From contig NZ_CP133265.1 in NCBI RefSeq assembly GCF_030915505.1, positions 1,736,001 to 1,800,000 of the forward strand: a stretch of 64,000 bases of DNA. The letters run 5' to 3'. The notes beneath the pieces were generated by a model. The model saw only the letters and a list, made by a program, of their open reading frames with translations. It made no database searches and was not told the origin of the DNA. Shown here piece by piece: positions 1-64,000 of this stretch; position 1 is the first letter of the stretch, and each line of letters starts with the position of its first letter. The DNA comes from Neobacillus sp. OS1-2 (lineage in GTDB: Bacteria > Bacillota > Bacilli > Bacillales > Cytobacillaceae). Made by a program: the position numbers and the translations under genes.

Positions 1-53
1 GAAACTTGCATGTTTTCCCCTCCGATTTTTCTACCCTTTTTTCTAAAAAAGTG

Positions 54-95
54 CTATCCGGCAGTTTCGCCACCCTATCCGACAGCAATCTCCAC
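54..95. repeat. Possible remnant of a 21-bp tandem repeat
   Basis: CTATCCGGCAG starts at 54 and CTATCCGACAG at 75, exactly 21 bp apart, in the gap downstream of the thiolase gene. Only two copies are recognisable. The spacing equals that of the clearer arrays at 7.67 and 30.9 kb, which is why it is listed. It could be chance. Confidence 0.3.
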
Positions 96-107
96 TTTTA
101 AGCCCTC

Positions 108-1295
108 TTACCCTCTCGGCACCTCAATCATCACGGCATCGCCCTGACCGCCGCCAGAGCAAATGGCTGCAATCCCGATTCCGCCACCGCGGCGCTTTAA
201 TTCATTCATCAACGTGATGATAATCCGTGCCCCGCTTGCGCCGATAGGGTGCCCTAATGCAACGGCACCGCCATTGACATTGACCTTCTCCGCATCCAAT
301 CCGGCAATTTTCCCGCTCGCCAAGGCAACGGCGGCAAAAGCTTCATTAATTTCAAACAAATCAATTTCATCCAGGTTCCGGCCCGTTTTTCGTAAAAGCT
401 CATTAATGACCAATCCCGGCGTTTGCGGGAAATCCTTCGCTTCTACCGCAATTGCGGCATGGCCAAGAATGACAGCCCCAACATCACGCCCTTCACGAAC
501 TGCACGCTCTTCACTCATCAACACAAGGGCGGCCGCACCGTCATTGACTCCAGGGGCGTTCCCTGCTGTGATCGTTCCTGTGGAGTTGAAGACAGGCGCC
601 AGTTTCGCTAACCGTTCTAAAGAGGTATCTTTCCGCGGGCCCTCGTCCGCTGAGACTACGATTGGAGCGCCTTTTCGCTGTGGCACTTCGACAGAAACAA
701 TCTCTTCGGCAAATTTCCCGCTCTCCATCGCAGCAATCGCCCGGACATGGCTGCGCAATGCCCATTCATCCTGTGCTTCTCGAGAGATATCCATTTCCGC
801 AGCTGTTGAGTTGCCGTATGTGCCCATGTGAACACCGGTGAAGCTACAGCTTAAGCCGTCATGGATCAATAAATCCTTCACGGAAGAATCGCCCATTCGG
901 AGGCCCCATCTTGCTTTTGGTAAAATATACGGGGCATTGCTCATCGATTCCATGCCGCCTGCGACAATCACTTCTTCATCACCGGCACGAATAATTTGAT
1001 CGGCCAACGTCACACTGCGCATCCCCGAGGCACACACCTTATTAACCGTTTCTGTTTTCACTTCCCATGGCAGTCCGGCATGCCGTGCTGCTTGGCGGGA
1101 TGGAATTTGTCCTTGACCCCCTTGGAGAACCGTGCCAAGGATGACTTCCCCTACCTCTTCAGGCTTTACACCCGCTCGTACCAACGCCTCTTTTGCAGCA
1201 ATTCCCCCAAGCTGTGAAGCGGTAAAGCTGCTCAAAGCCCCGCCTAATTTTCCAAATGGCGTTCTGACCCCGCTTAAAATAACCGTTTTCCCCAT
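108..1295 (-). CDS. Acetyl-CoA C-acetyltransferase (thiolase)
   Basis: This 395-residue thiolase condenses two acetyl-CoA or cleaves 3-ketoacyl-CoA in fatty acid degradation or acetoacetyl-CoA synthesis. The acyl-accepting cysteine lies in VNKVCASGM (about residue 88). The catalytic His is in [12 protein letters not shown] (about 349) and the second Cys in CSGGGQGDA (about 379). The open frame reaches back to a GTG at 1304, but AAAAGGGGAG sits 8 nt before the ATG at 1295, so that start is preferred. FadF follows upstream on the same strand, suggesting a shared role in beta-oxidation. An operator-like palindrome lies at 1355-1372. Family assignment is firm; whether it works mainly in synthesis or degradation is inferred. 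Confidence 0.93.
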
Positions 1296-1354
1296 CTGAA
1301 ACACTCCCCTTTTCCTAATATTCAGTCATGTCTTGTTAAAAATTTTTCTCCCCC

Positions 1355-1372
1355 GACTGAACGCTCGCTCAA
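1355..1372 (-). promoter_or_regulatory. Candidate fatty-acid regulator (FadR-type) operator upstream of thiolase
   Basis: Read on the minus strand the site is TTGAGCGAGCGTTCAGTC. It matches 14 of 18 positions of the site upstream of fadF at 3774-3791 (ATGAATGAGCATTCAGTC). Both resemble the TGAATGA...TCATTCA half-sites of Bacillus FadR, a TetR-family repressor of fatty acid degradation genes. The two-site match is seen; the regulator is inferred. Confidence 0.5.
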
Positions 1373-1465
1373 TATTTAACGAAAAATGAAACGCCAGCTC
1401 CTTGCCAACGCCCTTTAAACAAAAGGATAAATGTAAGCGTTTTACTTCTTCTATCCTATTTTACA

Positions 1466-1538
1466 TAAAAAATAGCAGAAGTTGAAATGTTTTACACAAA
1501 ATTTTTAAATTTTATGAAAAGTTCCAACCTCCGCTATT
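1466..1538 (-). terminator. Probable terminator of fadF
   Basis: Arms AATAGCAGAAGTTG (1471-1484) and CAACCTCCGCTATT (1525-1538) pair with two mismatches across a long AT-rich loop. On the minus strand the second arm runs into TTTTTTAT, as expected for the 3' end of fadF. The long loop makes it less typical. Confidence 0.5.
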
Positions 1539-1566
1539 ATTGTGAATTTTATATCGCTACGTCATT

Positions 1567-3681
1567 TTAGGAAGCAACAACCTCTGGGACGCCACAAACG
1601 GCCTTTTCAAGCAATTCCGCCACATCATAGGTTGAAACCTTTTCTTCCACTTCTTTTGCCTTGGTCCCGTCGGACAGCATCGTTAAGCAATATGGACATG
1701 CCGAACTGATGATAGATGAGTTTGTTTCAAGCGCCTGCTCTGTACGGGCCACATTGATCCGCGAACCGGTGTCCTCTTCCATCCACATCAAACCGCCGCC
1801 GGCACCACAGCACATCGCCTTCTCACGGTTCCGTTCCATTTCCACAAGCTTCACACCCGGGATCGCTTTTAAAATCTCCCGCGGTGGATCGTAGACGTCA
1901 TTGTAACGGCCTAAGTAACAGGAATCATGGAAGGTGATCGTTTCGTTAACCGCATGCTTTGGAACAAGCAGCCCGTCGCGAACCAGTTCAAACAGGATTT
2001 CAGTATGGTGATAGACTTCGACACCCTCCAAGCCGAAATCAGGATATTCATTTTTGAAAATATTGTAGGCATGCGGGTCAGTCGTGATAATTTTCTTCAC
2101 GCCGGCCTTTTCAAATTCCTCAATATTTTTCACCGCTAAGTCCTGGAACAGGAATTCATTTCCAAGTCGACGCGCCGTATCGCCAGAGTTCTTTTCCTTA
2201 TTGCCCAGAATGGCAAACTTCACGCCAGCCTCGTTTAGTAATTTTGCAAAAGAAAGAGCAATCTTCTGGCTGCGGTTGTCGTAAGAGCCCATCGCCCCCA
2301 CCCAGAATAAGTAGTCGAACTCTTCGCCCGCTTTGTTCAGTTCTTTTACAGTTGGTACATGAACATCCTCACGAAGCTCGCGCCAATTTTCTCGCTCTTT
2401 GCGGTTTAGGCCCCAAGGATTGCCCTGGCGTTCGATATTGGTCATCGCCCGCTGTGCATCCGGATTCATTTTTCCTTCGGTTAACACAAGGTAACGACGC
2501 AGGTCGATGATTTTCTCGACGTGCTCGTTCATCACCGGGCATTGGTCTTCACAATTCCGACATGTGGTACAAGCCCAAATTTCTTCTTCGGTAATGACGT
2601 CGCCGATTAGGCTTGGGCTATATGCTGACGCAGCAGCAGATTCTTGCGCACCCTGACCTGCAGCAGCCAAAGCAAGTTGATTTCCTTTTGTATTCGCAAA
2701 CGCAAAGGTCGGCACCCATGGCTGTTTCGATGTGACCGAAGCACCGTAATGGGTCAGATGGTCACGCATTTTTACAATTAGATCCATCGGTGACAGCATT
2801 TTGCCTGTTCCGGAGGCCGGGCACATGTTAGTACAGCGTCCGCACTCCACACAGGCATAAAAATCAACCATTTGCAGCTGGGTAAAGTCTTCAATTTTTC
2901 CAACCCCAAAGGATTCCTGTGATTCATCTTCAAAATCGATTTTGCTCAATTTGCCCGGCTTTTCCAAACGGTTTAAGTAAACATTCGCCGGACCGGCAAT
3001 TAAGTGGGCGTGCTTTCCTTGCGGTACATACACTAAGAAAGACAGCAAGAATACTAAGTGCATCCACCACGCGATGTAGAACACCACAATGGAGGCGGTT
3101 TCATTTATCCATGAAAAGGCGAGTGAAATTACAGATGCCACTGGCTCTGACCAGGTAGGATCCTCGCCGTGCCAGATGATGCCCATGCCATTTCCTAAAA
3201 GGACGGAAACCATTAAGCCGCCGATAAAGATCAACACAAGGCCGGATTTAAAGCCGCGCTTTAAGCGGACAAGTTTTTCGATGTAACGGCGATAGAACGC
3301 CCAAACTACTGCAACTAAAATAGTTAAGGTGACAATCTCTTGGAAAAAAGTAAACGCTGGATACAACGGTCCAAGCGGCAAGTGTGCCCCTGGTTTAATC
3401 CCCTTAATAATAAAATCAATGGCACCAAATTGGACAAGCAGGAAGCCATAAAAAAACATCACGTGAATCGCGCCGCTCTTTTTATCCTTTAACAGCTTTT
3501 TTTGTCCAAATACCATTACCCAAATTTTTCCCAGTCGTTCTTTTACATTGTTATCAAAATCAGTCTTTTTCCCGAGCTTGATAAATTGGATTCGTGTTTT
3601 CACCACATACACAAACAGACTGACTGCGTAAGCGGTTACAGCCAAGAACGCAATGAGGTTAACCCATAAAAGACCATTCAT
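1567..3681 (-). CDS. fadF: FadF-type membrane iron-sulfur oxidoreductase
   Basis: The 704-residue protein begins with about six hydrophobic segments (roughly residues 5-230, a NarI-like cytochrome b region). Two 4Fe-4S motifs follow, CVECGRCTNMCP and CTTCRNCEDQCP, and then a cysteine-rich CCG region with HDSCYLGRYND and MCCGAGGGL. This layout matches B. subtilis FadF (YwjF, about 705 residues), thought to pass electrons from electron-transfer flavoprotein, reduced during acyl-CoA dehydrogenation, to the quinone pool. The ATG at 3681 has AAGGGG upstream. The neighbouring ywjE homologue is conserved next to fadF in Bacillus. A FadR-like site lies about 90 bp upstream. Confidence 0.9.
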   Translation of the reverse strand: MNGLLWVNLIAFLAVTAYAVSLFVYVVKTRIQFIKLGKKTDFDNNVKERLGKIWVMVFGQKKLLKDKKSGAIHVMFFYGFLLVQFGAIDFIIKGIKPGAHLPLGPLYPAFTFFQEIVTLTILVAVVWAFYRRYIEKLVRLKRGFKSGLVLIFIGGLMVSVLLGNGMGIIWHGEDPTWSEPVASVISLAFSWINETASIVVFYIAWWMHLVFLLSFLVYVPQGKHAHLIAGPANVYLNRLEKPGKLSKIDFEDESQESFGVGKIEDFTQLQMVDFYACVECGRCTNMCPASGTGKMLSPMDLIVKMRDHLTHYGASVTSKQPWVPTFAFANTKGNQLALAAAGQGAQESAAASAYSPSLIGDVITEEEIWACTTCRNCEDQCPVMNEHVEKIIDLRRYLVLTEGKMNPDAQRAMTNIERQGNPWGLNRKERENWRELREDVHVPTVKELNKAGEEFDYLFWVGAMGSYDNRSQKIALSFAKLLNEAGVKFAILGNKEKNSGDTARRLGNEFLFQDLAVKNIEEFEKAGVKKIITTDPHAYNIFKNEYPDFGLEGVEVYHHTEILFELVRDGLLVPKHAVNETITFHDSCYLGRYNDVYDPPREILKAIPGVKLVEMERNREKAMCCGAGGGLMWMEEDTGSRINVARTEQALETNSSIISSACPYCLTMLSDGTKAKEVEEKVSTYDVAELLEKAVCGVPEVVAS

Positions 3682-3773
3682 CTAAAAATCGCCCCTTCCC
3701 TGTTCTCCTACCCCTTTTTCGTAGGTATAGAAAATAATTAATTTTCTGAACTTATACTTATCTCTATTATATT

Positions 3774-3791
3774 ATGAATGAGCATTCAGTC
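3774..3791 (-). promoter_or_regulatory. Candidate FadR-type operator upstream of fadF
   Basis: ATGAATGAGCATTCAGTC contains the near-palindrome TGAATGAGCATTCA, close to the Bacillus FadR half-sites, between divergent fadF and cardiolipin synthase. A second copy precedes the thiolase gene at 1355-1372. Repressor identity is inference. Confidence 0.6.
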
Positions 3792-3878
3792 AACTAGTTT
3801 TTTATAAGATTCGTTCGACTTATAGAAATAGCGGGACTCGGAAACACTAACAAAACTGAATGGGGGGAAAGATTGTCG

Positions 3879-5081
3879 ATGAACTTGATACTCATAATGG
3901 GCGGACTTGTCCTTCTCATCATTATATGGCTTGTGATTGATTTTAGATTAGGACGAAAGAAGCATCTTTCAGTGGCGGTCAACCTGGAAACCCCCATCCT
4001 CCACGGCGATTTTGAAATTTTCACACATGGTAAGGAATTATTCCATGATTATTTCAGCACCATCCTTGCGGCAAAGCGACAGATACATGTGCTCTTTTAC
4101 ATTGTGAAAGATGACGCGATTGGTCAGGAATTTTTCGCTATTTTAAAAGAAAAGGCGCGGGAAGGGATTGAAGTCAGGCTGCTGCTTGACCGGCTCGGCA
4201 GCTGGAAGATAAAGAAACAGGCGGTGGCAGCATTAAGAGAATCGGGTGTCCAATTTGCCTTTAGTAATCGGATTAAGCTTCCATTCCCCTTCTATTCCTC
4301 GCAGGTACGCAATCACCGCAAAATTTCAATTATTGACGGGGAAATTGGCTATCTAGGCGGGTTTAATATTGGTAAAGAGTACATTGATGAGGATCCGTTG
4401 CTGAGTCCGTGGCGTGATTATCATTTAAGAATAACCGGTGAAAGCGTGAATTTTTTGCAGAGTGAGTTTTTGATTGACTGGGAGAAATATGCCGGGGAGG
4501 AGTTGGCGGGGCAGCCGGCTTATTTTCCGAGATTGCCAAAGGGTGCGGTTCGCCAACAATTTATTCCAACAGAGGCAGGTCAGCTTGAGGATTATTTTAT
4601 TAGACTCATCCGGAAGGCGGAATATTCAATCCTAATTGGCACCCCTTATTTTATTCCAAGTGTGGCTGTTTTCGCGGAACTGCTGGCTGCTCGGCAGCGT
4701 GGTGTCAGCCTCACTGTGATTGTCCCTTTTACAGCGGATCATCTCCTGGTTCAAGAGGCTTCATTCCGCTATTTACGACAGCTCCTTGAGGCGGGTGCGG
4801 AGGTTTATCAATATAAAAATGGCTTTTATCATGCGAAAACCATCGTAATTGATAACAAAATTTGCGATATTGGCACCGCCAATTTCGATCAACGCAGCCT
4901 CTATTTAAACAAAGAAATCAATTGCTATATTTATGATCCCAACTTCATTCAACGGCTAAGGGCCATCATCGAAAAAGATATTCTTGACTCCGAGCCATTA
5001 ACATTAGAAATCCTTAACAAACCAAACCTAAAAAGATCACTAAAAGAACAAACCGCCCAAATCATCTCCTATTTCCTATAA
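3879..5081 (+). CDS. ywjE: Cardiolipin synthase (minor, YwjE/ClsB type)
   Basis: This phospholipase D-superfamily enzyme (about 400 residues) makes cardiolipin from phosphatidylglycerol at the membrane. Two HKD motifs are visible: HRKISIIDGEIGYLGG near residue 145 and HAKTIVIDNKICDIGTANFD near 320. It has one N-terminal hydrophobic segment rather than the two long helices of the major ClsA type, and the length matches B. subtilis YwjE. The frame also has a TTG at 3873. A GGGGGG ribosome site lies 5 nt before TTG and 11 nt before ATG 3879, so the start is not settled. It is divergent from fadF, as in B. subtilis. Confidence 0.9.
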   Translation: MNLILIMGGLVLLIIIWLVIDFRLGRKKHLSVAVNLETPILHGDFEIFTHGKELFHDYFSTILAAKRQIHVLFYIVKDDAIGQEFFAILKEKAREGIEVRLLLDRLGSWKIKKQAVAALRESGVQFAFSNRIKLPFPFYSSQVRNHRKISIIDGEIGYLGGFNIGKEYIDEDPLLSPWRDYHLRITGESVNFLQSEFLIDWEKYAGEELAGQPAYFPRLPKGAVRQQFIPTEAGQLEDYFIRLIRKAEYSILIGTPYFIPSVAVFAELLAARQRGVSLTVIVPFTADHLLVQEASFRYLRQLLEAGAEVYQYKNGFYHAKTIVIDNKICDIGTANFDQRSLYLNKEINCYIYDPNFIQRLRAIIEKDILDSEPLTLEILNKPNLKRSLKEQTAQIISYFL

Positions 5082-5120
5082 ACGCTTCAGTGTCCACCCG
5101 GAGAGGACAGTGTCCACAAA

Positions 5121-5165
5121 GGGTGTCAGGCACCATGTGAAATTTTCACATGGTGCCTGACACCC
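5121..5165. repeat. Dispersed palindrome (GGTGTCAGGCACC family)
   Basis: A nearly perfect hairpin of about 22-nt arms, opening with GGGTGTCAGGCACCATG and closing with CATGGTGCCTGACACCC. Full or partial copies occur at 7891, 14050, 15042, 16460, 16498 and 37872. It behaves like a REP-type repeat family: intergenic and variable by one base (GTGTC versus GTGAC). Confidence 0.85.
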
Positions 5166-5170
5166 AATGG

Positions 5171-5206
5171 AAAAGAGTCCCCGAACCGTTTCGGAGACTC
5201 TTTTTT
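5171..5206. terminator. Bidirectional terminator between ywjE and sspH
   Basis: AAAAGAGTC pairs with GACTCTTTT, and an inner CCGAA/TTCGG extends the stem. T runs on either strand follow, so it can end both the plus-strand ywjE transcript and the minus-strand sspH transcript. Confidence 0.8.
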
Positions 5207-5384
5207 ATTCTTCAATTAAATTTAGGACGGGAACTTCTTGTTCATGGTCCGGGTCCTTCCTTGCATATATCCGTGCCATTTTTGTCGTTTCATCCACGTG
5301 TTGAATAATGACAGGGGCCCCTTCATACGACACATTAATAACCTCTGCGGATTCGACGATTTCCTTTGCTCTTCCGATATTCAT
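5205..5384 (-). CDS. sspH: Small acid-soluble spore protein, H type
   Basis: A 59-residue frame starts [20 protein letters not shown], continues with [12 protein letters not shown] and ends VPVLNLIEE. This is the pattern of the SspH family, minor spore core proteins made in the forespore: RAKEI(V/S)ESAE, V.YEG.PV.IQ.V, ARIY and VPV..L. The ATG at 5384 has GAGGAG about 12 nt upstream. It lies between ywjE and argS and shares the bidirectional terminator at its 3' end. Family membership rests on the whole-length motif pattern; no DNA-protective function is claimed for H-type proteins. Confidence 0.85.
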
Positions 5385-5491
5385 ATGTTCGGCTCACTCC
5401 TCACTAACCATCTATTTTTAATATTTGTATTTTTTTGGGAGATATTCATTTTTAAGGACTGTTTCTGTAAAAATAGATACCCGCTCAAACC

Positions 5492-5518
5492 AAAAAACCC
5501 CCTTTTCATAAAAGGGGG
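5492..5518 (-). terminator. Terminator of the ywiB-argS operon
   Basis: CCCCCTTTT and AAAAGGGGG form a 9-bp stem around a 3-nt loop, followed on the minus strand by TTTTTTGG, 12 nt past the argS stop codon. Confidence 0.9.
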
Positions 5519-5529
5519 CAATACCATTG

Positions 5530-7203
5530 TTACATTTTTTCCGGAGCAGAAACACCAATCAACGCCAACGCGTTCTTTAATGAAATCTGCACTGTTTTCA
5601 CTAACCCAAGACGCGCCTTTGTCCGTTCCGGCTGCTCAGGGTCCAGCACCTTTTCCGCATTGTAAAAACTGTGGAAGGTTGAGGCCAATTCAAAGATATA
5701 ATTAGTAATCCGGTGCGGTACTCGCTTTACGGCCGCCTCACCCACCGCAGACGGGAATTCACCCAGTTTTTTCAATAAATCAATTTCCTTTTCAGATAAT
5801 GCCACTAATGAAAAATCGGCACCGGCATCTACCATCAACCCTTGCTCTTCACCGGCACGCAAAATGCTGCAAATCCGGGCATGGGCGTACTGCGCATAAT
5901 AAACCGGATTCTCATTCGATTCTGACACCGCTAAATCTAAATCAAAGTCCATATGGGTATCGGATGAACGCATCGCGAAGAAATAACGCGTCGCATCGAG
6001 GCCAACCTCATCGACCAAATCCCGCATGGTGACAGCCTTTCCAGTCCGTTTGCTCATCTTCATCTTCTCGCCATTTTTATAAAGATGGACAAGCTGGATA
6101 ATCTCTACCTCGAGCGCCTCGCGGTCATACCCAAGGGCTTGAATCGCCGCCTTCATCCTTGGGATATACCCGTGATGATCCGCGCCCCAAATATTAATCA
6201 ATTTTTCAAAGCCACGCTCAAGCTTGTCCTTATGGTAGGCGATATCCGGCGTCAAATACGTATACGAGCCATCTTGTTTAATCAAAACTCGATCTTTATC
6301 GTCACCAAAATCCGTCGAACGCAGCCATGTCGCCCCGTCCAACTCATACACATATCCGCTTTCTTTTAATGCCGCAAGCGCCGCATCAATTTTCCCATTT
6401 TTATAAAGCGAGGTTTCCGAATACCAGACATCGAAGCCGACGCGGAAATCTGCAAGATCCTGCTTTAATTTCTCCATTTCAACGTTCAAGCCGTACTCTC
6501 GGAAAAATTCAAAGCGCTCCGCGTCCGGCACTGCGACATACTTATCGCCAAACTCCTCGGCCAATGTTTTTCCGATGCCGATAATATCTGCCCCCTGATA
6601 GCCGTCTTCCGGCATGTCTCTTTCAAGCCCTAAAGCTTGGAAATAACGGGCCTCAACCGACAACGCTAGGTTATTAATCTGATTCCCGGCATCGTTAATG
6701 TAATACTCGCGGGAAACATCATAGCCCGCCTTCGCTAAAATATTGCAGAGCGAATCGCCGACCGCCGCACCGCGGGCATGTCCTAGATGCAGGTCACCCG
6801 TTGGATTGGCTGATACAAACTCAACCTGAATCTTCTCACCGCCGCCAACGGTTGTCGAGCCATACTGATCCCCAGCCTCCAAGATCGTCGGAATCAAGTC
6901 GGTTAAATAACTATTATTCATATAAAAATTAATGAACCCCGGCCCGGCCAGCTCAATCTTTTCTATTGATGCTTTGGAGCGATCAAAGTTTTCTACCAAT
7001 GCTTCTGCGATCATCCGCGGTGCCTTTTTTGCCACCCGTGCCAGCTGCATCGCCATATTTGTGGAGTAATCGCCGTGCGCCTTCTCCTTCGGGGTCTCTA
7101 AGATTACATCGGGAATCTGCTCCTCAGCTGCAAGCCCCGCCCTTAAAACCGCCGCGCGGATTTCTTCTTTTATTTTATTTTGAACCTGTTCGACTATATT
7201 CAT
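5530..7203 (-). CDS. argS: Arginyl-tRNA synthetase
   Basis: A 557-residue class I aminoacyl-tRNA synthetase that charges tRNA-Arg in the cytoplasm. The HIGH-type motif is HLGHARG at residues 139-145, preceded by [10 protein letters not shown], and the KMSKS-type motif is KMSKRTGK near 360. The N-terminal additional domain and C-terminal anticodon-binding DALR domain are present, and the length is normal. The start overlaps the end of ywiB by 4 nt (ATGA), so the two are co-transcribed and probably translationally coupled, as in B. subtilis. A strong terminator follows. Confidence 0.98.
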
Positions 7204-7619
7204 TTATGATCCTCCTGATATCTAATTTCTAAATGGTAGGTACCGCCGGGCGAGCCCTTCATCGTAAAGTCGTAAAGAATCTCTATCAGACCTTCCGACT
7301 GTGTGATCCGATGCGCATGTGTGATTGTTTCAAACGTGCCAAACGGCATCTCATAGCTGCCTCTTGTTTTTTTATGTAAACGGAACGGCAGCCGCATCTT
7401 CACTGCACCGCCTCGTAAGATCAGTGCCTCCTCTTTGGATGCCTTCACAATCGTGCGAACCGTTCCTTCCTCGAGTGCCTCCTCATATTGAAGAAACGAA
7501 GCTTGATTCTTTTGATAGTATCGACCAAATACGACGAGTTCAAATGTCTCCTCATCATTTATCGTTGTTTTTACGTTAATTTTCACCGGTATTTCATGGT
7601 TTGCCAAACGTTCCTGCAC
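7200..7619 (-). CDS. ywiB: YwiB family protein (DUF1934)
   Basis: About 139 residues, predicted as a single beta-rich calycin-like domain. Recognisable pieces are [27 protein letters not shown] and [12 protein letters not shown]. It belongs to the DUF1934/YwiB family found directly upstream of argS in Bacillus; no biochemical role is established. The stop codon overlaps the argS start by 4 nt. The start is uncertain: the longest frame opens with GTG at 7619, but AAAAGGAAG lies too close to it, and an in-frame TTG a few codons in is an alternative. A 21-bp tandem array lies just upstream (7675-7779). Confidence 0.85.
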
Positions 7620-7674
7620 TTCCTTTTAGTATTTCTCGCCATTTTGCTTTTGTTTATGCACAAACTCTATATTA

Positions 7675-7779
7675 TTTGCGAAAAAATGAAAATTATTTGC
7701 GAAACTTCACTGTTTGTTTGCGAAACAAGCGGTTTTATTTGCGAAACAACCCCATTTATTTGCGAAACCTCACTTAGGT
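7675..7779. repeat. 21-bp tandem array, unit TTTGCGAAAC
   Basis: TTTGCGAAA recurs at 7675, 7696, 7717, 7738 and 7759, every time 21 bp apart. The first 9-10 bp of each unit are conserved and the remaining 11 vary. A degenerate sixth copy may precede it near 7655. It sits between the speB terminator and the ywiB start, in or near the ywiB-argS promoter region. No coding potential or known regulatory family fits. Confidence 0.9.
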
Positions 7780-7826
7780 CCGCTACGCCATACTTTTTCT
7801 ATTATAAACATAGTCTCGGTGCAAAT

Positions 7827-7860
7827 CAAAAAATGCCCGCCCCTCAATGGGACAGGCATT
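7827..7860 (-). terminator. Terminator downstream of speB
   Basis: AATGCC...GGCATT arms, with inner CCC/GGG pairing, are followed on the minus strand by TTTTTTG. This ends the speE-speB transcript about 50 nt beyond the speB stop. Confidence 0.8.
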
Positions 7861-7890
7861 CCAACATACCTATTATAGGAATATTACAAA

Positions 7891-7905
7891 GGGTGACAGG
7901 CACCA
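7891..7905. repeat. Half-copy of the GGTGACAGGCACC repeat
   Basis: GGGTGACAGGCACCA matches one arm of the palindromes at 5121 and 14050. The partner arm is absent. It lies immediately after the speB stop codon. Confidence 0.7.
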
Positions 7906-7910
7906 ATTTC

Positions 7911-8783
7911 CTATTTTACCCAGCCCAACAGCATTTCGCGTAGTAGTTTGCTTGCGGTGTTGGCTGTTTGTTCGGATGGATCGTAGATGGGTGCTACTTC
8001 GACGAGGTCGCCGCCGACTACGTTCACTTCGGAACGGGCAATCGCATGGATTGAGGCGAGCAGCTCTTTCGACGTGATACCACCGCAATCAACTGTACCT
8101 GTTCCTGGAGCGTGCGCCGGGTCAAGGACGTCGATATCAATCGTGACATATACCGGACGGCCGGCGAGTGTTGGCAGGATTTCCTTTAATGGCTCCAACA
8201 CTTCAAATTTTGAAATATGCATGCCATTTTCTTTGGCCCACTGGAATTCTTCCTTCATTCCGGAACGAATCCCGAAGGAATAGACATTTTTCGGACCAAT
8301 ATGCTCAGCAATTTTACGAATCGGTGTCGAGTGTGACAACGGCTCGCCTTCATAATTTTCACGCAGGTCGGTATGCGCATCAAAGTGAATAATCGCTAAA
8401 TCCGGATATTTTTTAAAAACAGCTTTCATAACTGGCCATGATACGAGATGCTCCCCGCCCATCCCAAGCGGAAACTTACCAGCCGCAAGAATTTGATCGA
8501 CAAACTCCTCAATCAAATCAAGGCTGCGCTGCGCATTTCCGAACGGCAGCGGTATATCGCCGGCATCAAAGTATTTTACCTCTTCCAGTTCGCGGTCAAG
8601 GTAGGCACTGTACTCCTCAAGACCAATCGATACCTCGCGGATCCGCGCAGGACCAAAACGTGAACCCGGACGGTAGCTTACCGTCCAATCCATCGGCATT
8701 CCGTACAACACAACCTGACTTTCTTCAAAATTCGGGTGGCTCTTAATAAACACATTCCCCGAATAGGCCTCATCAAAACGCAT
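7911..8783 (-). CDS. speB: Agmatinase
   Basis: A 290-residue ureohydrolase that hydrolyses agmatine to putrescine and urea with a binuclear manganese centre. Metal-binding motifs are visible: GGEHLVSWPV, IIHFDAHTDLRENYEG, and DIDVLDPAHAPGTGT near the C-terminus. The frame extends to a GTG at 8798. The ATG at 8783 (MRFDEAYSG, as in B. subtilis SpeB) has a GAGGG site 8 nt upstream; an adjacent ATG lies at 8786. It follows speE on the same strand, so putrescine made here is the substrate of the neighbouring spermidine synthase. Confidence 0.97.
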   Translation of the reverse strand: MRFDEAYSGNVFIKSHPNFEESQVVLYGMPMDWTVSYRPGSRFGPARIREVSIGLEEYSAYLDRELEEVKYFDAGDIPLPFGNAQRSLDLIEEFVDQILAAGKFPLGMGGEHLVSWPVMKAVFKKYPDLAIIHFDAHTDLRENYEGEPLSHSTPIRKIAEHIGPKNVYSFGIRSGMKEEFQWAKENGMHISKFEVLEPLKEILPTLAGRPVYVTIDIDVLDPAHAPGTGTVDCGGITSKELLASIHAIARSEVNVVGGDLVEVAPIYDPSEQTANTASKLLREMLLGWVK

Positions 8784-8893
8784 CATTGCATCCCTCACAT
8801 TCTCTCTATTACCCTTTTCAAAATTGCATCATTGTGACCGTTCTCGCCGATTCCACCTAACTCCCGGCACAATTAATCTTACGTGTACCTAGT

Positions 8894-9721
8894 TTACTTC
8901 ACTAAATCCCCAACAAACTTCGGTAATACAAACGCCGCATTATGGAGTTCTTTGGTGTAATACTTTGTTTCAATTTCATGGAAACGGTCTTCCGCGACCG
9001 CTAATGGATCGTATTTTTTCGAACCGATTGTGAATGCCCATAATCCACTTGGATAGGTTGGAATATTGGCTACATACAAACGGGTAATTGGAAAGATTTC
9101 CTTCACATCGCGCTGCACATTACGAATTAAATCTGCTTTAAACCACGGATTGTCAGACTGGGCCACGAAAATGCCGTCCTCTTTCAATGCTTTTGAAATC
9201 CCCGCATAAAAGCCTTTTGTAAAAAGATTAACCGCAGGTCCAACCGGCTCCGTTGAATCAACCATAATCACATCATACTGATTATCGCTTTCCGCGATAT
9301 GCATGAAGCCATCGCCCACTTGCACTTCAACACGCTCATCCTCAAGCCAGCCAGCAATCTCAGGCAAAAATTTCTTTGAATACTCGATTACTTTCCCGTC
9401 AATATCCACAAGCGTCGCTTTTTTCACACTTGGGTGCTTCAACACCTCACGAATTACCCCGCCGTCGCCGCCGCCGACAACAAGAACATTCTCCGGATTT
9501 GGGTGCGTGAATAGCGGTACGTGTGCCACCATTTCATGGTAAACGAACTCATCCTTAACAGACGTCATTACCATGTCATCAAGTAAAAGCATGTTGCCCC
9601 ACTCTTCCGTCTCAATCATATCCAGTTTTTGAAATTCCGTTTGCTCTGTATGTAAGGTTTTATTTACTTTCATGGTAATTCCAAAATTTTCGGTTTGTTT
9701 TTCTGTAAACCAAATTGTCAT
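8894..9721 (-). CDS. speE: Spermidine synthase
   Basis: A 275-residue aminopropyltransferase that transfers the aminopropyl group of decarboxylated S-adenosylmethionine to putrescine. The nucleotide-binding loop is [14 protein letters not shown] (near residue 80) and the substrate site includes [15 protein letters not shown]. The frame extends to an upstream ATG at 9739, but GGAAGGAAG precedes the ATG at 9721 with good spacing, and [19 protein letters not shown] aligns with the usual SpeE N-terminus. It forms the polyamine pair with speB downstream. Confidence 0.97.
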
Positions 9722-9776
9722 CGTGCATCTTCCTTCCATCTTTATCTCATTTTCATTTCACTGAACTTTGACTACT

Positions 9777-9928
9777 GTCTGGCTCCAGCTCCCAGCGACT
9801 AGTGTATTGGCCCTCTCCTCCCTACGATAAGTCAACATCGAATCGCTTACGCTCTTCGTGTTTCCTTTATCTCAGTCGGAGCGGATCCAATCTTGTCGTG
9901 CGCTAAACGGTCGCTTCCGCTTTTCATT
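9777..9928 (-). repeat. Dispersed long imperfect repeat (AAGCGGAAGCG...GCTGGAGC family), copy 1
   Basis: The minus strand runs from AAAAGCGGAAGCGACCG to GCTGGAGCCAGACAGT and includes TGAGATAAAGGAAACACG and TTGACTTATCGTAGGGAG. The same blocks appear in the plus orientation at 12136-12284, so pbpG is bracketed by an inverted pair. It fills most of the 335-nt gap between speE and pbpG; nothing else was recognised there apart from a possible pbpG promoter in the AT-rich last 100 nt. Confidence 0.85.
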
Positions 9929-10056
9929 TTTATACTACCCAACCTATTGAAATACAACCAGAAAAAAAAGTCTAGCAAAATTTTTTAATTACGTTTAAAA
10001 AGACTCTATTTTTTCAATACTATTACTATCTATTTTTTTAAAAACTGGAAAAAAGC

Positions 10057-12135
10057 GTGGTGAATATAGTGGAAATCATGACTGATCAAGGGTTTCGGAA
10101 AACGGCTAAATATTTACGTGCGATTATTATCATCAGTTTGATAGGCATGATTTGTATGCTCATCCTTTTTCTTGGCATCCTTGGCTATGCCAAAATCCTA
10201 GGCGCGCCGCCGCTTGCGGTCCCGCAATCGACCCTGTTTTTCGCCGATGACGGCACCTTGATGGGCGAAAGTAATAGCGGGCAAAAGCGCTATTGGGTTG
10301 GACTTAAGGACATTTCACCAGATTTAGTGAATGCGACCGTCTCGATTGAGGATAAAAATTTTTACGAGCATCACGGGTTTGATTATAAACGCATTGCCGG
10401 AGCGGTCCTTGCCGATGTGAAGGCCTTCGCCAAGGTGCAAGGGGCAAGTACCATCACCCAGCAATACGCCCGAAACCTGTTTCTCGAACATGATAAAACC
10501 TGGAAACGAAAGCTGACAGAGGCGTTTTATACCATCCGCCTTGAAATGAGCTATTCGAAACAGGAAATTCTCGAAGGCTATATAAATACTATTTACTATG
10601 GAAAAGGTGCCTATGGTGTTGAGGCGGCAAGCCAATACTATTTTGGAAAAAAAGCAGCGGACTTAACCCTCGCTGAGGCTAGTATGCTCGCAGGGATTCC
10701 CAAGGGACCGGGCATTTATTCACCACTTGCTTCAATGGAGAAGGCCAAAACCCGTCAGGCCATTATTTTAAATAGTATGGTAAAAAACGGCTATATTAGC
10801 AAAAAGGCTGCGCAAACCGCTGTCGAAAAGCCGCTCACATTAGTAGGTGTTCATACGACACAAAAGGTAAGAGTAGCACCGTACTTTCAAGATGCTGTTA
10901 AAAATGCCCTGAAAAATCAATTACATTTGGATGACCGCACGATTGCCCTCGGCGGTTTAAAAGTTTTTACAACACTGAACTTAAAACAGCAGGAGGCCGC
11001 TGAAAGCCAGGTTCACAACTATGTGGACGACTCCTCGGAAATTCAGGTCGGCCTGGTAGCGATGGATCCAAAAAATGGCTACGTGAAAGCCATGGTGGGC
11101 GGCCGCGATTATGATAAAAGCCCATTTAACCGCTCCGTTCAGGCCATCAGACAGCCGGGCTCAACCATCAAACCCTTGCTGTATTACGCTGCCCTGGAGC
11201 AAGGCTTTACACCGTCATCGACGATGCGAAGCGAGTTTACGACCTTCCACTTTGACGATGGCCAGGCCGATTATACACCGCATAACTTTAACAACAAATA
11301 TGCCGACGCTGAGGTGACTCTTGCCCAAGCACTTGCCGTTTCTGACAATATTTTTGCCGTCAAGACACATTTATTTTTAGGGGAAGAAGCGTTAATTGAT
11401 ACAGCGAAGCGATTTGGTCTTTCTACCAAAATGGCCAAGGTTCCGTCGCTGGCACTCGGCACTTCCGGTGTGCGCGTGATTGAAATGGCGGGTGCCTACA
11501 GCTTACTCGCTAACGGCGGGAAACAGGTCAACCCGACATTGATTACCAGAGTGGAAGACTATAATGGGAATGTTATTTTTGAAAAAGAAAATGCCATGAA
11601 AAAGGTGTTGGACCCGGCGAAGGCGTTTGTGATGACGCAAATGCTGACAGGGGTCTTCGACTCGAAGTTAAATGGCTATGCCAAGGTGACCGGGAGCACG
11701 GTAAGCAAGGATCTTACTCGGCCATATGCCGGAAAATCAGGCTCCACGGAAACGGACAGCTGGATGATTGGCTATTCGCCGCAGCTGGTAACCGCGGTCT
11801 GGGCGGGCTATGATATTGGAAAACCACTTGAAGTGACAGCGGAAAAAACCTACGCGAAAAATGTGTGGGCGGGCTTTATGGAGGAGGCCTTGCAGGGGAA
11901 ACCCGTCAAGGCGTTTAAACCGCCGAAAGACGGTGTTGTCGGTGTTTACGTGAATCCGGCAAATGGCAAATTGGCAACAAAGGACTGCCCCGTCCGCCGC
12001 TATACCTATTATGTCGCCGGCACTGAACCCACCGAATATTGCACCGACCACTTAATGAATATCAATCCATCCCCGGCAAAGCACCGGGAGTCTAAAAAAG
12101 TCCCTTGGTATAAAAAAATTATGCCGTGGAGCTAG
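10057..12135 (+). CDS. pbpG: Class A penicillin-binding protein (PBP2D/PbpG type)
   Basis: A bifunctional glycosyltransferase/transpeptidase for peptidoglycan, anchored by one N-terminal membrane helix (about residues 22-45). The glycosyltransferase domain shows EDKNFYEHHGFD and GASTITQQYARNL. The transpeptidase domain shows the SxxK serine in RQPGSTIKPL, the SxN-type SDN in LAVSDNIFA and KSGST near residue 560. Its place next to speE and ywhD matches B. subtilis pbpG, a forespore-expressed enzyme. The start is ambiguous among GTG 10057, GTG 10060 and ATG 10078, with no strong ribosome site. An inverted pair of dispersed repeats flanks the gene. Confidence 0.93.
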   Translation: MVNIVEIMTDQGFRKTAKYLRAIIIISLIGMICMLILFLGILGYAKILGAPPLAVPQSTLFFADDGTLMGESNSGQKRYWVGLKDISPDLVNATVSIEDKNFYEHHGFDYKRIAGAVLADVKAFAKVQGASTITQQYARNLFLEHDKTWKRKLTEAFYTIRLEMSYSKQEILEGYINTIYYGKGAYGVEAASQYYFGKKAADLTLAEASMLAGIPKGPGIYSPLASMEKAKTRQAIILNSMVKNGYISKKAAQTAVEKPLTLVGVHTTQKVRVAPYFQDAVKNALKNQLHLDDRTIALGGLKVFTTLNLKQQEAAESQVHNYVDDSSEIQVGLVAMDPKNGYVKAMVGGRDYDKSPFNRSVQAIRQPGSTIKPLLYYAALEQGFTPSSTMRSEFTTFHFDDGQADYTPHNFNNKYADAEVTLAQALAVSDNIFAVKTHLFLGEEALIDTAKRFGLSTKMAKVPSLALGTSGVRVIEMAGAYSLLANGGKQVNPTLITRVEDYNGNVIFEKENAMKKVLDPAKAFVMTQMLTGVFDSKLNGYAKVTGSTVSKDLTRPYAGKSGSTETDSWMIGYSPQLVTAVWAGYDIGKPLEVTAEKTYAKNVWAGFMEEALQGKPVKAFKPPKDGVVGVYVNPANGKLATKDCPVRRYTYYVAGTEPTEYCTDHLMNINPSPAKHRESKKVPWYKKIMPWS

Positions 12136-12284
12136 AAAAGCGTAAGCGTCCGTTTAGCGGCGTATAGACTGGAGCGCTTCGACTGAGATAAAGGAAACAC
12201 GGAGAGCGCCAGCGCATCCGTGCTTGACTTATCGTAGGGAGAAGAGCGAAGTCTACTAGCTGCTGGGCGCTGGAGCTAGACAAT
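12136..12284 (+). repeat. Dispersed long imperfect repeat, copy 2
   Basis: It begins GAAAAGCGTAAGCGTCC just after the pbpG stop and ends GGCGCTGGAGCTAGACA. It shares GAGATAAAGGAAACACG and TTGACTTATCGTAGGGAG with the inverted copy at 9777-9928. The ends are partly self-complementary, so the RNA can fold into a long hairpin. Confidence 0.85.
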
Positions 12285-12308
12285 TCTCAACGTCAAAACT
12301 TCAAAAAT

Positions 12309-12343
12309 GGAAAAAGCTCCGGGATGGCCCCGGAGCTTTTTCC
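12309..12343. terminator. Terminator after pbpG
   Basis: GGAAAAAGCTCCGGG pairs with CCCCGGAGCTTTTTCC, giving a 14-bp stem with T runs on both strands. It can serve pbpG (plus) and, from the other side, ywhD (minus, stop at 12465). Confidence 0.9.
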
Positions 12344-12464
12344 TGTCCTAGTTTTACAGTGTTCTCACACTGATTATAATACTACCTATTTTTCAAAAAA
12401 ACTACAAGAGGTTCTGAACTTTATTTTTTCAAAAAAACTTTATTGGTTCGGAAGACGGTTCATT

Positions 12465-12974
12465 TTACTCCGCCAATAAGCCCTTTTTCAGTTCATCGGT
12501 GGAATTATTCCAAAGTGTTTCATTATGCCCACGTAAGAAATCAGCTAGCACCTTTTTCGACTTTGCATCCATGTCCTCGACGATGATATGGCGCTTCAGT
12601 GACTTATCCATGCGGTTAACGTGCTCTGGCAGCGATTTGTATCCACGGCGGATTTCACGGTCGACCGTCATGTAACAGGCAGTCACGCCGGCATAGTACG
12701 GACCTTCCGGCTTGCGGTCAATCGTTACCCACACCAGCCAATACTCCTTGCCGTTCGGAACCTCTTCTTTCGTTTTTAAAAATTTGATTCCCTTTTCGAC
12801 GACGCTGCGGGCGTGCATCGCCCCAACATCGATTTCCGCTTCTCCTGCTTCGACATCGATAATCACCGGAGAGACATTATCAAGGCTGAGGACTCCTTTG
12901 CCATAGCCCTTGTGGCCATCGGTCGGGTCACTTTTTATGATATTAAAACCAAGTTTTTTCTTATTTCCTTCCAT
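12465..12974 (-). CDS. ywhD: YwhD family protein
   Basis: A 169-residue cytoplasmic protein of the YwhD family, conserved beside pbpG and ywhC in Bacillus; function not established. Recognisable pieces are GFNIIKSDPTDGHKGYGKG at the N-terminus, HARSVVEKGIKFL in the middle and the acidic-basic C-terminal half. The ATG at 12974 follows AAAGGAGG with a long (12 nt) spacer. The gene lies 18 nt downstream of ywhC on the same strand, so the two are probably co-transcribed. No membrane segment or signal peptide is visible. Confidence 0.88.
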   Translation of the reverse strand: MEGNKKKLGFNIIKSDPTDGHKGYGKGVLSLDNVSPVIIDVEAGEAEIDVGAMHARSVVEKGIKFLKTKEEVPNGKEYWLVWVTIDRKPEGPYYAGVTACYMTVDREIRRGYKSLPEHVNRMDKSLKRHIIVEDMDAKSKKVLADFLRGHNETLWNNSTDELKKGLLAE

Positions 12975-12992
12975 TGATGGTGCAGACCTCCT

Positions 12993-13643
12993 TTAAAAAA
13001 ATAAACCATAGACGAAATTACCCACCACTTTCCAAATCCAGGGGATAATAACCTGGAACATCGGCTGGATGGTGAAGCGACTTAATGGTGTGATGACTAT
13101 AATAAGAAAGATTAACGTCCCATACTGTTCAAATTGTGTCATTTTTGCTCGAAGATGATGGGGGGCCAAATCTTCAACGATCCGGTAGCCGTCAAGCGGC
13201 GGGAGCGGAAGCAGGTTGAAAATAAATAACACAATGTTGAGCTGGATAAATACTTCAAGAAAGTCGTAAAAATTGTCTGATGCCTCTACACCAAAACGAG
13301 TTAATCCGTAGGCGACACTGAAGCCGATGACGGACAAAATCAGATTGCTCAACGGCCCGGCAACGGAAACGAGGACCCCGGCTAAGCGCGGCTTTTTAAA
13401 AAAGAAGCGATTAACCGGAACCGGACGGGCCCAGCCAAAACCGGCGATGAGAATTAATATGGTTCCGAACGGATCTAAATGCTTGATCGGATTTAATGTC
13501 AGCCGCCCTTGTTTCTTCGCTGTATCATCGCCGAATTTATAGGCAACATAGGCATGGGCAAACTCGTGAAACGTAAACGCAAAAATCAGCGTGATGGCTA
13601 CATAAGGAATCATCCTAAGCGGATAGGCAAGAAATTGTTCCAA
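12993..13643 (-). CDS. ywhC: Site-2-protease family membrane metalloprotease (YwhC, M50)
   Basis: About 216 residues with several membrane helices. The zinc site HEFAH lies in the first helix (TFHEFAHAYVAYKFGDD), and the third ligand is probably in PPLDGYRI (the DG motif of M50 proteases). It belongs to the short YwhC subgroup of intramembrane proteases, with substrate unknown. The open frame starts at a TTG at 13661, but AGGAG lies inside that frame 8 nt before the TTG at 13643, giving MEQFLAYPLRM; that start is preferred. Transcribed together with ywhD. Confidence 0.9.
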   Translation of the reverse strand: MEQFLAYPLRMIPYVAITLIFAFTFHEFAHAYVAYKFGDDTAKKQGRLTLNPIKHLDPFGTILILIAGFGWARPVPVNRFFFKKPRLAGVLVSVAGPLSNLILSVIGFSVAYGLTRFGVEASDNFYDFLEVFIQLNIVLFIFNLLPLPPLDGYRIVEDLAPHHLRAKMTQFEQYGTLIFLIIVITPLSRFTIQPMFQVIIPWIWKVVGNFVYGLFF

Positions 13644-13809
13644 TGGCTGTTCTCCTCTCAAAAACGACTCTTCACCGATCTCTATTTCCTTATAGTATAC
13701 ATGAAACCAGTTGGAAAAAGAAAATCAAATGTGTTATGGGTGGATGTTGCACATTTTAGCCGTTTATGGAACACTAACAAGTAGTGATGAGTAAAAGGAG
13801 GAACAGAAT

Positions 13810-13995
13810 ATGCCATATGTTACAGTAAAAATGCTTGAAGGACGCTCTGAAGAACAAAAGCGTGCATTAGTGGAGAAAGTAACCGCTGCCGTCAGCGAAA
13901 CAACCGGAGCACCAACTGGAAACATCACCGTCTTCATCGAAGAAATGAGCAAAAACCACTATGCCGTAGGCGGCGTCCGCGCCAGCGACAAATAA
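13810..13995 (+). CDS. ywhB: 4-oxalocrotonate tautomerase-like enzyme (YwhB)
   Basis: A 61-residue tautomerase subunit. After removal of Met the N-terminal Pro (MPYVTVKMLEGR) would be the catalytic base of this superfamily; arginines at 12 and near 57 are typical partners. Small 4-OT proteins assemble as hexamers. The physiological substrate is unknown. AAAGGAGG stands 9 nt before the ATG. It is monocistronic, divergent from ywhC, and ends about 55 nt before a palindromic terminator. Confidence 0.93.
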   Translation: MPYVTVKMLEGRSEEQKRALVEKVTAAVSETTGAPTGNITVFIEEMSKNHYAVGGVRASDK

Positions 13996-14049
13996 GTTTT
14001 TTAAGACATACGAGGTAGGTACTACGGTTTTCACTGTGTTACCCTCGAT

Positions 14050-14096
14050 AACGGTGACAGGCACCATGTTTTCACATGGTGCCTGTCACCGTTTTT
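14050..14096 (+). terminator. Dispersed palindrome acting as ywhB terminator
   Basis: AACGGTGACAGGCACCATG and CATGGTGCCTGTCACCGTT form a perfect stem of about 19 bp with a short loop, followed by TTTTT. It is the GGTGACAGGCACC dispersed repeat, here in a position and with a T run that fit a Rho-independent terminator for ywhB. Confidence 0.85.
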
Positions 14097-14108
14097 ACGT
14101 TTTCCATG

Positions 14109-14342
14109 TTAGAATCTAATTTCATCTTTTGGCTGGTCGATCTTTATTTTTTCTAGTTCGAGTTTCATTTTTTCTGTTTCAATTAAGAAGTTTTCATGTT
14201 TTAGTTTTTCAAGTGCCACCTCGTCTTTCAGCATTTTTGCCTTTATTTTCGACTGGCTTTGAAAATGGCTGGTTATAATCCCGGTGACTGGAATAACGCC
14301 AAATAGTAAAATAACCACAATGGTTCCGGTCATGGCGAGCAC
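14109..14342 (-). CDS. Small membrane protein with coiled coil, unknown function
   Basis: The 77-residue frame has one N-terminal membrane helix (TGTIVVILLFGVIPVTGII) followed by a highly charged, probably coiled-coil tail (about residues 30-70: KIKAKMLKDEVALEKLKHEN, then KMKLELEKIKID). The layout recalls PspB-like or other short membrane-anchored coiled-coil proteins, but no family can be named. Base composition and amino-acid pattern look like a real gene. No strong ribosome site was seen. Confidence 0.6.
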   Translation of the reverse strand: MLAMTGTIVVILLFGVIPVTGIITSHFQSQSKIKAKMLKDEVALEKLKHENFLIETEKMKLELEKIKIDQPKDEIRF

Positions 14343-14430
14343 CCCTATACGGATAAATTTTTACTCCTTATCCAAATCATAACAAATAGGCAATTAAATG
14401 AGTACGTAATTTTTCAGAAAATTACCAAAT

Positions 14431-14470
14431 AAAAACCGTTTGGGTTTCCGGTCATGCCCAAACGGTTTTT
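14431..14470 (-). terminator. Terminator of ywgA
   Basis: AAAAACCGTTTGGG and CCCAAACGGTTTTT form a 14-bp stem with T runs on both strands, immediately after the ywgA stop. Confidence 0.9.
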
Positions 14471-14475
14471 AAAAT

Positions 14476-14979
14476 CTATTGAATTTTTGTTTTCAAGGTT
14501 TCTATATATTGGTACGCCTCATTGATTTCGGATTCTGTATAGCGCTGGCTGCTTTTCAAGGTAAATACCTTGTTCGTGACTTCTTCTTTTGAAAGATTAT
14601 CAAAATATAAGACCGTCGAAACAAGCTCAAGGAATCTAGCATTTTGCCCATTCATGTCGGTTAAGCAATCCGTCAAATGTGGCATATCCACCTCATTCAA
14701 GCTCAAAAACTCTTTCCCCGGCTCTGTCAGCGTGTAGCGATATTGGAAGTATCCGCCCTTTTTCTCTTTCACTTCATTCAAAAAGCCCATATTACACAAT
14801 TCTTCCACTCTTGTGGTCAATTCCTCCGAATAAGGCCCGTAAAAGTGAAACTGAAACCGCTCGTGAAAAGGAAACTCAATCTTCTTTGCAATATATATCA
14901 TCTTTTGCAGCTTCTTTCTCCCGGTAATCTCACCGGAAACAAGAATCGCCTTCATCAGCTTCGCATGATCTTTTAACAA
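14476..14979 (-). CDS. ywgA: YwgA family protein
   Basis: A 167-residue cytoplasmic protein of the YwgA family. The N-terminal half (HAKLMKAILVSGEITGRKKL, then FHFYGPYSEELTTRVEEL) looks like a winged-helix-type domain, with MGFLNEVKEKKGGYFQYRYT suggesting the wing. DNA binding is inferred from fold resemblance only. The start is a TTG at 14979 with AGGAG 10 nt upstream. Next to ywfO, in the B. subtilis order. Confidence 0.8.
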   Translation of the reverse strand: MLKDHAKLMKAILVSGEITGRKKLQKMIYIAKKIEFPFHERFQFHFYGPYSEELTTRVEELCNMGFLNEVKEKKGGYFQYRYTLTEPGKEFLSLNEVDMPHLTDCLTDMNGQNARFLELVSTVLYFDNLSKEEVTNKVFTLKSSQRYTESEINEAYQYIETLKTKIQ

Positions 14980-15041
14980 CGTTCGTCATCTCCTACTCCA
15001 TTGCATTGGGTGTCCTATAAGGGCATGGTTTATGTTAAAAA

Positions 15042-15055
15042 GGGTGTCAGGCACC
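15042..15055. repeat. Half-copy of the GGTGTCAGGCACC repeat
   Basis: GGGTGTCAGGCACC lies between ywgA and the ywfO 3' end. No partner arm is adjacent. Confidence 0.7.
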
Positions 15056-15088
15056 AATACTACTATTTCCACCTGATCTATATCTGTT

Positions 15089-16387
15089 TTAAATCTCTAA
15101 TAGGGCACGTATTTGTTGTTTTGTTTCCTTTTCAGTTGATTCATTTTCAAGGAAATCGGCGGGATAGTAGAGCTTATGGTCGGTTCTTCTCTTCCCCGAT
15201 ATCGCATCGACTATTTCCGATTCACGAGAAAGCTCGCGCAATTCTCCATTTTTCATTAGCAAATGAATCGGCAGCCTTTCCTCTTCCTCACCAGGGCGGT
15301 AAAAATCGTATGGTAAATCTGACGATGAATCGACAACCAAGTAATACTCAGGGTCAATCCCTGCCTTTTCGAACAGCATCGTCAATTCCGCCAGCTTCTT
15401 GTATTCCTTCGCAGGATCAAATTCGGCATATTTAAAAAGATTGCGATTAACAAATCGGCGGCAAAGGTCACTTATAATAGGATCGGCTTCTTCCTGCCAG
15501 CTTTGAAAGTAAAATAAAATAACGGATTCATCCAATTTTAAATAGTCTTCTAATGTCACCTGTTCACGAAAGAGGGACGTAAAGTGGATGGGTTCATATT
15601 TAAATGCATAGTTTTCTTTAAATAACTGCTTCGCGCGATGGAGGATTTTTGTCAAAATCACTTCGGCGCTACGGGAGACGGGATGGAAATAGACCTGCCA
15701 ATACATCTGATATCGGCTCATAATATAATCCTCCACCGCATGCATCCCGCTTTTTTTGATAACCACCTGGTCTTCGCGCGGGCGCATCACACGGAGAATT
15801 CGCTCCATATCAAATTGGCCGTAGCTGACACCAGTAAAATACGCATCCCGCTGCAGATAATCCATTCGATCGGCATCAATTTGACTGGAAATCAAGCTGA
15901 CAACCAGCTTTTTCTCTGATGTTTTCGCAATCACTTCGGCAACTTGCGAAGGGAAATCTGGACTTACCTTCAAAAGCACCTTATTCACTTCGGTATCTCC
16001 TAAAATAATCGCACGTGTTAAGTCTTCGTGATCAAAATCAAACACTTTTTCAAACGAATGGGAGAACGGGCCGTGCCCGAGATCATGGAGAAGGGCGGCA
16101 CAGAGCGTCAGCAGGCGTTCATCGTCGCTCCATTCCGGTCTTCCCGCAAACACATCGTCGATGATGCGACGGACAATTTCATAGACACCTAGAGAATGGT
16201 TGAAACGGCTGTGTTCAGCGCCGTGGAAAGTCAAAAAGGTGGTTCCGAGCTGCTTGATTCGGCGCAGCCGCTGGAATTCCTTCGTTCCAATTAAATCCCA
16301 AATCGCCAGGTCACGTACATGGACATAGCGGTGGACAGGATCTTTAAACACTTTTTCTTCCGTTAACTTTTCCGCCGAATAATGCAT
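15089..16387 (-). CDS. ywfO: HD-domain phosphohydrolase (YwfO)
   Basis: A 432-residue HD-superfamily protein related to dGTPases/SamHD1-like triphosphohydrolases. The metal-binding pattern is visible: histidine in EHSRFNHSLGVYEI (about residues 56-70), HD in ALLHDLGHGPFSHSFE, and the distal Asp in SSQIDADRMDYL. It probably hydrolyses nucleoside triphosphates; substrate inferred from family. The ATG at 16387 has GGAAGAGGG upstream. Neighbours ywgA and rsfA reproduce the B. subtilis order. Confidence 0.9.
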   Translation of the reverse strand: MHYSAEKLTEEKVFKDPVHRYVHVRDLAIWDLIGTKEFQRLRRIKQLGTTFLTFHGAEHSRFNHSLGVYEIVRRIIDDVFAGRPEWSDDERLLTLCAALLHDLGHGPFSHSFEKVFDFDHEDLTRAIILGDTEVNKVLLKVSPDFPSQVAEVIAKTSEKKLVVSLISSQIDADRMDYLQRDAYFTGVSYGQFDMERILRVMRPREDQVVIKKSGMHAVEDYIMSRYQMYWQVYFHPVSRSAEVILTKILHRAKQLFKENYAFKYEPIHFTSLFREQVTLEDYLKLDESVILFYFQSWQEEADPIISDLCRRFVNRNLFKYAEFDPAKEYKKLAELTMLFEKAGIDPEYYLVVDSSSDLPYDFYRPGEEEERLPIHLLMKNGELRELSRESEIVDAISGKRRTDHKLYYPADFLENESTEKETKQQIRALLEI

Positions 16388-16459
16388 CGATTTCCCTCTT
16401 CCTAGTATTTCCTACTATTATATCCCAAAATCAACCAGTTTTCAGCAAAATTCTGCAGC

Positions 16460-16511
16460 GGTGCCTGACACCATTCCCACTATCTATGGATGAGAAAGGG
16501 TGACAGGCACC
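16460..16511. repeat. Inverted pair of GGTGTCAGGCACC repeat arms
   Basis: GGTGCCTGACACC (16460-16472) and GGGTGACAGGCACC (16498-16511) are inverted with a 25-nt loop. This is the split form of the palindrome seen compactly at 5121 and 14050. Confidence 0.8.
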
Positions 16512-16601
16512 ATTTACAATCTAAAGTGAAAAATCACCTTACGTATGGTAGCAAAGGTGATTATTAATAATATTAGTAATGGTCTATTAAATTCGATTCC
16601 T

Positions 16602-16655
16602 GTCTAGCTCCAGCTCCCAGCGACTAGTGTACGTCGCTAAACGGTCGCTTCCGGT
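16602..16655 (-). repeat. Partial dispersed long repeat, copy 3
   Basis: TGTCTAGCTCCAGCTCCCAG followed by CGACTAGTGTACGTCGCTAAACGG and CGCTTCCG matches the outer ends of the copy at 9777-9928, with the middle deleted. It runs into the 3' end of the DUF1450 gene. Confidence 0.75.
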
Positions 16656-16876
16656 TTTTTAATCTTTTTATTCACTTTTTCCATTAATTCCTCTTCCGTT
16701 AATGCCGCCACCGGGCGATTGTTTACGAAGGCGAAGGTCTTTTTCCGGCCGGGGCCGCAATAAGACTGGCAGCCGATTTTGATTTCGGCATCCGGATCGA
16801 TTTCTTTCAAACGAGGGATCAATGTCTTTAAATTCACGGCCTGACAATCGTCGCAAACACGAAATTCATTGGACAT
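16637..16876 (-). CDS. YuzB-like protein (DUF1450)
   Basis: About 79 residues: [19 protein letters not shown], then [20 protein letters not shown]. The cysteines at about 8 and 11 (CDDC) and 41 and 45 (CQSYC) and the GPGRKK turn are typical of DUF1450/YuzB proteins, small thioredoxin-fold-like proteins with possible Fe-S or redox function (inference). The open frame extends to TTG 16885, but AAAGGG lies 9 nt before ATG 16876. The last codons overlap a dispersed repeat, so the C-terminal [10 protein letters not shown] may be repeat-derived. Confidence 0.8.
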
Positions 16877-17211
16877 CCTATACAACCCTTTCTACGGTCA
16901 ATCTAGTATATAGTAGTCATTTTATCCCAAACCACAATCTGGGATTTTGGAAAAACAACTGTTATTTCAACGATTTAACTCCATTGGTATTTTACATTTT
17001 CTTTTTTCCCAATGCAAGTTGCAATCTTTAGCAACAGTTGTCAAACACCCGCCACCGCAACTAAATCTTTTAGTTAAAAAATCTACTATCCTTTCAATCA
17101 TTTTGGTATAAAGCCTGAAAAACTTGTCCATCCTATGACTAGAGCTTTTAAACAATCGCCAGAAATATGCCTGGCAAATTAAACGCACATTATTTTAGGG
17201 AGTTGAACCAT
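16877..17211. other. Gap between the DUF1450 gene and rsfA
   Basis: These 335 nt hold the rsfA promoter region. GTATA at about 17106 followed after about 15 nt by GTCCATCCT weakly resembles a forespore sigma-F/sigma-G promoter. A 73-codon minus-strand frame (16967-17188) is present, but no ribosome site or family supports it. Confidence 0.3.
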
Positions 17212-18000
17212 ATGAAAGTACGTCAAGATGCATGGACAGATGAGAATGATTTGCTTTTGGCTGAAACTGTCCTTAGGCATGTGAGAGAAGGCAGCACCCA
17301 GCTGAACGCCTTCGAAGAGGTAGGAGATAAGCTTAACCGCACCTCCGCAGCCTGTGGATTCAGATGGAACGCTGTTGTCCGCCATACCTATGAAAAAGCA
17401 TTACAATTAGCCAAAAAACAGCGAAAACAAAGACAAAGAGTGTTAGGAAAGGATCAAGGCGGCAAGAAAAAGCTGCTATACAATCCACCCGTTACAGGTT
17501 CAACAGAATTCGAAGCACTGCCGCAGCTGCAAATGGAAATGGAAATGCCTGTAGAAGTAGAATCACCGGTGGCAATGCCTGACATGACAACCGAAATAGC
17601 CGCTGAAACCTATGTGAAACCAGCCGGCCAATTCCAATCCCAGGCGCAAGTGCAGACCCAAGTTCAATCATACAGATCATCGGCCACTGGAGCGCTTTCC
17701 CTGGATTCTGTTATCTCTTACTTACAAAACTTTCATCATGCCAATCTGCAAAATGAAGCATTAAAAAGTGAGAATGAAAGATTGAAAAGAGAAATGGCAG
17801 AGTTACGGAAACAAAACGAGGAAATGGCGGCAAAAATCGCCGGACTCGAGCAGAATTCCGAAACGATTCAAGAAGATTACGAGACCTTAATGAAAATTAT
17901 GAACCGCGCCCGCAAGCTTGTGTTATTTGAAGAAGAGGAAAGACCTGCTACTAAATTCAAAATGGATCGCAACGGGAATTTAGAAAAAGTAGCGGAATAA
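17212..18000 (+). CDS. rsfA: RsfA family prespore transcription factor
   Basis: About 262 residues. The N-terminal Myb/SANT-like DNA-binding domain is seen as [19 protein letters not shown] and [15 protein letters not shown] (about residues 4-60). A long, Gln/Glu-rich variable linker follows, then a C-terminal coiled coil (about 195-235: [19 protein letters not shown]). This is the layout of B. subtilis RsfA, a forespore regulator of the sigma-F regulon. The frame opens at 17167, but GGGAG precedes ATG 17212 by 9 nt. Divergent from the DUF1450 gene. Confidence 0.93.
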
Positions 18001-18090
18001 GAAAAGCGGACGCGCCCTGGTCAGCGGCCTATAGCCTGTAGCATGAAGGACGCTAGCCGCTAGGGCGCTTACGCTGGACATTTCTCGAAG
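18000..18090 (+). repeat. Dispersed long repeat, copy 4 (variant)
   Basis: It begins at the rsfA stop with GAAAAGCGGACGCGCCCTGG and ends GGGCGCTTACGCTGGACATT. The ends are complementary (GCGCCC/GGGCGC). The interior differs from the other copies, so only the outer frame of the element is shared. Confidence 0.65.
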
Positions 18091-18158
18091 TAGATATTTT
18101 TTACTTTTTAAAAAAATGGCATTGGGAGAAGAGAGATAGGAGCAGCATCTTTCTATAG

Positions 18159-18195
18159 AAAAGCCGTGAACCACTTTCATTGGTTCACGGCTTTT
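18159..18195 (-). terminator. Terminator of lipL
   Basis: AAAAGCCGTGAACCA and TGGTTCACGGCTTTT form a 15-bp stem with a T run on either strand, touching the lipL stop codon. It can also end rsfA readthrough. Confidence 0.9.
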
Positions 18196-19029
18196 TTACA
18201 TCTCAGCAAGTTTCTCATTCCGGTCAATGACCCGTTGAACATATCCGGGAAATAATTCAAGCTCGTACTCATTCAGCTGCCCTGCAGCCAAAACGTCACT
18301 ATTCGCCTTTAACTGCTTTAATAGCCGCAGCATCACGTCAGCAATCGATAAAGGTGTCCCAAGCAATTCTGACAGGGAGGCCATTACTTCCGGAACTATT
18401 TCCGGATAAACAAATTTCGTCTGTTCATCCCTTTTCGCCAGTTTGTAAAATTGCCGCACTAACGCGGCACGATCCCGTCCGCTGCCATTCACACAAAGGT
18501 ATATCTGAACGGCCACGCCTCTTTTAAGACGGCGTTGGGAAATACCAGCGAACTTTTTCCCCTTAATACTAAGATCATAGCTTCCCGGGCAATAAGAACC
18601 GACGATTTCCCGGGCATCGATTGGCTGTTCCGGAAAGTCAGCAAACATCTGTTGGATCAACTGCCACATCACCTCATAGCCGCGATTGATATCGATCCCT
18701 TTTTCTGCCTCTGGAAAAATCAGCGAGATATTCAGGACGCCTTCATCTAGGACAACCGCTAACCCGCCGGAATTTCGGACAATTACCTGATAGCCCTCTT
18801 TTTGTAAAAATTGAACGCCTTCCTGCACAAATGGCAGTCTCGTATCCTGGATCCCGAGGACAATCGTATGATGGTGCACCCACGTCCGCGCTGTTGCCGG
18901 TGCTTCACCAGCTCCGACCGAGGCACATAAGGTATCATCGGTTCCAAATGATTGTAATGCCTGAAAATGAACGCCGAGCGCGGATTGGTCCATAATCCGC
19001 CACTCCGGCTGCCGCAATAAACCTGCCAT
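18196..19029 (-). CDS. lipL: Octanoyl-[GcvH]:protein N-octanoyltransferase
   Basis: A 277-residue amidotransferase of the lipoate ligase fold. It moves octanoyl from GcvH to the E2 subunits of 2-oxoacid dehydrogenases. The region [20 protein letters not shown], the [20 protein letters not shown] motif and the conserved Cys in [19 protein letters not shown] (about residue 145, the acyl-thioester Cys of the family) are seen. ATG 19029 is chosen over the frame start 19050 because AAGGGG lies 9 nt upstream and [11 protein letters not shown] aligns with B. subtilis LipL. pta follows on the same strand. Confidence 0.93.
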
Positions 19030-19115
19030 ATTGAAAAACCCCTTAAGCATAATAATCTCATTTTATCATAAAAAAAGAAGCCAGCCCCACACACAGGACT
19101 AGCTCCAACTCTACC

Positions 19116-20090
19116 TTATAACCCTTGCGCTGCGGTAATTAACGCAAGCTTGTACACATCTTCTTCATTACAGCCGCGGGACAGATCGTTCACCGGTGCG
19201 TTCAACCCTTGTAAAATCGGGCCCACTGCCTCAAATCCACCTAAGCGCTGGGCAATTTTATACCCGATGTTGCCGGCTTCAAGGCTTGGGAAAATAAACA
19301 CGTTTGCATCGCCTTGCAGTACAGAACCCGGTGCCTTACTTTTTGCCACCGATGGAACAAATGCAGCGTCGAACTGGAATTCACCGTCCAATACAAGCGA
19401 AGCATCACGGCGTTTTGCCTCTGCCACCGCTTCGACGACTCTTTCCGTCTCAGGTGATTTTGCTGAGCCCTTCGTGGAAAAACTCAACATCGCGATCCGC
19501 GGCTCAATATCAAACATCTCTGCAGTCTTCGCACTTTCAATCGCGATTTCCGCTAAATCATTGCTGTCCGGTGCAATATTGATGGCACAGTCGGCAAACA
19601 CATATTTTTCATCCTCACGAACCATGATAAAGACGCCGGACGTTTTCTTCACGCCAGCTTTCGTTTTAATAATTTGCAAGGCCGGGCGAACCGTATCAGC
19701 CGTTGAATGGGCTGCGCCGCTCACCAAACCATGTGCTTTATTTAAATACACTAGCATCGTGCCAAAATAGTTTTCGTCAAGCAAGATTTTGCGGGCATCC
19801 TCTTCCGTTGCCTTCCCTTTACGGCGCTCAACAAACGCTGCAACCATTTCATCCATTCCAGCATAACTGGCAGGATCATAGATTTCCGCTGCTTCCAGGG
19901 AAACACCAACCTCCGCAGCTTTCGCCTGTACTTTTTCAATATTACCAATCAATATCGGCGTGATTAATCTTTCCGCAGCCAAGCGGCCTGCCGCACGGAC
20001 AATTCGCTCGTCCAATCCTTCTGGAAAAACAATTCTTACATCACGTCCGGAAATTTTCTGTTTTAACCCTTCAAATAAATCACTCACCAT
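19116..20090 (-). CDS. pta: Phosphate acetyltransferase
   Basis: A 324-residue enzyme converting acetyl-CoA and phosphate to acetyl phosphate and CoA in overflow metabolism. Conserved pieces are GLDERIVRAAGRLA, GLVSGAAHSTADTVRPALQ, FADCAINIAPD, MLSFSTKGSAKSPE, DGEFQFDAAFVP and GNIGYKIAQRLGGF. The length is that of the short, single-domain Pta. The ATG at 20090 is preceded by AAGGGAGG. It lies between lipL and the divergent hemQ, as in B. subtilis. Confidence 0.97.
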   Translation of the reverse strand: MVSDLFEGLKQKISGRDVRIVFPEGLDERIVRAAGRLAAERLITPILIGNIEKVQAKAAEVGVSLEAAEIYDPASYAGMDEMVAAFVERRKGKATEEDARKILLDENYFGTMLVYLNKAHGLVSGAAHSTADTVRPALQIIKTKAGVKKTSGVFIMVREDEKYVFADCAINIAPDSNDLAEIAIESAKTAEMFDIEPRIAMLSFSTKGSAKSPETERVVEAVAEAKRRDASLVLDGEFQFDAAFVPSVAKSKAPGSVLQGDANVFIFPSLEAGNIGYKIAQRLGGFEAVGPILQGLNAPVNDLSRGCNEEDVYKLALITAAQGL

Positions 20091-20334
20091 TATTTCCTCC
20101 CTTAAAAAGCTTCCTCTACAAGCATACTTTACCGTGATAAAAATTCAAGCCGCACACTGCGTAGATAGCGTTTTCAATTAAATGTTTTTCTTTTCAAAAA
20201 ATTACACTCACATTTTTACTATTACCCGTTTTCTTAAAAACTATCCACTTGCCCTAAGTCGAGTGTTTAGAAAGGCGTCGCTTGGCCAAACTATGTTATA
20301 GTTATGGGTGAATGATTATTTAGGAGTGATACTA

Positions 20335-21078
20335 ATGAGTGAAGCAGCACAAACGCTTGAGGGCTGGTATTGCCTTCATGATTTCCGGACCATTGATTGG
20401 ACAACATGGAAAATGCTTTCCAGCGACGAACGCCAAACCGCCATTCACGAGTTTTTAAGTCTCGTTGAAAAATGGAATCAGACACAGGAACGTAAAGAAG
20501 GCAGCCATGCCCTATATACAATTGTTGGTCAAAAGGCTGATTTTATGATGATGATCCTTCGTCCAACGATGGAAGAGCTAAACGAAATTGAAACCGAATT
20601 CAACAAAACAAAATTAGCTGAATTCACGATTCCGGCTCATTCTTATGTATCAGTGGTAGAGCTCAGCAACTACTTGCCAGCGGGTGAGGATCCATACCAA
20701 AATCCACAAATCTTAGCACGCCTTTACCCTGCACTGCCAAAAACCAAGCATGTTTGCTTCTATCCAATGGACAAGCGCCGCGAGGGCAATGATAACTGGT
20801 ACATGCTGCCGATGGAAGAGCGTCGCAGTATGATGCGCAGTCATGGAATGATCGGCCGTACATATGCAGGAAAAGTCAAACAGATCATTACCGGATCCGT
20901 TGGCTTTGATGATTACGAATGGGGCGTTACCCTGTTTGCCGAGGATGCCCTTCAATTTAAAAAGCTTATTTATGAAATGCGTTTTGACGAAGTGAGTGCC
21001 CGCTACGGCGAATTTGGGGCTTTCTTTGTTGGTAATCTGTTAGAAGAAGAACGAGTAGCCAAGTTTCTTCATGTATAA
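20335..21078 (+). CDS. hemQ: Coproheme decarboxylase HemQ
   Basis: A 247-residue chlorite-dismutase-fold enzyme that oxidatively decarboxylates iron-coproporphyrin III to heme b, the last step of the Gram-positive heme pathway. It shows [45 protein letters not shown] and [20 protein letters not shown]; the His in the RSHGMIGR segment is near the proximal ligand. The frame opens at 20308, but TTAGGAGTG immediately precedes ATG 20335, giving [11 protein letters not shown]. Heme from this pathway also supplies NosC and FdhC encoded in the window. Confidence 0.95.
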
Positions 21079-21097
21079 AAAACAAAAGTGAAAGATC

Positions 21098-21132
21098 AAA
21101 AAAGTTCCCAGCCAATGCTGGGAGCTTTTTTT
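21098..21132 (+). terminator. Terminator of hemQ
   Basis: AAG-TTCCCAGC pairs with GCTGGGAG-CTT across CAAT, followed by TTTTTTT, 20 nt after the stop. Confidence 0.9.
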
Positions 21133-21309
21133 ACGTTTTCGACTTCTATCTTCGGACTTTCCCTCATAGTAATAAAACAGCGAGTCTCAAGGTTTACCCC
21201 CTTTAACTGAAAGGACTTTTATTCTAGGATGCAGTCACCTTTTTGGGTTTTGGGGAGTATGAATAGAATGTTGGGCCATTCGTAATTATTCATTTTAGGA
21301 GGGAAAATG

Positions 21310-21783
21310 ATGAGCCAATATTATAATCAACAAGGGTTTCAGCCCTATACTGGTGCAGCCGGACAGCAGGGAGCTCAGCCAATCGCAGGCGGCGGGCAAG
21401 GTTTTATGCCCCCGCAGCAAACCTTTCCGCAATTTCCGCCAGCCGGCACTGGAGGGGTTCCAAGACCGCCTGTAGGTGGCGGGCAGACACCAGGTATGCT
21501 GCCAATTGAACAATCATACATCGAAAACATTCTGCGTTTGAATAAAGGGAAGCTTGTCACTGTCTTTGCCACCTTCGAGGGGAACAATCAGTGGAATGCG
21601 AAGGAATTTAAAGGAATCATTGAAGCAGCAGGAAGAGATCATGTGATTTTAAGTGACCCGCAACAAGGTACGCGTTTCCTCATCCCGATGGTCGCGGTCG
21701 ATTACATTACCTTTTCAGAAGAGATTGAGTATGAACCTTCATTTGGAGGCGCCCCGTCATTAGGTACTTATCCGCCAAGATAG
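21310..21783 (+). CDS. gerQ: Spore coat protein GerQ
   Basis: About 157 residues. A Gly/Gln/Pro-rich N-terminal half (to about residue 60) is followed by the conserved globular C-terminal half: PIEQSYIENILRLNKGKLVT, FKGIIEAAGRDHVILSDPQQ and FLIPMVAVDYITFSEEI. GerQ is a coat protein needed for the cortex-lytic enzyme CwlJ and is cross-linked by transglutaminase. AGGAGG lies 4 nt before ATG 21307 and 7 nt before ATG 21310; the second is preferred. The N-terminal lysines used for cross-linking in B. subtilis GerQ are not present in the first 60 residues here. Confidence 0.92.
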   Translation: MSQYYNQQGFQPYTGAAGQQGAQPIAGGGQGFMPPQQTFPQFPPAGTGGVPRPPVGGGQTPGMLPIEQSYIENILRLNKGKLVTVFATFEGNNQWNAKEFKGIIEAAGRDHVILSDPQQGTRFLIPMVAVDYITFSEEIEYEPSFGGAPSLGTYPPR

Positions 21784-21820
21784 AAAGGCGGAAGCGCCTT
21801 GGCGCTGAACAATTCTCGAA
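21783..21820 (+). repeat. Short remnant of the dispersed long repeat
   Basis: AAAGGCGGAAGCGCCTTGGCGCTGAACAATTCTC-like sequence immediately after the gerQ stop keeps only the two ends of the family (GGAAGCGCC and GGCGCT). Confidence 0.6.
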
Positions 21821-21831
21821 GCACTAAAAGC

Positions 21832-21867
21832 AAACACCAATTGGCCGTCAATTGGTGTTTATTTTTT
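21832..21867 (+). terminator. Terminator of gerQ
   Basis: AAACACCAATTG and CAATTGGTGTTT form a 12-bp stem, followed by ATTTTTTG. Confidence 0.85.
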
Positions 21868-21890
21868 GAAAAAAATCTACGTATGCACTT

Positions 21891-22262
21891 TTAAAAGTTC
21901 TTCACCGCTCCAACTATTATCAATACCCATGCCGCTAAGAAGCAAACACCGCCAATCGGGGTAATCGCACCTAACACGCCTACCTTTGTTAAGCTTAACA
22001 GGTACAAGCTGCCGCTGAACAAAATAATTCCGGCAAGCATTAACCAGCCTGACCAGCTGAATAACGAGCTTACCCCGACCTTCCCCAGCAGAATCCCTAT
22101 GATTAAGATCCCGGTTGCATGGAACATTTGATAGGTTACACCCGTTTTCCAGATCTCCAAGTAATGGGCATCGAGCCTGTCCTTTAATCCGTGTGCACCA
22201 AAGGCACCAAGGGCGACTGCCAAAAAAGCATTAATGGCGCCGACAATAATAAATGTTTTCAC
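21891..22262 (-). CDS. ywdK: DUF423 membrane protein (YwdK)
   Basis: 123 residues with four membrane helices; the signature GAINAFLAVALGAFGAHGLK near the N-terminus and TGVTYQMFHATGILIIG mark the DUF423 family. Function is unknown. The start is GTG at 22262 with GGGAGG 8 nt upstream. It follows ywdI closely on the same strand, so they form a small operon. Confidence 0.9.
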   Translation of the reverse strand: MKTFIIVGAINAFLAVALGAFGAHGLKDRLDAHYLEIWKTGVTYQMFHATGILIIGILLGKVGVSSLFSWSGWLMLAGIILFSGSLYLLSLTKVGVLGAITPIGGVCFLAAWVLIIVGAVKNF

Positions 22263-22277
22263 TTAAAAATCCTCCCT

Positions 22278-22580
22278 TTAAAAATCAAATAACGAATCGC
22301 CATTGGCTTCATCGTCCATCTCTATTTTTTTCGCCTGCGGCAGTGATGCCGGCTGCTGAAAAACTTGCTGTGCCATTACGGGCTGTTGAAACACCGGCTG
22401 TGTGATAACAGGTGCTGGTTGCTGTTTCATGGGCACTTCTGGTTTTTCATCTAAAATTAATTCGCATAATATTTTAATAGAGTACACTTTTTCCCGCAAG
22501 CCTTCTGGCTTCGCACTACTTTTCGCCAGCTTCAATTCTTCGTCTATTTTTGCAAGTAATGTTTGGATGGATATATTCAC
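22278..22580 (-). CDS. ywdI: YwdI family protein
   Basis: 100 residues. A conserved helical N-terminus (ISIQTLLAKIDEELKLAKSS, then LREKVYSIKILCELIL) is followed by a Gln/Pro-rich low-complexity linker (VITQPVFQQPVMAQQVFQQP) and an acidic C-terminus ending DSLFDF. It matches the YwdI/DUF5327 family; function unknown. The start is a GTG at 22580 with AAGGG 10 nt upstream. A parS site lies 57 nt upstream. Confidence 0.85.
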   Translation of the reverse strand: MNISIQTLLAKIDEELKLAKSSAKPEGLREKVYSIKILCELILDEKPEVPMKQQPAPVITQPVFQQPVMAQQVFQQPASLPQAKKIEMDDEANGDSLFDF

Positions 22581-22636
22581 TTCGACATTTCCCTTCCATT
22601 TCTCTTATTTCACCTGGATCTTCGACAATTTTCGAA

Positions 22637-22652
22637 TGTTCCACGTGAAACA
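22637..22652. other. parS chromosome-segregation site
   Basis: TGTTCCACGTGAAACA matches the 16-bp ParB (Spo0J) consensus TGTTNCACGTGAAACA at every position. ParB loads here and spreads, recruiting Soj and SMC. The site is intergenic, between ywdI and modA. In Bacillus such sites cluster around oriC, which agrees with the gene order of the window. Confidence 0.93.
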
Positions 22653-22800
22653 AGTAAATATTTGTCAAATACTTACTATTTGTCTTTTCAGTTTGCTACA
22701 TCCTATTGTATCTCATAACCATTTAAAAAGCATATTGTGAGGTTTTTCATTCCATATCGTACTATCCCTCGTTATAATGAGGTGAAAGGGGCGAGATCAT

Positions 22801-23586
22801 TTGAAAAAAACGTATCTATTTTTTTTAACTGTCATTTTGTTAGTTTTTACAGGTTGTTCTGCTGAGCAGGATGATCCCCTGCAGAGTGCCCCCGAAAAAG
22901 ACGTTGAGCTAACGATTTCCGCTGCAGCTAGTCTGCAGGATGCTTTACATGAAATTACCGCAAATTTCAACCAGGACCATGATTCCATTAAAATCAATTA
23001 TAACTTTGGTGCTACCGGCGCTCTGCAGCAACAAATTTCACAAGGCGCTCCCGTTGACCTTTTTTTCTCTGCCGCAGAAGACAAATTTGATCAATTAGTC
23101 ACTGATGGACTGATTGTAGAGAAAAATGGCACCGATCTTATTAGAAATGAGCTTGTGCTCATCGCTCCAAAGGAATCTGCTAAAGGTATTCAAGCATTTG
23201 AAGACCTCACAAAGGCAGATAAACTCTCCATCGGAACACCTGAATCTGTTCCAGCAGGTGCTTATGGGAAAGAGGTATTAGAAAAGCTGAAGCTTTGGAG
23301 TGCAATAGAAGGAAAAATTGTTTATGCAAAAGACGTCCGCCAAGTCCTTACATATGTAGAAACCGGAAATGTGGATGCGGGGATTGTGTATAAAACCGAT
23401 GCACTAACATCAGATAAGGTAGTGATTGTATCGACTGCTGCTGAAGATACACATACGCCAATTGTGTATCCCGTGGGCATCGTCAAGGCAAGTAGCCATC
23501 TGAAAGAAGCCATGTTATTCTATGAATATCTGCAAACAAAAGAAGCCATGAAGGTGTTTGAAAAATACGGATTTAAGGGAATGTAA
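22801..23586 (+). CDS. modA: Molybdate-binding lipoprotein ModA
   Basis: A 261-residue extracellular solute-binding lipoprotein. The signal peptide ends with lipobox VFTGC (Cys about 20). Conserved ModA pieces are ELTISAAASLQDALHEI, NYNFGATGALQQQISQGAPV, DLFFSAAEDKFDQLV, GTPESVPAGAYGKEVLEKL and NVDAGIVYKTDA. It starts at TTG 22801 with AAAGGGG upstream. modB follows after 9 nt. It supplies molybdate for the formate dehydrogenase/Mo-cofactor genes on the opposite strand. Confidence 0.95.
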   Translation: MKKTYLFFLTVILLVFTGCSAEQDDPLQSAPEKDVELTISAAASLQDALHEITANFNQDHDSIKINYNFGATGALQQQISQGAPVDLFFSAAEDKFDQLVTDGLIVEKNGTDLIRNELVLIAPKESAKGIQAFEDLTKADKLSIGTPESVPAGAYGKEVLEKLKLWSAIEGKIVYAKDVRQVLTYVETGNVDAGIVYKTDALTSDKVVIVSTAAEDTHTPIVYPVGIVKASSHLKEAMLFYEYLQTKEAMKVFEKYGFKGM

Positions 23587-23595
23587 AAAACAAAC

Positions 23596-24258
23596 ATGAC
23601 AGACCATTTTTGGGATCCTGTCAAACTATCGCTCGAGGTCGCGGTTGTTTCAGGATGCATTGTACTAGTTTTAGGATTATTTATTGGGCATTGGATGGCA
23701 AAGGCAAGCTTCAAAGGGAAGACTGTGATGGAAACCCTCTTCCTTTTTCCATTAGTGCTACCGCCAACCGTGGTCGGTTTTTTGTTACTAGTGGTCTTTG
23801 GAAAAAAAAGTCCTGTTGGCCAATTCATCGAGTGGTTTTTCCACCAGCCGCTCATTTTCACGTGGTGGGCAGCGGTGGTGGCTGCTTTGGTTGTCGCCTT
23901 CCCACTTATGTATCAATCGGCGAAGGCTGGGTTTGAAGGGGTAGACCGTGATGTTGAAGACGCTGCCCGCGTAGACGGGGCAAACCACCTGCAACTATTT
24001 TTGCTGGTTTCCGTCCCGCTTGCACTTCGGTCGATAATTTCGGGAGGCATCTTAAGTTTTGCTCGTGCGTTAGGTGAATTTGGCGCGACACTCATGTTCG
24101 CGGGCAATATTCCCGGGAAAACACAGACCATTCCTACCGCCATCTATGTTGCCATTGACTCCGGCAACATGAAGCTGGCCTGGCTATGGGTATTATGCAT
24201 GATTGGGATTTCCTTCTTGATGCTCTCTCTCGTTCAGCTCTCAAAGGGGAAAAGGTAA
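23596..24258 (+). CDS. modB: Molybdate ABC transporter permease ModB
   Basis: A 220-residue permease with about five membrane helices. The ABC-permease EAA loop is EDAARVDGANHLQLFLLVSV followed by PLALRSIISG, and RALGEFGATLMFAGNIPGKT is typical of ModB. It lies 9 nt after modA and is followed by a terminator, so no modC ATPase gene is in this operon. The same modAB-only arrangement is known in B. subtilis (yvgL-yvgM), which suggests a shared or distant ATPase. Confidence 0.95.
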   Translation: MTDHFWDPVKLSLEVAVVSGCIVLVLGLFIGHWMAKASFKGKTVMETLFLFPLVLPPTVVGFLLLVVFGKKSPVGQFIEWFFHQPLIFTWWAAVVAALVVAFPLMYQSAKAGFEGVDRDVEDAARVDGANHLQLFLLVSVPLALRSIISGGILSFARALGEFGATLMFAGNIPGKTQTIPTAIYVAIDSGNMKLAWLWVLCMIGISFLMLSLVQLSKGKR

Positions 24259-24290
24259 ACCCGTACCGGCATTGGGTACGGGTTACTTCT
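24258..24290 (+). terminator. Terminator of modAB
   Basis: AACCCGTACC and GGTACGGGTT pair across a 7-nt loop, followed by ACTTCTTTTA, directly at the modB stop codon. Confidence 0.8.
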
Positions 24291-24291
24291 T

Positions 24292-25311
24292 TTATCCCAA
24301 AATCCGCTGATACAGCGATTTGGCATGTGTTAAATCCTTCGTCCCGTGGATGAGGGCACGGCCATCTTGAAAAATAACCATCCGTTCTGCGCCGATCTCG
24401 ATCGATAATAAATAGGGATTGCCTTTTACGGTGTATCCAAGTCTGCTAAGCTGTCCGGAAAGCTGTTCTAGCGAAATTTCCCCTTTTGAAGACGGACGGA
24501 TTTGCACCGTATCACGGCCGCACAGCACCGTTGTCTTCGTCCTATTCTCAAGATCCAAATAGGGATATGTCCGCTCTTCCCCACAAGACAAGCAGCCAGT
24601 GAACTTTGCCTTCGACATTTTTAAACTAGTATATTGGTTCCGCCACATATCAAAGCTTGTGAAGGTGGTGCGCACTGCCTCCCAATCCTCGACTAACATT
24701 TTTAGCGCCTCCGTCGTCTGATGGGCAATCACCATTTGCACGGTTGGCGAAATGATCCCGCCCGTATCACATGTCATTCCTTGAAGTGGGATGGTCCTTA
24801 GTAAGCAATTTAAACAAGGGGTCTTCCCGGGAATGATCGAAAAACTCATCCCGAAGCTGCCGACACAAGCTCCATAAATCCACGGAATCTTGTATTTTTG
24901 CGAAATATCATTCATTAGCATTCTAGTTTCAAAATTATCGGTAGCATCCAGCATCAAATCAACACCAGGCACTAGATCTTCCATCATCTCAGCGGTGGCA
25001 TCGCCAATGATCCCGCGAATGTCTACATCAGAATTAATGGCACGGAGGCGTTTTTCCGCTGCTGCCGCCTTCGGAAGCTTTTCATTCACATCTTCTTCAG
25101 TGTAAAGTTGCTGTCGCTGGAGATTGCTTGCTTCCACGTAATCACGATCAACAATGGTGACTTTGCCCACTCCAGCACGTGTCAGAATCTCGGCGCTCCC
25201 TGAGCCAAGTGCACCGGCACCAATAATGAGGACGTGCTTTCTGCTTATCTTTTCTTGGCCCTCTTTGCCGATTCCCGGAAAGAGAATTTGCCTTGAATAT
25301 CGTTCGTTCAT
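24292..25311 (-). CDS. moeB: MoeB/ThiF family adenylyltransferase
   Basis: A 339-residue E1-like enzyme that adenylates the C-terminal Gly-Gly of MoaD for thiocarboxylate formation in molybdopterin synthesis. The nucleotide fold is IIGAGALGSGSAEILTRAGV (about residues 30-50). RQQLYTEEDV, the Asp in LMLDATDNFETR and zinc CxxC pairs PCLNC and GCLSC follow. A C-terminal extension of about 80 residues is non-rhodanese. It is last in the moe/moa gene order and separated from moaD by a 51-bp array, so separate transcription is possible. ThiF or HesA activity cannot be excluded, but context favours MoeB. Confidence 0.9.
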   Translation of the reverse strand: MNERYSRQILFPGIGKEGQEKISRKHVLIIGAGALGSGSAEILTRAGVGKVTIVDRDYVEASNLQRQQLYTEEDVNEKLPKAAAAEKRLRAINSDVDIRGIIGDATAEMMEDLVPGVDLMLDATDNFETRMLMNDISQKYKIPWIYGACVGSFGMSFSIIPGKTPCLNCLLRTIPLQGMTCDTGGIISPTVQMVIAHQTTEALKMLVEDWEAVRTTFTSFDMWRNQYTSLKMSKAKFTGCLSCGEERTYPYLDLENRTKTTVLCGRDTVQIRPSSKGEISLEQLSGQLSRLGYTVKGNPYLLSIEIGAERMVIFQDGRALIHGTKDLTHAKSLYQRILG

Positions 25312-25368
25312 CTATATGTGACCCCTTTCGAAAGAAAACCCGCCGATTGGCGAGCCTTTAGGGTATTT

Positions 25369-25521
25369 TGTGACCATCAGCATCAAATTTTCACTTTTTT
25401 GGGCACAATAAACTTTTTTTGTGACCGTTCTACTCGTCATTTTGCTTTATTGGTAACAATAAATCCTTTTTGTGACTGTCAGCCCCAATTTTCCGCTACT
25501 TCGGTAACAATAACCCGCACA
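25369..25521. repeat. 51-bp tandem array, unit TTTGTGACC...GGTAACAATAA
   Basis: TGTGAC recurs at 25369, 25420 and 25471 with exactly 51 bp spacing. Each unit opens with TTTGTGACC and closes with GGTAACAATAA (GGGCACAATAA in the first). The opening TTGTGACC and closing GGTAACAA are inverted repeats matching 7 of 8. It fills the gap between moaD and moeB. Confidence 0.85.
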
Positions 25522-25583
25522 GAGTGCCCGTCCTCTTCATTTTTTTGAACAATTTGGTATTATTGAAGCTAAAATCAGCCTAA

Positions 25584-25817
25584 TCAGCCGCCACTAACCG
25601 GCGGAATAAACGCAATCTCGTCACCGTCGCGAATTACCTCATCGTTTGAAGCAAACTCTTCATTAATGGCGGTCATCACGGTTTCCAAACGCGGCAAATC
25701 ATACTGCATCGATAACTCAGCCTTCAATTCAGCCACCGTTTTCCCGCCGGCTTCTAGCGACAAAGACTCCGAGCCTACTGCATCACGTAAATGAGCGAAA
25801 AACAATACTTTATTCAT
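25584..25817 (-). CDS. moaD: Molybdopterin synthase small subunit MoaD
   Basis: A 77-residue ubiquitin-like sulfur carrier ending IAFIPPVSGG; the terminal Gly-Gly is thiocarboxylated and donates sulfur to precursor Z. The N-terminus NKVLFFAHLRDAVGSESL is typical. ATG 25817 is preceded by GGAAGGTG and overlaps the moaE 3' end by 8 nt, showing co-transcription and likely coupled translation of the two synthase subunits. Confidence 0.96.
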   Translation of the reverse strand: MNKVLFFAHLRDAVGSESLSLEAGGKTVAELKAELSMQYDLPRLETVMTAINEEFASNDEVIRDGDEIAFIPPVSGG

Positions 25818-26277
25818 CTAAATCACCTTCCTCAGGCTTGCCGCTTGGATATGCGACCTTTTCAAGCTGATCCCCCATCCACGATTCGCCGTCTTCCCAA
25901 TGCTCTTTTTTCCAAATGGGGACAATTTCCTTGATTCGTTCAATCGCATAGCGGTTCGCTTCATAGGCGTCGGCGCGGTGCGGCGTCGAAACGGCGATCA
26001 CCACAGCAATATCGGTAATATCTAGGCGCCCGACCCGATGTGTAATCGCCACACAAGAGCCTGCCCAGCGCTCTTCAATTTCGGCACCAATCTGCTCAAG
26101 CTTTTTCACTGCCATCGCTTCATATGCTTCATAAATCAAAAACAATGTTTTCTTGCCATGGGTTAATTCGCGGACGGTTCCAATAAAGGTTGTAATCGCA
26201 CCCGCCTCACGCTGGACCACTTTATCAATCACCGCTTGAATATCAATCGGTTCTTTGGAAATTTCATACATCTTCAT
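25810..26277 (-). CDS. moaE: Molybdopterin synthase catalytic subunit MoaE
   Basis: A 155-residue subunit that, with MoaD, converts cyclic pyranopterin monophosphate to molybdopterin. Conserved pieces are GAITTFIGTVRELTHGK, LIYEAYEAMA, VAITHRVGRLDITDIAVVIA and the lysine segment VPIWKKEHWEDGESWMGD. It starts directly after the stop of the MoeA-fusion gene and overlaps moaD, within the Mo-cofactor operon. Confidence 0.96.
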   Translation of the reverse strand: MKMYEISKEPIDIQAVIDKVVQREAGAITTFIGTVRELTHGKKTLFLIYEAYEAMAVKKLEQIGAEIEERWAGSCVAITHRVGRLDITDIAVVIAVSTPHRADAYEANRYAIERIKEIVPIWKKEHWEDGESWMGDQLEKVAYPSGKPEEGDLDE

Positions 26278-28206
26278 TTATTTCACCTCTTCGGCCAAGC
26301 ATTTCAAGACTGGATTCTCAACCACCTGATACCCGCCAATTTGATCAACCTGCTCCCGGAAGGCAGCTGATTGAATAATGGCCAGAAGCTGGCTGCCGCT
26401 TTCACTTTCATAAAAGCTGCGCGTCATCACTAAATCATATTCTTCATCGGCAACAGGAACAAAGTCCAAGCCCATCGCCTTTGCTGCCGGATAAATCCCG
26501 AGCCCGGCACCATTGGCATCCCCGTTCACTTCTGCCGCCACCGCTAAATGGGAGAACATTTCCCGGTCATAACCAGTAATCACTTCCGGCTCCAGCCCAG
26601 CCTCTTCCAGCAGCAAATCAAACAGGATGCGGGTTCCGGCTCCTTTTTGACGATTGACAAAGTTCGCCCCCGTCCGGACTAAATCTGTGACCGCAGCAAT
26701 TTCAAGGGGATTCCCTTTTGGCAAAATCCAGCCTTGCTTCCTTTTTAAAAAGGGGTAAAGAACCACGTCTTGCCCGGCTAACATTTTTCGGACATATGAA
26801 CTATTATATTGCTTTGTGCTTGGGTCAAGCAAATGAATGCCTGCTACATGGGCCTCGCCCTTCCGAATCGCCATGATGCCGGCCATGCTGCCGACATGGG
26901 AGGAGACAATTTTCCGCTCTGTTCGGACACGTTTCAGCTGTGAAGATAACAGGTCAATCGTCAAATCATGGCTGCCGCAAAAGACAATGGCATGTTTAAT
27001 CTCCTCAAGTGGGCGCAGCAGTTCTACTTCTGCCGTTTCCCCTTGCTCATAGCCAATCACATTTGGCGGTACAATTAGCATACCGTCTGCTCTGACATAG
27101 GACATCGTGACCCCTGCCGCTCGTGTCAACGGATTGGCGACAAACTGGCCATCTACGTAGCCGATATTCATGCGCACGAAGTCTTCGGCACCCATTGAGG
27201 AAACAATGCGGCGCCCAAGTTTGACCGTAACCGTTTGCCGCTGCGGTTCTGGAATCCCCAAGTATTGGCAAACAAGTGGACGCACAAACCACTCAAGCGC
27301 TAAATAGGCAGATACAGGATAGCCTGGCACACCGACGGCGATTTTCCCGTTTATTTTTCCCAAAACGGTTGGTTTCCCAGGCCGTGCGGCGACCCCATGG
27401 GTATAGACCTCGCCGATTTCTGCAATGATGTGGACCGTGAAGTCCTTCCTGCCTGCTGATGAGCCGGCATTGATGACGATAATATCAGAAGTTTCAGCTG
27501 CTTCTAGCAGCACTTCCTTAATTTTCTCCGGCTCGTCCTTGACGATTGAATGGAGTTTTGGCTCACCGCCCCACTCCTTGATAAATCCAGAAAACACTGT
27601 GCCATTGAATTCAATTATTTTTCCGGAAGCTAACTCAGAAGCCGCTTCGACGAGCTCGTTGCCTGTCGGGATAATTGTGACCACCGGTTTTTTGACAACA
27701 GGAATCACGAGCTGCTGGGCAGCGAGCAGCACACCTAAATCCGCCGGCCGCAGTGTATGTCCTTGCGGGAACAGCATTTCTTCTTGGACGATATCCTCGC
27801 CAATTGGGCGAATATGCTGCCATGGTGTGGCTGGTTCAATGATTTCAATCGTATCCTCATCCACCACATGGACATGCTCAATCATAATAACGGCGTTGAA
27901 CGGGGAAGGGATGGCATTCCCGGTATCAACAAAGCAAAATTCCGACTGTTTCTTTAGAAAAAGTGGATGTTGCTCATGCGCTTGATAGGTGCTTTCGGCA
28001 ACAACGGCAATTCCGTCCATTGCTGAGGCGTGGTAGTGCGGCATCGAGACCTTCGCAAAAATCGGTTCAGCGGTCACACGCCCCAAAGCGTCAACCGTCC
28101 CGAGATAATCAATTTCAGGTGTCAGCTCGCAGGCCGCCAGGATTTGCTCTCTTGCTTCCGCTCGGGGTTTATCTTCTAAATAAATTTTGCGCTTATACTT
28201 TTCCAT
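26278..28206 (-). CDS. MoeA fused to a periplasmic-binding-protein-like domain
   Basis: 642 residues in two parts. The N-terminal part (about 1-410) is MoeA: HYHASAMDGIAVVAE, GEDIVQEEMLFPQGHTLRP, TIIPTGNELVEAA, INAGSSAGRKDFTV and PGKPTVLGKINGKIAVGVPG. MoeA inserts molybdate into adenylylated molybdopterin. The C-terminal part (about 415-640) begins AIVFCGSHDLTIDLLSSQLK and resembles a ModA/LysR-effector-type binding domain (GIHLLDPSTKQYNSSYVRK, NRQKGAGTRILFDLLL). Such fusions are known; sensing or delivering molybdate/tungstate to the MoeA domain is inference. It lies 15 nt after the moeA gene and next to moaE. Confidence 0.9.
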   Translation of the reverse strand: MEKYKRKIYLEDKPRAEAREQILAACELTPEIDYLGTVDALGRVTAEPIFAKVSMPHYHASAMDGIAVVAESTYQAHEQHPLFLKKQSEFCFVDTGNAIPSPFNAVIMIEHVHVVDEDTIEIIEPATPWQHIRPIGEDIVQEEMLFPQGHTLRPADLGVLLAAQQLVIPVVKKPVVTIIPTGNELVEAASELASGKIIEFNGTVFSGFIKEWGGEPKLHSIVKDEPEKIKEVLLEAAETSDIIVINAGSSAGRKDFTVHIIAEIGEVYTHGVAARPGKPTVLGKINGKIAVGVPGYPVSAYLALEWFVRPLVCQYLGIPEPQRQTVTVKLGRRIVSSMGAEDFVRMNIGYVDGQFVANPLTRAAGVTMSYVRADGMLIVPPNVIGYEQGETAEVELLRPLEEIKHAIVFCGSHDLTIDLLSSQLKRVRTERKIVSSHVGSMAGIMAIRKGEAHVAGIHLLDPSTKQYNSSYVRKMLAGQDVVLYPFLKRKQGWILPKGNPLEIAAVTDLVRTGANFVNRQKGAGTRILFDLLLEEAGLEPEVITGYDREMFSHLAVAAEVNGDANGAGLGIYPAAKAMGLDFVPVADEEYDLVMTRSFYESESGSQLLAIIQSAAFREQVDQIGGYQVVENPVLKCLAEEVK

Positions 28207-28221
28207 GCTACTCGCTGCCCC

Positions 28222-29453
28222 CTACCTTGAGGGAATCACAGGAACATAGTCACCCTGTGAAACCCCTTCTTTTTCTGAACTAATCTCGACAATACCGTCG
28301 CTTTTGACCAATGTGGTAATCAAACCGGATTTTCCGATAATCGGCTCTGCCCACCATTCGCCCTCTTTTTCAAATAAGCGCACTCGGATATAATCTGCTC
28401 GTCCCATTGACGAGGGAATATTCTTCGTGATCTTGGCAAAATCCGCTCCGGTTTGTGCTCGATTTTTTCACCCTTAAGCTTTCGTAAAATCCGTTCGCCG
28501 AATAGCTTGAAGATAATCATCGCACTCGCAGGATGTCCCGGCAGGCCAATGACAGGTTTGCCCTTTGCCACCGCTAATATCGTTGGTTTCCCTGGTTTAA
28601 TCGAGATGCCGTGGACAAAAACGCCGGGATCCCCTAAAGCTTGAATCACATCTGTGGTATAATCCTTTGCTCCGACCGAGCTGCCGCCGGAGAGGATTAA
28701 ACAATCAACCACGTCATAGAGCTCGCGCGCGCGCCCGCGAAATTCTTCAAAATCATCACGGACAATGCCGCCATACACGACATCAACATTCCATTCGTTC
28801 GCAAGGCCGGCAATCGTTAAATAGTTAATGTCGCGAATTTGCCCTTCTATAAGTGTTTTCGTTTGATAGGGGACGATTTCATCGCCTGATGAAAGGTAAC
28901 CGACCTTCAATTTCCGAAAAACTGGCACCTCTGCAATCCCCAAAGACGCTAAGGCCCCTAATTCCTGCGGCCGCAGCCTCGTTCCGGCCTTTAGGAGAAT
29001 TTCCCCTTCTTTAATATCCTCCCCGGCACGAATCACATTTTCACCGGGCGCAACTTGCTTATATGTATTTAAGAGGCCCTCTACGTCCTCACAGTGTTCA
29101 ATCATCAGCACACTGTCACTGCCCTTTGGCATCATTCCGCCTGTCGGTACATATACCGCGGTGCCGTGGCTAACAACAGCATCAGGGACTTCGCCCATTT
29201 TTACTTCTCCAGCTACGGTTAAAAAGCCGGGCATGGATTCAGAGGAACCATACGTATCCTTCGCGCGAACAGCATACCCGTCGACAGTTGAGCGATCAAA
29301 ACTAGGCACATTTTCCTTCGCCACTACAGGCGAAGCTAAAATATCGTTTAATGCCTCGCCAAGCTCTCTACCCACTGTTTGTCCAATCACCGGTATGTTT
29401 TCCTCGATTAAGGCAAATGTTTCTTCAACTGTTTTCACTTTGAAAAATTGCAT
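28222..29453 (-). pseudogene. moeA: Molybdopterin molybdenumtransferase MoeA, single-base frameshift
   Basis: From ATG 29453 (preceded by AAAGGGGG) the frame reads a normal MoeA: VPSFDRSTVDGYAVRAKDTY, VYVPTGGMMPKGSDSVLMIE, GEDIKEGEILLKAGTRLRPQ, SGGSSVGAKDYTTDVIQALG and GKPVIGLPGHPASAMIIFKL. Near 28437 it shifts into a wrong frame ending at 28320. The proper C-terminal domain continues in another frame as SSMGRADYIRVRLFEKEGEW and on to DYVPVIPSR with a stop at 28222. Adding one G in TTTTGCC (minus strand) restores a full-length protein of about 410 residues. This is either a true mutation or a sequencing/assembly deletion. The paralogous MoeA fusion downstream could compensate. Confidence 0.88.
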
Positions 29454-29479
29454 GGTTCCCTTTTTCCCCCTTTAAAAAG

Positions 29480-30076
29480 TCAATCTGCCTCGGCCCACTT
29501 CTTTGCCTCTTCATATTCATTCGGGTGATTCATATTAAAAAAGACTCGTTCGATATCAAGATGACTATAAGTCTGTAGTTCTGTTTCGGTTACATACAGG
29601 ACGTTTAATTGGTCAAGCAAATGCTTCATGCGCAGCCGCCCAGCCTCAATACTGGCAGCAACCTCTTCGACCGTCTTCTTTTGAAAAACAGCAAATAACG
29701 GATGTTGTTTTCCATTAATAACGGGAATAACCGCATCATAATGGCCACAGTTATGAACAAGTGCTTCAGCAAGCTCTGTTGAAACAAACGGCATATCACA
29801 GGCGACAATAAAGTTTACATCATAATCAGATGCCAGGAGGCCTGCATGTACCCCTGCCAGCGGCCCCATCCCTGGAAAATGATCTGCAACCATCCTTAAT
29901 CCCAAAAATTCATATTGTTCAGAATCATTTGTTACTAGAATTATATCATCAAATAGTAGTTTAAGTGCATCTGCTATTCTTTCGATGTTCGTTTTCTCAT
30001 TTATTTTTAGCAGCGCCTTATTGGTGCCCATTCGGCTTGATTTTCCGCCTGCTAAAATAATCGCTGCAGCTTTCAT
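29480..30076 (-). CDS. mobA: Molybdenum cofactor guanylyltransferase MobA
   Basis: A 198-residue enzyme that attaches GMP to Mo-molybdopterin, giving the MGD cofactor used by formate dehydrogenase. The NTP-binding motif AAIILAGGKSSRMGTNKALL is at the N-terminus; VADHFPGMGPLAGVHAGL and FIVACDMPFVSTELA follow. ATG 30076 is preferred over the frame start 30088, with AGAAGGTG 9 nt upstream. It lies between fdhE and moeA in the same direction. Its presence fits the bis-MGD-dependent FdhA in the cluster. Confidence 0.95.
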   Translation of the reverse strand: MKAAAIILAGGKSSRMGTNKALLKINEKTNIERIADALKLLFDDIILVTNDSEQYEFLGLRMVADHFPGMGPLAGVHAGLLASDYDVNFIVACDMPFVSTELAEALVHNCGHYDAVIPVINGKQHPLFAVFQKKTVEEVAASIEAGRLRMKHLLDQLNVLYVTETELQTYSHLDIERVFFNMNHPNEYEEAKKWAEAD

Positions 30077-30092
30077 GTAAAAAAACACCTTC

Positions 30093-30902
30093 TTAATTTG
30101 TCAGTTTTTTTTCGCCTAGCGAGTTATAACCGTTATCCTGTGCTACAAAATCAAGATGGATGGAATTTAAATCTAGTAATGCTACTGACGGTTTCGAGAT
30201 ATATTGTCTCGTATCTATAATTTTAATATAGCCCTTACATTCTTCGCAAACTTGAATTTGCGAGGTGGCATCGCCTTCAACGGTTAAAAACTGGATTGTC
30301 TTATGGTCTTCATTGCCGCAATGAGAACATTCCAAGCGCTTGGCATGCCAATTAGCATGGCAGCGAGGACAATGAATAGCTTTTTTCCCCTCTTCTTCAA
30401 GCGTGGCCAACCGGGCGGGCTCGCCGCAAACAGGGCAGCCAGCCCCCGGAGCGGCATGGTTAATCATCGGCTGGACCTTTTCAGCTGTTAACTGTAAGTA
30501 TGGGCGAAGGGCGGTCTCTGCCAGGAATTGCGGGATCCATTCTTCGAGGCCGTGCTCTTCGGCAAAACTGGTAAAATACACTTCGTTAAACGAAAAGGCT
30601 TCGTCAATCCAGCGGATCGCTGTTTCCTCGTTAAGAAGGCTCGCAATACAAGACAATTTCGCCTCGAGATCGGGAATGAGTGTTACTAGTGTGGTATTTA
30701 TTTCGTCTATCCACTGTACGAATAGGGAAATGTCAAAATCAATAGCCGCTAACGCGGCAGCCGGCACTCCTGCTTGCATCGCAGCCTTATCAAAATTTGG
30801 TCTTATGGTTTCCGGATCTATCTGAAGCTTCCACTGTTCTTGAAGCTTGATGATTCCTTTTTGCAGTTCTTGATATTCTTTTGAAACAACGGATTTGATC
30901 AT
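30093..30902 (-). CDS. fdhE: Formate dehydrogenase accessory protein FdhE
   Basis: A 269-residue zinc/iron-binding chaperone with four CxxC knuckles in the C-terminal half: CPVCGEPA, CPRCHANW, CSHCGNEDH and CEECKGY, the FdhE rubredoxin-like pattern. In enterobacteria FdhE is needed for maturation of respiratory formate dehydrogenases. ATG 30902 (MIKSVVSKEYQ) has GAGGTG 8 nt upstream; the frame extends to GTG 30911. A 21-bp repeat array and a hairpin lie between it and fdhC. Confidence 0.92.
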   Translation of the reverse strand: MIKSVVSKEYQELQKGIIKLQEQWKLQIDPETIRPNFDKAAMQAGVPAAALAAIDFDISLFVQWIDEINTTLVTLIPDLEAKLSCIASLLNEETAIRWIDEAFSFNEVYFTSFAEEHGLEEWIPQFLAETALRPYLQLTAEKVQPMINHAAPGAGCPVCGEPARLATLEEEGKKAIHCPRCHANWHAKRLECSHCGNEDHKTIQFLTVEGDATSQIQVCEECKGYIKIIDTRQYISKPSVALLDLNSIHLDFVAQDNGYNSLGEKKLTN

Positions 30903-30934
30903 CGTTGTCACACCTCATTTTTTGATATTTTTTG

Positions 30935-31018
30935 ATTCGCTCATTGACTGCTTAAATTCGCTCGTTGAAACGATTGATTCGCTCATTGACTGCCTAAATT
31001 CGCTCATTGACCCCAAAA
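30935..31018. repeat. 21-bp tandem array, unit ATTCGCTCATTGA
   Basis: ATTCGCTC starts at 30935, 30956, 30977 and 30998, exactly 21 bp apart. ATTCGCTC(A/G)TTGA is conserved (13 bp) and the last 8 bp vary. A degenerate fifth copy (ATTCATGATCAGCACC) may follow. It lies immediately upstream of fdhE and downstream of fdhC. It is unrelated in sequence to the 21-bp array at 7675. Confidence 0.9.
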
Positions 31019-31061
31019 TTCATGATCAGCACCCAATTGGGTCGTAAATAAAGACCGCTTT

Positions 31062-31105
31062 TTTAAAGGAAAAGGCTGTCGTAAACTATGACAGCCATTC
31101 CTTTT
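31062..31105 (-). terminator. Hairpin downstream of fdhC
   Basis: AAAGGAAAAGGCTGTC pairs with GACAGCCATTCCTTT (GGCTGTC/GACAGCC core plus AGG/CCT). On the minus strand the T-rich flank TTTTCCTTTAAAAAA is imperfect. It would end or reduce fdhABC transcription before fdhE. Confidence 0.6.
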
Positions 31106-31130
31106 GATTATAAAATTGAAAACGAATGGT

Positions 31131-31844
31131 TTAAGCGCCTTTTTTACGTTTTGGATCATCGAGGTCAGGGAAGTTGCCCTTTTTCACTTCTTCGTCATAC
31201 CAGTCGGCATAGTGTCCTTTTGCCCACCAGGCAGGAACTTTTCCGGTTACAACGCCGGAGTAGCCTGGTCTCGAATGTTTATGGACTACAGAAAGGTAAA
31301 TATGTCCGACGATCACAGCAATTCCTAGTCCGAACCCAATGTTATGAAGGACGTAGCCCCATTGTACAAGCGCTCTTGGGAAGTACTCAGGGAACCACAT
31401 CGTGAAGCCCGAAACAATAACCAAGATGGCACAGAAGATCTGAAGAATGGAGTTGATTTTTTCACCAGCGTTAAAGAAGGTTTGTCTGATATGCTTAAAC
31501 TTGAAGCCGAATAATTCTTTCACGAATTCACTGAAGAATTCAAGGTCACGCTTTTTCCATGTGATTAATTCCTTCATCCAGTGAATAAAAAACTTCGGAC
31601 TAAATATCAATAAGATGAAGGTAGGCGTTATGAATGCTACCGCAAAAATTCGGTGCAGGAGCCGGGCCATCGCCGGGCCGCCAAAAACCGGATACAGCCA
31701 GTCAAAGAATTCCGTATACATCGGCAGGGCCGTGATGTATAGGGCAAAGAAGGCAATTCCATTGATTGCATGCGCCCAAACAAACGCCTTTGGAAAACGT
31801 TGTATCTTTACATCCGCTTGCGGGTGGGTTTGCTTATTACTCAT
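31131..31844 (-). CDS. fdhC: Formate dehydrogenase cytochrome b subunit (gamma)
   Basis: About 237 residues with four membrane helices, of the FdnI/FdoI type. Heme-b histidines are expected among FVWAHAINGIAFF, MARLLHRIFAVAF, GYVLHNIGFGLG and GHIYLSVVHKHSRPGYSGV. It anchors the complex and passes electrons from the Fe-S subunit to quinone. The open frame extends to 31940, but GGAGG precedes ATG 31844 by 8 nt and this overlaps the fdhB stop by 8 nt, so the true protein starts MSNKQTHPQ. Confidence 0.93.
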   Translation of the reverse strand: MSNKQTHPQADVKIQRFPKAFVWAHAINGIAFFALYITALPMYTEFFDWLYPVFGGPAMARLLHRIFAVAFITPTFILLIFSPKFFIHWMKELITWKKRDLEFFSEFVKELFGFKFKHIRQTFFNAGEKINSILQIFCAILVIVSGFTMWFPEYFPRALVQWGYVLHNIGFGLGIAVIVGHIYLSVVHKHSRPGYSGVVTGKVPAWWAKGHYADWYDEEVKKGNFPDLDDPKRKKGA

Positions 31845-32664
31845 GGCCGCCACCTCCATTTTCGTCCTCGTCATTCGCTTTTTTACTAAAAAACTTATTG
31901 GCAACAAATGCGCCGACAACTGCCATGGTGGTTGCCCCAATCATGGCCTTGCCGATTGGCTGGGCATAGTCTTTCCAGACAACGGCTGATGTTGGCACTT
32001 TAGGGTTTTCAGGCAAACCATATACAGATGGCCGCTCTGCTAATACATAAATTGTATGTGTACCGCCAACACCTTGCGGATTATACACTTGAGCATTTGG
32101 ATAACGGCCCTTGATTTCCTTCACACGCTGTTCTGCCTTTTTGATCATCGCATCTTGGTCGCCAAACTCCATTGCGCCAGTATGACAAGTCGTTACGCAG
32201 GCTGGCTGTAAGCCCTCGTCGATTCGGTCGGTACACATGGTGCACTTATGCGCCTTGCGATACTCTTTTCCGTTCTTATCCTTATATTCCTTCAAGGAAA
32301 TTACCTCAAACGGACAGTTCTGCACGCAATAGCCGCAGCCTACGCAGGTATCTTGATCAATGACAACCGTTCCATACTTCGTATAGCTGATGGCATTTTC
32401 CGGACACACCTTTTCACAGGCGGCATCTGTACAATGGAAGCAGGAGGAATGGCGGAAAAGGTATTCTAAATCACCTTTTCCATTCTCGTGTTCAATAAAC
32501 TGAAGAACATTCCATGTATCCGCTGTTGTTTTCGCATGTGATTGGACACTGCCAAGGAAATCTGTCGGCTCTGCCGGGAGATCATTCCAGTTTTTACAGG
32601 CGACCATACACGCGCGGCAGCCATCGCACTTTGTTACATCGACATATTTTACATACTTACTCAT
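31837..32664 (-). CDS. fdhB: Formate dehydrogenase iron-sulfur subunit (beta)
   Basis: 275 residues with four 4Fe-4S motifs: CDGCRACMVACKNW, CFHCTDAACEKVCP, CVGCGYCVQNCPF and CTMCTDRIDEGLQPACVTTC. A C-terminal membrane anchor (GATTMAVVGAFVANKFF) follows, as in FdnH/FdoH. It carries electrons from the catalytic subunit to the cytochrome. The start ATG overlaps the fdhA stop by 4 nt and the gene overlaps fdhC, so the three subunits are translationally coupled. Confidence 0.97.
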   Translation of the reverse strand: MSKYVKYVDVTKCDGCRACMVACKNWNDLPAEPTDFLGSVQSHAKTTADTWNVLQFIEHENGKGDLEYLFRHSSCFHCTDAACEKVCPENAISYTKYGTVVIDQDTCVGCGYCVQNCPFEVISLKEYKDKNGKEYRKAHKCTMCTDRIDEGLQPACVTTCHTGAMEFGDQDAMIKKAEQRVKEIKGRYPNAQVYNPQGVGGTHTIYVLAERPSVYGLPENPKVPTSAVVWKDYAQPIGKAMIGATTMAVVGAFVANKFFSKKANDEDENGGGGHE

Positions 32665-35651
32665 ACGTCAGCCCTCCTAACGTTACAGAGGAATGCTTTA
32701 TATTCAGGAATCATCGTATTCGCATCCCCAATATGTGGAGTCAGACGGTTGGCTGTATCCCCAGTGGCAAAGCCTTTATAGCCAAAATGCCATGGCATTC
32801 CGATTTGGTGCACTTTTTTGCCTCTTACTGTAAATGGCTTATAGCGTTTCGTGACCATTGCATAGGCCTTGATTTCGCCGCGTGCCGAGCTGACAATGAT
32901 TTTGTCTTTATTCTTGATGCCTTTTTCTTTTGCGAGATCTTCACTTAATTCCACAAACATATGACCAGCAAGCTCTGAAAGCCATTCTTGGTTTCTTGTC
33001 ATCGAGCCGGACTGCCAGTGTTCACTTAAACGGTAGGTTGTGGCCACGATCGGATAGTCCACCTTGAAACCCTTTTTATTAAAGTCTCCTTCCATAATCA
33101 CAGTTGCCGGGTTCATTTCCTGTCCAGAGAAAGCATTTGGAACAGGGCTTTCAAATGGCTCATAGTGTTCTGGGAACGGTCCGTCGTTTAAAGTTGGTGC
33201 AAACAATAATGCCACACCGTCTTTATTCATCATAAAGGCACCCGTACCACCGGGTTCAGTTGGTGCAGTTACGGCCTTAAAGTCTGGGACATCATTACCA
33301 ACCCATTTCTTCTGGGCATCATCCCACCAAATAACAGCCTTATCCTTGCTCCATGGCTTGCCGCTTGGATCGGCAGAGGCACGGTTATAAAGAATGCGGC
33401 GGTTCATTGGCCATGCATAGGACCAGTTCAAATAATGCTCGCCGCCTAGATCCTTGTTATCACGGTTCTTCGATTTATTTTTGCCTTCTTCAGGATAGAA
33501 ACCAGAATAAATCCAGTTACCGCTTGACGTCGAACCGTCATCTAATAGGGCCCCAAAACCGGAGATTAGTTTACCTGTTTTCAAATCGTAGCCATTGATT
33601 TCTTTGGCCACAAGATCAATATCCGGTTCTGCTCCGGTACCGTAATTCCAATCAAGCGCTAAGAATGGTCGATCCGCTGATTTTGGACTGTTGGCGTATA
33701 GTTTTTTCAGTTTTAAGGCAAGTTCATGGATGATATCGAGATCGGGTCTTGCTTCGCCTCTGGAATCAATTGCCTTCCAGCGGTATTGCATCCAGCGTGA
33801 GCTGTTGGAAATACTGCCTTCCTTTTCAAAAGAAGCACTCGCTGGCAGTAGGAATACTTCCGTATTAATCTTCGCTGGATCACTGCCGGCTTCTTTTTGC
33901 CAGAATGCCGATGTTTCTGTCTCCCAAAGATCAATCGCTACCATCCATTTCAGTTTTCCAAGAGCCTCTTTTTCCTTACCAGCGTTCGGACCGCCGACAA
34001 CCGGGTTTGTTCCAAACAGGAAGGTGCCATCAAGCCCACCATCGTACATCGCTTTAAAGAGATTGATATGGGAATAGTTTTTATTTCCCTTTGGTAAAAA
34101 TTGATAGCCAAATTCATTTTCGGCTGTAGCATTTGCGCCATACCAAGATTTCAGCAAGCTGACAACGAATTTTGGTTTATTGCTCCAATACCCTGTTTTT
34201 GGCGTTTCTTTTTCCAAATAGCCTTTAAGGGTGGCATGCTCCGGAACCGTAGCTTTTGGTGCACCCAGGTAGCCTGTTAGGTTATCGAATAATAAACCAA
34301 AGTCTGTTGAGCCTTGCACATTGGATTCACCGCGCATGGCATTGATGCCGCCGCCTGGGATTCCGATATTTCCTAACAACAGCTGCAGGATGGCATAAAT
34401 ACGGACGTTTTGGGAACCGACTGTATGCTGGGTTGTTCCCATTGCATACATGATGGTACCGGACTTTCCAACCTTACCTGTTTCACAGAATGTTTTACAA
34501 ACCTTTAGATAGTCTTCCTGTGCTGTTCCAGTCACCGTGGTAACTGTTTTTACATCATAACGGGAATAGTGCTTTTTCATTAATTGGAACACGGAACGCG
34601 GATGCTCCAAGGATTCATCGACGACAGGCTTGCCATCTTCCGTTGTTTCAAGCGCCCATTTAGTTTTATCGTATGCTCGTTTCGCTTCGTCATAGCCTGA
34701 GAAAAGACCATCATTAAAGTCATAGCCTTCTTTCACAATAAAGGAAGCGTTTGTATATTTAGCCACATACTCCTTGTGGACGAGATTGTTTTCAAGCGCA
34801 TAATTAATCATTCCGCCGATAAACGGGATATCCGTACCGGAGCGGAGTGCTGCGTAAACGTCAGCTTGTGCCGATGTTCTAGTAAACCGCGGGTCAACGG
34901 ACACAATTTTGCCGCCGTTTTCCCTTGCTTTTGTCAACCATCTAAAGCTGATTGGATGGTTTTCCGCAGGGTTTGCGCCGATAATCAACGCACAATCGGT
35001 ATGCTGCAGATCATTCCAATGGTTAGTCATTGCTCCACGACCAAATGTAGGTGCCAGACCGGCAACCGTTGAACTATGTCATATTCGTGCCTGGTGCTCT
35101 AAGTAGGTGACACCAAGCCCTCTCATTAGTTTCGCGAGCAAATACGTTTCTTCATTATCAAGTGCTGCGCCGCCTAAGCTGGCAATTCTCTCTGTTTTAT
35201 TAACGGTAATGCCGTTTTCTACTTCAACAAATGATTTGTCACGTGTTTCTTTTGTACGCTTGGCAATGGTATCAAGCATCCATTCCCAATCCTTTTCCTC
35301 CCACTTATTGCTTCCAGGAGCACGGTAAAGCGGTTTTGTTAAGCGTTTTTCTGAGGTGTACAACTGTCTTAGTGTTGTACCCTTACTGCATAGCTTTCCT
35401 TCGTTAATTGGATTATCCGGATCCCCTTCCGTATAAACCACGGTATTGTCTTTGGTGTGGACAAGGATTCCACATCCGACACCACAGTAGCAGCAAATGG
35501 TTGGTGTTACAGTAGATTTGGCAATTTTAAATTCTTTTGTTTTCGCATAGGCCTTTTTCTCGTTAAAACCAAGTTCGACAACTGCAAGCGTTGCGGCAGT
35601 AGCGCCCGATAGTTTTAAAAATTGCCGGCGATTTAAGTTCATTTCAACCAT
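32661..35651 (-). CDS. fdhA: Selenocysteine-containing formate dehydrogenase catalytic subunit
   Basis: Read through one in-frame TGA (35081-35079) the gene gives 996 residues with Sec191 in the context [28 protein letters not shown], the exact site of Sec in E. coli FdnG/FdhF. The N-terminus has a Tat signal (NRRQFLKLSGATAATL). It is followed by the 4Fe-4S motif ICCYCGVGCGI...GKLCSKG and the molybdopterin domains. ATG 35651 is chosen for AAGGAG 7 nt upstream. The enzyme oxidises formate to CO2 at a Mo- or W-bis-MGD site, probably on the outer membrane face. Without recoding it would be misannotated as two genes (stop at 35079; restart near 35030). Confidence 0.95.
35050..35067 (-). promoter_or_regulatory. 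SECIS element for selenocysteine insertion in fdhA
   Basis: The RNA reads GGUUGCCGGUCUGGCACC, starting 11 nt after the UGA. Pairing GGU/ACC and GCC/GGC leaves one bulged U and a GGUCU loop. The E. coli fdhF SECIS apical hairpin (GGUUGCAGGUCUGCACC, also 11 nt after UGA) has the same bulged U and loop, the contacts of SelB. This supports true recoding rather than a nonsense mutation. Confidence 0.93.
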
Positions 35652-35715
35652 CACTATTCTCCTTCCCAAGAATATAGATTAGAACATCCCTTTTTCTCTA
35701 TCTAAATCTGCAAGT

Positions 35716-36570
35716 TTAATTGATTCCCCCCTTCACTGCATCTCGGGCGGCTAGCTCGATATTTACATCGTTTTCAACTCTGCCTGCTGAGGTATATACA
35801 GTAGCCATTTTCCCTCGTAAATAGCCAATGACCTCGATATTTAAGTATTTTGCCAGCTGCACAGCCTGCTTGGTAGCGGCCGTGCGTGAGCCAATGACAG
35901 GAAAGCCAAATTTCGCAGCCTTTGAGAGCATTTCATATGAAACCCGGCCAGTTGTCAGTAAGATTAACCTTTCGGGCTGTAAACGATTTTTAAGTGCATG
36001 ACCAATAATTTTATCGACGGCATTATGACGGCCAATATCTTCCCTGATAGTAATGGAGCCGTCTTCTTCAATAATACAAGCCCCGTGCATTCCGCCTGTT
36101 TCAAGGTAGAAACGTGAGTTTTGGGCGAATTCACTTCTCTTTTTTAAAAGATAGCTTAATTTGAAGGTTTGACCCGAAGTCACTTTGTCGAAATTTTTCA
36201 CATCTGTCATTGAAAAGAAGGTGACACCCCTGCCACATCCTGCTGTATAATGCTTCTTCTTGGAAAATACTTGTTCCTCGTCAAAATGGGAGCTTAATGA
36301 AACATGGATGCTGCCCATTTCTTCGTTGATTAGGATGGACGATATATCACTTGCGTCCTCAATAAATCCTTCAGAAAACAAATATCCGTATGTCCAGTCC
36401 TCCAGGTCGAATTTTGTCAGCTGAAATACAGCCATTTCATACCCGTTGATCAGTAACGAAATGGGATATTCATCAGGACACCCTTTGCGGTTCATTGTTT
36501 TCACTTCCCCCCAGGAAATCTTTCCGTATTTATTCATTGTAAAAATAGTAGCAACGATGCTCAGCGACAT
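35716..36570 (-). CDS. fdhD: FdhD sulfurtransferase for formate dehydrogenase
   Basis: 284 residues at most. FdhD transfers sulfur from a cysteine desulfurase to the Mo-bis-MGD cofactor, which is needed for FDH activity. Conserved pieces are PISLLINGYEMAVFQLTKFD, YGYLFSEGFIED, HYTAGCGRGVTFFS, RFYLETGGMHGACIIEEDGS and REDIGRHNAVDKIIGHAL, then LLTTGRVSYEMLSKAAKFGF. The loop has one Cys (AGCGRG) instead of the CxxC of E. coli. Start is uncertain: ATG 36570 or ATG 36537 (MNKYGKISWGE), neither with a clear ribosome site. It is first in the fdh gene series. Confidence 0.92.
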   Translation of the reverse strand: MSLSIVATIFTMNKYGKISWGEVKTMNRKGCPDEYPISLLINGYEMAVFQLTKFDLEDWTYGYLFSEGFIEDASDISSILINEEMGSIHVSLSSHFDEEQVFSKKKHYTAGCGRGVTFFSMTDVKNFDKVTSGQTFKLSYLLKKRSEFAQNSRFYLETGGMHGACIIEEDGSITIREDIGRHNAVDKIIGHALKNRLQPERLILLTTGRVSYEMLSKAAKFGFPVIGSRTAATKQAVQLAKYLNIEVIGYLRGKMATVYTSAGRVENDVNIELAARDAVKGGIN

Positions 36571-36959
36571 TTGTCACTTTGCTAAATAACGGTCACAACC
36601 ATTATTCGGTTTTAACTACCATTAAACACATTCACTTAACAAAGAATGAACCAATAAAAACGGATATCGTAATTGTGACAAATTTTCTACAATTTCAGCA
36701 GCACACACTTGGACAGCGGTAGGTAAACGGTTTCATTATTTGAAACGGATGATCTTTTGCATCTATCGTACTTTTTCCTTTATTTTTTGAAAGTAATATT
36801 TATCACGAAAATGCTTGTAAATAGTACAAATGGTTGATTTGTCATTACTCTGTCAACATTTGTTCGAGTAAAATACTAGGTGATAGGAATGACTGTTTTC
36901 TGTTAATTTTTGAAAAATGTTTTATAATAATAAGTAGGTTTTAAAAGGAGGAATACATA
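36571..36959. other. Divergent intergenic region between fdhD and pdxK
   Basis: 389 nt, AT-rich. TTTTATAATAATAAG at about 36918-36932 could hold the pdxK -10 box. TTGTGACAAATT near 36676 and GGTCACAACC near 36590 resemble FNR half-sites, but no full TGTGA-N6-TCACA palindrome was found. No open frame or repeat was recognised. Confidence 0.4.
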
Positions 36960-37801
36960 ATGACTATCAAAAAAGTAATGACCATCGCTGGTTCCGATAC
37001 AAGTGGCGGCGCGGGGCTTCAAGCAGATTTAAAGACATTCCAGGAGCTTGGCGTTTACGGGATGAATGCTCTCACCTGTATCGTAACAATGGATCCAAAA
37101 GACAATTGGCACCACAATGTATTTCCCATTGATGTCGATATTTTAGAAAAACAATTGGAAACCATTCTTTCTGTCGGGATTGACGGCATGAAAACCGGTA
37201 TGCTGGGAACAGTTGAAATTATCGAGTTAGTCGCAAGAAAAATCGATGAGCATAAATTAGAGCGCGTTGTGATTGACCCTGTCATGGTATGCAAAGGGGA
37301 AGATGAGGTCCTAAATCCGGAGACTGCCGATGCGATGCGGGAACTTCTTGTACCGCGCGCCTTCGTTGTTACCCCGAACCTCTTTGAGGCAGGACAGCTT
37401 GCCGGTATGAAGACACCGCACACATTGGAAGAGATGCGACAAGCTGCCGTGAAAATTCATGATTTAGGCGCAAAAAATGTCCTCATCAAAGGCGGCAGTA
37501 AGCTGCAAACAGAGGAAAAGTCGCTTGACCTTCTCTATGATGGAAAAGAGTTTAGGGTGTACGAATCAGAAAAAATCGAAACTTCCTTTACACATGGGGC
37601 GGGCTGCACCAATTCGGCTGCCATCGCTGCCGAATTGGCAAAGGAAATTCGGTTTACGATGCAGTAGAAGTATCCAAGGAGTTTGTTTCAGCGGCGATCC
37701 AGCAAGGCTTCCGCTTGAATGACTTTGTCGGACCGACATGGCATGGCGCCTACCGCGGCGGCAGCAGTGTCACTGAGTACTGCGAAGATTGTAACGAATA
37801 A
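36960..37801 (+). pseudogene. pdxK: Pyridoxine/pyridoxal kinase (PdxK/ThiD family), single-base frameshift
   Basis: From ATG 36960 (AAAAGGAGG upstream) the frame is a normal ribokinase-fold vitamin kinase: MTIAGSDTSGGAGLQADLKT, MDPKDNWHHNVFPID, VIDPVMVCKGEDEVL, VVTPNLFEAGQLAGM, VLIKGGSKLQ and FTHGAGCTNSAAIAAELAK. At about 37644 it shifts and stops at 37667. The expected end continues in another frame as YDAVEVSKEFVSAAIQQGFR, NDFVGPTWHGAYRGG and EDCNE, stop at 37801. Adding one G (AAGGAAAT to AAGGGAAAT) restores about 280 residues. B. subtilis YwdB (PdxK) has the same N-terminal pattern and gene position. True mutation or sequence error. Confidence 0.88.
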
Positions 37802-37811
37802 AGAATAACAG

Positions 37812-37842
37812 GAGAGCCAATCACCAGATTGGCTCTTCTTTT
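37812..37842 (+). terminator. Terminator of pdxK
   Basis: AGAGCCAATC and GATTGGCTCT pair across ACCA, followed by TCTTTT, 11 nt after the restored stop codon. Confidence 0.88.
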
Positions 37843-37884
37843 CGTGGTGTCATTCGTGGTGCCTCGTTCGTGGTGCCTGACACC
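37841..37884. repeat. GGTGCCTGACACC repeat with short TTCGTGGTG reiteration
   Basis: TTCGTGGTG occurs at 37841, 37853 and 37867, and the last copy runs into the dispersed arm GGTGCCTGACACC (37872-37884). It looks like a repeat arm partially duplicated in place. Confidence 0.65.
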
Positions 37885-38014
37885 GTTTCTCACATTTCGA
37901 GCATGGATTTAGCATTTTTTTAGTGATTTTAGTATGATAGTTACATTATTAAATAAGAATAGTTTATAGATTCAATAAAAGGGTCAGACCCTTTAGGGGA
38001 AGGAGTTGTTAGGT

Positions 38015-38362
38015 TTGCAGATTGTTGAGTTGGAACGTGTCCAGAAAGCGATTAATGACTTTGCTAATAAGGATGTCTACATTCACCTTGAAACCACAAA
38101 CGGTGCCTATGCATCGCACCATAATCAAGAATTCTTTTCCGCGGGGGCTTATATCCGCAATGCACTTGTTCGATATGAGTTGGGGAAAATCACCGGAAAT
38201 GGACCACATCGCGTGGGACTTAAACTAAATCTTGGCTGGATTTACGCTGAGGGGATTACCCACTTTGAAATTGACGAAGAAAATCATCTATTAATGGCGG
38301 GTCACGACCATAGTGGCAAGCTTGCCGTTGCCTTAGAGATCAGCACCACTCCATTTGAATAA
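38015..38362 (+). CDS. yojF: YojF family protein (DUF1806)
   Basis: A 115-residue protein of the YojF/DUF1806 family, found upstream of the bacillithiol deacetylase gene in B. subtilis and relatives. Pieces seen are VYIHLETTNGAYASH, FFSAGAYIRNALVRYELGKI and VGLKLNLGWIYAEGITHFEI. Its exact role is unknown; linkage suggests bacillithiol synthesis or regulation. The frame opens at TTG 38006, but AAGGAG lies 9 nt before TTG 38015 (MQIVELERV), which is preferred. bshB2 follows after 24 nt in one operon. Confidence 0.9.
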   Translation: MQIVELERVQKAINDFANKDVYIHLETTNGAYASHHNQEFFSAGAYIRNALVRYELGKITGNGPHRVGLKLNLGWIYAEGITHFEIDEENHLLMAGHDHSGKLAVALEISTTPFE

Positions 38363-38386
38363 CGTTCATAGAAAGGAGAATACCTA

Positions 38387-39058
38387 ATGGAAAAAGAACG
38401 CCATGTTTTAGTCGTTTTCCCGCATCCGGATGACGAGGCCTTTGGTGTCTCCGGAACCCTTGCGACCCATGTACAGAACGGAACTCCCGTCACCTATGCT
38501 TGTTTGACCCTAGGAGAAATGGGCCGCAATATGGGGAATCCCCCGTTTACCAATCGGGAAAACCTGCCGAAGATTAGAAAAGAAGAATTAAAGGCGGCCG
38601 CTAGTGCTATAGGAATTCAGGATCTGCGCATGCTTGGTTTCCGTGATAAAACGATTGAATTTGAAGATGAGGATTATATGACGAACACCATGCTCGGAAT
38701 CCTTGAGGAGGTAAACCCTTCCCTCGTGATAACCTTTTATCCGGGCTATTCAGTTCACCCTGACCATGACGCCACCGGTGCGGCAGTCGTAAGGGCTGTC
38801 GGGAAGCTTCCTGCCGCCGCACGGCCAACCTTACACTGTGTCGCTTTCTCGAATAATTGTATCGAGGAGCTTGGAGAAGCAGATATTATTAACGATATCA
38901 CCCCTGTTGCTGATAAAAAGCTCGCCGCGATTCGTGCCCACCGCTCGCAGACCGAGCAAATGCTAGCAGGCATGGAAGAGAAGCTGAAAAATCAAGACCC
39001 GCAAACAATGGTGTGGATCAATAACGAACGTTTTTGGACGTATAAGTTTACAAATTAA
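38387..39058 (+). CDS. bshB2: Bacillithiol deacetylase BshB2
   Basis: A 223-residue zinc-dependent PIG-L/LmbE family deacetylase. It removes acetyl from GlcNAc-malate in bacillithiol synthesis, and may also deacetylate bacillithiol conjugates. The metal motif is FPHPDDEAFGVSGTLA (His, Asp-Asp) near residue 12, with the second His in HPDHDATGAAV. GEMGRNMGNPP is typical of this subgroup. AAAGGAG precedes ATG 38387. It follows yojF. Confidence 0.95.
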   Translation: MEKERHVLVVFPHPDDEAFGVSGTLATHVQNGTPVTYACLTLGEMGRNMGNPPFTNRENLPKIRKEELKAAASAIGIQDLRMLGFRDKTIEFEDEDYMTNTMLGILEEVNPSLVITFYPGYSVHPDHDATGAAVVRAVGKLPAAARPTLHCVAFSNNCIEELGEADIINDITPVADKKLAAIRAHRSQTEQMLAGMEEKLKNQDPQTMVWINNERFWTYKFTN

Positions 39059-39183
39059 AAGCCCTCCGCTTTCGGGTGCATACTTATTAATAAAAGACAC
39101 AAGAATTGACGTATGAATTGGCATACGTCTTATTCTTTTTTTATTAAATTTTCTCAGGTTAAGCACTCGAGCTGATCAATAGA

Positions 39184-39370
39184 CGGAAAAATTCCGCCTA
39201 ATTGGTTATTTTTATTAAATAGGGCCTAAATAGGCGGAGAGATTCCGCCTATTTACTCGAAAGATGCGAAAATGGGAGATTTTACTTTGTATAGTCGGAA
39301 AACCTCCCCTTATTTACCCCGAAACGAGCGCCATTCTGCATTTAACCGAAAAATCTCCGTTTATTTTACT
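39184..39370. repeat. 51-bp array of CGGA...TTCCGCCTATTT palindromes
   Basis: Units start (CGGA-like) at 39184, 39235, 39296 and 39347: spacings 51, 61 and 51 bp. The second unit holds the perfect palindrome AAATAGGCGGA/TCCGCCTATTT; the others are degenerate. It occupies the 397-nt gap between the convergent ends of bshB2 and the Fnr-like gene; nothing else was recognised there. Confidence 0.8.
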
Positions 39371-39455
39371 TCCTAATGAATCTCTAATCGCCCCTAACCT
39401 CGCTGTCCTCATGAACGGCTTCCCGTCTTAAGGGCCATTTGAACCTCTTTTTACA

Positions 39456-40199
39456 TTAGTATTCCTTATGCAGCAGCGTGCACAAACTGCACCAGTCGCG
39501 GATGATGATCTTTCTCGACTTCATATCAATGATTCCGTCCTTTTTCAATTTCGAAAAAACGCGGCTGACACTTTCCCGGGTTGTGCCGACAACCGTGGCA
39601 AATTCCTGCACCGTCAACGGAATCTCAATTTCCCATCTGTTTTGGCCCGTATTAAATTTATTCCCCAGCCGTTCGAGCGTTTTCACCGTCTTTGCATAAA
39701 CGTCCAGCAAGGCGACATCCCGAAGCTGTGAGGTCATTTCCCTTAGGGTATCACTCATATAGCTGATCAATTGCATGGCGAGTTCCGGATAATTGTATAA
39801 ATCCTGTTCCAATTCATGCTTATCCAAAAAGAGAATTTCTCCGTCTTCGAGCATCGTCGCTGTTGCTGGATAGAACTCCGTCTTTCGGGTAAACAAGCAT
39901 GCCTCCGCAAAGATATCTCCTTTTTGCTTGATGCAGACAATGATTTCATTCCCATTTTCATCCTGTTTGGTCAGTTTGACTGCCCCGGAAACAACGAAGT
40001 AAACCCCATTAGCTGCCTCATCCTCCGCAATCATTTGCTTCCCTTTTTTGAATGTAAATGTTTTAATGCGCTTTTCAATCACTCGCAGCGACTTATCTGA
40101 TAAATCCTTGAATATAACAATCTTTCTTAGTAAATCCGCATGCTTTCCCCCTTTATAGACAGAAAAGTGCGGATCATTTAGACAATCTGCCGGATTCAT
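39456..40199 (-). CDS. Crp/Fnr family regulator
   Basis: 247 residues: a cyclic-nucleotide-type sensor domain (KTFTFKKGKQMIAEDE, VYFVVSGAVKLTKQDENGNE, GDIFAEACLF), a dimer helix and a C-terminal helix-turn-helix (TVQEFATVVGTTRESVSRVF). It lacks N-terminal FNR cysteines, but the C-terminus has CSLC (about residues 237-240), the position where B. subtilis Fnr binds its 4Fe-4S cluster. The third Cys of the B. subtilis pattern is not seen. ATG 40199 is preferred for GAGG 8 nt upstream (frame opens at GTG 40208). Divergent from nosC, whose promoter region has an FNR box, so it is a candidate activator of the nos operon. Confidence 0.9.
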   Translation of the reverse strand: MNPADCLNDPHFSVYKGGKHADLLRKIVIFKDLSDKSLRVIEKRIKTFTFKKGKQMIAEDEAANGVYFVVSGAVKLTKQDENGNEIIVCIKQKGDIFAEACLFTRKTEFYPATATMLEDGEILFLDKHELEQDLYNYPELAMQLISYMSDTLREMTSQLRDVALLDVYAKTVKTLERLGNKFNTGQNRWEIEIPLTVQEFATVVGTTRESVSRVFSKLKKDGIIDMKSRKIIIRDWCSLCTLLHKEY

Positions 40200-40299
40200 A
40201 TTCCCCACCTCAATCCCAAATTTTCATTCCACCGTCGAACCTTGCATGATCGTTACCATCTATTGTAAACAACCTCTTTCGTTGATGAAGTGATGAGAT

Positions 40300-40369
40300 T
40301 CACAAAACGTTCATTTTTTAAAAATCCTCTAGTTTCCTGCCTTCGGCAACCCCCTTCACAGAACGTTCA
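40300..40369. promoter_or_regulatory. Two direct copies of TCACARAACGTTCA
   Basis: TCACAAAACGTTCA (40300-40313) and TCACAGAACGTTCA (40356-40369) differ at one base and are 56 bp apart, between the Fnr-like gene and nosC. Each contains the palindrome AACGTT (GAACGTTC in the second). They could bind a second regulator of one or both divergent genes; no known motif is matched. Confidence 0.5.
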
Positions 40370-40385
40370 AAAACTGAAATTAAAG

Positions 40386-40428
40386 TGTGCCAAACATCAC
40401 ATTTTTAACACTTAGGAGAGTTTAGGAT
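40386..40428 (+). promoter_or_regulatory. FNR box and -10 element of the nos operon
   Basis: TGTGCCAAACATCACA (40386-40401) fits the B. subtilis Fnr site TGTGA-N6-TCACA at 9 of 10 positions. With the box centred at -41.5, the start would be near 40435, and TAGGAT at 40423-40428 falls at the -10 position. This is the layout of a class II FNR-activated promoter. Confidence 0.75.
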
Positions 40429-40464
40429 GAGATTGTTCATCAGATAAAAAGGAGGGGGACAAAA

Positions 40465-40917
40465 TTGCAAAAGATCATTATTAGCTTTGTGATCAGCGCC
40501 TTACTTGGCTTTGGTATAGGCTATCTCGTGTTTGACGTTGTAATGGGGGATTCCGGTAACGAGCCCCAAGTGGCACAAACCGAAAACACAGATACCAATC
40601 AGGCTAAGGAAGAAAGCACGGATTCTAAAGAGACAGCAGCGACAACAGCTTCTGTCAGTGATGACAATATCCTTAATAAACGCGGATGCCTTGGCTGCCA
40701 TAGTGTTGAAGCGCTTAACCTAAAAGGCGGGGTAACAGGTCCTGATCTTTCCAAAGCATATGAAAATGTAGAAGGAAAGCATGGCAAACCGATTGAGGAA
40801 TTCCTAAAACAACCTACATCGGCTGTTATGTCAGGCGTCATTGGCGGCAACCCATTAACAGATGACCAGCGTCAGCAAGTTCTAGACCTGTTGAAGCAAG
40901 CATCTGAAGCAAAATAA
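40465..40917 (+). CDS. nosC: Membrane-anchored cytochrome c, NosC
   Basis: A 150-residue protein with one N-terminal membrane anchor (IIISFVISALLGFGIGYLVF), an acidic linker (about 30-65) and a monoheme cytochrome c domain with RGCLGCH (Cys75, Cys78, His79). A likely distal Met lies in SAVMSGVIGGNPL. It probably hands electrons from the menaquinol pool or cytochrome chain to NosZ on the outer face of the membrane. AAGGAGGGGG precedes the start at 40465 (TTG). It is first in the nos operon, as in other Gram-positive nos clusters. Confidence 0.92.
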   Translation: MQKIIISFVISALLGFGIGYLVFDVVMGDSGNEPQVAQTENTDTNQAKEESTDSKETAATTASVSDDNILNKRGCLGCHSVEALNLKGGVTGPDLSKAYENVEGKHGKPIEEFLKQPTSAVMSGVIGGNPLTDDQRQQVLDLLKQASEAK

Positions 40918-40935
40918 AAAGGTGGTGTAAATTGA

Positions 40936-42804
40936 ATGAAAAAATGGATTCCGATCGCTACCGGTTTGCTTGCCGGCTTCGTTGCGGCAACAATTACATT
41001 CGCTGATTTTTCCGCAAAGACGAATACGGAAGCGGCAGCAAGCACAAAGAGCGATGCTGAAAAGGTATATGTTCCTTTTGGACAAAAAGATGACTACTAT
41101 TTATTCGCATCCGGCGGCCACTCTGGTCAAATGTTTATCTATGGTGTGCCATCGATGCGTAAAATTCGAACCATTCCGGTCTTCTCACAGGATTCAGCAA
41201 CAGGTTATGGTTTTGATGAGCATTCAAAAAAATTAATGGGCGGCTATACATGGGGTGATCTTCACCATCCAGCCTTCTCAGAAACAAAAGGTGATTATGA
41301 CGGAAAATGGATGTTTGCGACTGATGTCGGTAACAGCCGTGCTGCCGTTGTTGATCTAAAAACCTTTACCACAAAAGACATTATCAAGGTTCCAAACACG
41401 GCAGGCCCGCACTGTGCCGCATTCGTAACCGAAAATACCGAGTATATGTTCTTGCCTACTCGTTTCGCCGTGCCGCTTGGCCAAAAATATGAATCACTTG
41501 ATGACTACAGTCAAAAATACCGCGGTGTTATGTCAGCCGTTACCTTTGACGAGAAGAACGTGAAATTAAATATCGCTTACCAGGTTGCCCTTCCACCATG
41601 GTCCTATGACCTTTCTGACGCTGGGAAAAAAGGCTCAGCCGATTGGGCAGTCATGACGACCTATAATACAGAGGAAGCCACAACCACAATGGAAGTCAAT
41701 GCCTCACAGGCGGACCGTGACTATATTGTTCTTTTTAACTGGAAAGAGCTTGAGAAAATGGTCAAGGAAGGCAAATACGAAGAAGTGGATGGCCAAAAGG
41801 TCATTTACCCTGAAAAACAAAAAGGCGGTATTTATTTAGTGCCTGTAGCGAAATCGCCTCATGGTGTCGACGTTACACCGGATGGTAAGTACTTTATTGC
41901 TTCTGGTAAATTGGCCCCGGCGATGACCGTATTCTCATTTGAGAAGGCATTTAAAGCTGTTGAAAACAAGGAATTTGCCGGCGAACGCAACGGGATTCCT
42001 ATTCTTAAATACAAGTCCGTCATGGAAAGAGAAGTAAACCCTGAAAATGCCCTTGGACCGCTTCATACCCAATTTGACGACAAAGGCATGGCCTACACAA
42101 CGATGTTCATTTCTTCGGAAATTGTGAAATGGGATCCTAAGACGGGTAAAACATTAGACCGTGTTCCTGTTCAATATTCACCAGGTCACTCTGTTGCTGC
42201 TGAAGGCGATACGGTAGCACCTGATGGAAAATGGATTATTGCGCTGAACAAAATTGCCAAAGACAGCTACTTATCTGTTGGGCCATCACACCCTGAGTCC
42301 ATGCAATTAATTGATCTTAGCGGCAAAAAGATGAAGGTCGTTCAATCGGCACCAGTTGATCCGGAACCGCACTACGCACAAATGATCAAGGCCGATAAGA
42401 TTAAAACAATTGAAGTATATCCTAAGGATCCAGAGAATAAAGACGCTGTTTACAAACAAGGTGATACAAAAATTGTTCGTAAAGGCAACGAGGTTCACGT
42501 TTACGGAATTGCGATGCGCTCAAGATTCATCTTTGATTCAAAAGCAAAACGTCCGGACGAGATTGAGGTTAACCAAGGCGATCATGTCTTTATCCATTTA
42601 ACCAATATTGACTTCGACGAGGATATTACCCACGGTTTTGCCATCAATAGCTATGACTTAAACATGGAAGTACAGCCGGGACAAACAAATACAATGGAGT
42701 TTATCGCCGATAAAGCCGGAACCTTCCCGCTCTATTGCACAAACTTCTGCTCTGCGCTGCATCAGGAAATGAATGGCTACTTCCTAGTAAAACCGAAGAA
42801 TTAA
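40936..42804 (+). CDS. nosZ: Nitrous oxide reductase, clade II (Sec-dependent)
   Basis: A 622-residue copper enzyme reducing N2O to N2. The N-terminus is a Sec-type signal or anchor (KKWIPIATGLLAGFVAATIT) with no twin arginine, the mark of clade II. Likely CuZ histidines lie in GDLHHPAFS (110-111), AGPHCAAFV, KSPHGVDVTPDGK, GPLHTQFD, SPGHSVAAEGD, GPSHPES and EPHYAQM. The CuA motif at the C-terminus is YCTNFCSALHQEM (Cys601, Cys605, His609, Met612). It follows nosC by 18 nt. A dispersed repeat element separates it from nosB. Confidence 0.97.
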   Translation: MKKWIPIATGLLAGFVAATITFADFSAKTNTEAAASTKSDAEKVYVPFGQKDDYYLFASGGHSGQMFIYGVPSMRKIRTIPVFSQDSATGYGFDEHSKKLMGGYTWGDLHHPAFSETKGDYDGKWMFATDVGNSRAAVVDLKTFTTKDIIKVPNTAGPHCAAFVTENTEYMFLPTRFAVPLGQKYESLDDYSQKYRGVMSAVTFDEKNVKLNIAYQVALPPWSYDLSDAGKKGSADWAVMTTYNTEEATTTMEVNASQADRDYIVLFNWKELEKMVKEGKYEEVDGQKVIYPEKQKGGIYLVPVAKSPHGVDVTPDGKYFIASGKLAPAMTVFSFEKAFKAVENKEFAGERNGIPILKYKSVMEREVNPENALGPLHTQFDDKGMAYTTMFISSEIVKWDPKTGKTLDRVPVQYSPGHSVAAEGDTVAPDGKWIIALNKIAKDSYLSVGPSHPESMQLIDLSGKKMKVVQSAPVDPEPHYAQMIKADKIKTIEVYPKDPENKDAVYKQGDTKIVRKGNEVHVYGIAMRSRFIFDSKAKRPDEIEVNQGDHVFIHLTNIDFDEDITHGFAINSYDLNMEVQPGQTNTMEFIADKAGTFPLYCTNFCSALHQEMNGYFLVKPKN

Positions 42805-42806
42805 TA

Positions 42807-42946
42807 AGAAAAGCGGAAGCGCCTTGCTCAAGGGCGACAGGCATAAGACGAGCCGGCGAGAAGGTTGCTCTTTTTAACCTTCTTGACGAATTGGCTTATG
42901 ACCCTGAGCCCCTAGGCGCTGCAGCTAGACAGGATCTATCTGTGGT
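42807..42946 (+). repeat. Dispersed long repeat, copy 5 (between nosZ and nosB)
   Basis: It begins AAGAAAAGCGGAAGCGCCTT three bases after the nosZ stop and ends GGCGCTGCAGCTAGACAGG. The interior has a hairpin GAGAAGGTTG/AACCTTCTTG. The same interior occurs inverted at 50727-50851. Placed inside the nos operon, it may act as a transcript stabiliser or attenuator after nosZ. Confidence 0.85.
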
Positions 42947-43017
42947 GGGTATCAATTAAAAATAATTGGTACCCCTCTCTATTACCCTCAGTTTGCACTA
43001 TAAAAGGAGTGGTTAAC

Positions 43018-43602
43018 TTGAATGATAATAGTAGGAAAAAGAATAAATTATCGATTACCTCTTCCGTGCTGATCGGGCTTGCGGCCATACTCATTGGCGC
43101 CTCCATCTTCTTCCCTTGGTGGAAAATGGTCTTTTATGCCCCGCAATATCCGGAAGGATTGAATATCATTGTTTATCCAAACAAGCTTGCCGGGGAAATC
43201 GATATTATTAATGGACTTAATCACTATATCGGGATGTCTAACTTCGGTGAAGAAAATTTTCCTGAATTAGCCTACCTTGTTTACCTAATCGCTGGATTAG
43301 CTGTTTTGGCACTCGTAACAGCCATCCTCCGCAATAAGAAAGTGCTTTATGGCTTAATTAGCGTGATTGCCCTTGGTGGTTTAGCAGGAATACTAGATTT
43401 ACACTTTGCTTTGCAAAAATACGGCTCTAATTTAGACCCAAAGGCACCCATTAAAATTGACCCATTTGTTCCACCGATTATTGGGGAAAATACAGTGGCT
43501 AATTTTATCACTCATAGTTTACTTGGCACAGGTATCTATTTCGTGATTGCCGCCTTTATTCTCCTATTTATTCCGTTATGGAAGGATCGAAAAATAAAAT
43601 GA
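43018..43602 (+). CDS. nosB: NosB membrane protein of the nos cluster
   Basis: 194 residues with four membrane helices (SSVLIGLAAILIGASIFF; LVYLIAGLAVLALVTAIL; LYGLISVIALGGLAGIL; LLGTGIYFVIAAFILLF) and a large external loop between helices 1 and 2. In clade II clusters a protein of this position and topology is called NosB; its role in NosZ maturation or electron transfer is not settled. Start at TTG 43018: AAAGGAG stands 8 nt upstream. Its stop overlaps the nosD start by 4 nt. Confidence 0.82.
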   Translation: MNDNSRKKNKLSITSSVLIGLAAILIGASIFFPWWKMVFYAPQYPEGLNIIVYPNKLAGEIDIINGLNHYIGMSNFGEENFPELAYLVYLIAGLAVLALVTAILRNKKVLYGLISVIALGGLAGILDLHFALQKYGSNLDPKAPIKIDPFVPPIIGENTVANFITHSLLGTGIYFVIAAFILLFIPLWKDRKIK

Positions 43603-44939
43603 AAAAATTAACGCTCCTATCTTTGATTTTTTCACTTCTTATACTGATAAAACCTGAAAAAATGATGGCAGCCGAAAACCTGCAAGCGATGATCGACTCC
43701 ATGAAAGAGGGAGCGGTAATAAAGCTTGAGAATAAAACGTACGAGGGCAATATCGTCATTACCAAACCACTGACGATTATTGGCTCAGATAAAACCGTGA
43801 TCAAAGGGGACGGCAGCGGAAACGTGATTTCTGTTAAAGCACCAAATGTGAAGTTAAACAAGTTGACCGTGACGTATAGCAGCATGAACCGGAACTCTTC
43901 TGAAGAATATGCCGCTATCAAGATTTATACCAACAACAATACAATCGAACACATCCGGATCCGCCATTCCTTTCACGGAATTTATTTAAGCCAGGCTCAC
44001 AAAAATATCATTCGCTATAACGATATTAAAGGGCTTGGAAAAGGAGAAATCGCCGCACAAGGCAATGGGATTCACGTTTTTTACGCCAACGATAATTTAT
44101 TGTCCCATAACACCGTTGAAGGCACACGGGACGGGATGTTCTTTGACTATGCCAATCGGAATAAAAGCTATGATAATAACATCACCAATACTAGATATGG
44201 CCTGCATTACATGTACTCCGACAAAAATATTTTCAAACGAAATGTCTTTACCATGAACACGGGCGGTGCCGCCGTCATGAACTCGAACCATCTGAAACTA
44301 GAGAACAACCAATTTATCATTAACTACGGAAATCAATCGTTTGGCTTACTGCTACTGCAGGCCAACGATAATTATATAGCGAACAACACCTTTTACATGA
44401 ACCAGCGCGGTCTCTACATCGACCAGGCTACAAGAAACACGATTAAAGATAACCGCATTGTCCAAAACCAGATCGGCGTAGAGCTGTGGGCGAGCTCCAA
44501 CGACCAAACATTTACATTAAATAAGATTTCTGAAAATACGATTCCGGCCGTTACCCTCGGCGGTAAGGGGGAACGTAACGCCTGGAGCCAGCATGGCATG
44601 GGCAATGACTGGGGCGCCTCGTTCCCGCTGACCGACTTAAATCAAAACGGCATCGGTGACTTCCCGGTTACCTATCATTCTTCCCTTCATCAGTTGATTG
44701 AAGATCAAGAATTAACAAGCCTTTTTTTAAAAAGCCCTGCCATCACGATCTATGAAAAAATAAATGCGACACTTACTAACGATGAAGTCATGTTTAATGA
44801 TCCACACCCGCTGGCAGCGGCCAAAAAGAGACACACTGGGATTCTACTCGTGGTCCTTGGGCTCATCGCAGGCTTGATTTTACTAAAAGGGAGACATCAA
44901 CTATGCATTACATTTGGAAGGAATGGAAGGAAAACATAA
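43599..44939 (+). CDS. nosD: NosD copper-site maturation protein
   Basis: About 446 residues. A signal peptide is followed by a right-handed parallel beta-helix of CASH repeats, seen as repeated segments such as YNDIKGLGKGE, NGIHVFYANDNLLSHN, GMFFDYANRNKSYDNNI, YGLHYMYSDKNIFKRN and GLYIDQATRNTIKDN. A C-terminal membrane helix (GILLVVLGLIAGLILL) anchors it. NosD works with NosF and NosY to build the CuZ centre. ATG 43599 (MKKLTLLSLIF) overlaps the nosB stop as ATGA; the frame extends to 43578. Its 3' end overlaps nosY. Confidence 0.94.
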   Translation: MKKLTLLSLIFSLLILIKPEKMMAAENLQAMIDSMKEGAVIKLENKTYEGNIVITKPLTIIGSDKTVIKGDGSGNVISVKAPNVKLNKLTVTYSSMNRNSSEEYAAIKIYTNNNTIEHIRIRHSFHGIYLSQAHKNIIRYNDIKGLGKGEIAAQGNGIHVFYANDNLLSHNTVEGTRDGMFFDYANRNKSYDNNITNTRYGLHYMYSDKNIFKRNVFTMNTGGAAVMNSNHLKLENNQFIINYGNQSFGLLLLQANDNYIANNTFYMNQRGLYIDQATRNTIKDNRIVQNQIGVELWASSNDQTFTLNKISENTIPAVTLGGKGERNAWSQHGMGNDWGASFPLTDLNQNGIGDFPVTYHSSLHQLIEDQELTSLFLKSPAITIYEKINATLTNDEVMFNDPHPLAAAKKRHTGILLVVLGLIAGLILLKGRHQLCITFGRNGRKT

Positions 44940-45700
44940 GAGGAAAAGGACTTTGGCTGTCGTTAAGCATCATTGTTCTGATTTCAATCAGCATTTTGTT
45001 TCGTTCCTCTGTCCTTTCATTTGATAAAGGCTTTTATGTGCTCTTAATCAATTTATTTGATACGATTATTTATTTTATCCCGATCCTGTGCCTGTTTATC
45101 GGCGCCTTCTCCATCTTTCAGGAAAAAGAACAAAAGACACTCATTATGCTGTTAACGAAAAAAGACAATTATGCCAGTTTTTTAGTGCGAAAAAGTGCTG
45201 GGCTCTATATCGTCGTTCTCGTTCCGCTGCTGATTTGGTTCTTCTTGTATCTATTATTGTTAAAATTCAATTTTGGGATAGATTTCAAAGGTTATATGAT
45301 CTTTGTAGCAGCGATTGTTTGTTTGAGCATGGTCTTCCTGCAAATGGGGGCCGCGATTGGCAGCTTTAGCCGCTCACGGATGCAGATTATTGGCTACACG
45401 ATTTTTGTCTGGTTTTACTTTTTCTTTTTACATGATTTTATTTTGCTATCCTTTTTACCGGACGTCACCCACGAAAATGTCAGGCTCTTTTCATCAGCCT
45501 ACTTTTTAAACCCGCTCCAAGCCGTACGAATGTTTTTAGAAACCGGCATGGGCGTGTATTCCTTCGGTCATATGTCTAGACTGCTAGAAAAGTTCATGTG
45601 GACGAAGCCTGTATTCTTTTTACTGGGAAATCTGTTGATCTGGCTTGCGGTTTCCTTTGGCACAGCGATTGTCTTCAACCGTAAGGAGGGATACGAATGA
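44903..45700 (+). CDS. nosY: NosY ABC transporter permease
   Basis: 265 residues with six membrane helices of the NosY/ABC-2 type: WLSLSIIVLISISILF, YFIPILCLFIGAFSIF, LYIVVLVPLLIWFFLYLLLL, GYMIFVAAIVCLSMVFL, YTIFVWFYFFFLHDFI and LLGNLLIWLAVSFGTAIVF. With NosF it forms the transporter that energises NosD-dependent CuZ assembly. The start overlaps the nosD end by 37 nt and GGGAG lies 9 nt upstream. nosF begins before its stop codon. Confidence 0.94.
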   Translation: MHYIWKEWKENIRGKGLWLSLSIIVLISISILFRSSVLSFDKGFYVLLINLFDTIIYFIPILCLFIGAFSIFQEKEQKTLIMLLTKKDNYASFLVRKSAGLYIVVLVPLLIWFFLYLLLLKFNFGIDFKGYMIFVAAIVCLSMVFLQMGAAIGSFSRSRMQIIGYTIFVWFYFFFLHDFILLSFLPDVTHENVRLFSSAYFLNPLQAVRMFLETGMGVYSFGHMSRLLEKFMWTKPVFFLLGNLLIWLAVSFGTAIVFNRKEGYE

Positions 45701-46374
45701 TTAAAGTGACGGGCTTAAACCAATCCTTTGGAAGAAAAACAGTCCTGGATGGGGTCACGGTTGAGATTGGGCGCCATGAAATTTGCGCACTTGTCGGCCG
45801 CAATGGTGCCGGTAAATCGACATTTATTAATAGTCTCTTAGGCTTATTGCCTGTGAAGCAAGGAGCAATTGCCATTAACGGCATAGAAGTTTCCAAGAAA
45901 AATAATGAATGGAAAAAGGCGATTGCCTATTTGCCCGAAAAATTTATGCTTTATCCGATGCTCACCGGCTTAGAGAATATGACCTTTTTTGCGGAGGCTG
46001 TTTCTGGTGCATCAGATTTACCGCGGATTGAACAGGTATTGCGATCAGTCAGCCTTTGGGATGACCGCGGTGTGCAGGTAAAGTCGTATTCAAAGGGGAT
46101 GCTGCAGCGTTTGGGGCTTGCCATTACTCTATATCAGGATTCCAGTATTTTGATTTTGGATGAACCGACAAGCGGGATTGACCCGCTGGGAAGGAAGGAA
46201 ATCCTTGAGGTATTACGGTCGCTCCATGATAAAACGATCCTGCTTTCCTCGCACCACCTCGATGAAATTCGGCAGATTTGCACACACGTCGTCTTTTTAG
46301 ATGAGGGGAAAATGGAAAAATTCACAGTGAAAGACTTTTTAGAAACACATCATTTAGGGGGAATTGAGTCATGA
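45697..46374 (+). CDS. nosF: NosF ABC transporter ATPase
   Basis: A 225-residue ABC ATPase with Walker A GRNGAGKST (about residues 35-43), signature YSKGMLQRLGLA (near 130), Walker B ILILDEPTSGIDP and the switch His in LSSHHLDEI. It partners NosY and NosD in copper-site maturation of NosZ. The start overlaps nosY by 4 nt and its stop overlaps the next gene by 4 nt, so nosDYF and the lipoprotein gene are translationally coupled. Confidence 0.95.
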   Translation: MIKVTGLNQSFGRKTVLDGVTVEIGRHEICALVGRNGAGKSTFINSLLGLLPVKQGAIAINGIEVSKKNNEWKKAIAYLPEKFMLYPMLTGLENMTFFAEAVSGASDLPRIEQVLRSVSLWDDRGVQVKSYSKGMLQRLGLAITLYQDSSILILDEPTSGIDPLGRKEILEVLRSLHDKTILLSSHHLDEIRQICTHVVFLDEGKMEKFTVKDFLETHHLGGIES

Positions 46375-47276
46375 AGAAACGACTGATGTTCGCCTTGCTG
46401 CTGGTAATCGCAATGCTTGCCGGCTGTGGGTCCGGGCCTGACTATACAGTGAAAGTGACGAAGGAACTTTTTTACCAAAAGGATGCGGCAGTGCCGTTTG
46501 AAATAAAAGTAACCGAGGGGAAAAAGGCTGTAAAAGGGCTTGAGGTTTCCGCAGCATTCTCCATGGCCAATATGGACCACGGGACAACCGAAGTGAAATT
46601 AGCCGATGAAAAGAAGGACGGAACTTACTCCGGTGAGGTGGCGCTGCCGATGAGCGGTAAATATGAGGTAGCCTTTACATTGGAGAAGGACGGGAAGAAA
46701 TCCGAGGAAGTCATTGACATCAACGTCGTGAAGGCCAAGGGTGTCGCAAAATTAAACGGTGAATGGATTACGAATGAGGATGTTTCTTTTTATAAGTTGA
46801 TTAATCAGCTGCAGTTTGCAATTTCTCGGGAAACAGCTCAGAAAAAATACAGCGGTGCGCAATTAGAGGAAGAACTAGCCTATTTAGAGTCCCAGGAAAA
46901 GCTCATCGATGATAAAAATCAATTAGTCACGCAGATTATCCGCCTGCGCTCGATGGCGATGCTGGCAGAGGAGAAGGGTCACAAAGCGGATGCCGGAGAA
47001 GTGGATGCAGCCTTGGGGAAAGTACGCGACCAATATAATGGGTATGCATCCGCTGGAAAGTTGATTCGAGACTATGGCGAAGAGAAGTTCTGGTCAACGG
47101 AAAAACAGCAATACGAGATGATTGTTCTCGCACAAAAGGTGCAACAGGATTTAGTTGCTCAAGTAAAAAAGGAAAATCCAACAATGGCTGAACAGGAAGT
47201 CTACTTCCAGGCGCAAAAAAAATACGAGGAACTCCTCGTCTCCCAAGTAAACTCCTTAAAGATAGAAATTCTTTAG
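46371..47276 (+). CDS. Lipoprotein with YtkA-like and SurA-like domains, last gene of nos operon
   Basis: 301 residues. The signal peptide ends with lipobox MLAGC (Cys about 19). Residues about 25-120 look like a YtkA-like beta-sandwich, with AFSMANMDHGTTEVKLADE, DGTYSGEVALPMSGKYEVAF as its two hallmark strands. Residues about 125-301 are helical and resemble the N-terminal domain of SurA/PrsA-type chaperones (KLNGEWITNEDVSFYKLINQ, AMLAEEKGHKADAGEV). The Met/His-rich MANMDHG could bind copper. No nosL is present; this protein may replace it as copper chaperone or fold NosZ on the outer face (inference). ATGA overlap with nosF. Confidence 0.8.
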   Translation: MKKRLMFALLLVIAMLAGCGSGPDYTVKVTKELFYQKDAAVPFEIKVTEGKKAVKGLEVSAAFSMANMDHGTTEVKLADEKKDGTYSGEVALPMSGKYEVAFTLEKDGKKSEEVIDINVVKAKGVAKLNGEWITNEDVSFYKLINQLQFAISRETAQKKYSGAQLEEELAYLESQEKLIDDKNQLVTQIIRLRSMAMLAEEKGHKADAGEVDAALGKVRDQYNGYASAGKLIRDYGEEKFWSTEKQQYEMIVLAQKVQQDLVAQVKKENPTMAEQEVYFQAQKKYEELLVSQVNSLKIEIL

Positions 47277-47312
47277 GGAGTTTCTTGGCTTTCCAGGTAC
47301 ATCCGCGTTCGT

Positions 47313-47572
47313 GACGGACTATTCCCTTGCCTTTTCTCCCCGATTAGTCCTTCATCGACCTTATGACGGACTAATCCTTTGCCTTTTCTCCTCGATTTGT
47401 CCTTCACCGACCTTATGATGGACTAATCCCTTGCCTTTTCTCCTCGATTAGTCCTTCACCGACCTTATGAAGGACTAATCCTTTGCCTTTTCTCCTCGAT
47501 TAGTCCTTCATCGACCTTATGACGGACTAATCCCTTGCCTTTTCTCCTCGATTAGTCCTTCATCGACCTTAA
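47313..47572. repeat. 52-bp tandem array, unit GGACTAATC...GATTAGTCC
   Basis: Units begin (GACGGACTA-like) at 47313, 47365, 47417, 47469 and 47521, every 52 bp. Each carries inverted 9-bp arms GGACTAATC and GATTAGTCC separated by 17 bp, with another 17 bp to the next unit, so alternately inverted arms fall about every 26 bp. Only a few substitutions separate the copies. It fills the 304-nt gap between two convergent genes; no terminator of the usual form was seen there. Confidence 0.93.
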
Positions 47573-47580
47573 ACAAAATC

Positions 47581-48435
47581 CTATAACACTTCTAAAATGG
47601 CCTTCGCCACGCCGTGTTCGTTATTCGTATCCGTAATCACATCGCATAATGCTTGAATTTCATAGTTAGCATTCCCCATCGCTACTGATCTGCCGGCACG
47701 TTCAAACATCGACACATCATTATAGTTATCGCCAATCGCCATGGTCTCTGAAATATCAATTCCGCTAACCTTCGCGAAAGTCTCAAGTGCAATCCCTTTC
47801 TGGGCCTGTTTGTTGGTAACCTCCAGATTTTCATCACCTGATGCAGAAACAGCAATTTCCGGAAATTCAGCCAGTGCATTTCCCGCGGCCGCTAGTTTAC
47901 GCCCATCAAATGAAAATACCAACATCTTATAGATTTGCACGGATTCGTCGGCGAAAAGAGATTCATAATCCTCCACAACCATGACCAAACCATCGCGCAA
48001 TCTTGCCCCGGCTGCATACATGATCTCGTCGCGGTCAGCCTCTGGATTGGCGCTAAGGATAATATCGGCAAGCGTCGATACGGCTTTATCCGCATCGATC
48101 GTGCAGGCAGCCTTGTCCGTGTATACCTCAAAATACATATCAAGTTCGGTAAGCTTTGCTGCCACCTCACGTGCCAATTGTTTCGGAATCGGGGTGGCTG
48201 AAAGAATCTCTCCTTCTATCGAACGAACCTCTGCGCCATTCGTACAAATCATCGGGCATTTTAGGCCGGCCTCCCCTAAGACATATGTGGCCTCCTGATA
48301 CGACCTGCCCGTCGCAACGACAAATTCAACCCCTTGGGCCTGCGCCTTTAAAATGGCCTGCCTATTTTCCTCACTAATTTGTTGAACCGAATTTAATAGG
48401 GTTCCATCCATATCTGATGCTATCATTTTAATCAT
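47581..48435 (-). CDS. Cof-type HAD-IIB phosphatase
   Basis: 284 residues. HAD motif I is IASDMDGTLLNS at the N-terminus, motif II VVATGRSYQEA, the lysine in NKQAQKGIALETF and motif IV AIGDNYNDVSMFERAG. The cap insertion between motifs II and III is of the C2B (Cof) type. These enzymes dephosphorylate sugar phosphates, flavin precursors or pyridoxal phosphate; the substrate cannot be told. ATG 48435 is preferred for AAAGGTGG upstream; the frame extends to 48471. Confidence 0.9.
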   Translation of the reverse strand: MIKMIASDMDGTLLNSVQQISEENRQAILKAQAQGVEFVVATGRSYQEATYVLGEAGLKCPMICTNGAEVRSIEGEILSATPIPKQLAREVAAKLTELDMYFEVYTDKAACTIDADKAVSTLADIILSANPEADRDEIMYAAGARLRDGLVMVVEDYESLFADESVQIYKMLVFSFDGRKLAAAGNALAEFPEIAVSASGDENLEVTNKQAQKGIALETFAKVSGIDISETMAIGDNYNDVSMFERAGRSVAMGNANYEIQALCDVITDTNNEHGVAKAILEVL

Positions 48436-48550
48436 GCTGATCCACCTTTTATGTAATTTGATCACTGTCAAACAGAAGCGCCTGGGCGCCCCCGCCTTTC
48501 ATGTTAGTGCCATTCTAACACGGAACTGGTTAACAGTATCAGTTTGACGC

Positions 48551-49225
48551 TTAGGCCAAGTACTTACTGCCTTCACGAATGCTTAATGGTGCTAATGACT
48601 GCCCCGCAATAAACCTCTGCACGGAAAGAGGATTTGTCTTTGAGTATTCCCTTAATGCCCAGCCAATTGCTTTTTGGATAAAAAATTCCTTACTATCAGC
48701 ATTTTGCCGTATGTATTGATAGAGCTTCTTTTCATTTGTCTTTTGTTTATACTTTAATTGAAAAAGAATCGCTGCCCGCCTGAGCCACATATTGTCGTGA
48801 ACGGCCCAGCCATCAATCGTTTCTTCCACCACCTCTGGGAACATTTCGGCAATTTTTCCAACAGGCTTTGGGGCAAGCGCGTCAACCGTATCCCACCACG
48901 ATTTCGTCGTAATAAGCTGCTCCATAAAAGGCAAATCGTCCTTCTGAAGCTTATTCATTATTTTTTCCAAATAAGTCAAGGCTGTATATTGATATTCTCT
49001 TTCCTTTTCACGCCAAAGATCTTCTACTAATTCCTTATTAAATGGCTCCCGTAGAACCCCGGTTTCCTTAAAAAATTGCTTTTCTAATTCCTTACGTAAA
49101 GGCGATTTGATTCCTAAAAATAAAAAATGTCCTTTCATATAATTCATCATCGGTTCGGCCAATAATTCATTACGGTTTTCCGTAAACAGTCTTGTTACTA
49201 TCGCCATATTTGATGTCACCATCAT
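48551..49225 (-). CDS. AlkD-like DNA alkylation repair protein
   Basis: 224 residues of helical HEAT-like repeats typical of the DNA alkylation repair family: YMKGHFLFLGIKSPLRKELE, LVEDLWREKEREYQYTAL, SWWDTVDALAPKPVGK, DGWAVHDNMWLRRAAILFQL and FFIQKAIGWALREYSKTNP. AlkD removes N3- and N7-alkylated bases without base flipping. The WWDTVD and WLRRAA segments contain the expected catalytic Trp, Asp and Arg region. ATG 49225 follows AAAGGATGA. Monocistronic. Confidence 0.88.
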   Translation of the reverse strand: MMVTSNMAIVTRLFTENRNELLAEPMMNYMKGHFLFLGIKSPLRKELEKQFFKETGVLREPFNKELVEDLWREKEREYQYTALTYLEKIMNKLQKDDLPFMEQLITTKSWWDTVDALAPKPVGKIAEMFPEVVEETIDGWAVHDNMWLRRAAILFQLKYKQKTNEKKLYQYIRQNADSKEFFIQKAIGWALREYSKTNPLSVQRFIAGQSLAPLSIREGSKYLA

Positions 49226-49348
49226 TCATCCTTTCAAATTGGTTCTTTATTTATTCGTTCCACTATCCTCCATTTTCTCCTTTATTTATGCCGCATAAAC
49301 GAGTCCCTCGACGCCACACTAACAATAGCTTAAAAAGGAGGGATAGAC

Positions 49349-49492
49349 ATGACGAAAAAATTGAATAAAGGAAGCCGCAATCAAAATTCCCCGCAAGCTG
49401 GACATGCTGAGGCAGAATTTGCAACGGAGTTTGTCAGTGGCGATAACAGCAAGGGAAAAAAAGCCAATCATACACAGAAAAGGAAGAAATAG
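49349..49492 (+). CDS. Small SASP-like protein
   Basis: A 47-residue basic protein, starting MTKKLNKGSRNQNSPQAGHA and ending with THTQKRKK-type basic residues (NHTQKRKK). The central EAEFATEFVSGDN recalls the GTEFASE block repeated in gamma-type small acid-soluble spore proteins, but only once. AAGGAGGG lies 7 nt before ATG 49349. No close family can be named. A GGGTCTGACCC/GGGGTCAGGCCC inverted repeat follows at about 49502-49565. Confidence 0.7.
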   Translation: MTKKLNKGSRNQNSPQAGHAEAEFATEFVSGDNSKGKKANHTQKRKK

Positions 49493-49501
49493 ATTAGCGA
49501 A

Positions 49502-49565
49502 AAGGGTCTGACCCCTCTATGGTAATTTACTGTACATACCATTTTATCTGAGGGGTCAGGCCCTG
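49502..49565. repeat. Inverted repeat AGGGTCTGACCCCT/AGGGGTCAGGCCCT
   Basis: AAGGGTCTGACCCCT and GAGGGGTCAGGCCCTG are inverted around a loop that itself contains TGGTA...TACCA. A half-copy, GGGTCAGACCC, lies at 37981 before yojF. It may act as a terminator for the flanking convergent genes, although no clear T run follows. Confidence 0.6.
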
Positions 49566-49583
49566 TAAAAGGCACCCATTTTA

Positions 49584-50684
49584 TTAGCTCTTCGTACTCG
49601 CCCATTCTTTTATTTCCTCGGCTATCCGCCCTTGAATTTTTTCCACTACAGTAAAGTCCATTGCAGCCACATAAATCTCTTCCAACTCATCATGCAGATC
49701 CTTTGCCTTTGCAAGATAGCTAGTCGCCTCTGTCATTTTGCTTTTATATTTTGCGGCAATTTTACTAATGATCTCAGCAAACAGATCATCTGTGCCGGGC
49801 TCAATCAAAATCTCATACATATCAATGATCTCATCGCCATCACGGCTCGGGAAATACTCATGCGGTGCTGTACTGTCAAAAATAGCAATCCCGAGCTCCC
49901 GTAAGATCAACATATCAAGGCTATGCGGGTCAAAGCCGCAATGATAGATTTCAATATCGACGCCGCGCTCTTCAGCAGCAGCAGCCAGTTTTTTCAACAT
50001 GGTCGATTTCCCAGACCCTGGACGCCCTTTTACGAAATAGCGTTTCGGAATCTCCTCGGTCAAATTCGGAACGAAGTCAACGGCTCCCATCGGCGTCGCC
50101 GCTCCTAAGAAGCGATGCCGCACATCTGAAGTCTTATGCAATTTCATTTTTCCAAAAAAGGTTTCAATTAACTTGTTCGTCAATTGGTCCGCCTTTTTAA
50201 AGTCCATGCTATTAATATAAATTTTTTCCCAATCATCATGGATTTCTAGCGCTTCCTTAAACGTGGCATACGCCTTTTGAAATGAGGCGCCAATCTGTTC
50301 AGTCAGCTTCTGAATTACCTTTTTCTGAACACTCAGGGCACGGGCATTCCAGGCCTCCCCAAGGTTTATATATTCCTCAACCGCTCCGGGTGCCTTCGGT
50401 TCAATCACATGCGGTGCCGTCCCATCAACAATACCCACCTTCAAGCTTGGGATTAGAACACCATCTATTGAATTATTATCTGAGGCACAATGAAGAAACT
50501 CAACATCGTATCCTTGTTCAATCCACTCATGGCCAATTTTCTTCATCAGTGATGATTTGCCTGTTCCAGGGCCGCCCTTTAGAATAAATAACCGGTCTAA
50601 CCCTTGAAGATTGGAGTCATAAAGACTATGGAAGCCCCTAGCTGTATTCCCGCCGGCAAAATAATTTTTCACTTTCCCTGCCAC
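49584..50684 (-). CDS. Double P-loop ATPase of unknown function
   Basis: 366 residues built as two similar halves, each with a Walker A: FILKGGPGTGKSSLMKKIG (about residues 33-50) and YFVKGRPGSGKSTMLKKLA (about 215-232). Each is followed by a similar block: VEFLHCASDNNSIDGVLIP...VDGTAPHVIEP and IEIYHCGFDPHSLDML...FDSTAPHEYFP. An internal duplication is therefore evident. It belongs to a conserved Bacillus ATPase family (I recall it as PRK06851) with no known role. Monocistronic; an inverted dispersed repeat lies upstream. Confidence 0.85.
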   Translation of the reverse strand: MAGKVKNYFAGGNTARGFHSLYDSNLQGLDRLFILKGGPGTGKSSLMKKIGHEWIEQGYDVEFLHCASDNNSIDGVLIPSLKVGIVDGTAPHVIEPKAPGAVEEYINLGEAWNARALSVQKKVIQKLTEQIGASFQKAYATFKEALEIHDDWEKIYINSMDFKKADQLTNKLIETFFGKMKLHKTSDVRHRFLGAATPMGAVDFVPNLTEEIPKRYFVKGRPGSGKSTMLKKLAAAAEERGVDIEIYHCGFDPHSLDMLILRELGIAIFDSTAPHEYFPSRDGDEIIDMYEILIEPGTDDLFAEIISKIAAKYKSKMTEATSYLAKAKDLHDELEEIYVAAMDFTVVEKIQGRIAEEIKEWASTKS

Positions 50685-50726
50685 TTATCAACACTCCCTT
50701 TAAGCTTTTTGCATATTACTTTGATT

Positions 50727-50851
50727 ACTGTCTAGCTCCAGCACCTAGGGGCTCGGGGTCATAAGCCTATCCGTCAAGAAGGTTAAAAAACAACCTTCTC
50801 GCCGGCTAGTCTTATGCCTGTCACCCCTTAGCAAGGCGCTTCCGCTTTTCT
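50727..50851 (-). repeat. Dispersed long repeat, copy 6
   Basis: Minus strand: AAAAGCGGAAGCGCCTTGC at one end and GGTGCTGGAGCTAGACAG at the other, with the hairpin GAGAAGGTTG/AACCTTCTTGACGG and TTATGACCCCGAGCCCCTAG inside. It is a close inverted partner of the copy at 42807-42946. Confidence 0.87.
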
Positions 50852-50901
50852 AACTTATAGTATGCTTTTGCTGTTTATGGGTGAGTGCCTATTGAAATTT
50901 C

Positions 50902-51378
50902 TTACTTCACCAAATCGATCAGTTCCGCTTTGGTTAGTTCCTTTAAATTCTCAGGGGTGAGCACGATTTGTACACCAATTTTACCGGCACTGACAATGAT
51001 CGAATCAATTTGCCGACAGCTTTCATCGAGGAAGGTCTTATATTCCTTTTTCATGCCAATCGGCGAGCAACCACCGCGTATGTATCCCGTCCATTTTTGA
51101 ATATCCTTCACCGGAATCATTTCCACATTCTTTTCAGCCGCTGCCTTAGCTGCCTTTTTCAAATCCAATTCTTTAGCCACAGGAATAACGAAGACATAAA
51201 TCGCCTTACTGTGTCCCTGCGCAACAAGCGTTTTATAAACCACTTTCGGATCCCGGCCAATTTTCTCCGCAACGGAAACTCCATCAATTTTCCCATCTTT
51301 ATTATCGTATGTAAGCATGTCATAGCTGACTTTTTTTGCATCAAGAATGCGCATTGCATTTGTTTTCGCCTGTGCCAC
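50902..51378 (-). CDS. YbaK/EbsC-type Cys-tRNA(Pro) deacylase
   Basis: 158 residues from GTG 51378 (GGAGG 10 nt upstream); the frame continues to 51462. The YbaK fold is seen in KTNAMRILDAKKVSYDML, GVSVAEKIGRDPKVVYKTLV, IYVFVIPVAKELDLKKAAKA, VKDIQKWTGYIRGGCSPIGM and SIIVSAGKIGVQIVLTPENL. The family hydrolyses Cys-tRNA(Pro), correcting ProRS misacylation; the lysine in VAKELDLKK and the GGCSPIGM loop are family hallmarks. Monocistronic. Confidence 0.92.
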   Translation of the reverse strand: MAQAKTNAMRILDAKKVSYDMLTYDNKDGKIDGVSVAEKIGRDPKVVYKTLVAQGHSKAIYVFVIPVAKELDLKKAAKAAAEKNVEMIPVKDIQKWTGYIRGGCSPIGMKKEYKTFLDESCRQIDSIIVSAGKIGVQIVLTPENLKELTKAELIDLVK

Positions 51379-51620
51379 TTTTCCAAACCCTCCATCTTCA
51401 ACATGATCCTTCGATAGTACTATCATAGCAGATGATCCAAGGTCATACACAAAATCACCCAAAATTTGTCACCCGTTTGTCACTCTCTTAGTCCATGATT
51501 ATAGTAAACTAAAATTATCTTAAACTACTTACAAACATAAAGGCTGTACTTTTATCAAACTATCCTACAATGTGAAAAGAATCACAAAGTCCATAATCCA
51601 ATTTCCTGAGGTGATTGTTA

Positions 51621-53429
51621 ATGAAATACGACCTAGTACTGTTGCATGCACCAAGTGTATATGACTTTCGACAAAATTCCTTGCTCGCCGGGCCGATAAG
51701 CGATGTTGTCCCGTCATCGCCCGTGTTTGAAATGTATCCGATTGGGCTGACAAGTATCGCCGACTATTTAGAGCGATATGGGCTGCGGGTGAAAATTATT
51801 AATATTGCCAACCGCATGCTGATGAGTGAGAAATTTGATGTTGAAAAAAAATTAAAGAAAATCAAAACGAAGGCCTTTGGGATTGATCTTCATTGGCTGC
51901 CGCATGCCCATGGCAGTATTGAGCTTGCCAAAATCGTGAAAAGACTCCATTCGGAAACACCGATCATCTTCGGTGGGCTGTCCGCCACCTATTATCATAA
52001 AGAACTCATTGAATACCCATTTATTGATTTCGTCATGCGCGGCGACTCCACAGAAAAATTGATGCTCCTGCTGATGAACAAAATCGAGGCAGGCAACACC
52101 CATTATGCCGATATTCCCAACCTTACTTGGAAAAAGGGCAGTGAAGTAGGATACAATCCGCTTACGTATGTACCAAAGGATTTGGATGATATTGATGTGC
52201 CGGGGTATCGGTACACCATCCGCTCCGTGTTTAAATATCGTAACTTCCTTGACCCGCTGCCATATAACGGCTGGTTGCACTATCCGAACACGGCCCTTTT
52301 AACCGCACGCGGCTGTACACAAAACTGCCTGATCTGCGGCGGTTCAAGAGAGGCCTATGACCAGAACTGCAACCGTCATTCACTGGCATTGCGGTCACCC
52401 AAAAAACTTGTCGAGGACATTCAATTCATATCCCGCTTCAGCCGGGCGCCGATTTTCATTCTCCATGACCTTCGCCAGGGCGGGCGTGAATATGTGAGTG
52501 AATTTTTCAGCCGGCTTAAAAAATTGAATCTTAAGAATGAAATAGTCTTTGAATTATTTCAATATGCAGACGAGGAATTTTTCAAACAAATGAATGACAG
52601 TGTCCCTAAATACAGCATTGAAATTACCCTTGAAACCCATGACGAGAATATTAGACGTTACAACGGAAAATTTAGCTGTACAAACCAAAAGGTAATCCAA
52701 ACACTCAACTACGCCTTGAAAAATGGCTGCAAAAAGATTGACCTGTTCTTCATGGTCGGGATTCCGGGGCAGACGTATAAAAGCGCTGTTGAAAACATAG
52801 ATTTTTGCGAAACGATCCATCTTGCCTGTAACAAGGACCCAAGAATCTTTTACTTCGTTGCACCGCTGGCACCGTTCCTTGACCCGGCAAGTCCAGCCTT
52901 TGAACATCCGGAGATCCATGGCTATAAAAAATACTGCCATACCCTTGAGGATCACCGCATAGCGATTACCCAGCCGTCTTGGAAGCATATGCTCAGCTAT
53001 GAAACGAAGGATATGACCCGCGATGATATTGTCAATTCTACCTATGAAGCGGCTAAAAAACTGAATGATTTTAAACTAAAATACAAGCTGATTGACCTAG
53101 AGGGATATCAAGAAATTAATGAAAAGATCGTGAAGTCGCGGGACTATATTGAAAAAATTGATCAGGTCCTTGCTTTACCTAAGGATGAACAAGTGGTCGA
53201 ACTCGTAAAGATCCAAAAGGAAATAAGGGAAGTAAATGAATATAGTATTTGCGGTAAAAATGAATTAAAGTGGGAGGTCCAAAAGAATTATGCCAACTTC
53301 TTTTCGCTTGCCTTAGTTGGCATCGAGCAGCTTTATGAGGATTATATGATTACAATCAAGCATCGCCTAAGCCCGCAAAAACGGCAGCAATTCCAGCTTG
53401 ACCCTGAACGAAGGAAATTGAAGATATAA
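51621..53429 (+). CDS. B12-binding-domain radical SAM protein
   Basis: 602 residues. Residues about 1-170 form a cobalamin-binding-type Rossmann domain (LVLLHAPSVYDFRQNSLLAG, PIIFGGLSATYYHKELIEYP). A radical SAM barrel follows with the 4Fe-4S motif ARGCTQNCLICGG (CxxxCxxC, about 230-240), EITLETHDENIRRYNGKFS and FFMVGIPGQTYKSAVENIDF. The C-terminal about 130 residues are helical and unassigned. ATG 51621 has GAGGTG 7 nt upstream. It stands alone between terminators, so its substrate cannot be guessed. It resembles the Ta0216-like group of orphan radical SAM proteins. Confidence 0.88.
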   Translation: MKYDLVLLHAPSVYDFRQNSLLAGPISDVVPSSPVFEMYPIGLTSIADYLERYGLRVKIINIANRMLMSEKFDVEKKLKKIKTKAFGIDLHWLPHAHGSIELAKIVKRLHSETPIIFGGLSATYYHKELIEYPFIDFVMRGDSTEKLMLLLMNKIEAGNTHYADIPNLTWKKGSEVGYNPLTYVPKDLDDIDVPGYRYTIRSVFKYRNFLDPLPYNGWLHYPNTALLTARGCTQNCLICGGSREAYDQNCNRHSLALRSPKKLVEDIQFISRFSRAPIFILHDLRQGGREYVSEFFSRLKKLNLKNEIVFELFQYADEEFFKQMNDSVPKYSIEITLETHDENIRRYNGKFSCTNQKVIQTLNYALKNGCKKIDLFFMVGIPGQTYKSAVENIDFCETIHLACNKDPRIFYFVAPLAPFLDPASPAFEHPEIHGYKKYCHTLEDHRIAITQPSWKHMLSYETKDMTRDDIVNSTYEAAKKLNDFKLKYKLIDLEGYQEINEKIVKSRDYIEKIDQVLALPKDEQVVELVKIQKEIREVNEYSICGKNELKWEVQKNYANFFSLALVGIEQLYEDYMITIKHRLSPQKRQQFQLDPERRKLKI

Positions 53430-53433
53430 TAGG

Positions 53434-53465
53434 AAAGGTGTTGGGGGCTCCCCAACACCTTTTTA
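53434..53465. terminator. Bidirectional terminator between radical SAM gene and livF
   Basis: AAAGGTGTTGGGG pairs with CCCCAACACCTTT across a short loop, with T runs on both strands. It lies between converging genes. Confidence 0.92.
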
Positions 53466-54170
53466 GTGCCCACCTAAGTAGGCTGCTCGTATTTGATCAC
53501 TTTGGCTCAATTCTTCTGCTGTACCGGCAGCGACGATTTTGCCGGTCTCAATAACATAGGCACGGTCGGCAATGGAAAGGGCCATATTCGCATTTTGCTC
53601 GACTAACAGAATGGTCGTCCCCGTTTTATTAATTTCTACAATAATATTAAAGATGGTTTTGACTAATAACGGAGCAAGACCCATCGAAGGCTCGTCTAGC
53701 AGCAATAACCGTGGTCTCGCCATCAATGCCCGGCCCATTGCCAGCATCTGCTGTTCACCGCCCGATAGCGTTCCTGACAACTGCTTGCGCCGCTCATAAA
53801 GGCGTGGGAAGAGCTGATATACCTTTTCAAAGTCTTCCTTAATCCCTTTTTTATCCTTCCTTAGGTACGCACCTAACTCGAGATTTTCCTCCACCGACAT
53901 GTTTGAAAATACCCGGCGGCCTTCAGGAACCTGGGAAATTCCCCTTTTTACAATTGCCTGCGCCACCTTACCGGCAACATGTTCATTTTCGAAGACAATT
54001 TCCCCATTCTTCGGCTTTAGCAACCCGGAGATCGTTTTTAATAGCGTACTTTTTCCGGCACCGTTCGCGCCAATCAGGGTCACAATTTCCCCTTGATGAA
54101 TGTCGAGGGAAACGCCCTTCAAAGCATGAATGTTTCCATAGTAGACGTTGATATCATTTATTTTTAGCAT
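53463..54170 (-). CDS. livF: Branched-chain amino acid ABC transporter ATPase LivF
   Basis: A 235-residue ABC ATPase with Walker A GANGAGKSTLLKT (about residues 36-48), signature LSGGEQQMLAMGRALMARP and Walker B LLLLDEPSMGLAP. The sequence KINDINVYYGNIHALKGVSL is typical of LivF. Its ATG shares a base with the livG stop (TAATG). It is last in the livJHMGF order and ends at a strong bidirectional terminator. Confidence 0.96.
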   Translation of the reverse strand: MLKINDINVYYGNIHALKGVSLDIHQGEIVTLIGANGAGKSTLLKTISGLLKPKNGEIVFENEHVAGKVAQAIVKRGISQVPEGRRVFSNMSVEENLELGAYLRKDKKGIKEDFEKVYQLFPRLYERRKQLSGTLSGGEQQMLAMGRALMARPRLLLLDEPSMGLAPLLVKTIFNIIVEINKTGTTILLVEQNANMALSIADRAYVIETGKIVAAGTAEELSQSDQIRAAYLGGH

Positions 54171-54949
54171 TACGAGACCTCCTCGCCTAAGTACGCTTCG
54201 ATGACTTTCGGGTTATTTCTGATTTGCTCCGGAGTGCCTTCGGCAATTAATTGACCATGGTCAAGCACATAAATACGTTCACACACACCCATAACGAGGA
54301 GCATGTCATGTTCAATCAGAAGAATCGTCAAATCAAATTTTTCGCGAATTAAAGAAATTAAATTCATTAATTCTTCCGTTTCCTGCGGATTCATCCCTGC
54401 TGCCGGTTCATCGAGCAAGAGCAGTTTTGGACCCGCCGCTAATGCCCGGGCAATTTCGAGGCGGCGTTGCTGACCATACGGCAGATTCTTCGCCATCTCG
54501 TGCATGACATCATCAAGCTTAAAGATTTTTAAAAACTCAATTGCCTTTTCTTCCATTTCCTTCTCGCCAGAAAAGTGGGAAGGGAGACGAAAAATTGAGC
54601 TTAGGATCGAATGCTTGGAAAGGGAATGATAGGCAACCTTTACATTATCCAGCACCGATAAATCGCTGAACAAGCGAATGTTTTGAAACGTTCGGCTAAT
54701 TCCTTTTTTGGTAATTTTATAAGGGGCCTGACCATTTAATTTTTCACCGGCTAAGGAAATACTGCCCTCAGTAGGAACATATACACCCGTTAACAGATTA
54801 AAAAAGGTCGTCTTTCCCGCGCCGTTTGGACCGATTAAACCGACAAGTTCACCTTGTTTTAGTTCGACATTCACATCTGAAACGGCTTTTAATCCCCCGA
54901 AACGGATACCGGTATTTTCAACTTTAAGCAGTGGTGTTTTTGCCGTCAT
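54170..54949 (-). CDS. livG: Branched-chain amino acid ABC transporter ATPase LivG
   Basis: A 259-residue ATPase with Walker A GPNGAGKTTFFNLLTGVY, signature LPYGQQRRLEIARALAAGP and Walker B LLLLDEPAAGMNP, plus the LivG-specific insertion around SRTFQNIRLFSDLSVLDNV. ATG 54949 (MTAKTPLLKV) has AAAGGAGGAG upstream and is preferred to the frame start at 54979; it overlaps livM by 26 nt. Confidence 0.96.
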   Translation of the reverse strand: MTAKTPLLKVENTGIRFGGLKAVSDVNVELKQGELVGLIGPNGAGKTTFFNLLTGVYVPTEGSISLAGEKLNGQAPYKITKKGISRTFQNIRLFSDLSVLDNVKVAYHSLSKHSILSSIFRLPSHFSGEKEMEEKAIEFLKIFKLDDVMHEMAKNLPYGQQRRLEIARALAAGPKLLLLDEPAAGMNPQETEELMNLISLIREKFDLTILLIEHDMLLVMGVCERIYVLDHGQLIAEGTPEQIRNNPKVIEAYLGEEVS

Positions 54950-55898
54950 GGTGCACTCCTCCTTTAGCGGATTTGCCAAGTTTTAAGAAAGAGGTGATTT
55001 CCTTTGTTCCCATTAATCCTTGCGGACGGAACAGCATCATCACAATCAGTACAAGGCTGTAAATCACCATCCGCACCTCCGGATAATTGGAGAGGAAGGT
55101 TGAAATAATCGTCAACAGAATGGCCGCAATAACGGAACCCGACATACTTCCCAAGCCGCCAATTACGACTAAAATCAAAATGTCAAAGGATTTTAAGAAA
55201 CCGAAGTTCGTCGGCTGGATGATATAAAAGTTATGAGCATGCAAGGCACCGGCTACACCGGCAAAGAAGGCGCCAATGACAAAGGCCATTACCTTGTAAA
55301 AAGTGGTATTGATCCCCATCGCATCTGCCGCAATTTCATTTTCACGAATGGAGATACAAGCACGGCCGTGCGTCGAGTTCGTAAAGTTAACAATCACCAC
55401 AATCGTGATGGCCACACAGGCAACCAGCCAAGGCCATGTCGTTAAATGGGAGACGGTCATCCCGCTTGCGCCGCCAACATAATCAATATTTAATAAGATG
55501 ATCCTGACAATCTCACCAAAGCCGAGAGTTGCTATCGCAAGATAATCGCCTCGTAATCGTAGTGTCGGGATCCCAATAATTAATCCAGAAATGGCTGCAG
55601 TCAAGCCTGCGACAACGATGGCAACCGGAAAAGGCAGACCCAATTTCATGGTCACAATGGCTGAGGCATAGGCACCAACGGCAAGGAAGCCGGCATGTCC
55701 AATCGAAAACTGGCCGGTAATTCCAATAATTAAATGGAGCGAAGCGGCAAGAATAATATTAATCCCAATGGAAAATAAGGCGTTTACATAAAAGGAATTT
55801 AATGTCCCGCCGTTAATCAGAAATTGAGTGACCACTGAAAAAATAACAACCACTGCCATTGTGCTCCAAAAACCTTTTGCTTTTTTTACACGATTCAT
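54924..55898 (-). CDS. livM: Branched-chain amino acid ABC transporter permease LivM
   Basis: 324 residues with eight to ten membrane helices. LivM features are TGQFSIGHAGFLAVGAYASA, PTLRLRGDYLAIATLGFGEI, the EAA-like loop ENEIAADAMGINTTFYKVMA and IGGLGSMSGSVIAAILLT, with FRPQGLMG near the end. It partners LivH. The start at 55898 has GGGGGG upstream and lies 16 nt after livH. Confidence 0.95.
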   Translation of the reverse strand: MNRVKKAKGFWSTMAVVVIFSVVTQFLINGGTLNSFYVNALFSIGINIILAASLHLIIGITGQFSIGHAGFLAVGAYASAIVTMKLGLPFPVAIVVAGLTAAISGLIIGIPTLRLRGDYLAIATLGFGEIVRIILLNIDYVGGASGMTVSHLTTWPWLVACVAITIVVIVNFTNSTHGRACISIRENEIAADAMGINTTFYKVMAFVIGAFFAGVAGALHAHNFYIIQPTNFGFLKSFDILILVVIGGLGSMSGSVIAAILLTIISTFLSNYPEVRMVIYSLVLIVMMLFRPQGLMGTKEITSFLKLGKSAKGGVHHDGKNTTA

Positions 55899-55913
55899 TC
55901 TCTCTGCACCCCC

Positions 55914-56795
55914 CTAGACCTTTTCCCTGACATTTTTACCAAAAAGGCCAGCAGGACGGAAAATTAAGATTAAAATCAGGACAATAAAGGCCACGGCGTC
56001 TCGCCATAGTGAGCCTCCCATTGCACTTACAAGGGATTCAATAACACCCAACAATAATCCGCCGGCCATTGCCCCCGGGATAATCCCAATTCCGCCCAGA
56101 ACAGCCGCCACGAAGGCTTTCAGTCCTGGAATAATTCCCATTAATGGCTCAATCTTTGTATAGTACATCCCGAAAACTACACCTGCGGCACCAGCAAGAG
56201 CTGAACCAATCGCAAAGGTGGCGGAAATGGTATTATTGACATTAATGCCCATCAATTTCGCAGCATCCATATCATGAGAAACCGCACGCATGGCTTTACC
56301 AATCTTGGTTTTATGCACAATAAACTGGAGGACAATCATTAAGAAGACCGAGACGGCTAAAATCAGGATAGACTGGCCGCTAATTTTAACACCGAAAATC
56401 TCTAAACTTTTTAAAGGAACGATCCCATTTGGATAAGCTTCAGGCTGGGCACCGCGAATATAAATGGTCCCGTATTCGATAAAGAGCGAGACACCTATTG
56501 CCGTAATTAAAGCGGCAATTCTAGTGGCATTTCGTAAGGGCTTGTACGCAATCCGCTCAATTAAAACGCCAAAGATGGCACAGGCCGCCATGGAAATAAG
56601 TAAGGCGGTGAAAAAACCTAAATCTAGTATAGTAATAGAATAAAAACCGATGAAGGCACCGACCATGAAGACGTCCCCATGGGCGAAGTTAATTAATTTT
56701 ACAATCCCATAAACCATTGTGTACCCAAGGGCAATCAACGCATAAATGCTCCCCAGAGAAATTCCGTTAACCAGTTGCTGGATAAATTGTTCCAT
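55914..56795 (-). CDS. livH: Branched-chain amino acid ABC transporter permease LivH
   Basis: 293 residues with about eight membrane helices: QQLVNGISLGSIYALIALGY, INFAHGDVFMVGAFIG, the EAA-like loop HDMDAAKLMGINVNNTIS, and VLGGIGIIPGAMAGGLLLGV ending ILIFRPAGLFGKN. AAGGAG precedes ATG 56795. It is separated from livJ by a hairpin that may lower expression of the membrane part relative to the binding protein. Confidence 0.95.
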   Translation of the reverse strand: MEQFIQQLVNGISLGSIYALIALGYTMVYGIVKLINFAHGDVFMVGAFIGFYSITILDLGFFTALLISMAACAIFGVLIERIAYKPLRNATRIAALITAIGVSLFIEYGTIYIRGAQPEAYPNGIVPLKSLEIFGVKISGQSILILAVSVFLMIVLQFIVHKTKIGKAMRAVSHDMDAAKLMGINVNNTISATFAIGSALAGAAGVVFGMYYTKIEPLMGIIPGLKAFVAAVLGGIGIIPGAMAGGLLLGVIESLVSAMGGSLWRDAVAFIVLILILIFRPAGLFGKNVREKV

Positions 56796-56831
56796 GTTTA
56801 GACACTCCTTAGAAAGGACTTCAACTTACTT

Positions 56832-56868
56832 CAAAAAAACAGAATAGGGAGACTAGCTCTCCCTATTC
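56832..56868 (-). terminator. Partial terminator between livJ and livH
   Basis: On the minus strand GAATAGGGAGA and TCTCCCTATTC form an 11-bp stem with a 5-nt loop, followed by TGTTTTTTT. It sits 10 nt after the livJ stop and before livH on the same strand, so it probably lets through only part of transcription. Confidence 0.85.
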
Positions 56869-56878
56869 AATTACTATT

Positions 56879-58066
56879 TTATTCAGGACTAACCTTCGTT
56901 TTAAATGTTTGCTCTCCGCCCTTGTACTCTAAAATAACAGCGGATTTAATTGGGTTGTGGTTCTTATCAAGCTTCATTTTTCCCGTTACAAGCTCTAGAC
57001 CATCTGTTTCAGCAAGAGCCTTTTGGATTTTCTTCGCATCACCGCTGCCAGCACGCTTAATAGCATCAGCAAGGAAATAAGCAGAATCATAACCTAAAGC
57101 GTTGAAGGCATCAGGAGACTTGTCTTTATATTTTGCTTTAAACGCTTTAACGAAATCTTGTACCTTTGGATCCGAGTCACCGGAAGAATAGTGGTTCGTG
57201 ATGAACGTATTGTCTAAGGCATCCTTGCCTGCAAGTTCAACTAGTTTAGGAGAATCCCAGCCGTCAGCACCCATCATTGGTACATCAATCCCTAATTCGC
57301 GAGCCTGCTTAACAATTAGACCAACTTCTTCATAATAGCCAGGAACAAAGATGAAGTCAGGAGTTTTCCCTTTAATGTTTGTTAATTGGGCATGGAAGTC
57401 AGTATCCTTCGCAACGTATGCTTCTTCCTTAACGATCTTTCCGCCTTTCTTCTCAAACAACTCTTTGAAGGAAGCCGCTAGGCCTTTTGAATAATCACTT
57501 GCACTATCGATGAAGATCGCAGCTGTTTTGGCCTTTAGATCATTAGAGGCAAAGTTTGCTGCTACTGTCCCTTGGAATGGGTCAATGAAACAAGTACGGA
57601 AGACGAAGTCACTTAATTTGCCGTCCTTAACTGTCACGTCTTCGGCAGTTCCTGTTGGTGTCAAAAGTGGGACATTATTGCTTTGAGCAATTTCAATTTG
57701 TGCTTTTGTATTTCCACTTGTGGCAGCACCAATAATGGCCACAACCTTATCTTGACTGATTAATTTTGTTGCACCACTAATGGCCTCTGGCGCCTCTGAT
57801 TTATTATCATACGAAACAAGCTGAAGCTTTTTACCATCAATACCGTCTTTGTTAATTTCCTCAAGGGCCAGGTCAATCCCTTCTTTAATCGATTGACCGT
57901 AGGATGCTACACCGCCGGAAAGCTCAAGATTGGCACCAATCTTAATTGTTCCACCTTTTTCCTCATCTCCGCCTGAACTTGAAGAAGAAGAAGAATTACA
58001 TCCTGCCATTACACCTGCCGCTAACAAGAGCGACATAACAATACCAGCTGTTTTTTTCTTTCTCAT
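56879..58066 (-). CDS. livJ: Branched-chain amino acid-binding lipoprotein LivJ
   Basis: A 395-residue substrate-binding lipoprotein. The signal peptide ends at lipobox VMAGC (Cys about 23), followed by a Ser/Gly/Glu linker. The type I periplasmic-binding fold shows TIKIGANLELSGGVASYGQS, KVVAIIGAATSGNTKAQIEI, VPLLTPTGTAEDV, FVFRTCFIDPFQGTVAANFA and PDFIFVPGYYEEVGLIVKQA. It captures leucine/isoleucine/valine, or a related amino acid, outside the membrane. GGGGG precedes ATG 58066. Possible CodY sites lie upstream. Confidence 0.94.
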   Translation of the reverse strand: MRKKKTAGIVMSLLLAAGVMAGCNSSSSSSSGGDEEKGGTIKIGANLELSGGVASYGQSIKEGIDLALEEINKDGIDGKKLQLVSYDNKSEAPEAISGATKLISQDKVVAIIGAATSGNTKAQIEIAQSNNVPLLTPTGTAEDVTVKDGKLSDFVFRTCFIDPFQGTVAANFASNDLKAKTAAIFIDSASDYSKGLAASFKELFEKKGGKIVKEEAYVAKDTDFHAQLTNIKGKTPDFIFVPGYYEEVGLIVKQARELGIDVPMMGADGWDSPKLVELAGKDALDNTFITNHYSSGDSDPKVQDFVKAFKAKYKDKSPDAFNALGYDSAYFLADAIKRAGSGDAKKIQKALAETDGLELVTGKMKLDKNHNPIKSAVILEYKGGEQTFKTKVSPE

Positions 58067-58132
58067 CGCAATACCCCCTGTTTTCTTGGAAAATTTTTCT
58101 GAACCAATTGTCCTATTCTTGCCAAAAAAGAT

Positions 58133-58147
58133 AATATTCTGAAAACA
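58133..58147 (-). promoter_or_regulatory. Candidate CodY box upstream of livJ
   Basis: AATATTCTGAAAACA has three mismatches to the CodY consensus AATTTTCWGAAAATT. A weaker match (ATTTTTCTGAACCAA) lies at about 58093-58107. CodY control would be expected for a branched-chain amino acid importer. The rest of the 318-nt gap to niaP has a cre-like GTAAAACGCTTTAC at 58237-58250 and no open frame. Confidence 0.4.
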
Positions 58148-58340
58148 TTGTACCCAATATTTCTGAGTTCGTCTAGTCTATTTGTGAGTTATTTTAAAAT
58201 AATTTAGAAAATAACAAAAATACGGATTAAACTTGAGTAAAACGCTTTACGTTAGTAAAGAATAGAAGGATTTCCCTCTAAATCGAAAGAGAATTACTTT
58301 TTTAAATATTTTGCCTCCATATGATTTCCTTCTTTTCTGC

Positions 58341-58370
58341 AAAAAAAAAGACCCCTTGAATCAGGAATCT
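58341..58370 (-). terminator. Terminator of niaP
   Basis: On the minus strand AGATTCCT pairs with AGGGGTCT (two U-G pairs) across GATTCA, followed by TTTTTTTTT, 15 nt after the niaP stop. Confidence 0.75.
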
Positions 58371-58384
58371 CTACAGTCAAATTA

Positions 58385-59590
58385 TTATACTAATTCTTTA
58401 CTTTTCGTTTCCTTCCCTAAAAAGAAGACGGCTAAAGCCCCAATGAGGACAGAAATACAGAAGATCATAAAAATGGTCGAAATGGATACCTTTCCAGTCA
58501 CGAGGTAACCGACTAATAACGGCCCTAAAACACCGCCGATCCGGCCAAATGAGGCAGCCATACCGGTGCCTGTCCCGCGAATAATGGTAGGATATTGTTC
58601 AGGGGTATAGGCATAAAGTCCTCCCCATGCACCCAAATTAAAGAACGATAACAGAATACCTGCCGTCATCAACATGGCGGTTGATTCTGCAGCACCAAAC
58701 AAATAAGCACTTGCAGCTGTTCCAATTAAATAGACAACTAAAACAAATTTCCGGCCAAATTTCTCAATAAACCACGCAGCCGTAAAATAACCCGGCAGCT
58801 GCGCAAGTGTCATGATGAGGACATATTCAAAGCTTTTAATTAAACTAAAGCCTTTCATGACCATTACACTTGGCAGCCATAAAAACATCCCATAATAGGA
58901 GAAGACAACACAGAACCAGACAATCCATAGCATGGCGGTTGGCCGGGCGTACTCCTTTGACCATAATTTCTTTATACTTCCGAAAGCGGAGATCTTCTCC
59001 TTGTTCTTCACAGCAGTAAAACGCGGCGAGTCTGGCAGACCCATCCGTAAATACAACGCATATATAGCCGGAACGGCACTAATCAACAAGGCCACCTGCC
59101 AGCCAAACCTTGGAATGATAAAATAAGAAATAACTGCCGCAACTAACCAGCCACCTGCCCAAAAGCTTTCCAGTAAGACAACAATTCTCCCGCGCTTGTC
59201 GGCAGAAACACTTTCTGACACAAGCGTGGAGGCAACAGGAAGCTCTCCCCCTAAGCCCGCCCCAATGAAAAACCGTAACACTAAAAAGGCGGCTAGAGTG
59301 GTAGTAAAGGCTGAAGCACCACTGCCAATTGAAAACAATAATAACGTAATGATAAAAACATTTTTCCGGCCGACTCTATCTGCCATGAGACCAAATACAA
59401 GTGCACCCGCGGCCATTCCAATTGAATTGATACTGCCAATCCAGCCCATTTGATCTGGCGTTAACTCCCACTCCACCTTTAAGGCCGCAATAATGAAGCT
59501 AAGCATGCCAACATCCATGGCATCAAACATCCAGCCCATACCCGCAATGCTCAGCAATCTTCGACTTGATATATCCCTTTTCTTGTTCAT
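58385..59590 (-). CDS. niaP: Niacin transporter NiaP (MFS)
   Basis: A 401-residue major facilitator with 12 membrane helices. MFS motifs are seen in LMADRVGRKNVFIITLLLFS (between helices 2 and 3) and the family segment FIGAGLGGELPVASTLVSES. GMGWMFDAMDVGMLSFIIAA, SYYGMFLWLPSVMVMKGFS and FNLGAWGGLYAYTPEQYPT closely follow B. subtilis NiaP (YceI), a nicotinate/nicotinamide importer. AGGAGG precedes ATG 59590. It is monocistronic. Aromatic-acid transport is the alternative, but the sequence resemblance to YceI favours niacin. Confidence 0.88.
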   Translation of the reverse strand: MNKKRDISSRRLLSIAGMGWMFDAMDVGMLSFIIAALKVEWELTPDQMGWIGSINSIGMAAGALVFGLMADRVGRKNVFIITLLLFSIGSGASAFTTTLAAFLVLRFFIGAGLGGELPVASTLVSESVSADKRGRIVVLLESFWAGGWLVAAVISYFIIPRFGWQVALLISAVPAIYALYLRMGLPDSPRFTAVKNKEKISAFGSIKKLWSKEYARPTAMLWIVWFCVVFSYYGMFLWLPSVMVMKGFSLIKSFEYVLIMTLAQLPGYFTAAWFIEKFGRKFVLVVYLIGTAASAYLFGAAESTAMLMTAGILLSFFNLGAWGGLYAYTPEQYPTIIRGTGTGMAASFGRIGGVLGPLLVGYLVTGKVSISTIFMIFCISVLIGALAVFFLGKETKSKELV

Positions 59591-59775
59591 CTGATCCTCC
59601 TATATGCTCTCACTATTTACATTATTCCCCAACATTCATGTTTTTTAGAGAAAAAACAGCAAAACGATTAACATAAGAGTATTCTAACAAGTGTCTTTAC
59701 AGTTGTCACTACAAAAATAGAAAAGAGGAACAAAAAAAGAGAGAAAGCTAGCGCGCATCCTCTCAATCTCCAAAA

Positions 59776-61638
59776 TTATCTTTCCTCATGTTCGGCTTCG
59801 ACATTTTTAAATTGGTTGAAAAACATTTGATAATAGCGGCCTTGTGCTTCCATTAACACATCATGACTGCCTTTTTCAATAATTTGCCCATTGTCAATCA
59901 CCATGATGGTATCGGCGTCGCGAATGGTATTTAACCGATGGGCAATGATAAAGCTCGTCCGCTCGGCCATTAGTTTTAACAAGGCCTCTTGAATATGAAG
60001 CTCTGTTCTGGTGTCAATGCTGCTGGTGGCCTCATCTAAAATAAGCAAGGATGGTTTTGCTAGGATGACCCTGGCAATCGCTAACAGCTGCCGCTGACCT
60101 TGACTTAAATTGCCGCCATTTTCCGATAGTACTGTTTCATACTGATTCGGCAGCCGTTTAATAAACACATCCGCATTCGCCATTTTAGCAGCTTGTTCCA
60201 CCTCGTCATCGCCGGCATCAGGTTTCCCGTATTTAATGTTCTCCTTGATGGTTCCAGAAAATAAATACGTGTCCTGCAGCACAAAGCCAAAACATTTCCG
60301 TAAGCTGTCCCGCGTGTAATCGCGAATATCCCGGCCATCGAGCAGGATTCTGCCTTCTGTTACATCGTAGAATCTCGTCAACAGGTTAACAATCGTCGTC
60401 TTTCCGGCACCGGTTGGCCCGACAAGGGCGATACTGCTGCCGATATTCGCTTCGAAACTGACATTTTTTAATATAAGGACATCCGGCCGATAACCAAAGC
60501 TGACATTTTCAAAGACGACATGGCCTTTAGGCTGTTCCAGGGAAACGGCCTTTGGTACATCTGCCGGCTCCTCCTGTTCATCCATCACCTCAAATACGCG
60601 CTCAGCTCCAGCCACACCTGACTGCAGGATATTAAAAATATTGGCAAGATCATTAAGCGGTCTGCCAAACTGCCTTGAATAGGTAAGAAAGCTGGCAATC
60701 GTCCCAACAGTGATTAGACTTTTGACGGCGAGAATGCCGCCGATGACCGCCACAATCGCGAAGCCGAGATTATTAATTACGTTCATAATTGGCATCAAGA
60801 AGCCTGACCAAATTTGCGCCTTGAGGCCGACATCGCGAAGCTTGCTATTTACTGCTTCGAACTCTTCAATCACCTTGTCCTCATGATTGAAGGCCTTGAC
60901 AACCTCAATTCCGGAAATCGTTTCCTCAATATGACCATTCAATTTGCCAAGCTCCACTTGTTGATTTTTAAATAAAACACTTGTCCGTTTCGCAATCGTC
61001 CGTGTCAGTAAAAAAACAAGCGGAACTGTTAGCAAACTTGCTACTGTGAGGATAGGACTTAGAACCAGCATCATCATTAACGATCCCGTGAGGACCATCA
61101 ATCCGGACATTAATTGCGTGGTGGACTGGGAGATGGTGTTACTGACATTATCTACGTCATTTGATAACCGGCTCATCAGTTCCCCGTGTGTTCGTGAATC
61201 AAAAAAGGAAACGGACAGCTTTTGCAGCTTTGCAAATAGGGCATCCCTTAGACGCTTGACAACTCTCCCGGCCACACCTGCCATCAGCCAGCCTTGCAAA
61301 AAGGTAAGAATGGCATCCGCTACATAAGCAGTGGCCAGAACAATGACCATTATCTCAAGAAAGTGGAAATCTACCTTTCCATTTTTAAGGCTCATCGCAT
61401 CAACAGCTTTCCCGATTAAGAACGGGGCGATCAGCATAAGTACTGAATCAATGATAATAAAGAAAAAGATCATGGTAAGCATTTTTCGCTCATTCCCAAA
61501 ATACTGCCAGAGACGTCTTAAGGTAGCTTTGAAGTCTTTTGGCTTGACCACCGGTCCTCGAAAGCGGTGGGCACCACCGGGCCGTAATGGCGGTGGGGTA
61601 CGGTCGGTATTGCCAGCCTGCACAGTTTGCTTTGCCAT
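59776..61638 (-). CDS. ABC exporter half-transporter, second subunit (YfiC type)
   Basis: 620 residues: an N-terminal basic extension, six membrane helices (about 60-360) and an ATPase domain with Walker A GPTGAGKTTIVNLLTRFYDV, signature NLSQGQRQLLAIARVIL and Walker B LLILDEATSSIDTRTE. The reference frame extends to 61794 inside the upstream gene; AAGGAGG precedes ATG 61638, 2 nt after that gene's stop, so MAKQTVQAGN is the true start. It pairs with the upstream half-transporter as a heterodimeric exporter of lipids or drugs (substrate inferred only). Confidence 0.93.
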   Translation of the reverse strand: MAKQTVQAGNTDRTPPPLRPGGAHRFRGPVVKPKDFKATLRRLWQYFGNERKMLTMIFFFIIIDSVLMLIAPFLIGKAVDAMSLKNGKVDFHFLEIMVIVLATAYVADAILTFLQGWLMAGVAGRVVKRLRDALFAKLQKLSVSFFDSRTHGELMSRLSNDVDNVSNTISQSTTQLMSGLMVLTGSLMMMLVLSPILTVASLLTVPLVFLLTRTIAKRTSVLFKNQQVELGKLNGHIEETISGIEVVKAFNHEDKVIEEFEAVNSKLRDVGLKAQIWSGFLMPIMNVINNLGFAIVAVIGGILAVKSLITVGTIASFLTYSRQFGRPLNDLANIFNILQSGVAGAERVFEVMDEQEEPADVPKAVSLEQPKGHVVFENVSFGYRPDVLILKNVSFEANIGSSIALVGPTGAGKTTIVNLLTRFYDVTEGRILLDGRDIRDYTRDSLRKCFGFVLQDTYLFSGTIKENIKYGKPDAGDDEVEQAAKMANADVFIKRLPNQYETVLSENGGNLSQGQRQLLAIARVILAKPSLLILDEATSSIDTRTELHIQEALLKLMAERTSFIIAHRLNTIRDADTIMVIDNGQIIEKGSHDVLMEAQGRYYQMFFNQFKNVEAEHEER

Positions 61639-61639
61639 G

Positions 61640-63370
61640 TTACACGACCTCCTTACCAATCTGTGAGTGGTAAATTTCTTGATAAACCGTACATTCCGCC
61701 AGTAATTGTCTATGGGTACCGACCCCAACAAGTTCGCCTTGGTCGAGGACAACAATCTTATCGGCATCCATAATCGAGGTAATCCGCTGGGCAATCAGCA
61801 AACACGTAAGCCCTTTTGCATACGTCTTTAAACCTTCTTTAATCTTTGCCTCTGTTGCCACATCAACCGCGCTAGTACTGTCATCCAGGATTAATATATC
61901 CGGCTTTTTAATCAAGGCCCTGGCAATCGAGATCCGCTGCTTTTGTCCACCGGAAAAGTTAACGCCTCCCTGGCCAATTTGCGTTTGATAGCCTTCCGGT
62001 GCGGCCGAGATAAAATCATGGGCACCGGCAATGGCCGCCGCGGCGAAGACTTCTTCCTCTGTGGCCGCTTCTTTCCCCCAGCGGATATTCTCGGCCACAC
62101 TTCCGGTAAACAAAATATTCTTTTGCGGCACCATGGCGATTCTTTCACGCAGCTTTTTTGGATTAACTAGTTTACTATCTTGCCCATCTACTTTAATCGT
62201 CCCGCTCGTGACATCATAAAAGCGGGGGATCAGCCCGACTAATGTGCTTTTTCCTGAGCCGGTTGAGCCAATGACGCCGACGGTTTCCCCGGGTAGGATG
62301 GTAAGATTAATATTTTTTAAGATGGGCTCACCGCTTGTCCCTTCGTAGGAAAAAGTAACATTTTCAAAATCAATTCTTCCCTTTTCCGTGTGAGGTCGCG
62401 GCGAGGTCTCATTTTTCCAGGTAATGTCGTCCTCTTGCCTAAATACTTCATCAATTCTCCCAGCTGACGCCTTTGCCCTGACAAACATATTGAAGACCAT
62501 CGAAATCATCATCAAGGAAAATAAGATTTGTGTCATATAGTTGGTAAAGGCAATGATATGCCCCACTTGAATGTGGCCGTTATCGACACCTATACCGCCG
62601 ATCCATAAGACGACAACGATACCAAGATTAACTGTAAGCATAATTGCCGGGCTGAAAACAGACATAAGGCGCCCTGCGGCGATGGATTGATTTTTAAAAT
62701 GATCATTTGCCATGGTGAATTTGCCCATCTCAACATCGAAGCGATTGAACGCCTTGACCACACGGACACCCGATAAGTATTCACGCATTACCCTGTTCAC
62801 TCGGTCCAATGCCTGTTGCACCTTCGAGAAAAGTGGGAACCCTAAACGTAAATTCAGGATGATAAACAGCGCCACGATTGGTACTACCACCGCTAGTACT
62901 ATGGATAAATGCAGATTCAACCGCATCGCCATCACCAGTCCGCCGATGGCCAAGAGCGGGGCCTTGACGAAGATGCGCATTGTGCCGTTGACAAAGACTT
63001 GCACCTGGGTCACATCGTTTGTCAGACGGGTGATTAACGATGCGCGGTCAAATTGGTCTAGGTTTTTAAACGAAAGTGTTTGCACCTTGTTAAATAAATC
63101 GGACCTGAGTTCGGTGCCAAAGTTTTGTGAGACAATACTGGCCATAATGCTTCTAGTTGATGCGCTCACGGCACCGAAGGCGGTAATCGCAAGCATCACT
63201 CCGCCCATTTGTAACACATAGCGGATGTCTCGATCAGCAACCCCATTATCGATAATTTTCGCCATAATTGTCGGCTGCATTAAATCACAAATCGCCTCAA
63301 AAGTGAGGAATAAAACGGCAATGCTAAATGACTTCCAATACTTCTTTGTGTATTTTGAGAGAAATTTCAT
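61640..63370 (-). CDS. ABC exporter half-transporter, first subunit (YfiB type)
   Basis: 576 residues: six membrane helices (about 15-300) and an ATPase domain with Walker A GSTGSGKSTLVGLIPRFYDV, signature NFSGGQKQRISIARALI and Walker B ILILDDSTSAVDVATE. The Walker B here has DD in place of the DE catalytic pair, the degenerate site usual in one half of heterodimeric exporters. ATG 63370 has AAAGGTG upstream; the frame extends to 63391. It forms an operon with the second subunit. Confidence 0.93.
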   Translation of the reverse strand: MKFLSKYTKKYWKSFSIAVLFLTFEAICDLMQPTIMAKIIDNGVADRDIRYVLQMGGVMLAITAFGAVSASTRSIMASIVSQNFGTELRSDLFNKVQTLSFKNLDQFDRASLITRLTNDVTQVQVFVNGTMRIFVKAPLLAIGGLVMAMRLNLHLSIVLAVVVPIVALFIILNLRLGFPLFSKVQQALDRVNRVMREYLSGVRVVKAFNRFDVEMGKFTMANDHFKNQSIAAGRLMSVFSPAIMLTVNLGIVVVLWIGGIGVDNGHIQVGHIIAFTNYMTQILFSLMMISMVFNMFVRAKASAGRIDEVFRQEDDITWKNETSPRPHTEKGRIDFENVTFSYEGTSGEPILKNINLTILPGETVGVIGSTGSGKSTLVGLIPRFYDVTSGTIKVDGQDSKLVNPKKLRERIAMVPQKNILFTGSVAENIRWGKEAATEEEVFAAAAIAGAHDFISAAPEGYQTQIGQGGVNFSGGQKQRISIARALIKKPDILILDDSTSAVDVATEAKIKEGLKTYAKGLTCLLIAQRITSIMDADKIVVLDQGELVGVGTHRQLLAECTVYQEIYHSQIGKEVV

Positions 63371-63457
63371 AGGCACACCTTTTCCTGTCAACCAATTATA
63401 ATAAGGATATTATAGTTTGGTTTCCTATGATTGACCAATTATTTCGACTTTGGAAAT

Positions 63458-63492
63458 AAAAAAAATGGACCATTAATAATAAATGGACCATT
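63458..63492 (-). terminator. Terminator of the ASCH gene
   Basis: Two copies of ATGGTCCAT (minus strand) pair with one central T-T mismatch, followed by TTTTTTTT, 16 nt beyond the stop. Confidence 0.65.
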
Positions 63493-63507
63493 TGCATTAC
63501 TTTTTCG

Positions 63508-63858
63508 TTATGCTTCAACAGGACGGAATTCATGAACCCAGACACGCATTTGCGGCAGCCATGGCATTCCCGGGTGATGGGAAAGAATCGATTGTTTATA
63601 CTCTTCCACCGTTTCGAAGCCCTCGCGGCGGGCATCTTCATCAGTCAACTCACCAAGGCTCTGAGAATAAACCTTTTCAACCACGAACTGACGGCCTTCC
63701 AGTGTCATAATCTCACCTGGGTCGGCATATCTGCTATTTCTGCGGGTTGCGGTCTTTTCGCCTGAAAGAACTTTTTGAACATCTGCTTCCACTGTCACCA
63801 ATTGTTCAATTGTGCCTTTTTTAGGTGGCAACGTATTATTTTCATTTTGTGTTGTCAT
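63508..63858 (-). CDS. ASCH domain protein
   Basis: A 116-residue ASCH (PUA-like fold) protein. It shows VLSGEKTATRRNSRYADPGE, where GEKTATRR is the ASCH signature, then FVVEKVYSQSLGELTDEDAR and MRVWVHEFRPV. Some ASCH proteins are ribonucleases or bind modified nucleosides; the role here is unknown. AAGGAGGAG precedes ATG 63858. No partner gene is adjacent. Confidence 0.88.
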   Translation of the reverse strand: MTTQNENNTLPPKKGTIEQLVTVEADVQKVLSGEKTATRRNSRYADPGEIMTLEGRQFVVEKVYSQSLGELTDEDARREGFETVEEYKQSILSHHPGMPWLPQMRVWVHEFRPVEA

Positions 63859-63950
63859 TTATTTCTCCTCCTTATGCAGTTTATTTTTCCATATTAACAT
63901 TGTCTGTATAGTAAAATCCAATTCAAAGAACTTCCCTTTAGCTCATTACC

Positions 63951-64000
63951 TTACATGACCTGACCGCCCTTTTCACGGTACTTCAATATTCCTTCCGCCG
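63951..64000 (-). CDS. Possible 3' end of a gene cut by the window edge
   Basis: On the minus strand a frame enters from the right edge and reads AEGILKYREKGGQVM before a TAA at 63951-63953. It is plausible as a protein C-terminus, but too short to identify or confirm. Confidence 0.35.
   Translation of the reverse strand, partial: AEGILKYREKGGQVM

Follow-up and report, generated by a model that had tools for sequence, protein, structure and literature searches.

Repeat families are usually recognized by their sequence. In the 64-kb window (the whole stretch of DNA analysed), the tandem arrays have a spacing in common instead, and the question that this locus raises is what keeps this spacing when the repeated word changes. 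A preliminary description of the window listed five arrays and a two-copy remnant with periods close to two or five turns of B-DNA, and proposed either a duplication mechanism with a preferred step or selection for same-face protein binding or DNA shape. All six features are real and are found again in the sequence:

Remnant, 54..85, minus strand: two units 21 bp apart, CTATCCGGCAG and CTATCCGACAG, with CTATCCG at 54 and 75.
Array A, 7672..7776, minus strand: five units of 21 bp, with conserved TTRTTTGCGAAA and the rest variable; word TTTCGCAAATAAA on the minus strand.
Array B, 25364..25514 (also placed at 25368), no strand assigned: three units of 51 bp, each TTTTGTGACY, a variable middle and ACAATAA.
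Array C, 30935..31018, plus strand: four units of 21 bp; word ATTCGCTCRTTGA.
Array D, 39154..39371, plus strand: 218-bp dispersed element with four CGGA..TCCG-like palindromes at 39184, 39235, 39296 and 39347, spaced by 51, 61 and 51 bp.
Array E, 47312..47571, plus strand: five units of 52 bp with 93% matches; palindrome GGACTAATC..GATTAGTCC.

The remnant is located just downstream of an acetyl-CoA C-acetyltransferase gene (108-1304, minus strand), and the matching junction of N. bataviensis (L069) contains five ACTGTCGGATAA-type units with the same word. Array A, which is lacking in N. bataviensis, is located upstream of both argS and a DUF1934 gene (7200-7619) that we take to be ywiB, and by eye lies between a TATAAT-like -10 sequence and the start. 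Array C is located 24 bp upstream of an FdhE-like ORF (30093-30911, minus strand), and array E is flanked by the convergent ORFs 46371-47276 (plus strand) and 47581-48471 (minus strand).

Periods of non-coding arrays

In the non-coding DNA of an 864-kb part of the genome, a lag-score finder detects 21 arrays, as compared with none in one shuffle of that DNA. Eight have a period of 20-21 bp, eight have a period of 51-52 bp, and the other five have periods of 109 and 118 bp (tRNA gene pairs by eye) and, once each, 39, 103 and 111 bp. Array A escaped the finder, being hidden under a spurious ORF. When 80 loci of relatives are included, most non-coding tandem arrays have a period of 20-21 bp, 51-52 bp or multiples of these, and 16 of the 110 arrays of the relatives have other periods. 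The tRNA pairs and the coding repeats of 18-45 bp at one locus (L011) were excluded as unrelated.

In the lag spectrum, which counts loci of this genome and 80 relatives (mean shuffled counts in brackets), the two-turn region has 31 loci at lag 20 (1.0), 65 at lag 21 (1.7) and 11 at lag 22 (2.0). The multiples of 21 have 48 at 42 (2.0), 34 at 63 (0.7) and 24 at 84 (1.0), and the off-multiple neighbours have 4 at 43 (2.3) and 1 at 64 (2.0). The five-turn region has 23 at 51 (1.3) and 35 at 52 (2.0), and its multiples have 22 at 104 (0.3) and 11 at 156 (0.7). Thus, the peaks at 21 and 51-52 bp expected from the preliminary description are present in the genome-wide sample and in the relatives. 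A ladder of single turns is rejected, because no comparable peak is seen at 10-11, 73 or 94, only the two- and five-turn steps being prominent, and because the peak at lag 31 comes largely from one orthologous operator-like pair. From E. coli K-12, analysed as a control, the same finder returns only tRNA genes and REP-like arrays, the latter read as 91-98 bp, in a small sample of 25 kb of non-coding DNA as compared with 125.7 and 270.8 kb in the surveys.

Units of the TTCGC-anchored arrays

This genome has TTCGC-anchored 21-bp arrays at about 20 loci. Their unit consists of a conserved core of about 13 bp and a near-random spacer of about 8 bp: in 18 arrays, the first 13 positions, which contain the TTCGC by which these arrays were picked, have an internal identity of 0.92, as compared with 0.32 for five mid-spacer positions. 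In the 864 kb, which were not chosen for arrays, all 24 pairs of neighbouring words at most 41 bp apart are exactly 21 bp apart, and none is 20 or 22 bp apart. Genome-wide, when the gaps of TTCGC triplets are left free between 8 and 26, 50 of the 60 triplets span 47 bp (21+21) and none span 45, 46, 48 or 49 bp, while the reversed pattern gives 3 matches. The non-coding DNA has 10 indels per 106 substitutions. One array (L173) is a higher-order 42-bp repeat.

The preliminary description held that spacing is shared but sequence is not. Within this genome, this holds only in part, because the units are not all private: identical words are found at many loci with unrelated spacers, and the likeness of words across loci is above chance (the observed value is equalled or exceeded in 2 of 500 permutations), with 16 of the 20 within-genome array pairs having no common word. 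Between species, the spacing is retained under different words. At the thiolase operon junction, 17 genomes have arrays of either class with about a dozen words (compared by eye), and 17 of the 19 significant signals belong to the 20-21 or 51-52 bp class. The same-locus comparison reveals one gene junction at which spacing is kept and the word differs between species.

The reversed control of the four-copy TTCGC pattern matches 7 of 193 genomes of the family, and coding repeats may account for part of the forward matches in them. A viral origin is rejected: among the viral matches listed, which come from at least 120 viral stretches, 188 of the 195 four-copy TTCGC matches are in coding sequence, and the 7 non-coding ones have other words.

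Proposed explanation of the spacing

The best explanation, to which we give an even chance, is that the arrays are rows of putative double-stranded-DNA sites for one or more candidate sequence-specific proteins, set two or five helical turns apart. The candidate readers would work best when adjacent sites are on one face of the helix. The two-turn step, 20-21 bp, would be represented by direct repeats of an asymmetric word of about 13 bp, and the five-turn step, 51-52 bp, by units that are often palindromes. Selection for cooperative binding on one face would maintain the spacing, the words would differ because the specificity of the reader drifts and the sites follow, and copy number would change by recombination or slippage between units. 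Of the two mechanisms in the preliminary description, same-face selection would be the likelier, since a duplication step by itself accounts less well for mid-spacers that are near random beside 24 word spacings that are all exactly 21 bp. The scarcity of arrays between divergent genes and the indifference of the TTCGC arrays to strand also favour the protein-site explanation. Against it weigh the arrays with other periods, the within-genome pairs without a common word, the loss of window arrays in a same-species genome, the like rates of change in core and spacer, the prominence of two- and five-turn steps only and, by eye, a distance between the arms of the palindrome that differs from array to array in the 52-bp class.

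Turnover within the species

In a genome of the same species (G041), two of the five arrays of the window, A and B, are absent and two others differ by whole units. The locus of array B has 46 bp in place of 207 bp, array C has five units, the difference being one exact 21-bp indel, and array E has one unit instead of five. Therefore, at least arrays A and B are dispensable. Length differs in four of the nine orthologous array pairs that were aligned, each time by a multiple of 21, and G041 lacks a tenth array (L174). Substitutions between the two genomes number 8/495 in the core, 5/305 in the spacer and 85/3849 in the flank, the flank letters of the tenth array, which is not alignable in the core and spacer comparison, being counted in the flank total. 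By eye, the core changes are mostly swaps to letters present in other units. Over such short times the core rate is similar to the spacer rate, and therefore purifying selection is not visible at the same-species scale and a neutral or selfish repeat process may account for the arrays.

Such a process would make the arrays satellites without host function, which a replication or recombination process of Bacillaceae copies in steps of about 21 or 52 bp, which sit where insertions are least harmful, and which grow, shrink, vanish and get replaced. We regard this as somewhat unlikely. The exact unit-length gains and losses, the one versus five units of array E, the arrays absent from the same-species genome, the equal short-term rates of core and spacer, and higher-order repeats such as that of array L173 are all consistent with it, as is an avoidance of divergent gene pairs similar to that reported for REPs (PMC3733652). 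Copying of whole units would, however, duplicate the spacers as well, yet the mid-spacers are far less alike than the cores; the lack of spacings of 20 or 22 bp, and the return of identical words, with unrelated spacers, across many loci of a single genome, also argue against it. Array E, with its high identity, fits a simple tandem repeat or VNTR, in which the spacer is repeated too, whereas the mid-spacers of the 18 TTCGC arrays do not.

Gene context, strand and stems

Between genes, as defined by script-made ORF calls and not by annotation, 120 of the 131 arrays could be placed, 100 in the two classes and 20 with other periods. The arrays are mostly located between same-direction or convergent genes. 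Those of the two classes lie between divergent genes in 6 of 100 cases, as compared with 29% of 1,154 intergenic regions; the corresponding counts are 5 of 20 for the other periods and 4 of 64 for the TTCGC arrays. The TTCGC arrays show no strand preference, with 21 sense and 15 antisense among 36 same-direction cases (p 0.41). Two coding-like words, and arrays whose flanking ORFs were short or missing, were left out of this TTCGC sample, in which the 21-bp spacing is given by construction because the arrays were picked by the four-copy pattern; the context and strand counts are unaffected by this selection.

The location between same-direction or convergent genes is also consistent with elements that act in RNA, as hairpins or as sites for RNA-binding proteins in 3' ends, leaders and operon joints that tune decay or termination. 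One array lies in a leader by eye, many lie in the thiolase operon joint, where by eye the words have a single orientation in several species, and the 52-bp units are often palindromic, a stem score of at least 9 being reached by 11 of 32 in this class as compared with 1 of 50 in the 21-bp class. We consider an RNA-level role unlikely, however, because the TTCGC arrays occur in both orientations, the 21-bp class has little excess of stems (score 6.3 versus 5.6 when shuffled), whole helical turns have no reason in RNA, and a search of Rfam gives no family at the gathering threshold at any array of the window.

REP-like elements, dispersed elements and curved DNA

REPs are palindromes of 20-40 bp (PMC3733652) linked to RAYTs. 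REP/BIME elements are short intergenic repeats, often clustered at regular spacing, mainly between convergent or same-direction genes, and BIMEs are reported to bind gyrase and IHF (PMC2817692 and PMC3733652). The present arrays resemble those of enterobacteria and pseudomonads in being extragenic and between such gene pairs, and REPs are reported to be similarly scarce between divergent genes (PMC3733652). It is nevertheless highly improbable that a Y1 (RAYT) transposase has spread the arrays as REP/BIME-like elements, an origin to which the tandem, intergenic, convergent location (PMC3733652), the palindromes of part of the 52-bp class and the detection of Y1_Tnp in 58 of 61 Neobacillus genomes would point. 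This origin is rejected because Y1_Tnp does not co-occur with the arrays: it gives no hit in the array-rich genomes G047 (60 TTCGC matches) and G036 (22), and is present in G003 and other genomes that lack TTCGC arrays. In addition, the 21-bp class is not palindromic, several words are used per genome and vary by species, and the finder reads REP-like arrays of E. coli at neither 21 nor 52 bp.

The claim of the preliminary description that the units are not one dispersed family fails for array D, a dispersed repeat of 218 bp to which the same-species genome has 14 further matches. Among the CGGA..TCCG palindromes, 27 spacings fall at 50-52 and 10 at 60-62, but a helical-phase test without 50-53 is not significant (p 0.23). 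In being dispersed, element D resembles bcr1 and other MITE-like intergenic repeats of the Bacillus cereus group, bcr1 itself being classed as a MITE, a group with terminal inverted repeats (PMC3733652), whereas none of arrays A, B, C and E represents a longer sequence present in dispersed copies.

It is very unlikely that A-tracts phased every two turns bend the DNA and that selection acts on this shape and not on a bound protein. The predicted curvature of the 21-bp arrays exceeds that of shuffled DNA (mean z 1.3, 34% above 2), but the excess drops to a mean z of 0.41, with 6% above 2, when columns are shuffled and the period is kept; the 52-bp class has a mean z of 0.43. The DNA-shape part of the earlier proposal is not favoured, because any 21-bp periodicity would by itself produce most of the curvature that is predicted.

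Comparison with known systems

Plasmid iterons are direct repeats that have a conserved core and a step of about two helical turns, are bound by the replication initiator, and mark one origin beside the rep gene, whereas the TTCGC words alone are present at about 20 chromosomal loci. CRISPR arrays have repeats of 24-48 bp, unique spacers and nearby cas genes, whereas the present units have cores of about 13 bp and spacers of about 8 bp at about 20 loci. Mycobacteriophage stoperators are many asymmetric sites of one sequence-specific repressor across the genome that halt transcription elongation (PMC9283540); in contrast, the present arrays are chromosomal and tandem at 21 bp, show no strand preference in the 36 same-direction cases, and have a putative reader. 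The TAACTGA direct repeats of Beggiatoaceae are abundant and intergenic, of unproven role, and have one seven-letter word (PMC4679880), whereas many words, a preferred spacing and variable spacers are found here. The open-access literature of PubMed Central yielded no description of these arrays or of a mutation process with 21- or 52-bp steps.

Implications

The cellular role of the proposed protein sites might be local chromosome packing, or the blocking or insulation of transcription within operons and beyond the ends of genes. More tentatively, the arrays may possibly belong to a genome-wide phased-site system of Bacillaceae in which only the geometry is conserved and the word drifts between species, with lineage-specific, fast-changing putative proteins reading a chromosome-organising or transcription-insulating code whose sites are rewritten with their specificity. 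Since the shared feature is the spacing, sequence-based repeat catalogues would split this system into unrelated fragments. If no protein reads the arrays, they would represent a mutation process of Bacillaceae that favours steps of 21 and 52 bp. If a protein does read them, they would constitute a chromosome-wide site system with a quickly evolving word and a fixed geometry, and thus a bacterial setting for the co-evolution of a protein and its sites.

Arrays in the window

The arrays and the gene next to the remnant are as follows.

7672: array A, 21 bp, five units
25368: array B, 51 bp, three units
30935: array C, 21 bp, four units
39184: element D, spacing 51, 61 and 51 bp
47312: array E, 52 bp, five units
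54: two-copy remnant
108-1304: acetyl-CoA C-acetyltransferase (thiolase) gene

All five arrays are located within a few bases of the sites claimed for them in the preliminary description and have the claimed spacings, and the remnant is confirmed as CTATCCG occurring twice with 21 bp between copies. Tandem Repeats Finder picks up A, C and E and misses B and D, the copies of the latter two being less alike. The window covers positions 1,736,001-1,800,000 of the host genome, a single contig of 4.73 Mb. Judged by the speB locus, the named species nearest to it are Neobacillus bataviensis, N. novalis and N. cucumis. Elsewhere in the window, an Rfam SECIS_3 match is found at 35026-35084 on the minus strand. 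Two ORFs, 32661-35030 and 35079-35669, make up the formate dehydrogenase alpha gene there, an interruption consistent with a candidate selenocysteine UGA.

Period distribution and gene context

The peaks expected genome-wide at 21 and 51-52 bp are present in an 864-kb sample of the genome (40 stretches of 20 kb from all over the genome, and the window; 125.7 kb non-coding). When at least 12 of 14 letters are required to match, the non-coding DNA of this sample gives 23 matches at lag 21 (1.2 in shuffled DNA), 11 at lag 42 (0), 8 at lag 63 (0.6), 12 at lag 51 (0.6) and 8 at lag 52 (0.2). The array finder detects 21 arrays in the 864 kb and 0 in shuffled DNA, eight at 20-21 bp, eight at 51-52 bp and five at other periods, two of the five being tRNA pairs as judged by eye. 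Around speB, 80 loci no longer than 21 kb, taken from named Bacillaceae and relatives, yield 110 arrays with this finder against 1 in shuffled DNA: 42 at 20-21 bp, 14 at 40-42, 24 at 51-53, 14 at higher multiples and 16 at other periods. Arrays at 20-21 or 40-42 bp occur at 36 of these loci, arrays at 51-53 bp at 18, and either at 43. When each locus is scored once, the following comb is obtained, with lesser excesses also at 12, 13, 31 and 39.

Table. Comb of lags (lag:count) in this genome and the 80 loci, each locus scored once
20:31, 21:65, 22:11, 41:25, 42:48, 43:4, 62:14, 63:34, 64:1
51:23, 52:35, 104:22, 156:11

The same finder, applied to 200 kb of E. coli K-12 as a control, yields one tRNA pair; the other three arrays that it detects, of 91-98 bp, we take to be REP/BIME sequence.

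Between genes, 120 of the 131 arrays can be placed, 100 of the two classes and their multiples and 20 of other periods. The 100 lie between same-direction, convergent and divergent genes in 61, 33 and 6 cases, compared with 52%, 19% and 29% of 1,154 intergenic regions taken as background; 5 of the 20 lie between divergent genes. Sixty-four arrays built on the word TTCGC in five Neobacillus genomes divide, in the same order, into 36, 24 and 4. The word is sense in 21 and antisense in 15 of these 36 same-direction cases (p 0.41), a result that favours a signal residing in double-stranded DNA.

Anatomy and turnover of the 21-bp class

Three copies of TTCGC spaced by 21 bp (at most one mismatch) match 64 times in this genome, a few of these being coding repeats, against 2 matches of the reversed pattern. 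When the gaps are free to vary from 8 to 26, the reversed pattern gives 3 matches against 60 TTCGC triplets; 50 of these are 47 bp long (21+21) and ten have other lengths, with none at 45, 46, 48 or 49. In stretches not picked for arrays, all 24 pairs of adjacent words at most 41 bp apart are at exactly 21 bp, and one pair is at 42. Across 18 arrays with 84 units, identity is 92% at the first 13 positions (the core) versus 32% at five mid-spacer positions. Non-coding DNA of this genome and of a same-species genome differs by 10 indels per 106 substitutions. Spacers made this divergent by ordinary mutation should often differ in length, yet they do not, and we infer that the spacing is kept by selection or that the spacers arise otherwise than by point mutation.

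The comparison of copy number in a close relative, as proposed in the preliminary description, was made with the same-species genome G041, which is 98% identical around the window. A and B are gone there (33 bp in place of 153 bp, and 46 bp in place of 207 bp), C counts five units rather than four, E a single unit rather than five, and D is kept, with substitutions only. Ten TTCGC arrays, C among them, were chosen for this comparison and nine are alignable. Length differences of 21, 42, 63 and 21 bp separate four of the nine from their G041 counterparts, and no single-base indel is found inside the nine. The tenth (L174, G000:C1:1684284) is missing from G041 (L197, G041:C118). These unit-length changes and array losses are accounted for by the main rival explanation, a satellite-like process with preferred steps, but such a process fails on near-random spacers beside constant cores. 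Substitutions against G041 (core 8/495, spacer 5/305, flank 85/3,849) speak against the core being under strong selection in the short term; core changes mostly swap letters present in other units, as judged by eye.

Two further observations were made in G041. An TTCGCYGATAGA array lies about 500 bp from the missing L174 site. A 121-bp stretch, window 12151-12271, is lacking and has an GGAGCTAGA motif close to each edge; it looks like a further mobile or repeat unit.

Words, palindromes and element D

The claim that the arrays share no sequence does not hold for TTCGC, a word repeated every 21 bp at about 20 loci of this genome, nor for D, a 218-bp dispersed repeat. Four copies of TTCGC at 21 bp occur in 35 of 61 Neobacillus genomes and, in the family, in 66 of 193 genomes and 12 of 25 genera (reversed control, 7 of 193). 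When 398 genomes from across the phylum are sampled, a stricter three-copy pattern turns up in 2 of the 3 that belong to the family and in none of the other 395. The letters following TTCGC tend toward genus-typical ones by eye; the chief ones are AAAYAAA and TCATTGA in this genome, TGATAGA and CAATAGA in genome G006, CGATAGA and TAATAGA in G002, and AAATAAA and GAGTAAA in G001. Many arrays of other genera are built on words without TTCGC. Cores at different loci of one genome resemble each other more than expected by chance (the mean over 20 pairs is reached in 2 of 500 permutations), with clearly one word in only four of the 20 pairs. Because cores are thus partly shared, each genome seems to hold a small vocabulary of words.

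Units of the 51-52 class are frequently palindromic (best stem score 7.7 versus 5.5 shuffled; 11 of 32 at 9 or more), the scores of the 21-bp class being 6.3 versus 5.6, with 1 of 50 at 9 or more. By eye, unit length is constant while arm distance varies among arrays. D differs in kind from the other 51-52 arrays: it has 14 further matches in G041 (74-84% identity) and copies in own-genome stretches L020 and L046, with a layout alike by eye. Its 51/61/51 spacing belongs to the pattern of CGGA..TCCG palindromes, whose spacings peak at 50-52 (27) and, one turn more, at 60-62 (10), counts that include the copies of D and are to that extent not independent. Separately, GGTGCCTGTCACC-type palindromes occur in arrays of periods 34, 39 and 48 (locus L035 at 10962; L070 and L072 near speB), a family of their own that may be REP-like.

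One junction, many words

The thiolase junction was located in 57 relatives and is readable through in 53. The thiolase gene of N. bataviensis is followed by a codirectional gene for 3-hydroxybutyryl-CoA dehydrogenase. A lag signal counts as significant when no more than 1 of 60 shuffles equals it; nineteen of the 53 junctions have one, at lags 21 (8), 40 (1), 41 (2), 42 (4), 51 (1), 52 (1), 14 (1) and 25 (1); the other 34 have none, many being too short to hold an array. Among the words are ACTGTCGGATAA, ATAGCCAAAA, TAGACAAAA, AGTCCAAAA, TGTCCAAAA, TGTACAAAA, TCGGCCAAA, TCAGCCAAA, TTCGCAAACA, TTGGCGAAATAA, TTTGCGGATA and ACTGGCGGATA, several of them 1-2 letters apart, and units agree inside most arrays. 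At this junction the spacing holds across species and the word does not, with 17 of 19 signals in the two classes and many words. The remnant at 54 has the same word as N. bataviensis here. At locus L073 (about 19193-19400), two words, TAGACAAAA and TGTTCAAAA, alternate with a 41-bp double period. N. bataviensis lacks array A in the leader of the DUF1934 gene and argS; in N. mesonae and N. kokaensis this leader contains ATTAGCGAA-like units at 21 bp. The thiolase junction, which carries 21-bp arrays in many Neobacillus, has TTGTACCAGGTACAA-like palindromes in Rossellomorea and a relative (L089, L090, L092, L095).

Origin and possible function

DNA curvature as the explanation, RAYT transposases as the source, viral origin (among the viral matches listed) and known RNA families at the arrays are all unsupported. 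Two Y1_Tnp genes (G000:C1:1291036 and 1574760), of a type present in most Neobacillus genomes, are seemingly resident transposase-like genes.

According to a survey covering 7,006 genomes, the majority of periodic repeats still need investigation, and interspaced ones besides CRISPRs and tRNA operons are yet to be explored (PMC6344855). Arrays of this kind were not found described in open-access text. For every known class compared, the arrays lack one or more of the features that define it, although D may be a MITE. Rows of protein-binding sites are in themselves a familiar idea; fixed spacing with a free word is without counterpart in the open-access text searched. The conserved core, free spacer, preferred two- or five-turn step, freedom of orientation and words that change together suggest that the arrays are rows of sites for putative sequence-specific proteins, whose binding and role are likewise putative and whose neighbours would have to lie on one face of the helix.
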